Below, one piece after another: positions 1 through 64,000 of a DNA stretch of 64,000 nucleotides. The stretch comes from Nitzschia sp. pyKryTriq1. Lineage: Eukaryota > Bacillariophyta > Bacillariophyceae > Bacillariales > Bacillariaceae. The notes under the pieces are model-generated. The model saw only the letters and a program-made list of their open reading frames with translations, was not told the DNA's origin and searched no databases. The stretch is from the NCBI GenBank assembly GCA_956465555.1, contig OY101118.1, positions 3,121,751 to 3,185,750 on the forward strand, written 5' to 3'. Within the stretch, counting starts at the first letter, position 1. Each line of letters starts with the position of its first letter. The position numbers were made by a program, and so were the translations under genes.

Positions 1-710
1 AGGTAGAAGTATTAATGACTGTATTATTTTGTTTGAGGTATTTTTTTAGAGTATTTTTAGAGGGTTTGATGATGATGAAAATATGGCCGTTGCTCACATT
101 GCGCCGAGCGGGGTCTTCTTGTGAAGAAGAAGAAGAGGAAAAAGAAGATGAAGAGATGCCTGTGGCGAAGAAGAGAAGAATACCTGTACGACTTTCACCG
201 GTATTGCTTTTCTTCGCGATAAATAATGATGATGCGTCGCTTTTCCGTTGCCGCGTCATCACGCCAACTAATATCGCTGAAACAAAGCATCTGGCTGGGA
301 TTTCATTTTGTATTCGCCCCCTATTCGCCGCCATGCAAGCATGACGACGACTGACTCCTCCTCCTCCTCCCTCTCCTCACAAGAAGAATAATACTTCACT
401 ACTTCTTGTACTTATCTCTCTATCTATCTCTGCTCTCATTCTATGTAATTGGAGAGGAGTATGCAGTGCTAGAATTTTCGCGAGACTAGTGTACGTGGCC
501 TACTTCTTTGCCTCCTCTCTCTACTACTAGAAGAGCAACAAGAAGAACAAGCCCCACCACGCGTCGCTCCTCTAAGATACGATATTGTCGTGCTAGCAGT
601 ACTAGAGAGCAAAGAAGAAAGAGATACTATACGTTCTTTCTTGTTCAGTATGTAAGTAGCGCACCTGCTGCTCTTGTAACGTGTAACTTCTAAATGAAAT
701 AGGACCCCTA
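1..710. other. Left-edge intergenic DNA, no gene supported
   Basis: A 109-codon plus-strand frame at 15–344 has no recognisable domain and is mostly Glu/Lys from GAA repeats, so I do not call it. The stretch has TC- and GA-rich runs (about 355–375 and 525–560). Its right part is probably the 3' flank of the minus-strand gene that ends at 711. Confidence 0.5.
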
Positions 711-3700
711 CTAGTATTCCCTGCTCTGATACGGCGGCAGCAAGGAGGATACAGGATCTTGTTTTGGATGATCATGATGATGCCGCCGAAATTTTTTCTT
801 CTTCGAGAAGGAGGGGGTAGTAGTAGTAGTAGTAGTAGCCAGCTCCATTTGCTGCTTTTGACTTTTAGCGATCGAATACTTGAGCTTCTCAACGGAGTTG
901 CTGCCGTGACGAGGACGATCTCGGACGACAGAAGCCTTCTTCTTCTTCGTCATAGTACCATTGAGTTTTGTTGTCTTCTTTGGCGGCTTCTTCTGCCGGT
1001 TATCAACAAGAATGTTCTTGTTGCTTTCTCTCAACAACTGGCCCGTATGCGTATGCCGGACGGCCGATGATGGTGCCTTGGCGCTACTTAGTATCTTCTT
1101 GTTGGTGGCCGCATTTGTAGTTTGGTTTGACCCCTTTTCGCCTTTCTTTTCTTCTTTGGTCGTCTTCACCCGAGCTTCTCTCGACATCATGGAGACCCAG
1201 AACCTCTTACGAGGAGCTACTTTTCCATTTCCGCTTACTACCAACTTGGCGGAGGCGTTTCTTTTCTTCTTCTTTTCTACGCGTAGAGAGGAGCAGAGAG
1301 CCTCGTAGTCCCTCAAAATCGTTGACTTTAGCCTTTCAATGGCATTTCTTTCAGCATGGCACTTTTTATGTAGATATTGGTCACAAATGTCATGATCCGC
1401 GTAGTAAGGATAAATCCTCTTTTGGGCACTGGTTTCCCGGACTAATTCTAGGCAATGGATGCACTCCCTTTGTTCTCCCATCACCATCGTTGCGAGAGTA
1501 TCGAACCAATCTGACGGAGACGTACTGGTATTCGTAGTTAGTTCGGTTTGCGTCGCCACTCTAGCCGGATGCGTGTTAAGAAGCGATCCATGTTCTTCGG
1601 TCATTTGCTTGACACCATCACCTGCTTTGGTAGTGCTAGCAGTCACCGAAGAATGAGTATTTCTTTCATCCTCACAAGCTGACTCTGGAGCTCCACCTCC
1701 ACCTTTTGCTTCAAGAACTGACATTTCTCCACATTCAAAAGCCGGAGAATCGTTGATAAACGCCTTTGTTTGAGTCACTGCTGGGAGCGACGTAGCTTGT
1801 GGTGGCATCACGACGAAGAAGAATCCCGAAGAGACACGGACTTTGCTCTCGAGTGGTGCTTCCCCGTCTTCGTCAGAAGATGATACTTCCTTGGTGCCCG
1901 CAGCCAAATTGAGACTATCGAGTGGTACTTCCACTTGTTCGGCGGAAAATGATGGATGATCTTGTTCCGTCCATGCAGCAAAATGCACCCTGTCGAGTGG
2001 CACTTCCACTTGTTCGTCGAAACGTGATGGATCTTCTGTCGAAGCAGGAAATTCCACCCTGTCGAGTGGTACTTGTTCTACTCCTCGTTCATCGAAAAAT
2101 GATGGATCTTCCGACCAGGCAGCAAAATTCACACTATCGAGTGGCACTTCTACTTGTTCATCGGAACATGATGGTTCTTCGTCGGCATCAAGCCGCGAGA
2201 TTCTATCTTTGGCTGGTGGTGTTTCGAGTTTTTCTGCAGAGGGAAGCGTGGCCAGAGACTCTGGAGAGACGCCGGCCCCAAGTTCGAGTAGTACTTCAAC
2301 TTGATCGTCGCGAAAAGATGGCAAGTCGATGCTGGCTGGATCCGTTACACTGGTAGCCCCTAGTAGAGCCCCCCCATCTTCGGTGTTTAGTCCAACATTT
2401 ACGGCCCCTAGAAGCGGGCCTGAAACTGCAGTGTTTGAGGTGTTCTTTTCCCTCCGTAGCTTTTTAAACATTCTGTTGGCGCTTCGAAATACTTTCATGA
2501 CTCGACGAGAAACTTTCTTCCATCGGCTCAATGACCTGCTGGGGTGAGCTTTCTCAGAGGTTTGCTCAAATTGTTCCAGCGATACTGTATTATCGGATAT
2601 GCCTGGCTGCTGATTGGCTTGCTCCTTCATTTGCATCTCTATCCTCTCCCTTTCGTCACGAGAAGACTGATGAAGAAATTTAATTCCAGCACCAGCATCG
2701 GCATGAGGATTACGCTTCAGGTGTGCTTCCTCTTCCTGCACATTATCCTGCTGTGTGCAGACCTTCTCCTTCTTTTGGCTAGTAGTATACATAGCAGCCA
2801 GAGCGTCGTACCATGAGGCGGCAGCAGGAGGTGCTGGATCCACTGTTGAGGTATGTCCATCGAAAGGGAGGAGGAGAGACGACTTTCCATCAGCAGCAGC
2901 AAAAAATTTGGGGGCCGCCGACAAGAGACTCCCATCATCCCCCCCTTCTCCAACTCTTGATTTGATATCACTGGCAGCAGAAGTCGCATCGAGAGAAATC
3001 TCTCCTTTCGTGCTACCATCACCCGTACAAGCAGATTCACTGTCGTCGTCGCCTTCATCATCGCCATTTGCGGCCCATAGAGAGTCGTACCATGAGGCGA
3101 CAGGTGTGTCTTTTCCCTCGGTTGTGCTTCCCCTGAAAAAAAGAGACGGATTTATGCCCGCCACACCAGTGGAGGAGGCCGAAGATAAGCTTTCGTAATC
3201 GCTGTCCTCTCCAAAACTTGATTCGCTGCCGCTTTCAGAAATAATGCTAAAACCTGTCGCATGTTCCTCCTCCGTCCCAGCAGATGCGCTATCGCTTTGT
3301 TCGCTAACAGCCCAGTCGTCGAAAAACATCCATTCTTCTTGACGACGAGTCTCGTCGTCCAAAATTGTTGTTCCCATATTTGGTTCTTTATCATCGACAT
3401 CAGTATACCTTGAGGCAGTAAAACTTGAGGAATCGTCAGAGGAATATAATGACTCTTGATGAGAGAGTTCTTCTTCTCCGTCGCAGGACACAACTGCTCC
3501 AATGAGTGGTGATTCTTGGTGTCTGGCCGCCGTCGCACCAGCAGCAGTGACGGTGATATTCTTATGCGAATTCTTGTTCATCACCACTACCGCCGAGGAG
3601 TTCGGCCCGCTGTCGGAATCCGTGGAGTCTATGGATTCTTCTGCAGGCCCACCCTTTTTCTGATTCATGTGTTTGCTGAGACTCGCCTTCTTCTTCTTCC

Positions 3701-3827
3701 AGAACTCATGCCATCGGCGCCGGTCACCAACGTTTTTGGTGCTGGGTGTGGCCGATTTCTTGCTTCCTACCTCAGTTGCCATGACATGAGGCTTGTTGTC
3801 CTCACCAACAATTAATTCCATTGCCAT
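711..3827 (-). CDS. Low-complexity protein with Cys/His motif and internal repeats, 1,038 aa
   Basis: Function unknown. The open frame extends upstream to 3956, but only from a TTG. The first ATG codons are at 3827 and 3821, so I start at 3827. The protein is rich in Ser, Asp and Glu in its first half and in Lys at its end. It has a basic patch with an RRRW core near residue 25. A short motif, (S/D)W(Y/F)D(S/A/T)LxxM-like, appears three times, near residues 245, 337 and 773. About six degenerate copies of a 24–27-residue unit with core EQVEVPLD lie between DNA 1850 and 2310. Near residues 787–823 is C-x2-C, then about 30 residues later L-H-K-K-C, which could bind zinc. The same layout occurs in the 345-aa protein at 22359–23396, so the two are probably paralogues. 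A nuclear, DNA- or RNA-associated role would fit the basic tail, but that is a guess. Confidence 0.75.
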   Translation of the reverse strand: MAMELIVGEDNKPHVMATEVGSKKSATPSTKNVGDRRRWHEFWKKKKASLSKHMNQKKGGPAEESIDSTDSDSGPNSSAVVVMNKNSHKNITVTAAGATAARHQESPLIGAVVSCDGEEELSHQESLYSSDDSSSFTASRYTDVDDKEPNMGTTILDDETRRQEEWMFFDDWAVSEQSDSASAGTEEEHATGFSIISESGSESSFGEDSDYESLSSASSTGVAGINPSLFFRGSTTEGKDTPVASWYDSLWAANGDDEGDDDSESACTGDGSTKGEISLDATSAASDIKSRVGEGGDDGSLLSAAPKFFAAADGKSSLLLPFDGHTSTVDPAPPAAASWYDALAAMYTTSQKKEKVCTQQDNVQEEEAHLKRNPHADAGAGIKFLHQSSRDERERIEMQMKEQANQQPGISDNTVSLEQFEQTSEKAHPSRSLSRWKKVSRRVMKVFRSANRMFKKLRREKNTSNTAVSGPLLGAVNVGLNTEDGGALLGATSVTDPASIDLPSFRDDQVEVLLELGAGVSPESLATLPSAEKLETPPAKDRISRLDADEEPSCSDEQVEVPLDSVNFAAWSEDPSFFDERGVEQVPLDRVEFPASTEDPSRFDEQVEVPLDRVHFAAWTEQDHPSFSAEQVEVPLDSLNLAAGTKEVSSSDEDGEAPLESKVRVSSGFFFVVMPPQATSLPAVTQTKAFINDSPAFECGEMSVLEAKGGGGAPESACEDERNTHSSVTASTTKAGDGVKQMTEEHGSLLNTHPARVATQTELTTNTSTSPSDWFDTLATMVMGEQRECIHCLELVRETSAQKRIYPYYADHDICDQYLHKKCHAERNAIERLKSTILRDYEALCSSLRVEKKKKRNASAKLVVSGNGKVAPRKRFWVSMMSREARVKTTKEEKKGEKGSNQTTNAATNKKILSSAKAPSSAVRHTHTGQLLRESNKNILVDNRQKKPPKKTTKLNGTMTKKKKASVVRDRPRHGSNSVEKLKYSIAKSQKQQMELATTTTTTTPSFSKKKKFRRHHHDHPKQDPVSSLLPPYQSREY
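1850..2310 (-). repeat. Degenerate in-frame tandem repeat, about 6 copies
   Basis: The minus strand carries spaced copies of a unit of about 72–78 bp. Each encodes a variant of EQVEVPLD followed by a Ser/Asp/Phe-rich stretch. On the plus strand, copies start near 1850, 1920, 1994, 2063, 2139 and 2285. The reading frame is kept throughout and the copies have diverged, so the array is not freshly expanded. Confidence 0.75.
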
Positions 3828-4634
3828 TCTTTTCGAAACGAAGTCAGAAAGAATGCGAGGAACGATCCTCCACCGCCGACAAAAAGTGAGGTGACGGGGG
3901 AACGATGTTTTTGGATGTTTCAGGTTTGTGCGAAACGCGATGATTGAAGAATCCAAAATGGGCTAAACATTTCGCACCCATCATGTGTGTATATAGATGC
4001 TTGCTTGCGTTGGAAGATATTCCGTCCGTTGTACGCACGCGGGCATATATATAGGATAATATATCTACGTGCATCCATAGTTTCCAACCGACCTATTATC
4101 GTCTTATTCTGGAATACCGTGCGTTGCTAAAAAATAACAGTCTCATATTACTCCAAGCGAACAGTACGAGCCCCTCTGAGGAGGACCAGAGAACCATACC
4201 CAACAGAGGACGCAGGCAAAAAGAACGATGGGAGTCTCAATCTCTACCAGCTCTTGTAGAGAGCCCTGTTCTGATGGTGTAGCTACTGGTAGTAGAGACG
4301 CCATCCATCAGATTAGAATCATCAGAACACTTTTTCCATTACATCCTTCGAACTCGATGGTGGGCGAGCCAATTGTGGATTTCCTTCTTGACTGCGGCGT
4401 ACTTGGACACTGTCGTGATGAGAGGACTGTTTGCAACAAGCGAGCACTAGCTAGTAGTAGGCCACCTTCGACCTCTAAAGACCTCGTCCTAGCATTGGCT
4501 ACAGTAGCAATTGAAATTCGATCTAGTAGTAGTAGTCCAATTCAATCCAATATTCCGTTTCATTGCAAAAAGAATTAAATTTACAGTTGACGCGTCTATT
4601 GGTGCCATTGTGAATACTCGAAGAAATAGTAAAA
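3828..4634. other. Intergenic, promoter side of the 711–3827 gene
   Basis: This lies between the start of the first gene and the 3' end of the SulP gene, both on the minus strand. It contains an AT-rich stretch near 4035–4065 (tatatatagg, taatatatc) that could be core promoter. A 116-codon plus-strand frame at 4228–4578 has no recognisable content and is not called. Confidence 0.45.
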
Positions 4635-6689
4635 TCACCGCGACTCTTGTTGTTGCGCCCCACCACTACCAGTAGTTTCTTTTTCTTCTGGTCCTGCTGC
4701 TTCTTCGGGTTCCTCTTTGGAAAATCGCAACAATTGTTGTTTGGGATCACATTGATCCAATGCGGTATGCATTTCGGTCGTACAATTGACTATTCGAATT
4801 GGTGCCCCATCTGCCGTTTCAATCAATCGATTGACCAATTCTTCGACACCGGTAAATTCGACAGCCGACACGTCATGAACATCCAACACAATCGGATGTT
4901 CCTTTGTCGCCCCTGCCGTCAGTCGTTGTTCTCCAATATTCCGAATCATTTCATCAATTTCAAACATGGAAATAAAATTGATCGGTCCATCGACATGCCA
5001 AATCGAACCTGTCAAATGGGCATGGACATGTCCATCCATCAAGGGCATGCCTGTTTTTTCTTCGACATTCATTTTGGGCATGTTGTGTTGATAATGGAGC
5101 ATGACGGCCGAAGCACAACCAATTCCAATCCCTTCGGCAAGTCCAAAGGAGACCATACCAGCAATGGTAGCCAAAAAGGGAACGGTATCGAGTTTGGAAA
5201 CGGCATAACAATGTTTGAATTCGGTCGGGTCCAACATTCCAAGGCCCGTCGTGATCAGCATTCCCGACAAGGCCGGCATGGGAATGGAGGAAATCTTGTC
5301 GGAAAAGAAGACGACGCTCGAAAAGACAAAGGCCGATTGGATGAGGGCGGGAAGTCGGGATTCAGCATTTAAACGGACATTGAGACCGGAACGGGCAATG
5401 ACAGAAGTGACGGGCATGCCCATGAACATGGCAGCTCCCATATTGGCCAACCCTTGTCCGACGAGTTCCTGGTCGGGGCAGTGACGGTAATCGGTCTTTT
5501 TCATTTTTTCCAGTGCGGCACAGGAAAGGAGTGACTCGGCACTAGTCATGGCGTAAATGAGAAAGGTGGTGGCTGCCAAAGACGGTAAAGACTCGACCGG
5601 TGGTAGAATCGGAAGGGCCATTTGAAAGGCTTCGAGGCCACTGGGAAGACTTCCAATAAGCTGTACATCCAGTCCAAAGGCATGTGTGACCAGTGTGGCT
5701 CCACCCACGGCAAGCAGCGCCGATGGAATCTTGGGATGCACCTTGGGTAACGCAAACATAGCCACCGAAGTTCCAATGGCGAGAGCCGCCGAGGATGGGT
5801 TGATCATGGAGATATTTTCTCCAATAAATCCCACGACTTCAATCGGACTCAAACCTGCTGGAGCCGACATGCCCAGTGCTTTGGGGATTTGACCGGTTAA
5901 AATGAGCGTTCCGACCCCCGTCGTAAAGCCTGCAATGACCGAAATGGGAACCAATTTGGCCGCCACCCCGAGCCTTGTGACCCCCGATGCTAGTTGCATC
6001 CCTCCCACGGCCAACGTAATAAAGGGCAAGGCCTCCAAACCATGGGCCTCTACGGCCCCGACTACCAACAAACTAATCGCCGCAGCTGGTCCCGTAATCG
6101 CCAGAGTGGTTCCACCCATGAGTCCTCCCGCCACTCCCGAAACGGCCGCCGTCACCAAACCCACTTCGGCAGGAACTCCACTCGCCACGGCAATGGCTAG
6201 AGATAAGGGAACTGCCACGCATCCTACCGTCAAACCTGCCGACACATCGGAAAATAGAGTTTCCGGTTTGAACATTTTCCGCCATTCGGGAAGAAGGGAA
6301 GGAATTCCCAAATCAAAGAGATATGGTTCTCCCTTTTTCTTTTCTTTGATTTTCTTTAGCTTTTCCTCATCAATAACCACAGCAGCAGCAGCAGCAGCAG
6401 CAGCTACTTTTTCTTTTTCTTCCCCTTCTTCTTTTCGATCGGCTGTTGCCGATGAAGTGGACTGAAAGGAGACTTGATGAGGGATACCGCGGAAGTTAGT
6501 ATTGCTGGGTAATACCGATAATTGTATGGCGGACCTTGACGATGACGAACTTTTGGTGTCGTAAAGTCGTGACGGCTTGTTGGAAGAAATCAGAGTACTG
6601 CTGCTACTAGCTCGACTGCTTGTTGACGACAGTGTCACCAGCACCCGACGGCGGGCTGCATGACGGTGGAACAGAACAACAGCACGCAT
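4635..6689 (-). CDS. SulP/SLC26 anion transporter with STAS domain, 684 aa
   Basis: SulP family proteins move sulfate, bicarbonate or other anions across membranes. The first ATG is at 6689; the frame upstream opens only with TTG. Residues 1–75 are rich in Arg, Ser and Thr and lack acidic residues, like a mitochondrial or plastid leader. An Ala run and a Lys/Glu linker follow. From about residue 130 come the family's entry segment (PEW.KMFKPETL..D..AGLTVG) and many hydrophobic helices to about residue 530, including the GPAAAISLLV and GxxxMPVTS regions. A STAS domain occupies roughly residues 550–660, with a D-x-S-x-x-x-x-T-G strand-loop where anti-sigma antagonists carry the phosphorylated Ser. 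The substrate cannot be set from sequence. The short, compact form resembles bacterial and cyanobacterial SulP proteins, so bicarbonate or sulfate are both possible. Confidence 0.9.
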   Translation of the reverse strand: MRAVVLFHRHAARRRVLVTLSSTSSRASSSSTLISSNKPSRLYDTKSSSSSRSAIQLSVLPSNTNFRGIPHQVSFQSTSSATADRKEEGEEKEKVAAAAAAAAVVIDEEKLKKIKEKKKGEPYLFDLGIPSLLPEWRKMFKPETLFSDVSAGLTVGCVAVPLSLAIAVASGVPAEVGLVTAAVSGVAGGLMGGTTLAITGPAAAISLLVVGAVEAHGLEALPFITLAVGGMQLASGVTRLGVAAKLVPISVIAGFTTGVGTLILTGQIPKALGMSAPAGLSPIEVVGFIGENISMINPSSAALAIGTSVAMFALPKVHPKIPSALLAVGGATLVTHAFGLDVQLIGSLPSGLEAFQMALPILPPVESLPSLAATTFLIYAMTSAESLLSCAALEKMKKTDYRHCPDQELVGQGLANMGAAMFMGMPVTSVIARSGLNVRLNAESRLPALIQSAFVFSSVVFFSDKISSIPMPALSGMLITTGLGMLDPTEFKHCYAVSKLDTVPFLATIAGMVSFGLAEGIGIGCASAVMLHYQHNMPKMNVEEKTGMPLMDGHVHAHLTGSIWHVDGPINFISMFEIDEMIRNIGEQRLTAGATKEHPIVLDVHDVSAVEFTGVEELVNRLIETADGAPIRIVNCTTEMHTALDQCDPKQQLLRFSKEEPEEAAGPEEKETTGSGGAQQQESR

Positions 6690-7402
6690 CGTCAAATCTT
6701 GAATGGATGATAACCACGCTTACAGTATACGCGTGTATAGCTTGTGATGTTGTTTGATGTCAACGGCAGCGACGACGAACGTCGACAGAGAACAGCAAAA
6801 GGATATGGGTGTCGAAGAAGAAATAATATAAAATAATACTGCAAACTGCAACGACGACAGCTGGAAGGAAATCGAGAAGGGAGAAGCGAAGATTTGCATC
6901 TACTACTACCGGTACACGTGTACGCATCCTGCCTGCTCGTAGCGTATCTACCGGTAGACTTTGGGCTCGCGTATGATTTGTAGTTAAAGAACTCTTCCAC
7001 AGGGTAGCGGAAGAATTCTTCCAGAACTTTTTACTTATTGATGAATGTTTTTGAATAGCCCTTTGACTTATTCGACCGTTTGGTATAAGCCTTTCGTGAG
7101 GTCATCCTTTCCGACTATTCGCACGCTGATTGGCTCATTGATTCAAGAGGTCTGCATTTGCACGAAGTTTCATATCTCTACTCGTATCTGCCGCGCGTGT
7201 CTGTACCTTCGCCCCTTTTCATCGATCTTCCACTGGTAGTAGTACAGTCGCATTCCGGCACTTTCACACGTCATCGTATCTTCCGACTACAGTACACACG
7301 TACCGTACCGCTACTAAGTAACCCATCAAAAAATAAACTAGAATGAGAGGAAAGGGTAGGATCACTTTTCCAATTATTAGACAATGACTAGTAGAAAGAT
7401 AT
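6690..7402. other. Intergenic between SulP and UBR4 C-part
   Basis: About 710 nt hold the promoter of the SulP gene and the 3' flank of the UBR4 C-part gene, both minus strand. Two ACCGGT-type palindromes occur near 6907 and 6949. An upstream frame ending across the SulP start (6692–7000) is leader-like noise. No RNA gene or mobile element was seen. Confidence 0.4.
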
Positions 7403-10400
7403 TCAGGCAGCCATCATTCCCTTTTGTAGTTCATCAATAATCTCTTCCTCTTCCAAAGATACTCTCGCCTTGCGCAACAACTCATGAATACTCTTGCAGG
7501 ATTGGCAATCATGAATGATTTCAACCAAGCGATTGGCAAATTCATCCACTTTCAGATCGTCCAAGCTCAGAACAAAATCGTTCGAGAGCTGGTCCATCAA
7601 GGCAAAATAGACAATCATGGGACGAAGTGCATCGCGGAAATCTTCAATGCTAAGTGTAGCAGTCGTAGCAGTGCTTCGTAGAAGTGCCGATCCACTGGCC
7701 GAGCTACTACCGTCACCGCCAACGACGCCAGCAAGCTCGAGCATCTCGTCTTCGTCCACAATATCCCAGTCGGCAAAGCCACCTGGGCGACGACGCTTCG
7801 CACCAGCAGTATTTCGGCTCGTGGTACAGCCACTACCTTCGACTCCCAAAGCATGCCGACGTCCGGCACAGTTCAATAGTCCACGCAAGAAATAGTCTCG
7901 ACCGACGACCCATCTTCGTTTCGGGTGCGGTCGTTCATCTTCTTCCGAGCCAGCCGTGCTGGCTGCCGCGGCGCCGTAGTCGTCCTTGGTGTTGTGAAAT
8001 AGGATGCAAGTCAAACAAGCCATTGCCGAAGAATCCGCCATGCCACGATGCAACAGGGATTGGTTTCGCTTATTGTAGTCGTCCGCGTGAGTCATGGCAC
8101 TCGCGGCCAAGAATCCTGCACTGAGATTCCGAGCATGTTGGGCCATTTCAGGCGCATCGACTTGGGCGTCTTTTTCAAACATGTCGGCCATCAACAGTTG
8201 ATGATACACCAGCTGAGAGTTGGAGACGAGCGATCCGCCTCCGCAGTCGGCATTGAGAGGCTCTCCGTAGGCCATTCGGAGCAAAAGAAAGCGAACATCG
8301 TGCAAGATATTCCAGAGCATCGATTTGGGCCGTGCTCCAAGGAGATTCGATACTGCCGTTTGATGCTCGGTTAAAGCTACATCCACGGCTACAAGAGGAA
8401 CCTTGGAGCTCCGGGAGGATACCAATGGCAAAATCACGTTGCAGTTCACGCGGGAGTTTCGTAGGCTCGCTCCTTCCCACTCGCTCTTGGGTGCCTTGGG
8501 ATGGTTTCGATCGGCTTGTCGGGCACGATTGTGACAGCTGAAATGAATCGCATTGCCGGCAGAGACGGTTGTTGTAAAATAGGTAGCTCGGCGGCTAGTA
8601 GCCAGGCTGGACAAGGACGAACGAGCCGTATCCTTGAGTTCTTCAGCGACAGCTCGAGCGGCAGGGTACCATTCGTTGGCGGCATGAGAATCCGATAAGG
8701 AACTTGGCATACTCGGTGGAAGAGCTGTTAGAAGAGAAGTGCCATCAATACAGCTTCTTCCTCCGCACTGGCTCAATGGAACAGAGACCTTCTTCACGTA
8801 GGCATACAGACCCAAAAGTTCAGATGGCTGTAGAGTTCGGCCTTCCTGGCAGACGGCGCAAGTCAGACCAGTCTCATCTTCCATGTCTTCCATCTCGGCC
8901 ATCCAGGCGGGTTTGGCGGGAGGCTCCTCTTCCTTCTTGGGAGAGGAATCCTTCTTTCGACGTTTGGAGGGTGGCGGTTGAGACGACGAAGCCTCAGAGT
9001 TTTGAAAGAAGCCAAAGACGGGGGCCAAAAGCGAAGCGGCAGTCCCTCGAACTCCTGAAGAATTGTTCTCATCGGATGTTTTGTTCGGACTGGAAGCCGC
9101 AGCGGCCTTGTTGGGACCAAACGGCCCCATGCTTACCAAGGCCTTGCTTCTTCGTTCCATGGCAATTTCCTTCTTGCGATTCCTTGTCTTTCGACGGATA
9201 TCCTTGACTTCGGTAGCGACTGGAGAGCCATCGGAGGCCAGCTCGTCCAACAAGGTTTCAGCGACCAAACCCAATCCCTTCATCGTGACTCGAGCGCTCG
9301 TGCTGTCCGAGGTCGACTCGATCCAATGGCATACCTCGATCAACGACTGTTGCTTGCTGGATTTAAAGGTGCCAACGAACGATTGAGTTGCCTTGTGCTG
9401 CTTGCTCAAGCCAATCAGCATGTCAAAGGCCGGCTTCAAACCAGATCTCTGCATGTAGATTCGCCATTGCTTTTCCAGTTGGCTTTTCTTCTTCGAAGTG
9501 AGTTGATCTCCTTTGACCCAAAGTGACGAGCTCCAACAAGGCGGCTCGGATGGGCAGTTCTGCATGACAAATGACGCGACGCGGTCCAAATAGCCACATT
9601 GGATGAGCTCGGTTCGCAACGAATGGCAGACTTCGTTCGCTGGTAGACTTGACGAAGCGTGGACAAATGTGGCCATCAAGACTTGAGAATAGTCTTCGCA
9701 TTCCAGCTCGTACTCGCCCAAGCGCTGGAGGTCGACATGCCGGACGAATTCCATGGCGAGCTCCTTCGACAGGGCGGATTGACCATACGTGAGATACGGA
9801 AGAAGTTTGGCAATGACATTCCGCAACGGACGGCTCAGAGACGACGTCTCAATAGCGCTCAAAAGTAATCGAAGAGTCGAAGCATCTTGCTCGGCATCTG
9901 CACGTGCCTCGTCAGTAGTCGCATCCTTTTTGACCGCAGTTCCATTAGACGAGACCATGTCGGACGCCATAATCTCAATGAGCTCTTGGAGTCCCTTGGC
10001 CGTCGGGTTACTTTCTGAAAGTCCCTCATCCTCGAGACCGTGGAGGACGTCCAGGAGAAGACGTAGCAAGATCGTTGGTGCTCGAGATTGTAGGAGAAGT
10101 TTTCGATTGCTCGCCAACTTGGCACAACAAGACAACAACGATAATCCTGGATAGGGCGAGGAGGTTTTGAAGTGGCCACGAGAGAGATTTTCCCCATGTC
10201 CGATATCGTCCCGACGAATCTTGCGCAACGTATCGTTGATGTTGCGTTCCACTGATTTCAATAGACAGTAAACGCCTCGCCCTTCCGTGACAAAACGAGT
10301 GATTCCGAATTCCTTTTCCATAATCTTTTCCAGTTGTTCCGGGTCCGCCATTTCCGAAGGAGCTTCGGGGTCTTCCAGAGTGGTAACTGTATCTTCCGTG

Positions 10401-13400
10401 GCTTCTCCATCGACACCCGTCAGACGATACGTGACGACCATCGGAGGGAGCGCCGCCAAGGGCGTGTCTTCATTAATGGCGTTGCCATTGGCATCAATCG
10501 AGCCACCAGGACCAACCCCGGGGCCTCCCAGAGCACCGGAACTGCTAAAGATCATACTGAGTCCCGATCTGGATTGAAGAAGAGATCGGGCCACGCCGCG
10601 ACCACCTCCCAAGAAGGAGGAAAGGGCCGAACTGGCGGCCGAGGAGGCACCCGGGCCACCGCCGCCACCAGTCGATGTTTGAATCAAGTGTCGCTTCCAG
10701 ACGACTTGATGGACGACTCGAAGCTTTAGATCGACATCGATAATCTTGTTAGCCACCAACAATTCCAGCAATTCTGCCGAATCGGACATTTGCAAATCAT
10801 CGGCGATTTGTTGTCTCAAGTCACGGACAGTAGGTTCCGTATTGCCATCTTTTCGCAACATGTTGAGCGAGATGGGGTTCTTGGAGAGCGAGCCTCGGAA
10901 AAAGTCTTCTTGCGTAGGAGCGCGTCGAAGAAGAATCTTGGCATTCACGGGCTTCTTGGGCGGCTTGACAATGTTCAAGACACTGTGCATGAGATCATGT
11001 TCCGCTCGAATCGGGAGAGATGATGCCTGCTGCGTCTGCTGTTGCTGTTTTTGCTTTTGGAATCGAGCTAGCATGACGGGATGTTGAACGGCCAACACTT
11101 GCATACAGGCTCGTAGATACACCATTCTGCGTTCCGCCAATTGTTCCGCTTGATTTCCTTGGGCCGTAGCTCCTCCGGCAGAAACAAAAGAAGATCCAGC
11201 CATCGCGTCTTCCTGAGAATTCCTCCGTTCTTCTTCCTCGGCTTCCCTATTGTGCAAGTCCAACAAGCCTTGTCTAAAATCATCTTCATCTTCTTCGTCC
11301 TCTGGATGGTGACGCATCACGATATCATGTTCTCCATCCTCATCCTCGTCGTGATCGAATTCACAATCTTCGTCATCTTCACTGTTGCTATCAATCTCCT
11401 CATCGTCGTCGTCATCGTCCTCGTCTCCATTCTTGCCTTCGCCACCGGCACCGCCCTCGTGAGGATTGCGATGATTCGCTTCGCCACGAGCATCTTCGTC
11501 GACGTCGTCATCGTCCGCATGGTGAGGATTCTCGACGACTTCCACATCTTGTTCGTGGACATGTTCCTCGTCTTCGCGATGTTCTCCTTCTTCCACTTCA
11601 TTGTCCTCCTCATCATTGTCAGGGTCGTCATCGTCATCACCCTCATCATTGTCGTCGTCATCTTGGTGGTCTTCCTCATCATCATCCTCGTCTTCGTGAT
11701 CCGAATGATGATGATGATGTTCTTGTTCCGAATGTTCACGCTCCTCAGAATGATGAAGATGTCCTTCCACGTCCTCGTCGTCATCTTCATCATCGTCTGA
11801 ATGAACAATGATTACTTCATCATCATTATCGTCGTCGTCCTCGGCTAGATCATCCACATCCATGCGAGCAGCAGCATCTGCCACCGCCGCTGCCGCCGCA
11901 CTCCGTGATCTTTCTGCCGAAAAGGCACCACCACCAGCACCACCACGTCGTCGCGCAAACATGCGTGGTCGACCGCCTGCTGAACCAGCAGCAGAGTCGT
12001 TATTATTGTCATTAGTACTGTTTGTAGTGTTGGTGTTGGTGTTGGTGTTGGATCGACGAGCAAAGAGTTCCAAAGCTTGTTGGGCAGCCGCAGAAAGATC
12101 GCTGCTTCCAGTACCGCCAATTCCAGTACCACTAGGTCCATTGGGACCATAAATGGTGGAAAAAATGCGAGCGACGGCAGCGGCCGCCGCCGATCGATCG
12201 GTAGCAGCACCCGATGAAGATGCATTATTGGTAGAGGCGGAAGAAGGTCGTCCTGGATTATTGGTAATACTCGCATTGTTACCATTGTTGTTGCGATTCG
12301 GAGAAGTAGCTTCGACCAAGGCTTGCAAGGCTGCTGTGGTGGCATCCAAAGAAGCACTCAAAGAAGCAGTGGCAGCAGAGGAAGAGGGAGAGGACAAAGA
12401 CGAAGGTGGAAAGGTATCCCACAGTCTCGTAATAATAGGTCTCTTGTTACTACTACCACCACTACTACTACTACTACTCGTGGTAGTAATAGTAGCAGAT
12501 CGTAGTTTCGTAGGAACAGTATGTGGATCAATGAGATGTTTGAGGATATGCAGTACATCTTTTTGAGCAGGTACGGCCAGGGCATGTTTTTGTTGCTTCC
12601 AAACATGATGCGTGGCAATCAAACAGGCCAACGGTGAGAGAGTATTAGTATATGATGATGCATTTGTATTCTCTTTGGCAGCAACACTGGCTATGATACT
12701 GGCAGTAGCAGTAGCAGTGACAGTGACATTCTCTTCTTTCCACAATAAGGAATGCGCCTTGGCCAAGGAATCGGAATCCGTTCCCACCAGCAGCAAGTGA
12801 TGAAGTAAATCCACCAGTGCCGCCGACACGACACTTCCTCCACCAACAAGAGTGGAAGACGAGTCTTGGGGGGCACGTTTGACCAACGTCGAACAAATCC
12901 AAGAGAGACCCATGCGTTTGTGTCTCAAAAAGGCAAGGATCAGTGGTGTACTATTACTCGTGGTGGCGCTCACAGCAGCAGCAGCGTCCGTTGTCGTCGT
13001 CTTGGAGACTTTGGATGCTGGCGTTCCTGGGGTAATATCATCCTTCTCCTTCTCCTTCGCTTCTTCTTGTCCTTTTCCTTTGCCGTCGTCGTCTTCATTC
13101 GCAGGAGTAGTATTAGTAATAGACAAGAGCAGAATGTGTTTCATCAAGGCCACCAAGGAGACTGTCGTGACGTCCGCAGAAGTACTGCTTCCATGACCTT
13201 TATTCATCATATTCATTCTCAAATGATAATGCAAGACTTGTAGGACAGACCAAAGGGAATGTTGCTGGTTGAGCGGACATCCCATGGCCAGAATCCGGCA
13301 AGCGACTTGACGCTCCGGTCCGGACGGAGATTGCAAGCTTCGAAAGAGCCAATGCAAGTAGATGGGATGCTGATGCTGATGCTGCTGAGTATTTTTGTCG

Positions 13401-13825
13401 GTATTGGAGGGGGACGGAGGCTTGTCCATGGTCGCAGTATCTGTCCGACGTCGCTTTTTCGTTTTTCGACTGGTACTTTTCTTGCTGCTGGTGCTGCTAC
13501 TGCTGATGCTGCTGGCATTGTTAGTACTCGTACTACATGATGGGTGCCGCCGCCAACTTGTCTCGAGCCAGCGAGCAATCCGCAGGGCAGCATCAAAGGT
13601 TTGAAGCGCATCCTTGACAATCGCATCGGCCATGCCCGGTTTCTGAACCAATCCTTCCAAGAGAAACAAACTCCGGGGTCCTCGAATAGTGTGGGTTTGA
13701 TGCTGATTATGAGTATGCTGCTGAGTATTATGATGAGCGTGATGTGGACGCTGCTGAGTAATAGGACTGCTGCGTCCGCCAGCCTTTGCCGGCGACGGAG
13801 AGGAGTGCGGGTTTACCATGATCAT
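7403..13825 (-). CDS. UBR4: UBR4/BIG-type E3 ligase, free-standing C-terminal (catalytic) part, 2,140 aa
   Basis: This matches the C-terminal portion of the UBR4 (animals)/BIG (plants) ligase and nothing of its N-terminal portion. In order it has: a segment near DNA 13370 matching the armadillo-like stretch around YLHWLFRSLQSP; Ser/Ala/Asn-rich linkers; an acidic, His-rich stretch (DNA about 11300–11860); the conserved TQEDFFRG–ELLELLVANKIIDVDL–VVTYRLTGVDGEATED block (about 10370–10920); the KEIAMERRSKAL helix; then the hemiRING (DNA about 8430–8866) with C-A-V-C, H-F-S-C and V-N-C. After it come the WEGASLRNSR and F-L-L-L-R-M helices and the helical C-terminus. The hemiRING is the known E2-binding zinc fold of UBR4. 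ATG codons are at 13825 and 13819. The in-frame poly-Leu stretch upstream opens only with TTG and is taken as 5'UTR. The frame is uninterrupted for 6.4 kb. The UBR box and N-terminal part lie on the opposite strand at 24115–38682. Confidence 0.9.
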   Translation of the reverse strand: MIMVNPHSSPSPAKAGGRSSPITQQRPHHAHHNTQQHTHNQHQTHTIRGPRSLFLLEGLVQKPGMADAIVKDALQTFDAALRIARWLETSWRRHPSCSTSTNNASSISSSSTSSKKSTSRKTKKRRRTDTATMDKPPSPSNTDKNTQQHQHQHPIYLHWLFRSLQSPSGPERQVACRILAMGCPLNQQHSLWSVLQVLHYHLRMNMMNKGHGSSTSADVTTVSLVALMKHILLLSITNTTPANEDDDGKGKGQEEAKEKEKDDITPGTPASKVSKTTTTDAAAAVSATTSNSTPLILAFLRHKRMGLSWICSTLVKRAPQDSSSTLVGGGSVVSAALVDLLHHLLLVGTDSDSLAKAHSLLWKEENVTVTATATASIIASVAAKENTNASSYTNTLSPLACLIATHHVWKQQKHALAVPAQKDVLHILKHLIDPHTVPTKLRSATITTTSSSSSSGGSSNKRPIITRLWDTFPPSSLSSPSSSAATASLSASLDATTAALQALVEATSPNRNNNGNNASITNNPGRPSSASTNNASSSGAATDRSAAAAAVARIFSTIYGPNGPSGTGIGGTGSSDLSAAAQQALELFARRSNTNTNTNTTNSTNDNNNDSAAGSAGGRPRMFARRRGGAGGGAFSAERSRSAAAAAVADAAARMDVDDLAEDDDDNDDEVIIVHSDDDEDDDEDVEGHLHHSEEREHSEQEHHHHHSDHEDEDDDEEDHQDDDDNDEGDDDDDPDNDEEDNEVEEGEHREDEEHVHEQDVEVVENPHHADDDDVDEDARGEANHRNPHEGGAGGEGKNGDEDDDDDDEEIDSNSEDDEDCEFDHDEDEDGEHDIVMRHHPEDEEDEDDFRQGLLDLHNREAEEEERRNSQEDAMAGSSFVSAGGATAQGNQAEQLAERRMVYLRACMQVLAVQHPVMLARFQKQKQQQQTQQASSLPIRAEHDLMHSVLNIVKPPKKPVNAKILLRRAPTQEDFFRGSLSKNPISLNMLRKDGNTEPTVRDLRQQIADDLQMSDSAELLELLVANKIIDVDLKLRVVHQVVWKRHLIQTSTGGGGGPGASSAASSALSSFLGGGRGVARSLLQSRSGLSMIFSSSGALGGPGVGPGGSIDANGNAINEDTPLAALPPMVVTYRLTGVDGEATEDTVTTLEDPEAPSEMADPEQLEKIMEKEFGITRFVTEGRGVYCLLKSVERNINDTLRKIRRDDIGHGENLSRGHFKTSSPYPGLSLLSCCAKLASNRKLLLQSRAPTILLRLLLDVLHGLEDEGLSESNPTAKGLQELIEIMASDMVSSNGTAVKKDATTDEARADAEQDASTLRLLLSAIETSSLSRPLRNVIAKLLPYLTYGQSALSKELAMEFVRHVDLQRLGEYELECEDYSQVLMATFVHASSSLPANEVCHSLRTELIQCGYLDRVASFVMQNCPSEPPCWSSSLWVKGDQLTSKKKSQLEKQWRIYMQRSGLKPAFDMLIGLSKQHKATQSFVGTFKSSKQQSLIEVCHWIESTSDSTSARVTMKGLGLVAETLLDELASDGSPVATEVKDIRRKTRNRKKEIAMERRSKALVSMGPFGPNKAAAASSPNKTSDENNSSGVRGTAASLLAPVFGFFQNSEASSSQPPPSKRRKKDSSPKKEEEPPAKPAWMAEMEDMEDETGLTCAVCQEGRTLQPSELLGLYAYVKKVSVPLSQCGGRSCIDGTSLLTALPPSMPSSLSDSHAANEWYPAARAVAEELKDTARSSLSSLATSRRATYFTTTVSAGNAIHFSCHNRARQADRNHPKAPKSEWEGASLRNSRVNCNVILPLVSSRSSKVPLVAVDVALTEHQTAVSNLLGARPKSMLWNILHDVRFLLLRMAYGEPLNADCGGGSLVSNSQLVYHQLLMADMFEKDAQVDAPEMAQHARNLSAGFLAASAMTHADDYNKRNQSLLHRGMADSSAMACLTCILFHNTKDDYGAAAASTAGSEEDERPHPKRRWVVGRDYFLRGLLNCAGRRHALGVEGSGCTTSRNTAGAKRRRPGGFADWDIVDEDEMLELAGVVGGDGSSSASGSALLRSTATTATLSIEDFRDALRPMIVYFALMDQLSNDFVLSLDDLKVDEFANRLVEIIHDCQSCKSIHELLRKARVSLEEEEIIDELQKGMMAA
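11300..11860 (-). repeat. Acidic/His-rich low-complexity insert in UBR4 C-part
   Basis: About 190 residues are almost wholly Asp, Glu and His, encoded by imperfect GAC/GAT/GAA/CAT triplets. The stretch separates the armadillo-like start from the conserved catalytic-side block. I do not recall such an insert at this place in animal or plant family members. It may be a flexible linker or a histone/basic-protein contact. Confidence 0.7.
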
Positions 13826-14190
13826 GTACGGTACTCTAGTCAATGGATTTGCTATGAAAGTGACAGTTGGCAATGGCAATAGCAATAGCAATAGCAACAG
13901 CAACAGCAACAGGAACAACTCGCAGCAAGAATGGAAAAAAGGAATCAAGTGCTGCTGCCGCCGCCGCGTCTTCCTTCCTTGTTGCGGGTTTGTTCGTTTT
14001 ATTGCGGTGATTGGCTTGATGCGATTCTTTATGATGCTCCGGCCGGCTGTTCGCTCGTCGTCACGGTGCTTGGCCTGTAAATCCGTAGTAGACAGCAGTA
14101 CCAGCGTAGAATGCTACGTAAATTATGTACTGAATTTTTAACGACTCAAATGATCAACAAAAAGCTGCCTCTGGACCATCCATTTTCGCA
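13826..14190. other. Short intergenic; candidate inversion breakpoint zone
   Basis: This contains the presumed 5'UTR of the UBR4 C-part gene, with a CAA/CAG/CTA-type triplet run at about 13870–13917, and the 3' end of the next minus-strand gene. If UBR4 was split by an inversion, one breakpoint should lie here. I see no obvious repeat shared with the matching zone at 38683–38819. Confidence 0.35.
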
Positions 14191-15078
14191 TCAATCGCCG
14201 ACGCCATTGATCATGATCATCTTCTCCTGTCGCCTTGATTGCAAGGAAGCAAAAGGAGTACCTTTATTTCTTGCGTACCGGTAGTCATCCACAAGCTTCT
14301 CCATCGTCCTAGCTAAGAGGATGGGATTCACAGTGTACTCTAGCAGCAAGGGCAGCATCATTTCACGAACACTTTCGACAAGCACAGTGTGCATGTTCTT
14401 GGAGGATGATTCTGCTTGACTCTGCTCAGATGCTTTGGCGGGGAGGGCCGCGACGTTTGCTTCGGTTGCTGGGGAAATGTTGTTTGAAGTAGCCTTTTCT
14501 GGAGAGACTACTGCTGCAACACCAGTACTTATAGTAATTGCTTTGATGATGCGGTGCCGGAAGAGTGCCTGCCGACCTCTGAGCTGGGGGAATCTTGGAA
14601 CGGCCCGCCTGGCTTGTGGCTTTTCAGCCTTGCTGCCACGAGTCCCTAGTTTGATGAATGTTTCGCGGGGACCAAAATGGGAGACCTCAACTTCATCTTG
14701 CAACTGATGTTCTTTTAAGAAATTGTACCATTGCTCTTTCGAGCTCTCCATCCGGTCGCCCTTGCCTCCCTTGAGCTGAATAAGCCCCACGATTTGGAGG
14801 AAGTCGTTGTAGGCTTTGATCGTCAGGCCCAAAACAGAGAAAAGATATTCTCCTTCAGATATTGTCAACCCCAACCCCACTGTAGTATCCATGGATTTCT
14901 CTGGTGACTTGGATTGCTCAATGGGCGCCTTGATGGCATACCAATGAGCGTCCGCGTCGGCAGCAACACGAAGAAAGTCCACAAACGCAGCAATAATTAC
15001 AGAATTCCCACCCATTTCTGAGGGTGGGACAGGATTTGAGCCCCGTTGCGACCGGGTAGTCCTTCGAGGGGTCTCCAT
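14191..15078 (-). CDS. Hypothetical protein, 295 aa
   Basis: No recognised family. It opens with a basic METPRRTTRSQRG start, then a mixed globular-looking part to about residue 150, a basic patch (RGSKAEKPQARRAVPR), an Ala/Ser-rich linker, and a hydrophobic helix-forming end (MMLPLLLEYTVNPILL). A second minus-strand frame runs at 14918–15289 and overlaps the start. Its composition also looks protein-like, so an upstream exon or a different start is possible. It sits between the UBR4 C-part and the divergent nucleoporin gene. Confidence 0.5.
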   Translation of the reverse strand: METPRRTTRSQRGSNPVPPSEMGGNSVIIAAFVDFLRVAADADAHWYAIKAPIEQSKSPEKSMDTTVGLGLTISEGEYLFSVLGLTIKAYNDFLQIVGLIQLKGGKGDRMESSKEQWYNFLKEHQLQDEVEVSHFGPRETFIKLGTRGSKAEKPQARRAVPRFPQLRGRQALFRHRIIKAITISTGVAAVVSPEKATSNNISPATEANVAALPAKASEQSQAESSSKNMHTVLVESVREMMLPLLLEYTVNPILLARTMEKLVDDYRYARNKGTPFASLQSRRQEKMIMINGVGD

Positions 15079-15847
15079 TGAAGCTGCCGTTAAAAAGATT
15101 GTAATCCTCAGCTAGTGAGAAGTGGATGATATCTCTCACACTTGTCGTTGGCATGTGAGAGTTTTGTGTTATCAATGCAATGGATAGGCACGCAAAAGCG
15201 TTGATGGAAGGAAACTCGTGACTAGTTTTGAAGGAGTCCTTGATTCCGTGGAGAAGAAATCTTGTCCACGCGGAACTCGTTGGATGCACTCTCAGCTCGT
15301 GAATCAGTTTGTACCAGGGCTACTACGAGTTTTACATGTCCGATTCCCCAAGCACCGTGCGTGCGTGTGACAACGTCGCAACAACAACATCTAACGCGAT
15401 GATGGCGAGAATTCTGTTGCTGGCGTCGGTCCGTCTGTTCCCTGTCTCCGGGTCGCTTTCTCGGTTCTCTTTGCAGCTCCGCGCGCACATGCATTCACGA
15501 AAATACAGGTAGGGTAGCGGACCCAATCGACTTCTTTTTTATTTCAAATTCCGGGGATTTGCGATCGTGACCCAAACGAAGGACTATGAAAGCACTTTTC
15601 CTACGGCATTTTCTACGGCGGCCGCACACAGCACAACAACACCCCAAAACCCACAATGATGATGGAGCGGGGAGATGATGCAGGATCGGGGATCGGGCAT
15701 CGGGCATGTCCTCTTTCTTCCATCATCATCATCATCATCATCATCATTATCCTTGCTTGATGGTATTGTTTGATTGCAGTTCTTTGCTTCCCTCGACAAC
15801 AACAAACATCACCACTTACGAAGACAAAGCAAGAAGCAACAACAACC
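15079..15847. other. Divergent upstream region of the 14.2 kb gene and the nucleoporin gene
   Basis: It holds a CAT-triplet run (about 15720–15749) and short frames in both directions that I do not call. The nucleoporin's frame is open from 15770 with a TTG, but the first ATG is at 15848. Confidence 0.4.
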
Positions 15848-17515
15848 ATGGCATTCAACTTTGGTGGTGGCGGTGGTGCACCCGCTCCGGCGGCGGGGGG
15901 CTTTTCCTTTGGCGGTGGTGGTGGCGGAGCTCCTGCTCCGGCTGCAGCTGGAGGAGGCTTTTCGTTTGGAGCCGCGCCGGCAGGTGGAGCGGCTCCTGCT
16001 CCGGCGGGTGGGGGCGGCGGTGGATTATTCTCCTTTGGTGGCGGAGGAGGAGCTGCTCCTACTGCAGGTGCGGCTCCTACTTTTAGCTTTGGCGGTGCCG
16101 GTGCCGGTCCATCCTCCTCGACGGGGACGGACTACGCTTCCTCCTCGGAACCCGCACAAGCCGAACAAGGATCGGCCAAAAAAGCCAATAATGGAGGTGG
16201 CTTTTCGTTTGGCGGCGGCGGTGGTGGAGGTGGATCCGCAGCACCCGCTCCAGCTGCTAGTACTTCCAATCTCTTTGGAGGTGGTGCCGCCGCTGCGCCG
16301 GCGGATGGAAGTGCGGCTGCGGCACCCTCGTTCAACTTTGGAGGTGGAGGTGCCAGTACTTCGGCAGCGCCATCGTTCAACTTTGGAGGAAGTGCTGGGG
16401 ATGCTTCCAAGAAAGACGAAGGTGACAAACCATCCGCCGGTGGCTTTAGTCTAGGTGGCAGCAGCCCCGCTACATCAGCACCAGCATCTGGAGGCGGAGG
16501 CTTTGGTGGTTTTGGTGGTGCGCCCACTCCAGCACCTGCTCCCGGAGGAGCCGCCTCAACGACTACACCTGCGGCCGCAGGTGGCGGTGGTGGTGGCGGC
16601 TTTAGCTTTGGCGGAGGTGGAGGCGGAGCTGCCAAAGACGATGCTTCAGCTTCGGCACCGGCTCCTCCTCCTGCAGCTGGTGGTGGTGGCGGCTTCAGTT
16701 TTGGAGGTGGTGGTGGCGGCAGCACTCCTGCTCCTTCTGCTGCTGCCGGAGGTGGGTTTAGCTTTGGCGGTGGCAGTGGCGGTGGGTCCACTCCCGACAA
16801 CAAGGGAACGAATACCACGACGCCCGCGACTCCTTCGGGTCTTGGTACTCCCGGTGCTCCTCCGCCCGTGAATACTCCCAATACTCAAAACAAGACCAGC
16901 AGTGCTGCTACTCCAGCTCCAGCTGCTGCGGCCACACCCGAACCTCCTTCGATTCCGTATCAGACCATGACAGTCGAACAAATTCTCAATCAATTTCAGA
17001 AAGAATTAGAAGTCGATGCGATTGCGTTTTTGGAACAAGCCAAACGCGTTTGTGAATACGATGCGGTCGTCCGAGACAGTCAACGCGATCTGACTCATTT
17101 GACGAGTCAAACCCAACGTCTCTTGCTCGAACAACAGCAAGTCGAAACGACCTTGATCGGTATTGGCGCCTTTCAAGATCAACTCGAAGCGACGTTGAAT
17201 CAAGTCGAAACTCAAGTCGATCAATTGTTTACCAGTCAATCCCATTTGGCACCTCAAGATGCCGATATGCAACGGGAACAAGCCTATCAACGGGCTCGAT
17301 CGGTCGATGCGCAATTGGAAATCTTGGGAGAAACCTTGAGTCAAACACTCGCTCATCTCTCCAGTTCGAATACGTTGCGATACAGTATGGAACAAGAAAC
17401 GGCGAATTTGGTCAGTGTCTTGAATCAACATCAAGATTCGTTGGCCAAATTGGAAGGGTCGACGCGTCAAATGGAACTCGATGTCAAACAAGTGGGGCGT
17501 CTACTACAACAATAG
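15848..17515 (+). CDS. FG-repeat nucleoporin, Nup62/Nsp1 type, 555 aa
   Basis: This is a central-channel nuclear pore protein. Residues 1 to about 350 are Gly/Ala/Pro-rich with around a dozen F-x-F-G or F-G-G motifs (FSFGG, FNFGG, SFNFGG). They form the disordered barrier that binds transport receptors. After a Thr/Pro linker, residues from about 370 (PYQTMTVEQILNQFQKEL) to the end form the Nsp1_C-type coiled coil that assembles with Nup54/Nup58-like partners. The coil has many Gln residues and heptad spacing. The ATG at 15848 gives an immediate MAFNFGG start. The FG part uses GGT/GGC-rich DNA, unlike the coil. It converges on the FOXRED1-like gene with only 131 nt between the stop codons. 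Confidence 0.93.
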   Translation: MAFNFGGGGGAPAPAAGGFSFGGGGGGAPAPAAAGGGFSFGAAPAGGAAPAPAGGGGGGLFSFGGGGGAAPTAGAAPTFSFGGAGAGPSSSTGTDYASSSEPAQAEQGSAKKANNGGGFSFGGGGGGGGSAAPAPAASTSNLFGGGAAAAPADGSAAAAPSFNFGGGGASTSAAPSFNFGGSAGDASKKDEGDKPSAGGFSLGGSSPATSAPASGGGGFGGFGGAPTPAPAPGGAASTTTPAAAGGGGGGGFSFGGGGGGAAKDDASASAPAPPPAAGGGGGFSFGGGGGGSTPAPSAAAGGGFSFGGGSGGGSTPDNKGTNTTTPATPSGLGTPGAPPPVNTPNTQNKTSSAATPAPAAAATPEPPSIPYQTMTVEQILNQFQKELEVDAIAFLEQAKRVCEYDAVVRDSQRDLTHLTSQTQRLLLEQQQVETTLIGIGAFQDQLEATLNQVETQVDQLFTSQSHLAPQDADMQREQAYQRARSVDAQLEILGETLSQTLAHLSSSNTLRYSMEQETANLVSVLNQHQDSLAKLEGSTRQMELDVKQVGRLLQQ

Positions 17516-17646
17516 ATATACACCGGGTAGAGAACACGTGAAAGTAGTACGAGGGCAGCATGTACGTACGTAGACTTGTAAGCACAATTGATGATTGAAT
17601 TATAGGGTCTACTAATGGACTCGAGTAGAATCTAGACTCTACTCTA

Positions 17647-19470
17647 CTAGACAATCCCTCGTTCCACAACTGCTCCATTTTTGCTTTTACCAAGGATTCG
17701 ATCGTATCCAAAACAGGTCAAATCCAGCGTGACAAATTGTCCATATTCCAATCGTTCCGCGACGGCACGACCAGCCGCCATACTATGTTGCAATCCATGT
17801 CCCGAAAATCCATTCACCAACATGACATTGGGGATTTCGGGATGCACATCAATTATCGCATTTTGATCCAAGGTATTGTATTCATACAGACCGGCCCAAG
17901 AACTTTTGAGTTTGATATTGCCAAAGGCAGGAACACGATGATAGAGTGCGGGCCAAATAATGTCCTCCCACAAATGGTGATCGGCGGTGAGCACCAGTGG
18001 CGGCAGCGGCCCCCTCCTTTCTTTTTCTTCTTGTCGAGCATCAGGATCAAAACAATCATCATAATGATGATGATAATAATCGACATCTTGATCGGCGGGA
18101 GGAGATACACCACAAACAAAATGACCACTTCCCTTGGGTCCTTCCGAACGAAAATAGACTCCCGTCAATGGATCGATCGTCAAGGGAGCAATTTGAGGAA
18201 CAACAACGATGTTCGACGAGTCTTCTTCTTCTTCTTTTTCTCCCATTTGATGGTTCAAAGAGGAATCAGCACAATGAAAAAAGAACATGCTGCGCTTGCG
18301 AGGTCGGACGGGAAACGGGGATTGCAAGGAATGACCGTCTTCTTTCTTTCCCGCCAAGACATCGAGCAAATCGGCCGCATGAGCTCCTGCCGCATTCACG
18401 ACGTACCCACCATCCTTCTTTATTTGAATCCATTCCGTTTGTTTTGTTTTTAAATCCAATACTTGAACGTATTCAATAGAACCCGTATCGGGATTTCGCT
18501 TGGTATTGACAGGTGTCGCATGGCGATACACGACGCCCAAATCTTGAACATTCTTTTCTTTCCATGCCATGAGCAACGCCCAAGGATCAAACCATCCTTC
18601 TCCTCGCCTCCCAAACGATCCCAGTAATAAATCTTCGGTATTCAGCCACGGAAATTCAGCTTGCAATTGGTCTTGCGTCAATAAATCAATATGCGTTTGA
18701 CACTCCTCCTCCTCGGCGGCGGCGGCCAAAGCATTGGTTTGAATGTGATGATTCTCCTTTAATTCTTGAACGCCTCGTTCGTCCGCTGCCAAGAACAAAT
18801 ACCCATGTTCCACAAACTGCACATCTGGAATAGAAGTAGTATTAGCATTATTATTACAACTTCCTTTTTTGTTTTTGTGTTTGTTTTTGACTTGGAGCAA
18901 GTCGTGTGCTTGACGTAAAAAGTCTCTTCCATAGGCACTCATTTGTACATTTTCTTTCCAACTGAATTGTTGTCGAATCCCGGCCGCCGAAACGGTGGCC
19001 GATGCCGATTGATACGTCGGATCTCGTTCCAATACCCAAATGACACTCTTGTTGTTACTGTTGCTGTTGTTGTTACTGTTGTTGTTACTTTGTTGTTGTT
19101 GTTGGAGCAGTGCCAAATGATAGGCCGTAGAGGATCCCATGGGACCACCACCGACAATCAAGGTATCGACAACGGCGGATACTGTGGGTGATCTGCTGCT
19201 GCTGCTGCTACTACTCCTCCTGCTGCTACTACTCCTGCTGCTGGAACCCATCGAACTGGAATAACCCATCGAAGAGAAAAGTCGTCGATGACGATATTGT
19301 TGATGGGATAGTGATGGATTATGATTATTAATAATGATAATGGTACTTTGTCGCGTCCTCGCAATAAGATGATGATGATGACGACGAAAGGAACGACGAC
19401 AATGATGACCAGCAGCATCACGGAATGCTGCTGCTGCTGCTGCTGCTGCTCGAGCATGAGACATCATCAT
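17647..19470 (-). CDS. FOXRED1: FOXRED1-like FAD-dependent oxidoreductase, 607 aa
   Basis: A DAO-superfamily flavoprotein most like FOXRED1, a mitochondrial protein needed for assembly of respiratory complex I. The first ATG codons are at 19470–19464; the GTG further upstream is ignored. Residues 1–95 are rich in Arg, His, Ser and Ala and fit a mitochondrial presequence expanded by triplet runs. The FAD-binding Rossmann motif VGGGPMGSSTAYHL begins near residue 105, followed by VLERDPTY and the family marker AAGIRQQFS.KENVQMS. Near the C-terminus are SWAGLYEYNTLDQNAIIDVHP and the GFSGHGLQ signature, which closes the FAD site. The tail TLDLTCFGYDR also fits. Sarcosine or dimethylglycine oxidases are related, but the AGIRQQFS and NTLDQN blocks favour FOXRED1. 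Confidence 0.9.
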   Translation of the reverse strand: MMMSHARAAAAAAAAFRDAAGHHCRRSFRRHHHHLIARTRQSTIIIINNHNPSLSHQQYRHRRLFSSMGYSSSMGSSSRSSSSRRSSSSSSSRSPTVSAVVDTLIVGGGPMGSSTAYHLALLQQQQQSNNNSNNNSNSNNKSVIWVLERDPTYQSASATVSAAGIRQQFSWKENVQMSAYGRDFLRQAHDLLQVKNKHKNKKGSCNNNANTTSIPDVQFVEHGYLFLAADERGVQELKENHHIQTNALAAAAEEEECQTHIDLLTQDQLQAEFPWLNTEDLLLGSFGRRGEGWFDPWALLMAWKEKNVQDLGVVYRHATPVNTKRNPDTGSIEYVQVLDLKTKQTEWIQIKKDGGYVVNAAGAHAADLLDVLAGKKEDGHSLQSPFPVRPRKRSMFFFHCADSSLNHQMGEKEEEEDSSNIVVVPQIAPLTIDPLTGVYFRSEGPKGSGHFVCGVSPPADQDVDYYHHHYDDCFDPDARQEEKERRGPLPPLVLTADHHLWEDIIWPALYHRVPAFGNIKLKSSWAGLYEYNTLDQNAIIDVHPEIPNVMLVNGFSGHGLQHSMAAGRAVAERLEYGQFVTLDLTCFGYDRILGKSKNGAVVERGIV

Positions 19471-20400
19471 GATCACTGTTTAGAATATAATCCAAACACC
19501 ATACATCATACTCGTCCTCTACTAATTCTAGCTAGACTCTACTACTACAGCAGTAGTGTATCGTAAAGCAGCGAAAAAGTGCACTGTCTAATTTAGTTAC
19601 TATCTTGACGCGGTCGCGAAACGAATAGGTAGCAGCCACGCGTATTTAGACAGTCCTCTCCTTGACTCAGTGGACTCTTTTCACCCGGACGGGATGTCAT
19701 CCAACAAATAATGGCACACAGGCGCCAACTAACCCTCAACTCTCTCGGACACTGTAGACCGATGATCTACTGTACTACTACTAGAGTATCCATTGACATA
19801 ATATAGAGGTATGTAGCTATGTACTACCTCTTGACTCGTGATGTAACGCGTTGAAATACATACATAGGGCACCGGAGGCGCCCCCGGGGGTGTAAGTGGC
19901 AAAAAGGACCCGGAGGATTCCTACAGTCTGTCCGTCAATACATCGTTCGCGGCACTTCATGGGAGTGGTCTACGGTACCCCGAGTCTTATTTACCCCCTG
20001 GTGCCTACTGTATGTATCAGTCACAAGTCTCTATGTACTTAGTCAACAAGCCATTCTTCGGGGGATTAGAACACTGTAGGTGCCCTTTCAACGGAACTAG
20101 ACTATTATTTGCGGTATTTTTCGGGGGAACGAATGAGCACCATAATATAGAGCTATAAGTTAACCGCGACCAATGGAACGTGCCCCAACGGAACTCACGT
20201 ACTATCAATTATACAAAAATGAGAGATTACAGATGATTCACATACATGATGGATCTCAACGCACGCACCAACGGTTCGTCACTACTGGAACTACGCACAA
20301 CCTCCCTGCAGCCCTGTACCGGATTTAAGTGGAACAAGAACACATACAGTAATATCTAGTAGTTCCCGACGATTGATGTCTTCACAATATAAACGCACGA
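19471..20400. other. Divergent intergenic region with inverted repeats
   Basis: About 930 nt lie between the FOXRED1-like gene (-) and the 394-aa gene (+). A GC-rich block near 19868–19895 starts with ATACATAGGGCACC. It faces a partly inverted copy at about 20000–20018 (TGGTGCC…TGTATGTAT) and a third at about 20071–20083. This could be a small hairpin element or remnant. A TATA-like box (aatataaac) sits at about 20387–20395. Confidence 0.4.
20387..20395 (+). promoter_or_regulatory. TATA-like box before the 394-aa gene
   Basis: AATATAAAC lies only 6 nt before the first ATG (20401). If it is used at the normal 25–30 nt spacing, transcription would start after that ATG and the second ATG, at 20455, would be the true start. 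Confidence 0.4.
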
Positions 20401-21585
20401 ATGCAAGTCAAGCAAACCACATTATATAGTCTATCGACAGCAATTGACGAGACAATGAAGAAAGGCTCTTCCTCTACTTCCTACGATGCTTCTGCACACG
20501 ACCTATCATTGCTCACTCTTCTCGGTCCCATCGAAGATCTATATTTGGACAAAAAATCGAAAATGGCGATTCGCAAGAACAAAACCACGCGCCGCCGCCA
20601 CCGGTGGCAGCAGTCTCTAAAGAATAAGGTATTCCTCCATAATAGAAACTTGCATTCTACTGGGGAAAGAGCCATCACCCCTCCATCGACGAGCAGGAAG
20701 GCAGCACCGCTTGCGTCTATCGTGGTTCCCTCCTGCTATGGTGGTAAAAATGGAGGCAAAGAAGAAGAAGAAGAAGAAGAATGCGGCATTCTTGTCGTCG
20801 CAGCACCACCACCAGCTGATAAAGAAGCAGGTAGTACTCCTGATGACAATACGACTTTCCAACACAAAAGCGTATTTCAGTCTCGTGATGATGTGATGAC
20901 TTCCGAGAAAGAATACGCGATGCCCGAGGTTCGACAAGAAAATAGTATCACCGGGGCCGCAATGGATGTCAAGAAGGAGCGCAAGAGACCAAGAAGCACT
21001 GCCCCTCATTCTACTAGTGGTCCTAGTAGTCCTCAAAGATCTTCTACTACTAGTAGAGGCATAAAGCAACTTACACAAAAAGCAGAGGCACTTCTTGCCA
21101 TGAAAGGTGAAACAATGTCATTCAAAAGAAACCATTCGAGGGCGACTACTATGAAAATGCGCGCTGAGAATTCAGTATTGCAGCCTGGTGCCGCAACCGC
21201 CGAGAAATCAAGGACGACCCGCCACGTGGTGGTGGGAAGACATCAAAGGAAGAAGAACACAGCACGAGATAAGAATTCTGCCCATCCTCCCCACCACCAA
21301 GACATCAAGCGATTAGTCAAAATAGCCACAAGGGAGCTCGCCAAGCAAGATGCTACCTCGGGACCGACCACTATCCCCACGGTCGTCCACCACGATGACC
21401 AACAAAATAATGACATGACCCTTCCTGCCGGCGGCGGCGCTGATCCCAGCAGCACGATGATTCTTTCAGCATCTTCGTCGTTCTACCAGATGATCACATC
21501 CATGCTAACAATAGATGAATCGAAAGCGTGCTTGTTGGGTAGTAGTCGTTGGGAAGATGTTGATGACTCTTCTCCCCAGCCCTAG
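20401..21585 (+). CDS. Low-complexity basic protein, 394 aa (376 aa if started at 20455)
   Basis: Function unknown. It is Lys/Arg/Ser-rich, with a basic patch RRRHRWQQSLKNK near residue 65. This resembles the RRRW patch of the 1,038-aa protein at 711–3827 and the ERWYLPGNVFRKRR patch of the 345-aa protein at 22359. The end has SFYQMITSMLTIDESKAC, like the SFVSDMVTSL…C and WFDTLATM…C lead-ins to the Cys/His motif in those two proteins. It has a single Cys there and ends 14 residues later, so the Cys/His motif is absent or lost. Two ATG codons are possible, and the TATA position favours 20455. It is tandem to the 345-aa gene, same strand. Confidence 0.65.
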   Translation: MQVKQTTLYSLSTAIDETMKKGSSSTSYDASAHDLSLLTLLGPIEDLYLDKKSKMAIRKNKTTRRRHRWQQSLKNKVFLHNRNLHSTGERAITPPSTSRKAAPLASIVVPSCYGGKNGGKEEEEEEECGILVVAAPPPADKEAGSTPDDNTTFQHKSVFQSRDDVMTSEKEYAMPEVRQENSITGAAMDVKKERKRPRSTAPHSTSGPSSPQRSSTTSRGIKQLTQKAEALLAMKGETMSFKRNHSRATTMKMRAENSVLQPGAATAEKSRTTRHVVVGRHQRKKNTARDKNSAHPPHHQDIKRLVKIATRELAKQDATSGPTTIPTVVHHDDQQNNDMTLPAGGGADPSSTMILSASSSFYQMITSMLTIDESKACLLGSSRWEDVDDSSPQP

Positions 21586-22358
21586 CTACATTGCCGCCGA
21601 TGCAAGCCACCGCAAAGAACAAGCAAAAAATACCTAACTCTTTGAGGAGCTATACTACTAGGCGAATTATCTAGTTCTTGGACAACTAATGATCGTACCC
21701 CCTCCCTCTACTTCTAATAGATGGGAAGAGATATACTTTGATATCACCGCCTGTTGGGTCCTTGGAGAGTTCGAGTGAGCGAGAGCGAGAGAGTGGTTGG
21801 ATCTATTTTACCAGAATCACTGGCAATGACGAGGAATGCTCATCGATTGAAACAACTCCTCAATCGATTGATTGAGTAGTCTAGTACTAGTAGTCTAGAG
21901 TACGCGAGGAAGTCCGTGGCACTGCAGTGATCATGATGCACATAGTGCGTTATCTACAGATCCGTACTACAGTAAAAGTACGGTCGTTCGAGAGTTGGAG
22001 TGAGCGAGAGAGTACGTGTAACGGTAGAGTAGTGCGGGTGGATATACAAACATTACGGTCTCTATCTCAATGCGATTTTTTTATTTAGCGAGTCGTGCGT
22101 TGTTATGCTCGCGCCTTACGGTGCTAGGAGCTATGTATCATGTACATACAGTACGAGATCAAGTCTCGAGTAATAAATAATATGCTATTTTATGTTGAAA
22201 CTCAACGGTCCAACGGTCGTCTTATTGCATAATAACCATTACAGCAGCAATACCAGCAGAACGATGCGCACGCATGCGAGGATTGATTATAGATCCATTC
22301 TTTTTCAGCACATCACAAAAATAAAGCCGAAAACAAAAAGACATTGGCAAAAAACATC
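21586..22358. other. Intergenic with short GAGCGAGA repeats
   Basis: This separates two same-strand genes. Two similar GA-rich patches, GAGTGAGCGAGAG-like, occur at about 21772–21796 and 21999–22013. Otherwise I see only AT-rich promoter-like sequence before 22359. Confidence 0.4.
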
Positions 22359-23396
22359 ATGAAACAAGGTACCTATCCTCGACGTCAACCACAAGGTAGA
22401 GATGACACCACCGAAGTGTCCTTGCTTGGCAATAACGATCCCGTCGATGAGGTGATTGTGAGTCGTCAAAAGAGCAAGTCATCCTCGTCGTCGGAACGCT
22501 GGTACCTGCCTGGAAATGTATTCCGCAAAAGAAGAGGGGAAGCCGTCATGTTGAAGGCTCAAAATGGACCACCAGTTACCTCCATACATGTCCCTCCAGC
22601 AAAGAGCAGGGACACGCGCGACGCCGACGAAGAATTCGATGGTAGTAGAACCGAACGTGCTTCCATGAAGTCCAAGGACAAGAAAAGGGACGAGAGAGAA
22701 AAGAGCGAGGAAAATAGCATAGTTGTTGTTGATCCCGCTCAAGCGGATGCTACAAGAAGGCGTTCCTCGCTTTCCAGTAGAACTCCCCAGAGCGGCAACA
22801 AGCCGACCAAGAACAACAAGGCTAACAACAAGACCAGCACTATTCTCATCCAACGTTCCAATACGACCAATAGCAAGAAAATGACCGAGATCCCGACACT
22901 TTCTTCTTTCGTCTCTGACATGGTGACATCCCTTATTAACACTCGAGAGGAGAAAGTTTGCGCCCATTGCATGGCATTGGTGTACAAGGACGCTGCTCAT
23001 GTCCGCCGTGGGACTCCATACGCCCTGGAAGAACTCCAAGTGCAGTACTCTCACAAAGCCTGCTATGTCGAGCGTAGAAAGGTCGAGGCCGCATGGAACG
23101 CTGTGGTTGATGAACTTGAAAAGATCTTTGATAATGCTCGACGGGCTAAGAAGCAGCAGATGACCAAGAAAAAGAGTAGTCAGCAGCAGCAGCTGCAGGA
23201 TAACAAGAATCTTGAAAAGAAGAAAGAGCAGGCTCCCGCAAGCAGGAGCAAGCCCATCATAAAGGAAAATCAAGTCCGCGCCCGTCGCGCTCCGCCTCCT
23301 TCCCCCCAAACGAAGGCCGCGGGAGGAAAATACCGACGTGTCCTCTCCTCCAAAAACAAGAAATTTTACTCGTACGAGTACTCCTCGCAGTGGTAG
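22359..23396 (+). CDS. Basic protein with C-x2-C…H-K-x-C motif, 345 aa
   Basis: Function unknown. The frame begins with a TTG at 22344; the first ATG is at 22359. The N-terminal half is Ser/Lys/Arg-rich and disordered. Near residue 183 begins LSSFVSDMVTSL, then C-A-H-C-M-A-L-V (DNA about 22959–22982) and, about 27 residues later, Q-Y-S-H-K-A-C-Y-V-E-R (about 23044–23076), followed by a charged coiled helix. The same order and spacing, C-x-H-C-x-x-L-V … Y-x-H-K-x-C-x-x-E-R, occur in the 1,038-aa protein at 711–3827. The C-x2-C plus H-x2-C layout suggests one zinc site. The Lys-rich tail ends in aromatic residues (FYSYEYSSQW). Confidence 0.75.
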   Translation: MKQGTYPRRQPQGRDDTTEVSLLGNNDPVDEVIVSRQKSKSSSSSERWYLPGNVFRKRRGEAVMLKAQNGPPVTSIHVPPAKSRDTRDADEEFDGSRTERASMKSKDKKRDEREKSEENSIVVVDPAQADATRRRSSLSSRTPQSGNKPTKNNKANNKTSTILIQRSNTTNSKKMTEIPTLSSFVSDMVTSLINTREEKVCAHCMALVYKDAAHVRRGTPYALEELQVQYSHKACYVERRKVEAAWNAVVDELEKIFDNARRAKKQQMTKKKSSQQQQLQDNKNLEKKKEQAPASRSKPIIKENQVRARRAPPPSPQTKAAGGKYRRVLSSKNKKFYSYEYSSQW

Positions 23397-24114
23397 TTGT
23401 TGTTCTTGGCGGGAGCACATCATCATCATCCTGCTCCTCACAAGAACAATACAGTACAAAAATGTTGCATAATAAATAGTATATTAAAAGAAGTACAATA
23501 CATTCATAGCAGTAGCATGTGATGCGGCGCTCTCTGCTGGTGATGATATTAGACTACGGGTACCGGTAGTACCAACGTATTCATTCATTCTTGTAGCAGA
23601 GCGAGAAGACATTAGTCTAATACTCTCCACGAATGCGGAGAGATCCAAATCTTTGTGCGAGGTCTCGCTCGAGGTTTTCATCATTATTCGTGAATGATTA
23701 TCCTTGACTGACTGTCAATTCGTCCGTCCCTGGTCCCTGTGTCAGCGTGGTAGATTTTCTACGTAAGCAAACGAGGCTGACTGACAGACGACTGATTGAT
23801 CCCGCATCCCGCATCATCCCGCATCCCGCATCTCCCGGCGGCGCCCCGCGCCGTCAATCCCCATCCTCTCCGCATCACGCATCACGCATCACGCACGCAT
23901 CTGTTCTTGCGTCTTTTGCATCTTGCATCCATCATCGTATCGGTCTATTATCCATCTTGGCGTCTTGCTGACAAGCGAAATAGAGTACAAGTACTCGTAG
24001 ATAGTACAGCGAAAGAAGAGGGACTTGAGACTACTGTGGCTACCGCCAGTCAGTCCATCAGCAAGAAGGAATCCATCAACATAGAGCAGCAGCAACAGCA
24101 ACAACAGCAACAGC
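23397..24114. other. Upstream region of the UBR4 N-part gene with short tandem repeats
   Basis: It includes direct repeats of CCCGCATC (about 23802–23832), a GCATCAC run (about 23874–23898) and a CAG/CAA triplet run directly before the start codon (about 24084–24114). The last probably belongs to the 5'UTR. No other gene is supported; an antisense frame (23889–24662) overlaps the UBR4 exon and is a shadow. Confidence 0.5.
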
Positions 24115-27100
24115 ATGGCGGGAACCAAACGCCGTCGAGGAGCTGCGCCCAACAAGTCGTCAAGCGGAGCCGGTGCCTCGGGCAGTGGCGGGGGTGGCGG
24201 GGGAACTACCGGGTATGTACAACTTGAATGGTCTAATAGTGTAATGTGCTGCGGTGCTTTGTTCAGTATATACTTCATTCCAACAACGCGCATGGAACAA
24301 CATTCTTGCACAAACGCTAGCTTTTCTCTCACCCACTGTTCTCTCTTCTCCCCCCGCTCTTTTGAAAATTCCAATGCTATTCGATGCAGCTCTTCGTCTA
24401 AAAAGCAACAAACCAGCACGAAAAGCAAGGCGACCGCGGAGGCAGCAGCAGCAGCAGCAGCAGCAGCAGCCAAGACTTCGAATACTACCACCACCAACAG
24501 CAGCAGCAATGTCAGTATTATTTGGAAGATTGTGCAACGAGTAACGATGGAAATGGCAAGTTCGACATCTCGTTCTGCCGCTGCCATCTCGCAGAGTGGC
24601 GTAACATCAGTGGAGGCATCTGGCGGCGCCTCTTCCAGCAGCAGCGGCGGCAAAAGTAACAAGACATCACTCGAAGGAGCTTTGGATTATCAATGGCTGG
24701 CCGTGGCGACTCAACTCATCAATCGACTATTGAAGCGGATCAAAGAAGTACAAGAAGAAAAAGAACAACGTGATGACGATGACGGCGATGAATATGACGC
24801 TCTCTTGCTTGTTTTGAGTGCCTTGTGCGATGGTATTTCACGCATTTTGGTCAGTGACAAACCCAAATTGGAAAAGGCCATGCATCAAACGTCCTCTCGA
24901 TCCTCGGTCGGACGAGCCTTGTTGTCGGCCACCATGGGAGCCTTGCAGTGCATGAATGGTGTTGTGAATTCTTCTTCTTCAAGGTCAGGGAATAATACTA
25001 TTGTTTTGACTTCCGGTACGGCAGCTCTGGATCGATTGGTTCACTTGCAAGAATTCACGAATACTCATACTACAGAGGGAGATGCTGCTGCGGCTGCTCC
25101 TCCTCCTCCTGGTGCTGATGCTGATGCTGATGCTGGTGGGACTTCTCTTTTTGTGGATTGGACGTCACACCAAGATCTTCTTCAAGAGGCTTGTTCTAAG
25201 ATCTCGACCACGACACAAGAGGAAGAATGTGTCACTTGCTTGGAACAAGCTCAAAAACAAGAAGGAGGATCATCAGCGTCTACTTCTTCTCCGACTGCTG
25301 CTGCGGCTGCGGCTGCGGCTGATTCTTCGACAACCGCCAAGAAACGAGCGCCGCGCAATACACGCCGCAAGTCAACTACCACTACCAAAAAGACAGGAGC
25401 AGCTTCGCCGCTAGAACTGGCAGCACTATCGAAAGCCATGGAGGCTCTCTTAGAAGACAACAAAGATGATTCTATGGATGCTCGGATTGCCGTCAAACGA
25501 TGGGCCAGTATGGCCATTGTTTGGTATGCCAAGGGGACCCAACAACTTCTTCAAGGTGTCCATCATCTGGCTACAACTAGTAGTCCTTTCAATACACCCC
25601 ACGAACTGCTGCATCTACTCTGTCGACTTTTGGCCATTGTGGCCGAAGCCGGGACCAACGGTGGAGTACGACCTCCGGTAGGAGGCATGGATACGTACTT
25701 GAAAAGTTTGGCGTCGAATATTCACATGAATGCTACTTCTACTTCTGCGGTTGCTGCTTCCACCACCACCACCACTACTACCACTACTGCTGGTACCAGT
25801 GATGAAAATCAAGAAGCGGCACGAGCGGATATTCGAGATTGGACCGTGGTGGCCATTTTTGATATCTTGCAAATTCATCGACAGTGTCTCGAACAAACCG
25901 ATTCCAAGATTGTCAATGATACTGCTACCACCACTACTGCTACTACCATGGATTCTTCTTTGTCTTTTTCTAATAACACCATCAACATTGCACCAAACCT
26001 GGGTGGTATTCTTTCCTCTCTTTGTCGGGCCGCCGCCATGAGTGTCTCTCAATCCGGATATTCCGAACAAAGTCAATGGATCCGGGCTCTTACGGGAATC
26101 ACCACGGCCCTTTGTTTTCAAATCATGAGCCGCAGCAATACCAATTCTACTGCTATTGCCTTGGATTGTCGATTGTTTCAATTTGCTGTCAATAATTTGG
26201 TTGAGACTCTTCGACAACTCGAGCACCAAGCCCCTTCATCGAGTTCGACCTATGGTCATAGTATGGGTAATCCTCCTTCATTGCAACGAGAACAAGCTAT
26301 CTTGGAACAGCAATTCAATCTATCACTTCCATTGCCACTTCCGACACCTACTTTCCGTCATGACGAAGAAGACGAAGACGAAGACGAAGCTGACGATGCC
26401 ATGGTGGTGGATGACAACAACAGCAACAAGAGGAGTACCTTTGCAGGAATGTGGCCTCATCAATCAGAATTTACCAATGAGGATGCCTTGTCTCTCATCT
26501 TGAGGAGCATTATTACTCCCAGTCCCAAAGAGCACGATGATGACGACGACGTCGACGACCTAGCCCAAGATGATGATGGTGGTGGTGGGGCAGCGTCCAA
26601 GCTCATCTCTCTATTGACCGAATTAACAAGACGAGCATACGATACCAGGGTCCAACCCATGGCCACATTATCTCGAGAGAATGAAGATGACAACAACAGC
26701 AATGAAGCGGAAGTCGAAGATCTGGATTCCAAACCCAAGGCCAAGGGAGGCCGCAAGCGATCCGCGAGAGCCGCCAGTGGTGGACGCAAGACCAAAAAGT
26801 TTGCCGGCGCCAAGGAATCAGCCACAATGGAAAGTGGCGGCGACGCCGACTACCATAGGATCTCTGGCCAACGCGCCATTCTAGCCAAGGACGCGTTGAT
26901 CGCCCTTCGTCACTGCCTTACTATGCAAACTATTCCCACCTCGGGTCTTGCTCGATCGATTCGACCTCATGGACTCAAGATGAACCACATCCATGAATTG
27001 ATTGGTTTGGGGGATTTGTTGGACAAGGTCCTCGTCAAGACACGCTTGGGCATGTCCCGATTCGCATCGACGTCGTTGTCGTCGACTTCCACGGCTGCAG

Positions 27101-30100
27101 CGCGACTTCCCGAAGCCACCACGAGCGATCCTCTGTCCCATGCGAGTGTACACAGAAACGAGTTCTCTGGTCACGAAAAGAATCTATGGGCGGCGCACAT
27201 GACCATGTGTCAAGTTCTCGGACGAGGCCAAGCTAGCTACGATGAAACGGCACGTTTGATCCTCACGGAAACGGAGCGAAAGAGCATCGTTCAATCGATG
27301 TGGAGTACTGGTGCTGGTGGCGGGGGTCGTACGAATACCGGGTGGCCCTTGTCTCTTCCGGCAGCCCACCATGCCTTTTTGATTGCCAACTTCACTGACC
27401 ACACTATTGGGCCCGAACATTGCTCTGCGGAACAGCTCCTGGTCAAGCAATGTATCAAGTCGATTGGCAAAGAGTTGCAGAGTATGGAAGACCTCGAGCC
27501 CCGGCCGAAAGAGAGAAATTGTGTGTTTCTCGATGACGGGATTTTGCTCTCTTACAAGGACGCCAGGACGTTCCTTTTGGCTTTTAGTCGACTGCCAGCG
27601 GAGCAGCAGCGCAAGAGCTTGGAGGATCTGACGTCGGTGATACTTCCCGTTTTGAAAGGCATTCAAGGCGACCAGGCCAAGGAAGACATGTTGGCTTCCA
27701 ATGAAGAAGCGTCTGCCTTTGTGGCTCGCGTGTTGGTGGTCTGCTCGGCCATGTTGAGTCTCGTGGCGTACGGTCGGCCTCTCCGACAAGCGTTGTTTTC
27801 GCACGCCGGTACGGTGAATATCCAATTGCCTAGCTTCTACAGCTCGAGCGAATGGTACTATTGTGAGCGCTCCTACATGGGACTTTTCGGAGACTGGGAA
27901 TGCACCATTGTCCCGGATATGGAAATTCTTTCCCCGAATTTAGTCCTCTTGAAAGACAAGACCATCACGCAGATCAAGACAATGCTGGAAGTCGCTTTTG
28001 CTCTTGGATTTGAAACCGCCCGTAGCGATCAATGCTATCTGCTGTTTGCGGCATGGAACGGCATCGGGAAGCTTTACAGCGAAGGTGGTACGGAAAGGCT
28101 CAAACCAAGCGATTCGACATCGCTCCAGATCAACGCTGACAACTACCCCAAGCGAATTCTTCAACTTCGAGATGACGTGTGTTTGATCTACAACAGTGGA
28201 CTCGGTTATTCGCTCGACGGACTGAGAACCATGTCGTCGATCCGCCTGCGGTCAAATCTGAAGAGTACACTCCATCGTGCCAACATCTTGATGGGAAGAC
28301 TACTAGAGACGGCAGCCACTGATGAGACACCATCCATGGCGTTTTTCAGTCTCCTGGCGTCTCTGCCGGCCTACATTTCGGCGAGCATCGCGGCTCACAC
28401 GAAACCCGGAAATGATCACTTCTCTACAATCTTGGCGAAAACAAACCCACGGCGAGCTAGACGCGCCCGAGGATATTCCTCGGAAAGCGATCCGAATTCG
28501 GACCTGGAGTCAGTGGAAACAGATGGAGCTGGTTATGACAGCGATGTCCACATGGACGCCGTGTCACGGCTGAGAGAATGCTGTGATGCTTTTGGGGCCG
28601 CGCCGATTCATCCAGATTGGCTGGACGTGAGCTGCTCTTTCCAAGAAGGCATTCGTAGCTCGGATGCTGTTGACAATGCCGAGACCGCTATGCGTATGCT
28701 AAATAAATTGATCAATACAGCATTCGATCAATACCAGAAGAATTTCCTTGAAGCTCTCAAAGCCTACAAGTCTGGGTCGGAGGAAGGGGACAAAGCTCTT
28801 GAGCTTTGTTTCGACCTACTGCCGTGGAACACACATGACCCTGTCTTTCCTTCATCTCTGGGACCTGGGGCTTATTCCGACGAGCGAGATTGGAAGGAGG
28901 ATATTAGTGCACTATGTGATCTTCCTGAGGGTCTCCTCGATCTTGCGATGGATGACTCGTTTATCAAGAACACCGAAGCCGCGAAAGAGTCCTGGTGTCC
29001 GAATGCCTCGCAACGGCTCTCCGGAAAACTTCGTGATCGAAAACGTCCACTCAGTGGATGGGAGACGTGTGTCCCCGAACTGAGAGCGGGAGGCGAATGG
29101 GAGCTCCTGCTTGCCGAATCTTTGACCTTGGCTTGCATAGATGTGAAACGTTACCCCGACGAAAGTCATGGCGATTCCTTTGTATCTGATGACGACTCTC
29201 ACGCTCATCAATCAGGCTCCTCAAGAGATGTGGACTTGGACGAGGGAGCGATGGAAAAAGGTCACAGCGCTATGAAACTCGCACAAATATGGCATTCAAT
29301 CATGTGGTCTGCAACAAATCATCTGCTGCCAGCTGCCGCGCTTCTCCGCATGGGGATTAACAAAGTGGGGCGCAAACCGCATCCGTTTAGCTCGAACGAC
29401 AACAACCAAGATCCGTACGACGTGGCTCCACTCAGCTTTTCGGAGCCTCTAGGAAACGTCGTAGCATACACATCTCAGCTTGTCAAGATCACAACCCAAG
29501 AAACCATGTCCATACTGACGAGACTATCTACCAGTGGCGACGACTCAATCTCTACCGCTTGCCATGCAATTGCATCTCACTTGTTCATAGACACGAAATC
29601 CTTTGTTGACATGGAGGGTCTTGATTCTATTCGTCTTGCTTTGACTGGTCTCAAAAGAACGCTTGCTTTGTCCGACAGCTTTGCGAAGAAGGCCGCACCT
29701 CTAGAAGTTTTCCCATTCATTGCGGAGCGTCTAACCCTCGTTTTGGAAGACAATGGACATGATTCGACTACTGACAAGGAATCTCGAGACAACGAGCAAG
29801 ACTTTGGAAGACTGTTTTCGTTCTTCGGGGCGTCTAGTGTCCACACAGTCGACACTATTGTTGGGAACTCGATAAATGCCTTCGAAATCTTGAAAGGCAA
29901 GGATGACCCATCAACAAGCAGAGATGTACCATTCAGCTGGGCAAATCGGGATGGTCACCTCGAAGCCCTAGAAGATCTTGTATCGATTCTTTGCGGGAAA
30001 CCTGTCAAGGCGAACGATCGAAGCAGAGCTTGCGCTGCCGTCCTTCTGTCCAAATTGATAGCCAGCGAGCGAGGGCGCACGGAAACAGCCCCGTCTACTC

Positions 30101-33100
30101 GTATCCTTGCTGCGATTACGACTGCCTTTGATTCAATCAAAAAAGTACAAATCAGGGGTCTCATTTTGAATGACTTGTGTTGCACGGACGGACAATATGT
30201 ATCTCCGTACTCTTCTCACAGAACTGAACTGTCACATCTGCTGCAGTACATGATGAGCGCGAATTTCAAGCAAGGGAGATTGGTTCACGACGTTCTAGTC
30301 GAGTCTTTTCCGAGATGGCCGCGTTCTCTCGAAAACCAAAATCTAAGGCCGGCGTTCGATGCCTTATTATCGTTCGGCTGTCGGTTCAATTCTTTGAACG
30401 AGATAGCGGGCAAGATTCTCATGCTTGCCAGCCAAAATATGTCGGACGACTCCGACGATAGCGTTGTGGATCTGGACCTGGTAACAACATTCTTCACATT
30501 CGTGAAGCAACTGAAAGATGCGTTGTCAAACGAAGAAACACCAGAAAAAGACGTCCAAAGCTCTGAAAGAAACGAGGGCGATATTAAACCGTCCAGGTCG
30601 CCAAAATCCATTTCTCCGCTAGGAAGAAGGTGCTCTTTTGTCGAGAAGACAGGCTACCATGGGCAGCACTGGTACAATTGCTACACGTGTGGACTTGTAT
30701 GGGAAAAGGGTTGCTGTACTCTCTGTGCATTGGTCTGTCACAAAGGACACGACGTGGCGTACTCCCGCTATAGTTCCTTCTTTTGCGACTGTGCAGCTGA
30801 AGATGGAACAGTTTCGTCTCAAAATCGTGTTTCCTGCCGTTGTATGATCCAGCTCCCAGCCGGCGATGTAAATAAACTCTTCGAGTCAGAGAGCTCGGAC
30901 ATCAACATTGGAGAACCAAAGTCAGAAGAGAAACAGACTTGTACCGCGACAAAGGAGCTTCGCTTTCCTTCACTGAGCATTGAAATCGTCCACAATTCGT
31001 TCAGCGATGTGGCAAGGCTTGCCCTTGCAGATCTTTCCAAAGCTTTGTCCGCAGAGCCATGGTTCATGGCTCTTTTCAATCTATTGAAAGACCAGTTCAG
31101 ACATTGGAAAAGCTCCAAGCCGTCTGTTTCTGACATTTTGCCAGTTCTAGCTGACGGGCCTCTGCAGGCCAATATCAGACCAACACACCGCGTGTCACCA
31201 GTGATCCTTCGGAGCAAACTGCGCGGCCGACACGCCAAGCCGCTTGATTTGAAGAATCTCTCTGCAAAGACGATGTTGCCAATTCGATCTGTGAAAGGTT
31301 TTCAGACAAAGATGTCGTCCGATACGTCGTCGAACGCACAGCTGCTTGCGAAACTCGCGAGAAATGATATTTCGAGATGCAATTTGGTGTCCGATTCTAG
31401 AGGAAGGATGGTGCTAGCGGAGCCCTGCTCGCTTCTTTTCTGCAGCGCTGTTCCTGCCGCTGCGACCCGCTACACCGGCAGGGCCCATGAGAGCCCGCTC
31501 ACACGACAGCAGATGTGTATACTTGGAACTTCGACGATTGCATTCAACATTGTTGGAATGCGTCTATGTTCCGACAACGAGAGGCACCTGCTCGTATGGG
31601 GCGTCTCTGACGCGTGTGTCGTGGTTGTGAAACCTCATTGGGACGGCGTAGAGACAAAAATCGATCTTGTACTTAATCTTGATCAGAACGATGGTGATTC
31701 GGACCATATCGTCAAATGCGAATTCGTCTCAGGCTCCCAGACGAACCTCGTCGTCGGCTGTGGACGATATGTTCGCGTCTTCGACATATCGCGGACAAAA
31801 GACAAGCGTGCGAATGCTGTTGTGGCCTACAACTTGGGCTTTGAAGCTTCACTACGAGATATTGCCCTTGTACCGCTTGCCATTTCTGACAAAAAAGAAA
31901 TCGATCCCGAAATTCTGCTGAGGCAAGAGCAGGAAACGATATCCAGAATGTTCATGCTCCTAGAAAACGGGCGTCTGCACTCGGTCGATCTCAAGGCGGA
32001 CTCTGAAGGACGTATGGAATCTCCTTCTGATCAACCTTGCGAGCTCAGTGGATCAGTTTCCCTGCCAACCTCAGGAGTCAGACCACGCACAGGTTCGCCA
32101 CCTGGAGTTGCCGGCTCGTCAGCGAAATCGCTTGGCGAGGCTTCGAGGATATTCTATCTGAGACAGAGCCGAATGCTTCTTTACAAATGTGTTTCGTCTT
32201 GCGTCCTTGCATTGATGCTTGACCCCGGTGGCCAAGTTGAAGGCTCTTTTGAGCTTATTCCTCATGTTATCTCTTCTGACATCTTATGGAACGGTATTGA
32301 CGGCCATTCGATTGTCGGTCCGTACACTCATTGGACTGAGCTAGGAGTCGTTTACAGCGACAACGGCATATATTTTCGAGTAGCCTGCATCGGCAGGTCC
32401 TCGAGGACGAATCAACCAAAAATGATATGCATCGAGTTCAACGAGAGTGATGTCCGTGTGAAGGAAATCATGTGGTCGGCCGCCAGCTCCATCGGTCTTA
32501 GCCTCAGTCTATCTTTTGAGGGTCTCTCCGCATTTTCGCTACCATTTGTTGGCGATGCCAGAAAAGAGTACCGCTCTTTTGGTGAACGAACGTTTCTTTG
32601 CACAACAACTTCTGCCGGGTCACTTTTATTTTTTGGAGAGGAGGTTGTCGACACGTTAGAATCTGCCGACGCTGAAGCCAGCGAACGAGGATCATTGTCC
32701 CTCGTTTCTTTATCAGGAGTCACGCCGCTTCAAGTCGAAAAGCCTGTATTTCCGCTAACAATTTTCGAAAAGCTGAAAAACGTTAGTGATTCCGAGGAGG
32801 TTGTGTTCGCGGGCGAAGGCACGGGGTGGTAAGTTATGGATCGTCCAATATTGTTGGTTACACCTATCCAATATTTTTGGTTACACCTACATTCATGATC
32901 ATCTGACCTCTTTCCGAAGTGACCCAGCTGAACTAAAATCTAGACTACTGAGGGACCGCAGCTCGTCTCTCATCTGTCATCGGAGAGAAGGTTGTACGCT
33001 GTCGATTTCACTTCGGTCCGGTAGGCAAGAAAAATCAAGCGGGGGCCCTGGCGATTCTGCAGACAAGATATCAGATCGGAGCCATACGATTGTGGCTCTG

Positions 33101-36100
33101 AGGGTCCTCGTTGGCTCGACAGTCAGCCAAATACCGTCGAAAATAACCATTCAAGGACGACCTATCGATCTCACGCCCAGGATGAAGAAATGGTATAGCA
33201 TGCCTTTAACGAACGAAGAAATTGCTCTCGGAGTACGCACTGGGATGATCTCAGTTGGGATAGGCTCACCATTCGACGCTGGAAGCAGCAGTAGTGTGGA
33301 CGCAATTGAAGTGTATGTAACAGAGAGAGACGAGGTAAATGACTGGCTTCAAAGATCGTATATCAAGAGCAATGAAAAGCACGAAGAAGAGAGCAATCAG
33401 GTCGCGAGACGAAATATTTTGACGTCGTGTGAAGGGGACGACGACGATGACGACGAAAACACCAGAGGATTACTTTCAAGTGTCCGCGCCTTGTCGTTTC
33501 TTTGTGAGCTATGTCCCGAATCGGCTCTCAATGGCGTGGACAGTCAACGCCTCTTTCTGCGCGATCTTGTCGAGGATACAGCCTTCACGAGAAACAAACT
33601 CGTCGGCGAAACGGTTCGTGGACTTGTGACAAAACTCGAACCGAACGACAGACTTCGAAGCTCGCTCTACGACGAGAGTATTTTGCGCGGCTGGATGAAA
33701 ACGTTGGCAGACGCTAAACGCCTTCAGGATGAGTCTACCACAAGTGTCGCTAACTCGAAGGCAAGGTGGGAGGCTACCCGCACAATCCTTCGGGACAGCC
33801 TCAATGCCGTTTCCAAAATATCACGAGAGCGACCGATGAACTACCTCCAGTGCATGGGAAATGTTTCTGAGACAGATGATTCATCGGGATCAATTGCCCT
33901 GGACGCTAGTAGATTGATTCTAGAAGGCGCACGCCGTTCTTTACCATGCAGCGACCTTATCGACGGTCCCGGAGGAATCATTGAGCTGTGCTTGACCGAG
34001 ATTGCTATTGGAAATAGTACGGAATATGGGGAGCATCTGGCCAAATTCGACATTGTCAAGAAATTCTTGCAATCGACCAATCGCGACGTCGCCGAGGTTG
34101 CCTGTCGAGCCGTCTCGGCATTCTGCGAGAGGCAGGGTCTTGCGAATCAAGACGAGGACGGCTTATTTGTGATACTGGAAAGATCTCGACTAATTGCATA
34201 CAGGTGTGATAGTTGTGGGCTTTGCCCATTGAAGGATATCAAATATACGTATCTCGAGGAAGACATTGAGTAAGTTTCATCGTCCGGTTTTTGAGCGAGT
34301 GCCGAATGAAAATCACTAACTTAGTTCTTGCACTTTTTAATGAAAGCCTCTGCAAATCATGTTTCGACATGGCAGAGACGTTTGCCGGAAAAAATAAGTT
34401 CGACGCGGACGTCGAGGTGTCTATTGACGGCCGTACTGTTGGTGCCGAAAGCAAACTTACTTGTGCCCAGCTGCGGCAAATGCAAGCTGTTCCACTAGCC
34501 AAGATGGATATCATTGCTGCTCGTCAGAGCTTCGAGCTCTCCGATGAAGCTATGGATGAAGACGAAGAACTACAGAAAGCGCTTCGTTTGAGTCTGGGCG
34601 AGAATGCGTCGGAATATGGTCAGGAAACTTATGAAAACTTTGTTTCGCATCTGTTCGCTAGCACCTTGGAGGTATTATCGGCTATGCTGAAAAGCTCCCA
34701 ACCAAGCTCTAAACTTGCCCCAGTGCTTCGCTTGCTACTTGATCTTATTCGAAACTCCAGCAATGCAAGCTCACAGAATGACTGGGCGAAGCGTTTTGCA
34801 AGAGAGGTGTCACAAGGAATCGCTATCTTATTGAATCTTCATGATTCAGATGGTGGAAGGCATCCAGGCTCGATTTGGTCAATCATTTCATGCCTCCGTT
34901 CGATGCAGCTTCTTCTGTTCCCCGATGTGGAGGATTCTGCTTCTTTCTTTGAGCAGCTCCATTCTGACGACGACACTCGATCGAGGACGCATCCTGACGT
35001 CGTTTGTGATACCCATCAGATCCCTGCTGTAAGAAGGCGAAGCGCAAAAGGAAAAAATAAGGATCGCCGATTCTATGTTTGTGGCAAAGAGAGAGGACAA
35101 AGATGCAACTTCTTCAAATGGGCCGACGATGTAGAGTCGAAATCTCGTGGCAAATCACGAATTTCCTCCAGCTTAAAAGACATTGTGCGCACATACCTAT
35201 GGTATCAACCAAACCCAAGTGAGATCTCGTTGAATATCGTTCTCTGTGAAATGCTAGAAAACGAAATGTTCAATGACAACGAAGACGACGTGGACTTGAC
35301 GTCGTCTCATAGTGGTCATCCCCCTGACACAAGAAAGGGCCAAGGACGGCTACCAAGCCAATATGGGAAGGGTGAAATGGAGAGAGATATCGAAGACGGT
35401 GTTTTCTGCAGCCGCGAGAAGCTTCAAGATGTAATTCTCGCGAGTCGAGACGAGAATGCGGCAGAGAAGAAGGTAGAGCCTCTCATTGATCTTCAAGGAT
35501 CTGGCGAGAGCAAGAGCTGCCTTCTGGAAGCCTGTCTCGGCTTGCTTGCCCTGGTTGCAGACTATAAATCGCAAGGAATAACCCGGTGGTTCTCATTGCT
35601 TTGCGAAATCGATATCTCCGCCGCCAAATCACCTGAAGTGCGAAGTCTTGCACGCAAGGTTCTGAAAGTATTGTGCGGCAAGAAACGAGTAATGTATCAT
35701 TCCATCAGGGACCATTTCTCATTTGGATTTCAGCTACAGGCGCTGTACAAGAACGCTGCGCCGATGCTTGAAGCTGGTCTTTTGGTCAGCGAAAGAACTC
35801 GCGTCTGCAGTCCTCAATGGTCGACAACGAAGAAACTAGATTGGTCAACGCTGACATACGGTGAATTGATTGGCGTCGACGATCTGATCACGGGGGCTGA
35901 CTGCCCGCAGGGAAAGTTGCGAAAAGTTGGAAAGGTCCTAGACGATTTATGGAGTGTCATAAAGAATGGTGGAGAAAGCTGGAGGCGGTTTTGTGGCCAC
36001 GTCTCACTCCCACCGTCACATCGGAACGGACCGAAGGCAGACACCGGAACCTCCAGCGTCGAGCAAAAAATGCTGGAGTCGCAACCGGTAGTCGCTCTTT

Positions 36101-38682
36101 TCTGGGTCGCATGTTCTCTTTCGGGTGTCCACCAAATCAAGGCCCTTCGATTGCTGGACGCAGCTCTCACTACCCCGGGAGAAAAAGTCATGTCGGAAAC
36201 TGGGTCGATTATCGACGAGGATGTTTTATCTACGATAAGCGGCGCTCGTCCGCTAGCCCCAGAAACACTCCTACTGACTGGAGACAAAAGGTTGTCGATC
36301 GACGACCTGGCAGCTTTTACTTTCAATTTTGTGTTCGGGGGCAAAATTGCTGATCTCCGGAAGGTTGGCTATAACCTCTGCGCCAAGATTGTGCCGCACC
36401 TGTCTGTCCCTGAGCGAGGTCTTCTATTCGAGAAGATACTGTCGTCCAGATACTTAGACGCTGCAAAGAATGGAAAGGGGTGCATTGAATACCTGAATCT
36501 CCTCCAAGTCTTCGCACAGAGTCTTGATCCTACTACCGTCCCTTTGCGGCAGTATGGCGATCTTGTGCTTGATTCGTTTATCCACCAGATTGACTCTGTG
36601 AAGTACGACAGATCTAACGGTGAATGGCTGGTTTCCGAGGCCGGAAATGGGGCATCAGTCAAAAAGAAGTTCGATCTATCTGAGTGCCTTTACTGTCTGC
36701 AGACGAATCTAACGACATCTCTCAAGGAGGGCCAGAAATCGCAGGAAAGACGAGATGCTATTTCCACCACCCGGTCGCCCAGACGATCCATTTCTAGCAC
36801 AGCTATTTCGAAGCGAGCGTCGTCCAAGATCTCTTCTCGTCCGCCAACGAAGTGGCATCCAGACCAAGTGAGCACTTTTTCTAGATACAGACTGGACACT
36901 TTGAAATTTGCATCGTCGAGTGACGAATTCAGCTCCTTCTTCGCTTTGAGACACCGGGTGGTAATGAGTGACATCTCCCTCACGGTGAATGACCCACGAG
37001 GGCGATTCATCAAAAATGTTTCTGTTTACTACTCTTCTAGGCCCGCAAGCGACCCTGCTGAACTAAAAGCGGATGATTACGCTTTCCAGTGGCAAAAATG
37101 CGCCACGTTGAGCCTTGCGCGAGGAGCTTCACGAGCGAGTGCAAGTATTCCACATCCGGTAGCGGCGGCCAATCTGAAAATCGAGTACACCGATTTCTAT
37201 GAGCGTCCAGGAGGATCCAAGGCTTCAGATGGATCGCTTCTGGTGCATTGTCCACGGTGTACACGAGGTGAGAATTCATCACTCCTTTCATCGGAATAGC
37301 GTGTTCTTGGCTTCAGCTCACCATGTCTTACATCGTCTCCACTCGTAGTTGTCACGAATGCCCATGGAGTGTGTGGAAATTGCGGAGAAGTTGCTTTCCA
37401 ATGCCGCAAATGCCGCCATATCAATTACGATCGGCTTGATGCTTTTCTCTGCGTCGAGTGTGGGTATTGTGCCAGCGGTACATTCTCCCTGGAAGTAACT
37501 GCTGCGGTCGCCTCAAACGCGATTGCAATCATGAACGATAAAGACTGCGAAAGCGCCATTAGGATGCTGGGAGCCGTCAATACCATGCACGACGAAGTCA
37601 AGGCTACATTAATCCGTACTTTCCGGCAGATCGAGGAACGAAATCAAACATCGAAAACGGCCAATTCCTCCTTCGGTGACGATATGAACAGGGCTTTCAT
37701 GGGATTGCCACCTATTCTGGAAGGTAGCAAGACCAAGCACGCCGACTCCTACCTTGACCGACTTGATAAACCGGGCTCAATCATCAAGCTAGCCGCCCGC
37801 CCTGAGGCATCGCATGTCTCCAGTCGTGCCTCCGCTTCGGCAGATCGAACACGATCCCTTCTACGCCTAGCCAGGCAAATTAGGAATGAATCATCGGGCT
37901 CCGCTTGGGACCGGCGTCGTTCTGGTGACATGATTATTCGCCATCTTGGTAGGGGCATTGCAGTTGATAATATTGAAGATGAAAGAGACTTGATTGGGCT
38001 GCTTGAGGATGGAAACCTACTGGATTCTTCTGACGCTCTCACCCGAACTATTGCCAACGCTCGTGCTGGGCTGGGGGGCGCCTCAAGTGGACAACGTGAT
38101 CCTCCTGAGGACTCCAATACTGCAAATGCTTTGACAGAGAAGAAGGAACCGTCGGCCAAAGACACGCTGGAGGAGTGCCAGCGTCTACATTTGCTCATGC
38201 GAGAGGCACAGCGCGAGCGTTACGAGCTAAAACGCCGAATAGGCGCCTGGCAACGCTTGAACCAGGGTTCCCTGGTTGACCTTGGGTTTCCAATCCAAGA
38301 GGACGATCCGATTTCAACATGCCACTGCTCCGTATGTGGATCAACAGTCGCGTTCCACCTGCTGAGCCTCTGGTCTTCTCTTTTCACAGCGGGACCGTCG
38401 GAGGTTGACGTTGATGGAGACTTCTTGAGTCTTTTATTGTCTGAATCGACTTCAGTCGGAAAGACACTGTCAGACTGTATGCGTGAAGTCGTCAAAGACA
38501 TTGCCACTAAATCTGAAAGTGGTGCCAAGCTCGTATTGGAAGAAGTACGAAAACGGCTCACGGCTACAAATGATCCCGTGTCGGCCGAAATTCTTGGAAG
38601 CATCATGAGTGTAAAGGATCATTTCATGGAGGAGGAATATTCTGACCTTGCCCTGGAACTTTTGGCCAAGCATGCCGTATGA
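24115..38682 (+). CDS. UBR4: UBR4/BIG-type protein, N-terminal part without E3 module, about 4,713 aa, 5 exons
   Basis: I place exons at 24115–24212, 24390–32828, 32920–34269, 34347–37267 and 37349–38682. All introns are GT–AG (177, 91, 77 and 81 nt) and the joined frame is open. Domains in order: a low-complexity N-terminus; helical repeats; a UBR box at about residues 2110–2190 (DNA about 30632–30850) with the CSF…QHWYNCYTCGL…CTLCALVCHKGH…FFCDC ligands; a propeller-like region (about 2360–2800) with LLVWGVSDACVV; a family-specific beta domain (PSKITIQGR…KWYSMPLT) near 2900–2990; a ZZ-like finger at about 3272–3310 built across intron 3; a UIM-like helix near 3365; a GRF-like finger near 3513–3557; and the Cys-rich CGNCGE…QCRKCRHINYD block near 4263–4310 built across intron 4. 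It ends soon after CHCSVCGS. The hemiRING part is missing here and lies at 7403–13825 on the other strand. Confidence 0.9.
24213..24389 (+). other. Intron 1 of UBR4 N-part (177 nt, frame-neutral)
   Basis: It starts GTATGT and ends GATGCAG. Its length is a multiple of three and it has no in-frame stop, so retention would add about 59 residues without breaking the frame. The encoded stretch is hydrophobic and Cys-containing, unlike the Gly/Ser/Thr-rich flanks, which favours removal. Confidence 0.65.
30632..30850 (+). other. UBR box of the UBR4 N-part
   Basis: Cys/His spacing fits the N-degron-binding UBR zinc domain. The HWYNCYTCGL, CTLCALVCHKGHDV and YSSFFCDCAAED blocks are very like animal UBR4. 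A further C-R-C follows. It sits inside exon 2. Confidence 0.9.
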
Positions 38683-38819
38683 AAATGAGTACGAGTACTG
38701 AAACAGCGAATAGAATACGAAAGCAACTCCCCCAATGGACCCTACTAGCGATACCTTTACATAATAACTTATTTAACAAAGAGTACTATGAGTATTGCCA
38801 GAGTAGCTAGAGAATGTAT
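38683..38819. other. 137-nt spacer between UBR4 N-part and lipase stops
   Basis: Convergent 3' ends. Under the inversion model this is the second breakpoint zone. Confidence 0.4.
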
Positions 38820-40505
38820 TTACTGTGGACTTGCAATCGCTGCTTCCGTCAAAGTCATTTCTTCCTCATTGTCGGCTTCGGCGGTAGGGTCATCGCTGCT
38901 GCTGCTGCTTGCTTTCTGGCTATTGGCCCTGCTCAAAACACTCAACGCCTTCCATGCTCTGGTAATCCCGCTCTTTGGCAAAGGGCTGAGTCGGTAGTCC
39001 TTGGCAAAAAGCTTTCCGACTATTTCGTCATCGTTGTATAGGTCGTCCAGCGTCTTGCTACTCAGAAGTGTGCGGCAAGATTCAAAGCGTTGTTCGTATT
39101 CATCGCAGGAATGATACTTCTCGACAGTCGAAAACTCACTCTTGCAAAGATGATACAAGGCTTTGACCAAACTCTTTCCCGCGTCCATGGCATCTGTCAC
39201 CTCTTTTGCAAAATCTTGAGCATTGTCGCATTGGTTCTCCTTTGGATATTGAATCAATTGTTCGACCACTTCCTTACCATCCTTGTCCGTGACTTTCTTC
39301 AATTGGACGGTAATTCCGACGTGTTTATATAGATTTCCGGCTCCTTGGACCATACTAAGAGCAGGACTAAAAAAGGCGGCCTTTGGTACGGCAAAGGGCA
39401 TGAGCGTGACCATGTCTTCTCGATTGGCAATCCTCAAGTGCTGCAGTCGGCGACGACGCTCCAATTCTTGAAACGCATGTCGGAATTTCCAATTTCCACA
39501 AAATGGACTCGCAATCGAGTACACAACTACCCGATGGCTGGGCACCAAGTCAATCAATTCATCGTCACAGGCCGCGTAGAATCCACAGAGGGTGGACAGC
39601 GCTCCGCCAAGAGAATGCCCCGTCATGTAGAGCGAATATCCAGGATTTTCTCTCAGAAGTCCCTTGGCATCCTCAAGAATTTCATGCAATCGCGTTGTTT
39701 CCGAGTCTTTTCTCTTGTAAAACAGATACTCATAAAATCCCGTATGTATCCGAATCTTGGATGGCATCTCTTCTTCGGTAATGGGAAGACTTATTCCTTC
39801 TTCTTTCACCATCACATCGAGCACAGGGTTGTCCAACTCCTTCTGAGCACATTTCGCGTCTTGGAGGAAGTCTTTGTTGGTGACACTCCCTCGAAATATA
39901 ATAGTGATTCTCTTTTTGAATGGGTTCAAAACGATTCCATGGACGATTTCTTCCTTGGAATTGTCGTCGACAAACTGTTTCAAAACAATAGGAGGAGGAA
40001 TATTGGCTTTAGGTTCCTCGTCCCCAGATGCTGCTGCTGCTGCTGATGATGATGCGCCACCTCGAAATAGCCCACCCAAAAGGTAGCTTGCCGAAAAGGG
40101 ACTGGTCTGTCGCTGACTACTAGTAGTACTGGGCTGTCGTTCTTCTTCCTCTTCGGCGGCGACACCACCGGCCTGATGATAGGCTTGCTTGAGCGTGTGG
40201 AGTCTGGATTCCAGATATTCGTGATTCAGGGCACGCTCCGCCAACACTTCTTTATGAGTTTGAATCACTTCGAGAGTACGAGTGGCCGTCAAGGGAGGTT
40301 CCAGATCTTTCAAAGTCAAGTCTTGAATGGCGCCCTCTCGAATCATGTCGCGCAATTCCGCAAAGATGTAAATGATGACCGATCCAATCAAGAGCTCCAT
40401 GCCTTCTTCGTAGACGGAACCACGTGGTGGACTACTACTGGTACTACTACTGGTACTACTACTGGTACCACCACTACTCTTTTGTTTCGTATTGTCTTTC
40501 CTCAT
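38820..40505 (-). CDS. Class 3 lipase-like alpha/beta hydrolase, 561 aa
   Basis: The first ATG is at 40505. After a Ser-rich start comes ELLIGSVIIYIFAELRDMI, a hydrophobic helix that may dip into a membrane. The lipase_3 core has the nucleophile elbow TGHSLGGALS (DNA about 39600–39625, Ser in the centre). It is followed by YSIASPFCGNWKFR and the RIANREDMVTLMP strand with the likely catalytic Asp. The third triad member is probably the His of LYKHVGI. A regulatory-looking C-terminal part of about 130 residues has several Cys and ends acidic. Substrate is unknown; family members cleave triacylglycerols, galactolipids or lysophospholipids. No clear signal peptide was seen, so a cytosolic or membrane-face location is likely. 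Confidence 0.85.
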   Translation of the reverse strand: MRKDNTKQKSSGGTSSSTSSSTSSSPPRGSVYEEGMELLIGSVIIYIFAELRDMIREGAIQDLTLKDLEPPLTATRTLEVIQTHKEVLAERALNHEYLESRLHTLKQAYHQAGGVAAEEEEERQPSTTSSQRQTSPFSASYLLGGLFRGGASSSAAAAASGDEEPKANIPPPIVLKQFVDDNSKEEIVHGIVLNPFKKRITIIFRGSVTNKDFLQDAKCAQKELDNPVLDVMVKEEGISLPITEEEMPSKIRIHTGFYEYLFYKRKDSETTRLHEILEDAKGLLRENPGYSLYMTGHSLGGALSTLCGFYAACDDELIDLVPSHRVVVYSIASPFCGNWKFRHAFQELERRRRLQHLRIANREDMVTLMPFAVPKAAFFSPALSMVQGAGNLYKHVGITVQLKKVTDKDGKEVVEQLIQYPKENQCDNAQDFAKEVTDAMDAGKSLVKALYHLCKSEFSTVEKYHSCDEYEQRFESCRTLLSSKTLDDLYNDDEIVGKLFAKDYRLSPLPKSGITRAWKALSVLSRANSQKASSSSSDDPTAEADNEEEMTLTEAAIASPQ

Positions 40506-41197
40506 CGTTATAGCGTTGGACAGGATGTGTTTTTTTATGTTTTGATATGTGCGAGTAGAGTATGAACACAATACGAATATGCTTATGGTGTTCTTTCGAC
40601 TTTGTAGGTTGTGATCTACCGGTATGATGCGTGATCTTCGAGAGTTTTGTTTCGTGCTTCGTTCGTTCGTCCTTCGGTTGGATTTCCGAAGAACCTGGTA
40701 CTGTACGCGGTATTACGGGTATTTACGGGTTGGGTTGACAGGCTTGCATGTCAACGGACGGAGACACATGAAAAATACAATGGAAACTGTGTGTTTTTAC
40801 GGTTAAAAAAGTGGCCGTTGGAATACAACCAACAGTACAGTAGAATAAGAAAATGCCATGCATTTCCGATTAAAGAGATGAAGAGAATCAGAAATCATGT
40901 CACCTGGCCCGAATATATATTACATACTGAACGCGTGTCGTGGTAGAAGCTAGGCATATATCTTTTATTTAGTGATGCGCCAACGGTTACTTTCTCGTAT
41001 GCTGAGGGATTTGGCGACGAACGATCGAATATCATACTCAAAACCCGGCATCTCATTCATTCATCATCCTCCTCAAGAACGAAAGTCGTAAGTCTCAACA
41101 ACAACAAAACAAAGTTGTCAGAGAGCTTCTTTTTTAACACAGTCAATCAGTCAGGTTGATAAATTTTAGTGATCGAGTGAGTGGGAAACGGATAAAA
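40506..41197. other. Divergent promoter region, lipase (-) and 519-aa gene (+)
   Basis: No gene. It contains a TACCGGTA palindrome near 40616–40623, an AT-rich stretch near 40912–40922 (gaatatatattac) and another near 40952–40972. Short frames here have no recognisable content. Confidence 0.4.
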
Positions 41198-42757
41198 ATG
41201 ATGAATAGAGTGCTAAGCTACGTGACGCTTTGTTGCCTCTTCGGCGTCCTTAACACCTTGGAGGTCCTCAAGTACTCCCTAGCAGTCACAAGCGCAGCTA
41301 TTAGTGATGTCGGGCTGAAATCCTTCGACATTCCTTTAATCGAATTTCCATACCGGTACCCACTTGCCTCGAGCTCGTCGTACTCCGAAAGTGATCAGCA
41401 GAAGAATGAAAAGGAACAACAAAAATCACAACAAAAACCACAACGCATGTTTCCGGAACCTACATTCATGCTCGAATCCGAACTAAAAGAAAAGGACTAT
41501 TTTGCGGCCGCATGGTGGATGAAACGAGAGCGCTTTTCCAAAGTAGCCGTTTCCGAGATCAAAACTGTGGAAGGAGATGTCTTTATACCAATTCTATTTG
41601 GCGGAAATGGTCGGCGCGACGTCCGCATGGCCCGAGACTGGCTCGATTTTTCTCTGGAACATTTGAGTAAATGGCAAAAGATGTTCAACGGTGAATCCGG
41701 CAACAAGTTGGTTGAAAGAATTTGTCAGAAATACATCACAAATCGACAAGTGAGTAGTGGTGATAATGATGGTGTAGGAGGATCATCGACGATCCGTCTA
41801 TTGGATACCTATATGAATTCGACGCTGGCCGTGATTCCATATGGCGTGCCGGACAAAAAGACTGAATCTGTACAAGGAGTGTGGGCGGCCTATTTAGCAG
41901 CGACTATCACTTCTTTGGTCCAGCATGGGGTGAAACGCGTGGTGGTGGTGGGTTATTACGATATGGATGTCAAGCTAGCCGCACAAGCATTTGACTTGCT
42001 ACTCGGAAAGCCCAAAGGATCGACAACTTCAGAGACCCTTCTTCTCTCTCCAGAATTTCAACTCGCGTCGACTGAGCTTACCTATGTCCATACGAACAAT
42101 GTTTTGACCAAATTTATTGCCACCAACGTTCCATTTGGAGCTTTGGCCGGTCTGCAAGGGGAATTGCGCAACCGCAAGCCTGTTGGCTTACCCGAAGCTT
42201 CCTATCAAGGTTCTTTTCTCGGAAAGACGCACAACGCTTCTGACTTTGATTACATTTACATGACAGAAGCGGATCAAATCTTGCACGCTCGGCTTTCTCC
42301 TACGTTTTGGGACGAGCTGGATAGGAATCATGTCGTTGTTCCGCATCGACTCCAACCAATCCCTCATTATGACGACCTCGCCCCAATACTTGACGATCTC
42401 CCTAATCTTTCCCACGGAGACTTGAAAGCTCTTCCTGATAATCATGCTCCTCCACTTACTGTCGATCCTGAAAATGATGCCTGCTGTGACAACCCGGATC
42501 ACTATGGGGAAAAGACATGTGGAGCATTTTGGTGGATGTGCGGGTTTGGGCGCCGCAACAAAGGCCTGTTCTCACATTTTGATCCTTTTGATTTCATGAA
42601 ACTGTCGTCGTCTGGAGCGGGCATTGTCACACTTGCGGGAAATGAACATGGACGTCAATGTCGAGTCAAACCCAATGGACGAGGGACTTGTACTCGTAGT
42701 AGTGGTGCTAAAGATCGCTCTACTGTTGCTGTGGTAAGAACAAATAAGACAGAATAG
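41198..42757 (+). CDS. Type II membrane, glycosyltransferase-like protein, 519 aa
   Basis: ATG codons at 41198 and 41201; the TTG upstream is ignored. A hydrophobic segment at residues 5–30 (VLSYVTLCCLFGVLNTLEVL) is a signal anchor. The lumenal part has a Rossmann-like strand (KRVVVVGYYDMDVKLA) and an acidic strand end, YIYMTEADQILHAR. The latter resembles the metal/nucleotide-sugar site of many GT-A enzymes and of stramenopile proteins I recall with an xxTExDQIL signature. Between these are FGALAGLQGEL and VVVPHRLQPIPH. Near the end, CCDNPDHYGEKTCGAFWWMCGFG suggests disulfides. A Golgi glycosyltransferase is the best guess. The family is not certain and the donor cannot be told. Confidence 0.6.
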   Translation: MMNRVLSYVTLCCLFGVLNTLEVLKYSLAVTSAAISDVGLKSFDIPLIEFPYRYPLASSSSYSESDQQKNEKEQQKSQQKPQRMFPEPTFMLESELKEKDYFAAAWWMKRERFSKVAVSEIKTVEGDVFIPILFGGNGRRDVRMARDWLDFSLEHLSKWQKMFNGESGNKLVERICQKYITNRQVSSGDNDGVGGSSTIRLLDTYMNSTLAVIPYGVPDKKTESVQGVWAAYLAATITSLVQHGVKRVVVVGYYDMDVKLAAQAFDLLLGKPKGSTTSETLLLSPEFQLASTELTYVHTNNVLTKFIATNVPFGALAGLQGELRNRKPVGLPEASYQGSFLGKTHNASDFDYIYMTEADQILHARLSPTFWDELDRNHVVVPHRLQPIPHYDDLAPILDDLPNLSHGDLKALPDNHAPPLTVDPENDACCDNPDHYGEKTCGAFWWMCGFGRRNKGLFSHFDPFDFMKLSSSGAGIVTLAGNEHGRQCRVKPNGRGTCTRSSGAKDRSTVAVVRTNKTE

Positions 42758-43744
42758 TTTTGCAGTTTTACTGGCCATCACGATCACCAAATCAGAGCAA
42801 ATTTGGCGAGAAAAGCAGGTGCTACTAGGTGCTGTAACTTAGTAGTAGTAGATTACAAAGCTACTTGGCTACCAATGGTGGACTAGAGGGAAAAAAACAT
42901 AGATATCGATATTTGCTAGTATACCGGTAGTGATAATACTGGTAGTGAAGCAGCTACCGGTACGTGTACTCAATTTTGAAAGTTACCAGTTCCATGACGA
43001 GAGTATATTATTAGGATCGATCGCTTGCACGGTTGCACGGCATATCGAAGAAGAATATTAATAGGTGTTGCAAAACCAATAATATAGAGGAATGTAAGAG
43101 ATGAACCTCGAAATCGTGACCACTGCATGCGCCGCTGAGCAACATTTAAATTGGAACAATTTTCATCTCGTCATCGTCAAGGCAGAGATAGACAAAGCTC
43201 TCCGCGGCTCTCCGCAAAAGCAGCCTTCGTCGTGCATGCACACGAAGCGATCTCCTGATCTCTTCCTTTTATTTTACAGTATATTTTATCACACAACATC
43301 ATTATGAATACCGGCAAGAATCATCATCATGATGTTCTTGGAGGATACAAGAAGAACATGCTAGCATGGTATGGTCCCAGATAAGAATAGAACGCGAGGA
43401 ATAAAGTGCGCTTTTACTACTAGTAGGGAAGCCCTTCTTTTTGTTTCCAATCCATCGCATCTGGTAATGTTGTTGTTCTGCTGCGTGTGCCAATTGATAT
43501 TTATTTTTTGCGCGATCTGATCAACGTATTATACTACGTGCGTGTACTGGTACACTTGATTCAATTCATATGCCTTCGGTCATTTCAGGCTGAAGTACAA
43601 GTTTAGATCTGCCATAAGTATGTACAGTAGGCGCTAGTGAAAAATAGGTCACAAAATCATACCGGTACAACATTCGCATCCTCTACCGTACCTAGTAGAG
43701 TTGTCTAGTAGAGTTCGTACCGTAGAGCTACTCGGGTAGACTAC
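42758..43744. other. Intergenic, rich in ACCGGT and CTAGTAG palindromes
   Basis: No coding content is supported. It has ACCGGTA motifs near 42925, 42956 and 43660, TAGTAGTAG runs near 42839–42850, and AT-rich patches. Short frames at 43101–43307 and 43302–43493 look random. Confidence 0.4.
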
Positions 43745-44487
43745 TGTTGAAGATGCACTTATGTCGGAAGAGTCAAACACGGAGAGACCCGACGGATGAA
43801 GTGCAGACGATAAGAAACGGTTCGATAACGGAAACAAAATGCCAACTTGAAGTATACGGGCACTACTCGCGAACTCATCTAAATGAATTGATTGGTCCTA
43901 ACGCGAGATGGGCGAAGTTCGGATTGATGTATGATTAGACAATGAGCGAGGTCGGATGGCATCCGACCGGGCGTATCAAACGAGTCATACAATATACTGG
44001 AGATTTACTCGGGACTTGAATCTACTGATTTAATCGATTCGGATGCTATGATCAAGATATATGAACTAAACTGATTGTGATCTTGGAATACAAAAGTAAG
44101 ACCGGATTGAAAACAAAGTAAGATCAGATCGACGATATGTGTTGGAGAGATATATAAGTAAGACCGGATTGAAAACAAAGTAAGATCAGATCGACGATAT
44201 GTGTTGGAGAGATATATGGGAAAGGAGATAAAGTGAACTGAAGATCTATGACAAGTTAGTCTTGGATGATCTTATTCTATTCGTGAAGTCAGGATGAAAC
44301 GACAAAAGGTAGAATAGAATTAATTTGCTTTAGCTCACAATTCGAAAAGGGATATACTGACGAGCGTATTCTGGATTGTGCCTGCTGTATTTGATCACAC
44401 AGTAGTAGTAACAGGTATAAGTATATCTGAGCGGAGATATTGAGTTGAGACACGTGACGAGTCACGAGTGGTATCAGAACTTTAACA
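43745..44487. mobile_element. Candidate solo LTR of a retrotransposon, 743 bp
   Basis: The segment begins TGTTGA and ends TTAACA, a near-perfect terminal inversion of the TG…CA kind. It is flanked on both sides by GACTAC (43739–43744 and 44488–44493), as expected of a target duplication. It has no coding potential. Twelve bases matching the usual initiator-Met tRNA primer site except one (TGGTATCAGAAC) lie at 44469–44480, just inside the right end, which is unusual for a solo LTR. Family is probably Ty1/Copia-like, the common LTR kin in diatoms. It is a fossil without internal genes. Age cannot be judged from one LTR. Confidence 0.5.
44094..44217 (+). repeat. Exact tandem duplication, 2 × 62 bp
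   Basis: Two adjacent 62-bp copies (44094–44155 and 44156–44217), beginning AAGTAAGACC, appear identical. They lie within the candidate solo LTR, so the duplication may be an LTR enhancer-type repeat or a recent slip. Confidence 0.9.
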
Positions 44488-44923
44488 GACTACTACTAGT
44501 AGTCTACGGCACCGTTAGCTGGACACTTCTATCATCTGTTGATGATCGATGATCGATGACGTTCGAGTGAATGGTGTTGAATGGAAATGGATGTTGAATG
44601 TTGTGTTCGACAGGAGCCAGCCGGCACATTTTTTCCAGTATCGAGTACTGGTGTATCATCATGATGCAGCCAGCCCTACTCCTCGTACAAGCCAAGGACG
44701 GAGGAGTACTACATCAACGAGGAGGAGTACGAGTACTACTAGTACTAATAGTTTGGCATAGTCGCAGTAGTGAGTGAATGAGTGAGTGAGTGATATTAGT
44801 ATTCTTTGTTTAAAATTGTGTTAGTAGTATAACGTTGTGTTGACGTCGTTCGTTCTGAGTTTGTACTCGTACTAGCTAGTAGTAGTAGTAGTAGCTACTA
44901 GTAGCTAGGAGTAGATAATAGAG
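44488..44923. other. Short spacer with TAGTAG/ACTACTAGTAG runs
   Basis: No gene. It holds palindromic ACTACTAGTAGT at about 44490–44501, GAGTGAGTGAGT at about 44774–44791 and TAGTAGTAGTAG at about 44878–44895. Its right end is the 3' flank of the minus-strand TPR-like gene. Confidence 0.4.
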
Positions 44924-46246
44924 CTAAGCGGCCGGAGCGATTCGAAGAACGTTGCGCTTGTTGTTGCTGCCAGCATTCGTCCCCACAAACAACAAATGAA
45001 CTACGTTTGGAAACAAATACTCGGCCAGCAGCAGCAGCATTATCCGAGGAGGAGTGTTGTTGTTGAAGGACGTGGAGGTCGTGGTGGTGGTGGTTCGTCC
45101 GTTGGTGTTATTCCCCCCGCCAGCACCAGCAGCATCATGATCACTACCATGATTGATGTTGTTGTTGTTATGATGATGAAGAACAAAGAGAATCTGGTGT
45201 AGTAAATATTGTAGGGATTCTTGGCTTCGTCGTTGTTGTTGTTCTTCGCCCGCAAGATGTCCGAGGCAATGACCGAGGTTATTGGCCAATACCATGTGGA
45301 ATGATAGTACAATCAAAGGAGAAGAAGAAGAAGAAGTCTTGGACGTTTCTTCTGCTGCTGTTGGTGCTGTTGAGGTTGTTGTGGCTGATACCATGAGACA
45401 GTTGCTGTGTTCATAGAGTGAAACTGCCTTTTGTAAGAGCAGGGACAGACGCCTTGTCCTTCTCGTGGTGGTAGTAGTTCTTTCTTCTTCATCTTCTTCT
45501 TCTGTACTACTAGTAGTAGCACTAGTACTATTACCCGAGAAGCTCGTAGTAGTAGTAGTAACAGTAGTAGTAGCAGTAGTGCTGCCGGATAATATCTTGA
45601 TGGCACCGAGATGATAGGCCAACGCCAAGTTGAAGACGACCTTGGCAGCAATGGCGGTGATTCTCATCATCATCATCGATGAATCAACATCAACAATATC
45701 CACATCAACAAGATGATGGGTTGCATTATTGTCCTGGGCTGTCATGCTTGATGGTGGTGGTGGTGGTGATTGAGGATGAGGAGGAATGGAAATCGGGCGG
45801 CACCACACCAGGAAAGGACTGGTGGTGGTATCCTCGCCCAAAGATGTACTGCTGATCTTGAAGTCAACATCGCCAATGTCCGAGGACGTGAAAAGCGTCT
45901 CATGCTGCTGCTGCTGCGCTTCTAGTTGGTGATCATGATGATCATCATGAATCATGGTGGCAGTGGTGGTGCTGCTGCTGTGTGAGAGATCTTTGATGGA
46001 GTCGTTGTTCTTGGCAGCAGCAGCACAATAAGTCGTTCTTGGTTGGTCGTCTTCTCCATCATCATTACCATCATCATTCGCCCTCATGCTCGTCAAGGTG
46101 ACAAGGATCTCTTTCGTATCTCGAAGGGTCTGCTTCAGCTGCAGAATGGCATTCTCGTAGGATCCATTGGCAATCAGCGATGCGCCGATGTTGTTGCCTT
46201 CCATAACATTCTTGATCGTCATGATGATGCTTGTTCGACGATCCAT
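44924..46246 (-). CDS. TPR-like repeat protein, paralogue A, 440 aa
   Basis: Function unknown. ATG at 46246. The N-terminal NNIGASLIANGSYENAILQLKQTL helix pair is like one tetratricopeptide unit. Later come ITAIAAKVVFNLALAYHLGAI, LLLQKAVSLYEHS and VLANNLGHCLGHL, all TPR-like helices. They are separated by Ser/Thr runs, and the PFLVWCRPISIPP strand is well kept. The same blocks in the same order occur in the 397-aa protein at 48057–49250, on the same strand about 1.8 kb away, so these are tandem paralogues. Such proteins are common in diatom genomes as lineage-specific families. A protein–protein interaction role is inferred from the repeat type only. A CAG/CAA triplet tract sits just upstream in the presumed 5'UTR. 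Confidence 0.8.
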   Translation of the reverse strand: MDRRTSIIMTIKNVMEGNNIGASLIANGSYENAILQLKQTLRDTKEILVTLTSMRANDDGNDDGEDDQPRTTYCAAAAKNNDSIKDLSHSSSTTTATMIHDDHHDHQLEAQQQQHETLFTSSDIGDVDFKISSTSLGEDTTTSPFLVWCRPISIPPHPQSPPPPPSSMTAQDNNATHHLVDVDIVDVDSSMMMMRITAIAAKVVFNLALAYHLGAIKILSGSTTATTTVTTTTTSFSGNSTSATTSSTEEEDEEERTTTTTRRTRRLSLLLQKAVSLYEHSNCLMVSATTTSTAPTAAEETSKTSSSSSPLIVLSFHMVLANNLGHCLGHLAGEEQQQRRSQESLQYLLHQILFVLHHHNNNNINHGSDHDAAGAGGGNNTNGRTTTTTTSTSFNNNTPPRIMLLLLAEYLFPNVVHLLFVGTNAGSNNKRNVLRIAPAA

Positions 46247-46260
46247 AATGTTGGTGTGTG

Positions 46261-46321
46261 TTGCTGCTGTTGCTGCTGTTGCTGCTGTTGCTGCTGTTGC
46301 TGCTGTTGCTGCTGTTGCTGC

Positions 46322-46371
<50 letters not shown>

Positions 46372-46383
46372 TTGTTGTTGTTG
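46261..46383 (-). repeat. CAG/CAA triplet tract before TPR-like gene A
   Basis: On the plus strand this is TTGCTGCTG repeated about seven times exactly, then a looser TTG/CTG run, about 123 bp in all. It ends 14 nt upstream of the ATG at 46246. No in-frame ATG exists upstream, so it should be untranslated leader rather than poly-Gln. Frames read from the other strand through it are artefacts. Confidence 0.9.
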
Positions 46384-48056
46384 TCTTGGCGTAACCTTTT
46401 TGTAAATAATGAACCGTACCGTACAGTAACAGTGTTATGACTCTAGAGAGTAGGCATCATATCAACGCGAGCGAGGGGAGGATCTAAAAAGCAAGGTTCC
46501 ATGCATGCTGCATGCAGTTCGTACAGAAGCAATTTCGGAATGTTGCTCCGGTACGTACTGTAGGCTAAAAATGCGGGTTCGTGGGAGCTACGTACAGTAC
46601 TATGAATGCAAGCATGGCGCGCCAGCGGCCAAAAGAACCCTTCTTGATTAATTAATGAACGACAACCTCAACCTCAACCTCAACTTTTGCATTTTTAGTG
46701 TACTGTTCTTGTATGTCTTTGAAGAATCATCAAAAAGAGACATAATAAGCCACTACCAAATACACTCGTAACAACAGATAAAGCGCTTATCTATTACCAG
46801 TAAAGGAAGAGAAGCGTACCGGTACTGCACCACCAGTACTGGTACCCAGCCAGGGGCATTACCTATGTACCAGGTACGGTACAGTACCGCTACTACTGAG
46901 TCCACCGTACTGTATGTGAACGAACTGAAACTGACGAAGGCCAGACAGCGCATGACGGACAGATGGCTGACGTCGGAGGGATGACGACGTACCGGTAGAC
47001 AGGGCACTAATGCAAGGCAAGGAATCATCATCGAATGAATAAAAATAATGATAATGAATGAATGAATCATCGTAAAAAAAATGAATCATAAAAAAAATGA
47101 ATCTTCAAGTACACGATATCTATGATATGCCCGCTTAGCGATCCAAAGACCTACTGATCGATATTATAGAATCATGCATGCATTGATCCTAAAACTTCGA
47201 TGCGTGATCATAAAACTTCGATCCATCGCCATTTTCATTTTTCATTCTTTTATTTCGATCATCTTTGCTCAAGAATGCAGCATGCATGCATGCATGCATG
47301 GATCCCCTTGTTTGTGCTGCATGCACTACAAGTACCGGTACGTCCAAGAAACTGCATACTGTACCATACGAAGGAAGATATTAGGGTAGTTTCTACCCCG
47401 TACTAATGTACTACCCGCGGTAACTAGTACTACTACTGGTAGTACTACCACCGGTACAAGGACGTACTGGCAATATTCGCGATGATAATGGAAACTAGCA
47501 TCTGGTGATATAGCGAGCAGTAAAATAGGTCCCTCTCTACTAGAGTAGTAGTGTAGTAGATAGTCATTTAGCTATTTGATGATGATTCTTCGTACACCTC
47601 CAGCAATCGGAACGAAGAAGAAGAAAGCACGTTAGTGGTAGTATTCCTGCTGGGCCTCTGAGGATGCTCAAGTGAGTGAGTGAGTAGTGAGTCTGTCGTC
47701 TTTCTTGGAAGCATTGTATTGATAACTTTGGGGAAGATTATTCTTCTTCTTCTTGATCCACTCGTCGGTGGTAGTAAACAAATAGTAGCACGAAGTAGAA
47801 GTAGAAGAAAGAGACGGCAGAGGAACTAGCTACTACGTCGGAATATTACCAATATTGTTTAGTAGTATAAAATTGTTACTATTATTATTATTATGATGAT
47901 TGTGTTCAGCAGGTAACAACTTTGTTGATTTTGTCAAAAATTGGATGAAAAATGATAATGCAGGTGTGGCCAGCACCAACCACAAAAGAAGACACAACGA
48001 ACAAGAAGAAAACCCCAAAAATGATACTACCAATGCATGCTCCTGCTGCTGCTCCA
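46384..48056. other. Intergenic between TPR-like paralogues
   Basis: No gene supported. Small repeats: a CAACCT run (46664–46683), AATGAATCATaaaaaaa-type repeats (about 47050–47102), two copies of TAAAACTTCGAT (47189 and 47211), (GCAT)n at 47279–47300, and several ACCGGTA palindromes (46817, 46991, 47334, 47451). The last 230 nt are the 3' flank of paralogue B, with an ATT run at 47878–47893. Confidence 0.5.
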
Positions 48057-49250
48057 TTACGCGGCAGGTGCACCACTGCCGCAGACGCCGCTAGTAGAAG
48101 TACCGCCCTTGCCGGACGCGGCATTCCCCCCAAAGAACATCATGAGATGAACAACATTCGGAAGTAAGCTCTCGGCCAGGGTCTTGACGTCCTCGCGACT
48201 CCAGCATGATGCTGATAAGTAATAATGGTGGTGGTGTTGTTCTTCCCCATCATGATGATGATGATGATGATGCAAAACCGACATGATCATGTTGAGCAGG
48301 CATTGCAACGATCGTTGGTTTTCCTCTGCTGCCCCGAGCAGTTGAAAACAATGACTCATGTTGTTGGCAACTGCCATTCGATAGATCATCAGACTTGGTG
48401 AGGACGAGAATGGAAGAAAAGCACCACCATTCTCCCCCTCCTCGGACAACAACAGCTTCAGGCTGCTATTGTACAGGGCGACCGCCCTTTTCAAAATGAG
48501 CATGCGCTGCTGAGTAATATGACGTTCTTGTTGCCCATCAGCAGCAGCAGCAGCAGCAGCAGCTCCAGAAGTATTGTTCTCGGTGGAAGAAGAAGAGGAG
48601 CAGCAGGACGACACGCCCAGCAGATGATGAGCCAGAGCCAAGTTGAAGATAACGTTGGCAGTACCTATGGTACTACTGAAAGAGGCGTCGACGACGAGGC
48701 CACTTCCTCCTTGAGGTTCCGGAACAGCGAGAGGACGGCGCCAGAGGATGAACTCCCCGCCCGGGCCGCCATGATCAGCACCCGCCATGAACAAAGGCGA
48801 ACGAGGATCGACCAGAGTGTCAGCAGCAGAACTTGTGTGGAACGAGCTCACACCAGGGCGAGGCATGCTGTGAGCACCGGCCGAGGAAGAAGCTTCATGA
48901 TGATCGCGGGGAGCAGGAGACTGCTGCTGATGATGCGAGACCACTGCCGGCGTTCCATCACCACTGGGGGTTCCTATGTTCAAGCACCGTCTACTAGTAG
49001 CAGCCAGCAGCACAAGCTCCTTGGCATCCTTCAGCGTTAGTTTCAACTGATGAATTGCTTCTTCATAACGTCCACTGGAAATGAGAGAAGCTCCATGATT
49101 GTTTCCAGCTATGACGACTCCCTGCTGATGGTACAGTTGATGGTGCTGATCATGCTGCTGCTGATGATGATGTACTACATTCATACTAGAATCATCATCA
49201 TCATCATCATCATCATGGTGAGTGTTGTTCTTGTTGGTGCGGTACATCAT
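48057..49250 (-). CDS. TPR-like repeat protein, paralogue B, 397 aa
   Basis: Function unknown; paralogue of the 440-aa protein at 44924–46246. ATG at 49250. After an Asp/His/Gln-rich start come GNNHGASLISSGRYEEAIHQLKLTLKDAKELV, the EFILWRRPLAVPEP strand, ANVIFNLALAHHLLGV, ILKRAVALYNSSLKLL, MAVANNMSHCFQLLGAAEENQRSL, a His run and TLAESLLPNVVHLMMFF. All of these align in order with paralogue A. Both end in APAA. The low-complexity runs differ between the two, while the helices are kept, which argues that both are real genes under selection. ATT triplets lie in the leader (about 49300–49322). Confidence 0.8.
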   Translation of the reverse strand: MMYRTNKNNTHHDDDDDDDDSSMNVVHHHQQQHDQHHQLYHQQGVVIAGNNHGASLISSGRYEEAIHQLKLTLKDAKELVLLAATSRRCLNIGTPSGDGTPAVVSHHQQQSPAPRDHHEASSSAGAHSMPRPGVSSFHTSSAADTLVDPRSPLFMAGADHGGPGGEFILWRRPLAVPEPQGGSGLVVDASFSSTIGTANVIFNLALAHHLLGVSSCCSSSSSTENNTSGAAAAAAAADGQQERHITQQRMLILKRAVALYNSSLKLLLSEEGENGGAFLPFSSSPSLMIYRMAVANNMSHCFQLLGAAEENQRSLQCLLNMIMSVLHHHHHHHDGEEQHHHHYYLSASCWSREDVKTLAESLLPNVVHLMMFFGGNAASGKGGTSTSGVCGSGAPAA

Positions 49251-50933
49251 GATCTTCTTGTTGTTGGCCGTTTTCGTGTTGTTCTTGATATTATGGTTTT
49301 ATTATTATTATTATTATTATTTGTGCTGCGTTGTTCAAGACGAAGAATATATTTTGACAGAAACAGAAACACAGAAACATACAACGAACGAGTTCATCAT
49401 TCACTCTATCTATACGAAGAAAAAATAATAACTCCATGCATCCTTTTGCGCTCATAATTAATTATTGTGGTTCTGAAGACACGTCGCCGGAGAGCTTTCA
49501 ATACCAAAATAATACAACATCATAGACAATTCGGAACACAGGCAGATTGGTACCCATAAATAGATGATGATCGAAAGAAGAATTTTTAATTATTTTCCCA
49601 CAAGAGTCAATCGTGGGGCTGTATTCAGTATCCATGCGGAGAAATTCAATAGACTATTTCAGGTAGTAGAGCATATCATTGATGTTCGAAACGAATTGTT
49701 TACCCCTAATCGTTGTGTTGGGCTGTAGTCTTTGCTTCAACCACACTGACATAAAAAGTGATACGTTTGTACCTTTATTGGAGCTCGTTAGGTAGAAATT
49801 CAATGTTGATCCGAGTGTTTAATGTTGATCCGAGTGCGTAGCGCTATAGCTCTAACTGACATTGTTTGTGCCTCTCGGATAGTCCGTGCAGTATTCAGTA
49901 TTACCTTACAAGTACAGGTACTGTATCAAAGTCCACCCCCATCATGTACCGGGTAGAACAGAGAAGATCGGAAATGAAGCGTGCTTTTATCTCTTAAGAT
50001 TTCGTCTGGCCGGCTCGATTCGAACTTGGTGCGACTGAGGAATTATATATGCCTGATACATCGAAGGCATGTAAGAAGTCAGCTTTTTCTTTCGTTTTGT
50101 TTATCGATCTAGCAGCTAGCTACAGTACGTAGCGAGGCGGGAGCGGCGATAGTCGTTTTGTTACAGCCAAGTGTTGAGTTTGCGTGGGCGGGGGGGGGGA
50201 TCCCAGCTCAGATCTCCCCTCGTATCTCTCCCCTGAATTGCTAGGGTTTGCTCCCCCTTTTTCTTGGCTGATTTGTTGTTCTGCTCTCCCCCTCTTCCCG
50301 GCCAGCGTATCCCGCCTCACCGTTCAGAGCACCGCCGAAGAAAAATCAGCCACCCTCCGGCCACCTACTAGTCAGCAGGCCAACAAGCTTCTGTTCTTCC
50401 AAAACCAACGTGCTCAGCGTATAATCAGCAACAAGCAACCCACAACAAAAAGCAACATATACTGTAACAAACCCGGTTCTTCTATTCTCGCTCAGTATTA
50501 GTATTGAGCTATCGTTCTTGTAAGCATTCTTGTTATTGCCCTATGCACCAGGTAGTCGGCAACAAGAATGAGGATTGAAAGTGAAAATTATGAGCTAGAA
50601 CAATGAATTGTTATTTACTTATTGGTCGATATCAAAAAATCAATGTCAGTCGTGGTAGCAAGGCAATGTATCGGTAGTACTTGTTGTGATTCTTGCTTTA
50701 TGCCGATTAGCTAAGAGTTTGGAATAATTACTAAGCCCTACTACCTGATGTTTAGGTTCACTACTTCTAGCTAGTATTGTACCGGTAGACTGCAGGCGGT
50801 ACGAGCAAAAAGAATAAATAAATTAATGCCGAGTTAGTATCACGCATGAATGATACGTAGCTTTCAGGTTGCCAGTGCGTACTAGCACGTTGGTTCATGC
50901 AGTCAGGATCACTACAATAATATGATGTAAAAC
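49251..50933. other. Gene-poor stretch
   Basis: No gene supported. It contains two near copies of AATGTTGATCCGAGTG (49802 and 49821), a G run at 50191–50199, and a C/T-rich leader-like block at 50200–50380. A 105-codon frame at 50184–50501 has no recognisable content. The block 50200–50500 could be an old transposon or LTR piece, but I find no paired ends. Confidence 0.4.
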
Positions 50934-50966
50934 AAGCATCACGCAAAAAATCATGGGCTTCGCCTG
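50934..50966 (+). repeat. Dispersed 33-bp repeat, copy 1
   Basis: Core CACGCAAAAAA followed by CATGGGCTTCGCCTG. Three more copies in the same orientation lie at 51124, 52107 and 52176. Confidence 0.8.
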
Positions 50967-52069
50967 CTGCCTTTCTTGCGTGTCTCGCATGTTCGATGCT
51001 ACTGAGCGAGGCCCCTACCGTATGTACTGCGGTACCTGGTGGTATGTATGATTGGCCTCGAATCATCGAAATTGCGTTTTTAACTAGGTCCTCACAATTA
51101 ACAATATTGGTAATGCAATAAGCAAGCATCACGCAAAAATCATGGGCTTCTTTCTGTACCGGTACAGTACGTCCTTTCATGGGGGGGTGTCCGGCCCTCA
51201 TTAAGGTAGATATGTAACCTCGGTACTAACTTAGCCCAAACAAGATTCCACGTGGCCAAAAAGGAATCCTCCATGAGGGAATTCGTGGAACAAAGTGAAG
51301 AATTGCGCAGATTGCGCGAAGAAAGCGAGCGCGGGAAGATCCCAAGGACTAGTTCGAACACAAATTCGGCGAGGAAGATTCCGTTTCGACGAATTTGGCG
51401 ACTACTATGGTGCTCGACGAAATTCCTCTAAGAGACGAGGAAGACTAACCGGGCATTTCGCCAAACTTTGCAACTAGTTAGAACACATACACATACAACT
51501 TTTCGTAGCCTTAAACTGCACTTATCGGAGGTGCGTGCTGCAACTGGCAACAATCTAGAAATTTTGATGGAGTTTCACATAGTACCAGTTTCAGTTGGAA
51601 AGCCAATCCGATAAGTGCAGTTTTGGCCTGCGAATATCTTCAGCATACGGATACGAATAAAGTTTAATGCTGAAATATTCATGATGGTTGGATATTCATT
51701 GATGTAGAAAGGTGTGATGGCCTAGCAAAATAGTTCGGTCGCTCTACGCGCGCATGTACCACAGTCTACGTGTGACATCATCAAAAATTTATTTTAGTAC
51801 TTTTGGTTACATATCCACCTTAAAGTACTGTAATGTAAAATATGATTCTCTGCTTCAATAAAGCTTACTTAACACTACTACTAGCTAGGCATGCATGCAT
51901 ACCCACTGACTGGCGGATATCCCGCATGAACGATACGTACGTGCCGGTATCGTCGCTACAGTACAGAGTAGTAGACTGCTATCTTACCAGGTACAGAAAC
52001 ATCACTACCGTTACATTACTTTAGCAGAGCTCTACTAGAGTACGAGGAGCTACGAGCTAGTAGAAAGTG
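50967..52069. other. Gene-poor stretch with copy 2 of the dispersed repeat
   Basis: Copy 2 is at 51124–51150, cut short after GGGCTTC. At 51235–51422 a plus-strand frame without a proper start reads like a charged coiled coil (REFVEQSEELRRLREESER) and may be a gene remnant. A motif CGCATGAA(T/C)GATACGTA occurs at about 50844 and 51924. Nothing else is supported. Confidence 0.45.
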
Positions 52070-52208
52070 TCACTGGGTCCTCCCAAGCAAGAACGAAGGA
52101 AGCATCCATCACGCAAAAAAGCATGGGCTTCGCCTGGTCACTGGGTCCTCCCAAGCAAGAACGAACGAACGAAGGAAGCATCACGCAAAAAAGCATGGGC
52201 TTCGCCTG
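52070..52208 (+). repeat. Tandem duplication (68 and 71 bp) carrying copies 3 and 4 of the dispersed repeat
   Basis: Two adjacent units both begin TCACTGGGTCCTCCCAAGC, and both end in the dispersed core CACGCAAAAAAGCATGGGC. The second has an expanded GAAC run. The units differ by only a few bases, so the duplication is fairly young. Confidence 0.85.
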
Positions 52209-52546
52209 ATCATGCTGTGTTTTATATCTTCTCCCTTTTTTTGCCTTCACGCATGTTTTTTTCGATCATTCTATCATCTATCATTGTTCTTCTTGCAGCG
52301 CATAATAAAGTAGTAGTATTGCGCCATATTATTTGATCTGCGATATTGATTGAACAACGAGTGTGCTACTACGAACAAAGACGAATCAAGAAGTCAAGGA
52401 GGAGGTACAGTATTGTTGTTGTTGTTGTTGTTGATCTTTATTGTTGATGGTCGACGACTCTGCTGGGGGTACTGCCAGTACTGAGAAGTAACTCCTCCTT
52501 TTTGTTCAGGATCATCAGCATCAAGAAAATCATCATCGTTGTCGTC
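52209..52546. other. Upstream region of the secreted Cys-rich gene
   Basis: Promoter or leader of the gene at 52547, with a GTT triplet run at about 52413–52434. Antisense frames here are shadows. Confidence 0.4.
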
Positions 52547-54304
52547 ATGAAGGTTATTTTCAAGTTGTCGATTGGTCTTGTAGCCGTGGTCGGTTTGTTC
52601 TTGGCCTCGGTGGGAGACGCTGACGCTGTCGAGCAGCCAAGTCTTCTTCTCCGAGGAGGTGCTGCTGCTGCTGCTCTTCTTGATGCGGAGGTGCTGTCTA
52701 CTAGTAGTACCAGCACTGCTCCAGAGGAGGTGGACCATGATGTTGATGTTGTTATCGATGATGTCGATGTCGACGAGGACGTCTTGAAACAAGAAGGAGA
52801 GCAAGACGATGAGGAATCATCCTCCGTCGCCGTGGTCCCTCCTCCTGTTGACCTTGCCCTTCTCCTCGAAGGAAGAACCACCAAGCACAAGAACGAGGAA
52901 GAACAACAACAAGAAGAACTCGTGCCGCTGAGTACGCGAGAGCTGCAGGAGGAGGAGTATACTAAATCTTGTACCGCCGATGACTGTCCTGATGGGGAGT
53001 ATTGCATGTTTTTTGACTGTGTCAAAAACCCAGATGGTACGGATAATTGCAGGTCTAGTAAATGCTACAATGGATCACTCGACCACATGTGCGACGACAC
53101 AAATCCCTGTCAAACCGGACTCTTTTGCGTCAAGGGCAAAAGATATTACGCCACCTGCCAAAACGGTACTGTGGGTGCCTTCTGTGACAGTAAAGAAGAT
53201 TGTAACAGTGGTCTCTTCTGTAGCGATCAAAGGGAGGACGAGGAGTCCACAGTAACGCAAAGGTGTAATACTCGAGCGGCCGACGGAGAATCATGCTTGT
53301 TATCAAGTTACAGCCCCTATCCCGAAATGGGTGATTGCGCTGATGGATTTGTATGTTTGATGCAACAAGGCCCGTATGACTACAAGTGCTGTGCTGGATC
53401 GGTGGGGGTCTCGTGTGACCCAGCTGCTAGGAACTGCCAAACAGGTCTCTTTTGTTCTTACGACTTCACTTCGCGCGAAGATGTGTGTACTGTAGGGAAA
53501 GAAGGAGATTCGTGCACAACGAAAGACTGGGAAAAAATGACTAACGTCCCTACAGGATTGTGTGCACCCTACCATCATTGTGTCAACGCGAAGAACTCAG
53601 AATATAGATGCTACAATGGATCAGAGGGCGACCCTTGTAGCACCAACGATGACTGTAGTACATGCGAGGCGCCCATCTGCAGCGTGGACTTCGACGATCC
53701 CTCGAAAAGACAGAAGTGTACTCGAGGTGTCGAGGGAGACTCGTGTGCAGTAGGTAGTTCTCGATTTCAACCATATCAACAAGGAACTTGTGCTCCGTGG
53801 CATGATTGCGTCGACAAAACCAATGTCCCCGGGCAGGATGCATTGTATGAGTGGAAATGTTATGAGATCGAGTACGGCCCAAACGTTGCACTTGGAGGGA
53901 CTGCAACCCAGAGTTCTACTGCCTGGGAAGGGGTAGCGTCCCTTGCTGTCGACGGAAACACTAATGGACTGTATCATCATAACGGTGCGCTTGGGAGCGT
54001 CACTCACACTGCACACGTCACAAACAACTGGTGGCAGGTGATCTTCAAGAACCCAAGTAATGTACTGAAGGTCGTCATCCATAATCGTGTGGAGGACTGC
54101 TGCTGGAGTCGACTCAAGGACATCACGGTTGAGCTTCTGGATTCCCAGGAACAAGTTCTCGAGACCCAGACTCATGCAGGACCGAAAACTCAGTATGAAG
54201 TCATTGCCGTTTATTTTCCTCTGACTTATGCCTCCGGCGTCAAGATCGCTATGCCGCGAGAATACCTAAGCTTGGCAGAAGTGGAGGCGTATGGACCATT
54301 GTAG
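52547..54304 (+). CDS. Secreted Cys-rich repeat protein with fucolectin/F5-8C-like C-terminus, 585 aa
   Basis: The first ATG is at 52547, and MKVIFKLSIGLVAVVGLFLASVGDADA is a good signal peptide, so entry to the ER is expected. An acidic, Val/Glu-rich propeptide-like stretch runs to about residue 140. Residues about 145–435 are six or seven Cys modules of about 40 residues with a recurring G-x-x-G-D-x-C … C-x-x-G-L-F-C pattern. Residues from about 442 (YGPNVALGGTATQSS) to the end are a galactose-binding-like beta sandwich of the F5/8C or fucolectin type: ASLAVDGNTNG, the WWQV strand, and NRVEDCCWSRL like the family's NRxDCCxxRL. The R-x-D of the classical fucose site is here R-V-E-D, so sugar choice may differ. 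Likely extracellular or cell-wall, perhaps adhesive. Confidence 0.8.
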   Translation: MKVIFKLSIGLVAVVGLFLASVGDADAVEQPSLLLRGGAAAAALLDAEVLSTSSTSTAPEEVDHDVDVVIDDVDVDEDVLKQEGEQDDEESSSVAVVPPPVDLALLLEGRTTKHKNEEEQQQEELVPLSTRELQEEEYTKSCTADDCPDGEYCMFFDCVKNPDGTDNCRSSKCYNGSLDHMCDDTNPCQTGLFCVKGKRYYATCQNGTVGAFCDSKEDCNSGLFCSDQREDEESTVTQRCNTRAADGESCLLSSYSPYPEMGDCADGFVCLMQQGPYDYKCCAGSVGVSCDPAARNCQTGLFCSYDFTSREDVCTVGKEGDSCTTKDWEKMTNVPTGLCAPYHHCVNAKNSEYRCYNGSEGDPCSTNDDCSTCEAPICSVDFDDPSKRQKCTRGVEGDSCAVGSSRFQPYQQGTCAPWHDCVDKTNVPGQDALYEWKCYEIEYGPNVALGGTATQSSTAWEGVASLAVDGNTNGLYHHNGALGSVTHTAHVTNNWWQVIFKNPSNVLKVVIHNRVEDCCWSRLKDITVELLDSQEQVLETQTHAGPKTQYEVIAVYFPLTYASGVKIAMPREYLSLAEVEAYGPL

Positions 54305-54477
54305 AAATTCTACTAGTACCGTTGATTATTTGTCGCGTGTCCGTCCGTCATTATTTCGTATGTGCTGCAAGAACAACGAGAGTGTAATCGTAGTCTAGTA
54401 GTACTAGAGCTACTAGTCTCCCATCTAGTGTTCCTGTTCGTGGTTGTTCTTCTAGTACCGCCGTTGTACTATGATTG

Positions 54478-56625
54478 TTATTGTGGATGTCCAACAGCAG
54501 CGGTTGCTGCTGCTGTTGTTGCTCTCCGTTTCTGTCGCAATTTGACAAGATGGGGCGAGTGTTGCATCTTGGGGACGAGCAGAGGACTGTGTTGCTTTCG
54601 ACTCCCTTCTTCGGTGTCGTCCTTTCCGAAAAGAATGCCTTTGTAGCCCTTGATCTAAAATCAATACAAGTACATACATAGTAAAAGAGAACGAGAAGAT
54701 GCGTTAGATGATGATGATGATGATGCACGGGTGGGTTTTCGTTTCACCCACCACCACCAGAAGAGAAAGCGGGAAAGAACAAGACAGAGAAATAACAAGA
54801 ATAAACTTACGACCACCAGAGGAGTCAAGAGACCCATGCCAATAGTAAACCAGCCCATGTATTCCATGGCGGCATTGTATTCATACTTGATAAAGAACAA
54901 GCCTAGAAGAGCGGCGCCGACGTTGCCTCCAGCACCCACAATCCCAGCTACGGAACCCGTGTTGGGACTATCGACGTACGGCACCACTCCGTAGCATGTA
55001 CCCATGGACATCTAAAAGCAACGCAGAGAAGGAGGAGAGATCGAGATTAGTGTTACCGTTTCACAACCATTTTTTGTTCCGTGGTCAGGGGTGCATCTAG
55101 TGATAATTCCTCCTCGTCGTCGTACCTGTACAAAGATGGAAAAGACTACCATGATGATCATACTGCTGTTGAGGGCTTCTGTTCTGGCAAACCAAATATT
55201 GAATCCACCTTGCACCAGCATGAATAGAAAATGGATCCAGAGACGCCCTTGAAGCTGGTATCGATCGCCCAACCAATCACTCACATATCCACCAAGACCT
55301 CGAGCGTAAATAGCAGCAAATCCATACACAAAGGCAATCGCTCCGCTCGCTTGGATGGATTGATGGTACTGCTGATTAAAGTAAAGAGCACATCCATTAC
55401 ACATGGTCACATCCACACCGGAACTTCCTGCAAATTGCAAAAATAATAGCCATGAATTGAAATTGTATACTCCCGATCGAAAAGAATCGACAGCCGACCG
55501 TTCCATCATGAGGCCCGCCTTTTTGACATCAATAAAATTCCCCAGTGGACAGTCGTCACTAAAGGCATAGGCCCACGCCGCTACCAGCAACGCAAAGACT
55601 GCGGGAAATAGTAATGCTAGTCTCCAAGCCAGATCGGAATCTCCATGGGTCCATTGCAAGCACATGACAAAAAAGGATCCTACCACCAGTTGGGTAAAGC
55701 CCGCTCCACTGGCTCCTAATCCGCCCGCAATGGCCATGATGGTCCCTCCGACTTCTCGTACAAAATGACTCGTAATCCAACACTGACATGGGACAAAGGC
55801 ATCCATGGCTCCCATGGCGAATCGAACGATCAATAAGGTTCCAAGATTTACCACAATCACTCCACTTAATGCACATGGAATCGCACACAAGGCGACAATC
55901 CATACCATGACGACTCGTGGACCATACGAATCACATAATGGTCCCAACAAGAACCGCATCGGTATTCCTCCAATCACCATCCATACATTGGTCCACCAAA
56001 TATCGGGTTTGCTCAAATGAAGTGATTCTTGAAGTTGCGGCAATAGAGGTGCCATGGCAAATTGGACAAATCCGCTGGCAAAGAAACAAATCCACGAGGC
56101 ATGCATGGCCCGCATATGCGGTCTTTGAAAAGAAAACAGTCGAAATTCGGTCGCTCGATATCCTCGTTCCGGACTGTGTTTTAATTGGAATTGAGAGGCT
56201 TGCTCCAATAATCGCTCCTTGGCAAACATCATCCTCTCATCGTCATCATCGTCGGAGTCTTCCTCTAAATCCTCCTCGTCATCGGGGGCAGAGACGACCA
56301 GTGGTCTTCGGTGTTTCGGAACTTGAACTAATCGATAACTGTATCGAATGGCATTTCTCTCTCGCTTTCGTTGTAGTTCCATTTGAGCGGATGTTGCTGT
56401 TGTTGCTGCTGCTGTTGCTATGGTATTATTAGTCACTGGGTCATTCGAGGGAGGTGAAGCGGAAGAAGAAGATCTACTAGGTAGAGTGGTGGTGGTGCTG
56501 CTGCTGCTGCTGCCCGGAGGAGGAATGAGGGCTCCATACCCGTAAGCAGAAGTAGCAGAACCGGCGGGCAATATCGAATCATCCTCTTTTGAATGTTCAT
56601 CGTCGCCCTGAGTTCTTGGTTTCAT
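54478..56625 (-). CDS. Divergent NNP-family (NRT2-like) nitrate/nitrite-type transporter, 625 aa, 3 exons
   Basis: I place exons at 56625–55126, 55011–54811 and 54654–54478 (minus strand). Introns are 114 and 156 nt, both GT–AG and between codons. Residues 1–150 are hydrophilic and Ser/Thr- then Asp/Glu-rich. The major-facilitator core follows: ASWICFFASGFVQFAMAPLLPQL, GGIPMRFLLGPLCDSYGPR with the membrane Arg, FVPCQCW, and ARGLGGYVSDWLGDR with the second Arg. Exon 2 carries the second NNP signature, GIVGAGGNVGAALLG. The last exon ends in HSPHLVKLRQ, as I recall for diatom NRT2 tails. The first NNP signature, usually GWGNLGGG, here reads GGLGASGAG, and the TM7-region NN is CN. Plasma-membrane or vacuolar nitrate transport is likely, but substrate or affinity may have changed. 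Confidence 0.87.
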
Positions 56626-57519
56626 GGTGGAAAAATTGATGTAGTAGGGATGTTTTGAAAGAACAGATCAAAATCCTTGCATTCTTTCTTTACAACAGAC
56701 GCAGTCAGTATATATAGTGCAATACTCTATGGATAGGTGAAGATGATGATTGCTTCTTGTTGAGGGATGATTCTTGCTTGCGACGCCCCAAGGGTGATCT
56801 TCTGATGTGCGCACTTTCACGAAGATGCGATAGAGACGACTCCCATTGTGGTGATGCTGTGATGAAGTTGTTTGATGCGCTTTCTTTTGTGATAGATATG
56901 TGTTCTTTGCTGTGATCCCGCTCCGCGACCGTGATATGATCGAGCTACATAGCGGGCGGGATGATGATGATGTATGCATGAAATAATGGCAGTGATGAGC
57001 GATGACGTCAGAGGGGGGAAATGAGGTTAGGTACCGGTACATACATACTACCGGTACCTGGTACCGTACTACCGGAAGGGCAAGGCGGCGGGACCGCCGC
57101 ATGCAGGACCGCAGCGCCGGACCGACCTTCGCCTTTCATTATCATCTGTCTGTTTGTCTGTGTGAATGTGGCTGTGCATGACGAGTTGATGTTTGATTCA
57201 CTCGACTGATTCTAGTCTCATGCACGTGTTTCGAAGTTCGAAGCTCACGCAAGGGGATCGACGGACGGGAGCAATAAGCCAGGCGGACGTTTTCGCGCAC
57301 AAAAATGAGTGGTGAACGACGAAGCAAAGAAAGATAAGATCGCGAGATCGGAGATCGAATAAGAATCATCATCGTCATCAGGAACGACGAAGCAAGAAAG
57401 GAGAGAAAGGAGCATCAAGCCATCACCACCAGCTCACATTGTACTCAGACGATCGATACTCCTGTACTTACTGGATCAACATTGCCATCAACATCAACAT
57501 CAACATCATCAGTATCATC
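56626..57519. promoter_or_regulatory. Divergent promoter between NNP transporter and flavodoxin-like gene, with a CRE palindrome
   Basis: About 890 nt. A perfect TGACGTCA lies at 57004–57011; bZIP factors bind such sites, and diatom CO2/cAMP-responsive promoters use them. ACCGGTA palindromes occur at about 57033 and 57051. No coding content is supported. Confidence 0.45.
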
Positions 57520-57677
57520 ATGATTGAAAAGATTCTCATTTTGCATGGTGGCGAGCTCTCTTCGGACGTGGCCGCTCAAATCGAATCGAAAGTAGTTTCG
57601 CCCAAACTCAGCGTTCAGAAGATTCGCATGTCCAAATCCAAAGAGTTCAAAGCCGCGCTCATTGGTGATGATGGCGC

Positions 57678-57712
<35 letters not shown>

Positions 57713-58089
57713 ATTGGCCTTCGCCTTCAGTATTGGCTATATTTGTCGTTCAAACGATTGAAAATGAATCTCCACCCGAAGAAGCGGGAGCCTGTGTGCG
57801 ATTTTTCCAACGCAAGACCCACCCCGCAACGCTCCTCGTATCCAATGACGGCGGTTTGCAATTTGCGGTCTTGGGTCTCGGCGACTCGAACCTATTATTG
57901 GATCGACAACATACGGCCGCCAAGGATTGTAATCAAGTGGCGCAAAGCTTGGATGCGAGGCTCGAGGCACTGGGCGGAACGAGATTTTGTGAGCGGGGAG
58001 AAGCCGATGAGCGGACGGGGTTGACGGAAGTCGAACCGTGGATTGAACAGCTGTTGAGCAAGATCATCAAACAAGACGAATGTCAGTAA
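57520..58089 (+). CDS. Lone flavodoxin-like domain protein, 189 aa
   Basis: The ATG at 57520 starts MIEKILILHGGELSSDVAAQI, a flavodoxin first strand and helix. The phosphate-loop Ser/Thr cluster expected after strand 1 is weak (GGELSS). Residues 48–65 hold a Ser run. The best match is QFAVLGLGDSNLLLDRQHTAAKDCNQVAQSLDARLEALGGTRFCERGEADE. This is the FMN-binding end seen in the flavodoxin domain of diflavin reductases such as P450 reductase, methionine synthase reductase and TYW1. No FAD/NADPH half follows, and the frame stops after EVEPWIEQLLSKII. It may be a single-domain electron carrier or a degenerate, non-binding relative. Confidence 0.72.
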
Positions 58090-58883
58090 AAGACGACTTG
58101 CCTTTATATCACAGATATTTCTTTCGAAAGAGGACAATGACGATGATGATGACGATGACGATGATGCTGATGCTGATGCTGATGACGATATAGTACACAA
58201 TGTCGTGGTGGTCTTCCGTTTTTGCAATTCATTCCACGACTATGGGCCAGTCTTTTCGCGGTGCGGGATCCAGCGATCCAAACAGTGTAACGAAGAATCG
58301 GTACCAAGTACGAAAATTCGAGTACGAGTACTGTGCTGTGTGTGAAGAAGAGCCGAGCGGTTGGTGCCACTGAAAGACTCCTGTGTAGTACTACTAGTAC
58401 CGCACTGTTGCTATACGCGTGTCGTCAGATGCTAGATGCTCCTTACGCCTACCGACAAATGATCTTGCACTTTCCAAGTCATAAAGTTGTATTCTAAGGG
58501 ACTTTATGCCGTCTTTGCTCGTGCAGCTGAAGAGATGGGAGCACTTTGTTCTGTACCAAGTATATTTCGGCCTTGTGGCCATGCATCCTCTTCCCTGCCG
58601 GAACGGCGCGATGTTCATAATGTGTTGCTGTGATTCTCTTTTCTTTTGTTCGTTATCACTCTACGAGTACAACCGATGTGCAACTAGTAGAGATAAGTCT
58701 AGACTCAGAAAACGTATGAATATAAATTTTACTCTAGTAGTACCACATAGTAGAGCCTTCATTGGTTCTAATGTACTACTGCAAGAACTCCTCTCTGCTG
58801 CGCCTTTCCCAAACTGACATGCGAAAAGCAACAAGACGAGCAAAAGGGATAGTAGACTGATCATGGTACTTTCTTGCCTGCCT
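58090..58883. other. Intergenic between convergent genes
   Basis: It has a GATGAC/GATGCT triplet run at about 58138–58190 on the plus strand. A 103-codon frame at 58506–58817 has no recognised content and is not called. Confidence 0.45.
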
Positions 58884-60056
58884 TCATGCTTCGTTCAACA
58901 GTCCCAATCCCATGAGACCACAGTAGCTGTCGGACGAGCTCGTAGCGGCCGTTGCTTCCGTCGCATCTTCCCTCGGTGACGTGTTGCTAGTACCATGATG
59001 CTTCTGGATCGAAAGCGATGATAGCCCAAAAATAGCATCTCCAATGGATACGTCCTCCTGTGAAGTAGTGAACAGGAACTTGGGGGTCGTCTTTTCCTCA
59101 CACGGTCGTGATGTAGCATACAGAGGAGGTGAGGATAGTGGCTCCCGAGGTTCGTCTTCGATCTTCAATGGCATGATCTCCTTAAAGTACACAAGAAAGA
59201 GAGACTGGGTTCGACGGATCTTGTCTTCAGCTTGCTTGGGGGTAAGTTTTCGATTCTCAAAGAAGGTGTAATGAATGATAGCCCGGGGCTTTTGGTGAAA
59301 GTCTTGAAGAGCGTGCGTTATCTGAACGTAAAGACTCGTCTCTGTCACCAAGGCCCGCCACACTTGTTCTACCACTGGAGTCGGTAGTAGTAGTCCGGTA
59401 GGAATGAATTCATCCGTTCCGATCGTAAGCTCCAAAAAGTGTACCAGGTGATGGATCATTCGTCCTCGTTGGTATGGGCTCCAAGACGGATAGACTTCCT
59501 TCAAAATCGTGTTGACCTGTTGCCAGTACTCAAAAGGGCGATCCAGGATACTTTCAAAGCGAGGACGACTCGATGCCCCAGCAGGCTTGGAGAATGAATT
59601 TGGCAATGAAGACGAAGGCGATCCTTTCGCGAGTGTAAAAAGAGGCACATGGTTGGGACTACCCATCGTTTCCGATGATGGTGGATACGGAAATCCTTCT
59701 GGGTTCGGAAGCTTTTGGCGCTTGAAGAGATTATTCGCATCCGCCCAAGGCGAGTTGTTTATATCGCCAATCTCGTGATCGTCGCTTGACGATGGCAAAG
59801 GAAACTGTGCAAACGACATTTGTGGTCCATCTTTCTGGGGACTGCCATCGTCGCCATAGCCAAATGAACTGTTCCCGCCTTCGTCGTCGGAAAGGATGGC
59901 GTTGTAGGAGCACTCGGCGAGCGGTCTCTTGTTGTTGTCGTTCTTAGTACTGCCATGGCGACGGCGGCGAAACGAAAAAGAAATCGGGCGTCCCGATGAG
60001 TTGCCTTCAGCGTCGACCAGGCATGTTCGATTCGATAAGCGAAAAGGATTCGGCAT
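58884..60056 (-). CDS. Hypothetical protein, 390 aa
   Basis: No recognised family. ATG at 60056. Residues 1–180 are disordered (Ser, Pro, Gly, Asp) with a basic FSFRRRRHG patch. Residues about 185–310 look globular: FEYWQQVNTILKEVYPSWSPYQRGRMIHHLVHFLEL, then LLPTPVVEQVWRALVTETSLYVQITHALQDF, KPRAIIHYTF and KIRRTQSLFLVYF. The pattern W-x-x-L … T-x-x-Y … I-H-Y recalls the His-rich segments of GRDP-type glycine-rich-domain proteins, but only loosely. The tail is Ser/Thr-rich. A nuclear or cytosolic location is likely as no targeting leader is seen. Confidence 0.7.
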   Translation of the reverse strand: MPNPFRLSNRTCLVDAEGNSSGRPISFSFRRRRHGSTKNDNNKRPLAECSYNAILSDDEGGNSSFGYGDDGSPQKDGPQMSFAQFPLPSSSDDHEIGDINNSPWADANNLFKRQKLPNPEGFPYPPSSETMGSPNHVPLFTLAKGSPSSSLPNSFSKPAGASSRPRFESILDRPFEYWQQVNTILKEVYPSWSPYQRGRMIHHLVHFLELTIGTDEFIPTGLLLPTPVVEQVWRALVTETSLYVQITHALQDFHQKPRAIIHYTFFENRKLTPKQAEDKIRRTQSLFLVYFKEIMPLKIEDEPREPLSSPPLYATSRPCEEKTTPKFLFTTSQEDVSIGDAIFGLSSLSIQKHHGTSNTSPREDATEATAATSSSDSYCGLMGLGLLNEA

Positions 60057-60854
60057 GATGATCGATTGGTGTTCAGTTCTTCGGTGCGACCTGTCCTGTG
60101 TGGCGATGTGGGGAGGACGATGAACTCTTCAAGAATTCTGGTTCAACAACTACCGTGCACTCACTGACTGATGACTAGCTATAGAAGAAATGTTTGCTTT
60201 TCGGAGGAGATAGACGAATCAAAGTATGATGGAAACACTGAGTTGTTTTTCTTTTACGATGGATGAAGATCTTGTTTGACGGTCACAAAGAGACAAAGAA
60301 CAATAAACATATGTCTCAAGTTGTGTGATAGTAAAGAATATTATTCCATCGCTCGGTCCAAATTTCAGACAACCCATCAACGACCAAACTAAAACGACAC
60401 CGACATGCGCGCTTTCCCATAGCGAAAGATTTATCCTAAGTAACCATAAATTTTATGTGCCTGCAAGAGTAACATTTGAAATTTGGCGTGTCATATAGTA
60501 TACGTTACCGTAGAGTACTTAACCTAAAAGAAATTTCCAACGTAGCTGTTGATATCGCCCCCGGCGTAACGTTCGTTGTTGTTGTTCTCATTATTTATTT
60601 TTTCGGCTCCCGCGATTGGGAAGTTTCGTGATTGAGCGATATGGATCTTTCTGTCGTGCGCCGCGTGAAGCACAAGATGTGCGTCGGGTTCCGATATTAT
60701 AAGTATCCGATCAACGTCATCTTGATGTTGTCATCTTCGTTTTGGATCGATGATGATGATGATGATGATGATGATGCACGCAGACCGACCGCAAGTCTGA
60801 AGTCATCACATACAGCTCATTGTCGCAGAATCCAATTAACCCATCGGCAATGCC
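60057..60854. other. Divergent upstream region of the 390-aa and FKBP genes
   Basis: It contains a GAT triplet run at about 60748–60776 and AT-rich patches near 60455–60500 and 60590–60603. A 129-codon frame at 60632–61021 reads through the GAT run and is not called. Confidence 0.4.
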
Positions 60855-61814
60855 ATGTTTCCAGTGTCGAAGAAGAAGAATCATTTCTCCTGTCGACTAA
60901 TAGTCCTGCTGCTGGTTGGCGAAACCTTCTTGTGGAAAGGGGCGTTGTCGTATTCGTATTCGAGTGCTCGGGGGTCCAGGGATTGCCGCCAAACGACCAC
61001 ATCATCATCTCTATACAATGATGGTTGCAGAGATGAGCTTTCTTCGACGCCCATTCCCACCTTGGAGTCAACAAGACGGAATGTTTTGAAGAGTGCTATT
61101 GCAAGGACGACGGGGGCTCTACTATTGGGCGTAAGCTCACCCGCTCTACTAGAACTCGAGTCGGTTCGAGCAGCTGTCGACGAAGAAGCCATCATCGCTC
61201 CGACAGTGTTGCCAACCGAAGATACTCGAATTTATAAACTCAAGTCGGGAATACAGTTCCGAAATCTTCGAGTGGGGGGTGGTCCCTTGGTGACAGAGGG
61301 CGGTGGTGGTGGGGACAAGCCGACGATACTGATGCACGTTCAAGCACTGTTGCGAGATGGAACAATTTTAATCGATACTCGTCAAGGTGGACGCCCTATT
61401 CTCTATCAACTCGGATCGGCTACTTTAGAAGATGCACCTGGGATTGTAACTCCTGGTCTGGACGATGCCATCGTCTCGCGGGGTACTTTGTTGGCCGCGG
61501 GTAGCAATAGTAATGAGAGTCTCGTCGAACCCATGAGACAAGGCGGAATCCGGCTCGTTGTCGTTCCAGCCGACTTGGCCTACGGATCCGATGGGCTATC
61601 GCGCTATCATGTATGGAAACGAGGTGGGAAAATGCTGAAAAGGCCAGTTCCCCGGGATGAAGTCTTGCGGTATGAAATTGAAATCTTGAGGTGTTTGGAA
61701 GTTCCGTTAGAAGTCCAACAGCCTCAGAACGAACAAGAGGGAGACCCTAATATCCAAACGGTGAAGGCTTGCTGTCCAGAAGAGCTCTATCCTTGTCAAG
61801 GTCCACAGACGTGA
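60855..61814 (+). CDS. FKBP-type peptidyl-prolyl isomerase, likely thylakoid lumen, 319 aa
   Basis: ATG at 60855. Residues 13–30 (CRLIVLLLVGETFLWKGA) form a signal peptide ending near A-L-S-Y. A Ser/Arg-rich transit-like stretch follows, then TRRNVLKSAIARTTGALLLGVSSPALL (twin Arg at 74–75) with a hydrophobic core. This is a Tat-type lumenal signal, so passage through ER, plastid and thylakoid is expected. From about residue 125, IYKLKSGIQFRNLRVGGGP starts an FKBP fold. The loop VQALLRDGTILIDTRQGGRPILYQLGS, then PGLDDAIV, MRQGGIRLVVVPADLAYGSDG and EVLRYEIEILRC follow in order. The usual FKBP Y-x-G-x-L-x-D-G and F-D segments are altered (HVQALLRDGTILIDT), so catalytic activity may be weak. Its 3' end converges with the next gene, about 280 nt apart. 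Confidence 0.85.
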   Translation: MFPVSKKKNHFSCRLIVLLLVGETFLWKGALSYSYSSARGSRDCRQTTTSSSLYNDGCRDELSSTPIPTLESTRRNVLKSAIARTTGALLLGVSSPALLELESVRAAVDEEAIIAPTVLPTEDTRIYKLKSGIQFRNLRVGGGPLVTEGGGGGDKPTILMHVQALLRDGTILIDTRQGGRPILYQLGSATLEDAPGIVTPGLDDAIVSRGTLLAAGSNSNESLVEPMRQGGIRLVVVPADLAYGSDGLSRYHVWKRGGKMLKRPVPRDEVLRYEIEILRCLEVPLEVQQPQNEQEGDPNIQTVKACCPEELYPCQGPQT

Positions 61815-62091
61815 TGAAAAATTCGTTGGACTTCTTTGATTTGGCTAAGATGAGCATGCTACCAGTACTCCACCCCAAGTGTTGTCGTATCTGGCCCGGA
61901 TTCTCTGGAAACACTAACTGGTGGATGGTACCGCCAGGTGTCCTTGAGTCAAGACCGGTGAAAAATGACTCACTCCTCATTTGGGAGAGTCATCTGAAAG
62001 GAGTCGCATCGGCACATTGCCAAGAAGGGTATAATAGACGAACTGTTCAAAAGTTACCCCGGAATGTATAGAAAACTAATAAGAATCAAAA

Positions 62092-63003
62092 TTACTCAGC
62101 TGCCGTGGTAATTGTATAGTGATTGGGTGTGGATAGACAAAAGTTGTCACCCTCGATGAGCAGAATTTCAGTCTCTGTTGAACAGTCTCCCGACGCGTCG
62201 ATTTGTACAGTAAACTCACTGTCGCTTGTCGACGAATGGTCATCAACCGTTTCCTCGTCCATTTTGTCGAGAAGATGACGGATGTGGTCTTCTTCCTCAA
62301 CTTCGAATGCTTCCTCGGACTCGTGCTCCATTCCTTGATGACTCTGGTCCTCGTCAAATTCTTCGTTTTCGACAGTGGGAACTAGAGAAAGATCATGGGA
62401 CATCTGCGATAGCATACTCTTTAGCTCTTGCGTCAATTGCATATCCTCTATTTCAAAGAAGGATAAAGTGTCTTGCGACAGCATGCTTTCTTGGATTTCA
62501 ATGATAGGATCCAAATGTGCTGGCTTGAAGTGGGCGCATTCACTGTTGGCCCTCTTTCGAATCTTCCTGCCAGAAGTTCCACGAATGGCGGGACGCGTGG
62601 ATCGTACAACCTTGCTATTGATGTTGTGGCCAGCTGTTTTTGCTTGACGTGCCATCCTCCTCCATTGGTCGGAGCTGATGCGTGAGCGTTGCATCCCGGG
62701 CGAACATTTGTTCTCGTCAGACGACGAAGGCGCTTCTTTGGTCGTTCTTATTGTTCGAACACTTCGCTTTTTGCGTTTGGCTTTACTCATCGAAGCCATC
62801 TCCGAAGCCTTTTCATTGGAATCCACGACGGGTGATGATGATCGTTTTCTTTCTATTCGAGACAGCTCCGGATTGTCTCGATATTGATTTGACATGTCGT
62901 CGACGCCCCCCTTGCAAAGCCCATCCAACAGCGTATCGACGACACCCCCTCCTCCGTAACACAACGGCGGGGGTCGCATCATCATGATTCCCAACAGTGG
63001 CAT
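62092..63003 (-). CDS. Hypothetical nuclear-type protein, 303 aa
   Basis: No recognised family. ATG at 63003. It has Met/Pro/Gly-rich first residues, then bipartite basic patches typical of nuclear import (SKAKRKKRSVRTIRTTK near residue 75 and SGRKIRKRANSE near 145). A short SDQWRRMARQAK helix lies between the patches. The C-terminal half is strongly acidic with helix-like SMLSQDTLSFFEIEDMQLTQELKSMLSQM and EEEDHIRHLLDKMDEE segments. A transcription or chromatin role is possible from composition only. Confidence 0.7.
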   Translation of the reverse strand: MPLLGIMMMRPPPLCYGGGGVVDTLLDGLCKGGVDDMSNQYRDNPELSRIERKRSSSPVVDSNEKASEMASMSKAKRKKRSVRTIRTTKEAPSSSDENKCSPGMQRSRISSDQWRRMARQAKTAGHNINSKVVRSTRPAIRGTSGRKIRKRANSECAHFKPAHLDPIIEIQESMLSQDTLSFFEIEDMQLTQELKSMLSQMSHDLSLVPTVENEEFDEDQSHQGMEHESEEAFEVEEEDHIRHLLDKMDEETVDDHSSTSDSEFTVQIDASGDCSTETEILLIEGDNFCLSTPNHYTITTAAE

Positions 63004-64000
63004 CTCTTCAACTTATTTTCACGAAAGAGGGTTGCAGCATTCCTTGAAACAATAAAGAGATGATGATCAAATATCACTTTGGAATGAGAAAGATATTTAC
63101 TTCCGAATTGAAATGAGGAATGATCGCGGTCGCCAGACGAGAGTTATCGCTGAGGCACTATTGAAATCCGATGGGTGGACCGTTGGTGAGTCGGGTGTTC
63201 GTTAAGTAGAGTGGCGTTGAGAGGCTCGACGTTGAGACAAAAGTACGGTACTTAAGGAATATTCATCCGTTGGGAATTGGCTGGCGCGAGATTCTGCAAG
63301 AAAAGCACACCCACCATTTTATGAAATCCGGAGTACCAAGGTAAGTTCCCAACAATCATCCTCCCCGAGCGAGAAGAAAGCTGGTACTGTACGTAACATG
63401 TACTTGTACTGTTCTATTGAGAACGATGTCATTACAACATTACTAATGACCGCCTACCTCAACATGACAGCAATCAATCACGACCGTAAAAGAGTCGGCT
63501 TTCGCTTCTGACGAGCTGCAAGAAGAACCTTCGGTTGCTCGTCCCACCACCACCGGCGGCAGCACTGCTGTCTGTTGACAACTTGCCTGCAACCGATCGA
63601 TCAAGCGAGGATGAAACACGGGCGACAGTTAATTTAGAGTCGAATTCTCTACTCGTACTGGATGTGGTAGTAACGATATCAAGGAGACGGATCTCGTGAC
63701 GAACACAAAATTCGAGGAAACCCCCCCCACCATGATGGCGACGGCTTCGACGATGATGGCTTCGTGGTGGACGAAACAAGCTTCTTCAAGAGATCGACAA
63801 CGGAGAATTAAGCGATTGACCACTGGGAAATGACCTACTGTTTGCCGAGAAAATTCACCAATCTTGCTACCTGTCGTTCTTGCACAACACCTTTTAGGTT
63901 TTCCAGCCGATGAGGCTACCAGCTCGTCGACAGGGAAAGACTCGCACTATCATAATATGGCCCCATGATAAACCCACGATACACCACGGACCGCTTCCCA
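63004..64000. other. Right-edge region, no gene firmly supported
   Basis: A 101-codon minus-strand frame at 63474–63779 and another at 63629–63823 are Arg/Ser/Gly-rich with no recognised motif. A partial gene entering from the right edge cannot be excluded. No repeat of note except a C run at 63721–63728. Confidence 0.35.

Follow-up and report, generated by a model that had tools for sequence, protein, structure and literature searches.

According to PMC7618180, UBR4 is an essential ligase that occurs across eukaryotes and whose ring architecture is conserved, and PMC12286842 describes how, in human UBR4, calmodulin steadies the catalytic arm at its base near Trp4105 and the hinge at Gly4301. 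UBR4/BIG is a giant protein-quality-control enzyme that is made as a single chain in those animals and the plant used for comparison, whereas it appears as two genes at the locus studied here. Provided that the assembly is correct, the single polypeptide typical of UBR4/BIG is encoded by two genes on opposite strands of the window (the whole 64-kb stretch of DNA that was analysed), referred to as the N-chain gene (24115-38682, plus strand) and the C-chain gene (7403-13825, minus strand). The sequence-only reading of this DNA took the substrate-binding and the catalytic parts to be two intact genes on opposite strands, which agrees with every domain match reported below. Our literature searches, with most subscription papers and all preprints outside their scope, found no two-gene UBR4.

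The Plus-Strand Gene

The N-chain gene is modelled with four exons (24115-32828, 32920-34269, 34347-37267, and 37349-38682) encoding 4772 amino acids. Its three introns (91, 77, and 81 nt) are of the GT-AG type with all junctions in open frame, and its ATG lies 11 codons downstream of an in-frame stop. The protein ends at about the equivalent of human UBR4 residue 3980. In the comparison aimed at the armadillo scaffold and its N- and C-terminal dimer interfaces, residues 1-2158 had no match among solved structures.

The UBR box assigned to this gene from sequence alone is indeed present at residues ~2171-2243 (30625-30843), where it matches BIG with 58.7 bits and the human UBR4 UBR-box structures 8j9r/8j9q with 60.5 bits and is thus of the UBR4 type. 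The Pfam zf-UBR profile scores 26.9 bits on a cropped piece, above its cut-off of 25.2, and 20.4 bits, under that cut-off, on the entire exon 1. Residues ~2397-2561 (31303-31797) may form a beta-propeller stretch, as suggested by a weak match to BIG 1759-1914 (6.7 bits, i-Evalue 5.3); the human UBR4 match in this region is part of a single stretch, 1658-2028. Further downstream, a probable ZZ-type zinc finger (34196-34368) spans intron 2 (34270-34346), with a Pfam ZZ score of 21.1 bits, slightly under the cut-off of 21.4, and a cysteine spacing that agrees by eye. It is followed by a ubiquitin-interacting motif (UIM, 34555-34605; Pfam UIM 21.7 bits on a cropped piece and 19.9 bits over the entire ORF, cut-off 21) and by a GRF zinc ribbon (35002-35130; Pfam Zn_ribbon_GRF 43.9 bits, cut-off 25.9), which also matches the NEIL3 GRF structure 7omk. 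The equivalent of the second beta-sandwich (BS2/DOC2) is found at 36874-37266 (BIG 3323-3448, 28.2 bits; human 3570-3664), and the zinc fingers after BS2 at 37351-37563 (BIG 3450-3520, 55.2 bits; human 3671-3749).

The Minus-Strand Gene

The C-chain gene is a single exon with an open frame of 2140 amino acids that matches PF13764 (E3_UbLigase_R4) at 1.9e-97. Upstream of 13825 are three in-frame stops, the final one followed by no ATG, and this 5' region, with its in-frame stops and a poly-Leu-like frame, is unlike a UBR4 exon. Low-complexity sequence accounts for 1142 of the 2140 residues (53%) and includes, in the low-complexity scan, an acidic linker at residues ~662-895 (11141-11842) ahead of the UBL domain. 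The latter occupies residues 946-1043 (10697-10990; BIG 4122-4225, 33.6 bits; human 4335-4429, 21.1 bits) and is followed by the C-terminal helical arm, or E2-binding region, at residues 1120-1567 (9125-10468; BIG 4236-4645, human 4437-4810). The hemiRING (residues 1644-1764, 8534-8896), recognised by columns invariant in comparison with human UBR4 and BIG, had been placed on this gene beforehand, and all four of its zinc ligands are kept relative to both proteins: with the ligand assignment of PMC10873205, the C2HC set C1656, C1659, H1761, and C1764 aligns with human C4838, C4841, H4887, and C4890. A putative UZI helical subdomain would extend from there to the C terminus (7406-8533), as judged from BIG to residue 4866, the PF13764 profile, which is matched as far as position 659 of 809, and the human alignment. 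Its first part matches well, but the last ~240 residues align poorly to human UBR4.

Complementary Coverage and Layout of the Locus

The N chain matches BIG 1553-1631 together with human UBR4 1658-2028, then BIG 3323-3448, and finally BIG 3450-3520 or human 3671-3749, and the C chain matches BIG 4122-4866 and human UBR4 4335-4991. The alignment to human UBR4 and plant BIG that had been proposed as a check thus gives complementary matched stretches with zero overlap. Both frames are also as intact as had been stated, the minus frame being uninterrupted and the plus gene free of internal stops once its three introns are removed; the combined chains comprise 6912 codons with zero stops or frameshifts. 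GC3 is identical in the two genes (0.508). With both chains as tblastn queries, no second copy of either was found within the window, and a scan for plastid-type presequence motifs found none.

The two genes lie 10,289 bases apart, with at least two other domain-bearing genes between them. "Divergent", as they had been called, applies to their orientation alone, and the intervening genes leave them without a common promoter, which rules out a bidirectional one. The presumed breakpoint spacers are short: 365 bases (13826-14190) beside the C-chain start and 137 bases (38683-38819) beside the N-chain end, the latter separating the N-chain stop codon from a convergent lipase-like gene. No inverted repeat of at least 20 nt linking these two spacers was found. 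Among 25 inverted-repeat pairs, one (29 nt, 72%) has an arm at 38688, and its partner (13506-13534) falls in the C-chain coding region. By eye, six-frame translations of the two spacers held no leftover family sequence. The minus-strand ORF at 14191-15078, upstream of the C chain, was considered as the source of the missing segment and rejected: neither a UBR4 match among solved structures nor a Pfam match was found for it, and its alignments to human UBR4 and BIG do not surpass those of its shuffles (286 and 305 of 500 equally good, respectively). Scans of viral and genome contig collections, which are non-eukaryotic, confirmed no relatives with the same split.

The Junction Between the Two Parts

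The sequence-only reading also held that the two parts abut. In glocal alignment to a human+BIG profile, the expected register is favoured for the last 120 residues of the N chain, from CHCSVCGS onwards (38320-38679, plus strand; proposed equivalent of human ~3872-3983), with 5 of 300 shuffles and 2 of 168 windows equally good, one of these windows being its own overlapping one. It is likewise favoured for C-chain residues 155-209 (13199-13363, minus strand; proposed equivalent of human ~4125-4175), where 2 of 500 shuffles and 2 of 263 windows, one its own, scored as well. For the C-chain start, in contrast, the expected register is not favoured (98/500 shuffles and 35/257 windows equally good), and neither the register against human (90/1000 shuffles) nor that against BIG (510/1000) is significant.

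The last 393 residues of the N chain and the first 947 of the C chain had no phmmer match to UBR4 up to E 10, and a search with the human+BIG profile reported neither real chain, the 132 of 402 sequences that it did report all being shuffles with at most 2.3 bits. None of eight plain local alignments against human and BIG was significant; out of 2000 shuffles, those equally good against human and BIG respectively numbered 268 and 1244 for the N-chain tail, 122 and 371 for the C-chain start, 145 and 408 for C-chain residues 155-204, and 650 and 510 for residues 1-205. With junction alignments this weak, some 140 residues of the family (human ~3984-4125) have a place in neither chain, and exact abutment, with its alignment at the edge of significance, is weakly suggested. 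A duplicated junction segment was rejected, since exon 4 of the N-chain gene and the C chain share nothing in BLASTP (best 17.7 bits).

With its range inferred from the human sequence and Trp4105, the lid or calmodulin-binding helix was not recognisable in either chain in alignments of the C-chain start and the junction ends. An amphipathic, basic, W-containing segment, TFDAALRIARWLETSWRR, has a moment of 0.66, which is no proof of a calmodulin-interacting helix. Single-sequence AlphaFold2 models of the two chain ends were useless (mean pLDDT 39.4 and 43.5).

A Proposed Gene Fission and Its Alternatives

We favour a real fission of the gene for a UBR4/BIG-type E4 ubiquitin ligase, to which we give a probability of roughly 0.6. 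This reading is favoured by the open frames, the clean gene ends, the complementary and non-overlapping matches, and the lack of a second copy in the window; by the retention of the hemiRING zinc ligands, UBR box, and UBL, and the equal GC3; by the absence of an inverted repeat of at least 20 nt between the spacers and a C-chain 5' region unlike a UBR4 exon; and by the role of calmodulin at the arm base of human UBR4 that PMC12286842 describes. It is weakened by the poor junction alignments, by the first ~2150 residues of the N chain, which match no solved structure, by the useless models of the chain ends, and by the lack of a relative with this split in the non-eukaryotic collections. The simplest route to the present layout would be one inversion of ~25 kb with a single breakpoint inside the ancestral UBR4 gene. 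The break would then lie within the armadillo region, where the catalytic arm begins, near the calmodulin/KCMF1 clamp site of human UBR4. The N chain would retain the receptors (the UBR box, an internal ZZ as in plant BIG, the UIM, and the beta-sandwich with its zinc fingers) along with the greater part of the armadillo scaffold, and the C chain would retain the final helices of that scaffold, the UBL, the E2-binding region, and the hemiRING-UZI. We infer that the genes are expressed as two proteins that assemble in trans into an active enzyme; the two chains would most likely bind each other non-covalently where the armadillo stack is broken, at the foot of the catalytic arm, and the rebuilt ring-shaped ligase may extend ubiquitin chains on substrates that the N chain holds.

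A more tentative idea, which we think has some but a clearly smaller chance of being right, is that the UBR4 catalytic arm now exists as a subunit of its own that can dock, so that the substrate ring would be catalytically loaded or not depending on whether the C chain has docked. The lid/calmodulin helix might then have been lost or have low-complexity sequence in its place, and a KCMF1/DI19-like or calmodulin clamp perhaps glues the C chain on. If so, the ligase responsible for destroying orphan subunits would be an enzyme that itself needs two subunits to work.

The main rival to real fission is an assembly artefact, in which the organism has an unbroken gene that looks split because a block of ~25 kb (~13.9-38.7 kb) has been falsely inverted. 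The layout is exactly what one such false inversion would yield, the glocal tests put the junction at the correct place in the family, and the last N-chain codons are followed by a GT (GCC|GTATGA at 38679), so that an ancestral intron there is possible. However, both breakpoints would have to hit the two small spacers, the 14-kb gene model has only three short introns elsewhere, no long inverted repeat connects the two sites, no N runs were found, and the plus gene closes with a stop codon just ahead of the lipase-like gene. We regard this explanation as improbable, though less so than the other rivals. It is quite unlikely that a full-length UBR4 lies elsewhere in the genome and that one or both genes are dispensable partial copies: the abundant low complexity of the C chain would fit such relics, but the 6912 unbroken codons and the kept catalytic and zinc residues would not, and independent partial copies would have no need for zero overlap within the family. 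Least probable of all is that the halves have parted, the C chain acting on its own as a hemiRING-UBL ligase and the N chain as a separate adaptor or N-degron receptor, since both keep their domains, including the presumed armadillo-type segments beside the break, where decay would be expected after parting. The unrecognisable lid and calmodulin helix would suit this reading, as these elements hold KCMF1 and support the base of the arm in human UBR4.

Comparison with Known UBR4 Systems

If real fission is the correct reading, a natural two-gene UBR4 would mean that the receptor ring and the catalytic arm are able to function on separate chains, would offer a natural cut site at which a 570-kDa enzyme could be divided into manageable pieces, and would put the need for a clamp at the arm base to the test.

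Arabidopsis BIG (AtUBR4) is the best solved-structure match for both chains, and the C-chain hemiRING is 39% identical to it over the compared piece. The probable ZZ finger of the N chain, just short of its Pfam cut-off, would correspond to the internal ZZ domain described for AtUBR4 in PMC7618180; human UBR4, in the same account, has no internal ZZ finger, its ZZ being in KCMF1. The N chain also has the UIM and GRF zinc ribbon. In human UBR4, which forms the SIFI complex with KCMF1 and calmodulin, the UBR box, second beta-sandwich and zinc fingers, UBL, E2-binding arm, and hemiRING occur in the same order as here, whereas its lid and calmodulin helix near Trp4105, as described in PMC12286842, are unrecognised in our two chains. 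The C. elegans UBR4, which is one chain, matches in the UBR box and the C-terminal region, and its complex as described in PMC7618180 is without calmodulin, so that an altered clamp close to the break would not be unprecedented. BIG (5141 residues, 9qt9) and human UBR4 (5183 residues) are each a single chain, in contrast to the two genes found here.

Gene Models and Domains

The substrate-binding half of a UBR4/BIG-type ligase (N chain) is encoded on the plus strand by a four-exon gene running from the ATG at 24115 to the stop at 38682 (4772 aa), and the catalytic half (C chain) by an intronless minus-strand gene running from the ATG at 13825 to 7403 (2140 aa). All three N-gene introns (91, 77, and 81 bases) are GT-AG, and an in-frame stop lies 11 codons 5' of its ATG; three in-frame stops precede the C-gene ATG, the last followed by 96 open codons without an ATG. 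GC3 is 0.508 in both genes, and low-complexity sequence accounts for 1142 of the 2140 aa of the C chain and 1240 of the 4772 aa of the N chain. Judging from its long genes with short GT-AG introns and an Nsp1-type nucleoporin gene, the DNA of the window (GC ~43-54%) is eukaryotic. The style of its genes may hint at a diatom or a related alga; a plastid-presequence scan found nothing. Elsewhere, a 600-aa frame at 52502-54304 has an F5/8-type (discoidin-like) domain at its C-terminal end (1.9e-11).

In the N chain, exon 1 encodes a UBR box matching those of BIG and UBR4, and the spliced exon 2-3 junction a ZZ finger scoring slightly below the Pfam cut-off, followed by a UIM (34555-34605) and, 3' of both, a GRF zinc ribbon (35002-35130); we found no literature on UBR4 with the term "GRF zinc finger." A second beta-sandwich lies at the end of exon 3 and its zinc fingers at the start of exon 4. 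The propeller gives a weak signal, and the first 2158 aa have no match among the solved structures. The C chain (Pfam E3_UbLigase_R4, 1.9e-97) matches the solved structures of UBR4/BIG in its UBL, helical E2-binding arm, and hemiRING. The four zinc ligands described for the human hemiRING (PMC10873205) are all invariant in a three-way alignment. Before the UBL, ~230 aa (11141-11842) are very rich in Asp/Glu and His.

Position of the Break

The last clear match of the N chain stops at human UBR4 residue 3749 and the first of the C chain starts at 4335, and the chain ends were placed within these 585 residues using human 3867-4262 and Arabidopsis BIG 3637-4045 as references. Simple local alignments of the break segments to these references were not significant, and a human-BIG two-sequence profile reported neither chain. 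End-to-end profile scoring favored placing the N-chain tail (from CHCSVCGS) at human ~3872-3983 (5/300 shuffles and 2/168 windows scored as well) and C-chain aa 155-209 at human ~4125-4175 (2/500 and 2/263). The same scoring did not support a register for the C-chain start (98/500 and 35/257); by eye, its RGPRSLFLLE... resembles RCALSLFLMA... of human 3991-4026, a match equaled in 90/1000 shuffles for human and 510/1000 for BIG. No overlap was seen between the family ranges of the two chains, and at most ~140 family residues are assigned to neither. It is thus likely, though unproven, that the two chains abut in the family sequence; the sequence-only reading, which had them abutting, is right in outline but overstated the abutment.

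So placed, the break (human ~3984-4125) would fall in the C-terminal interface, lid, and calmodulin region of human UBR4. There, armadillo repeats make up the C-terminal dimer interface, a lid holds the C-terminal helix of KCMF1, calmodulin, docked on a helix around Trp4105, stabilizes the base of the catalytic arm, and the arm moves around Gly4301 (PMC7618180; PMC12286842). No counterpart of human ~4026-4110 (an inferred range) was recognizable, low-complexity sequence standing in its place. A change at the calmodulin/lid clamp has a precedent, since the C. elegans UBR4 complex is described without calmodulin (PMC7618180).

Layout and Origin

The two genes are 10,289 bases apart, separated by an Nsp1/NUP62-type nucleoporin gene (15770-17515; Pfam Nsp1_C, 6.6e-12), an FAD oxidoreductase gene, and further unassigned frames. 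Directly upstream of the C gene, ending 365 bases from its start, is a minus-strand frame of 295 aa (14191-15078) with no match in Pfam or the solved structures; a convergent lipase-like gene lies 137 bases from the N-gene end. If 13.9-38.7 kb is turned around, the end of the N gene meets the start of the C gene on a common strand. A single inversion that broke an ancestral gene therefore accounts for the layout, be it a true rearrangement of the genome or an error of assembly. Some observations weigh, though not decisively, against an assembler-made inversion: it would need both breakpoints to fall in small spacers, there are no runs of N, and the spacers share no long inverted repeat (the closest candidate, a 29-nt pair at 72%, has one arm within the C coding region).

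Proposed Working and Comparison With Known UBR4

In human UBR4, K48-chain extension is described as the work of the UBL and of the hemiRING's E2, acting on ubiquitin that substrates inside the ring already carry (PMC7618180). In the two-gene form, the N chain bears the receptors, among them a ubiquitin-binding motif and a probable internal ZZ resembling that of plant BIG, and the C chain bears the UBL, E2-binding arm, and hemiRING. If both chains are expressed, the simplest working form we propose is one in which they would join in trans where the armadillo stack is broken.

No two-gene UBR4 was found in the literature searched, whose coverage leaves aside most subscription papers and preprints. 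The UBR box, second beta-sandwich with its zinc fingers, UBL, and hemiRING of the UBR4 family are present here, and the two genes, if the assembly is correct, depart from the family's single chain.
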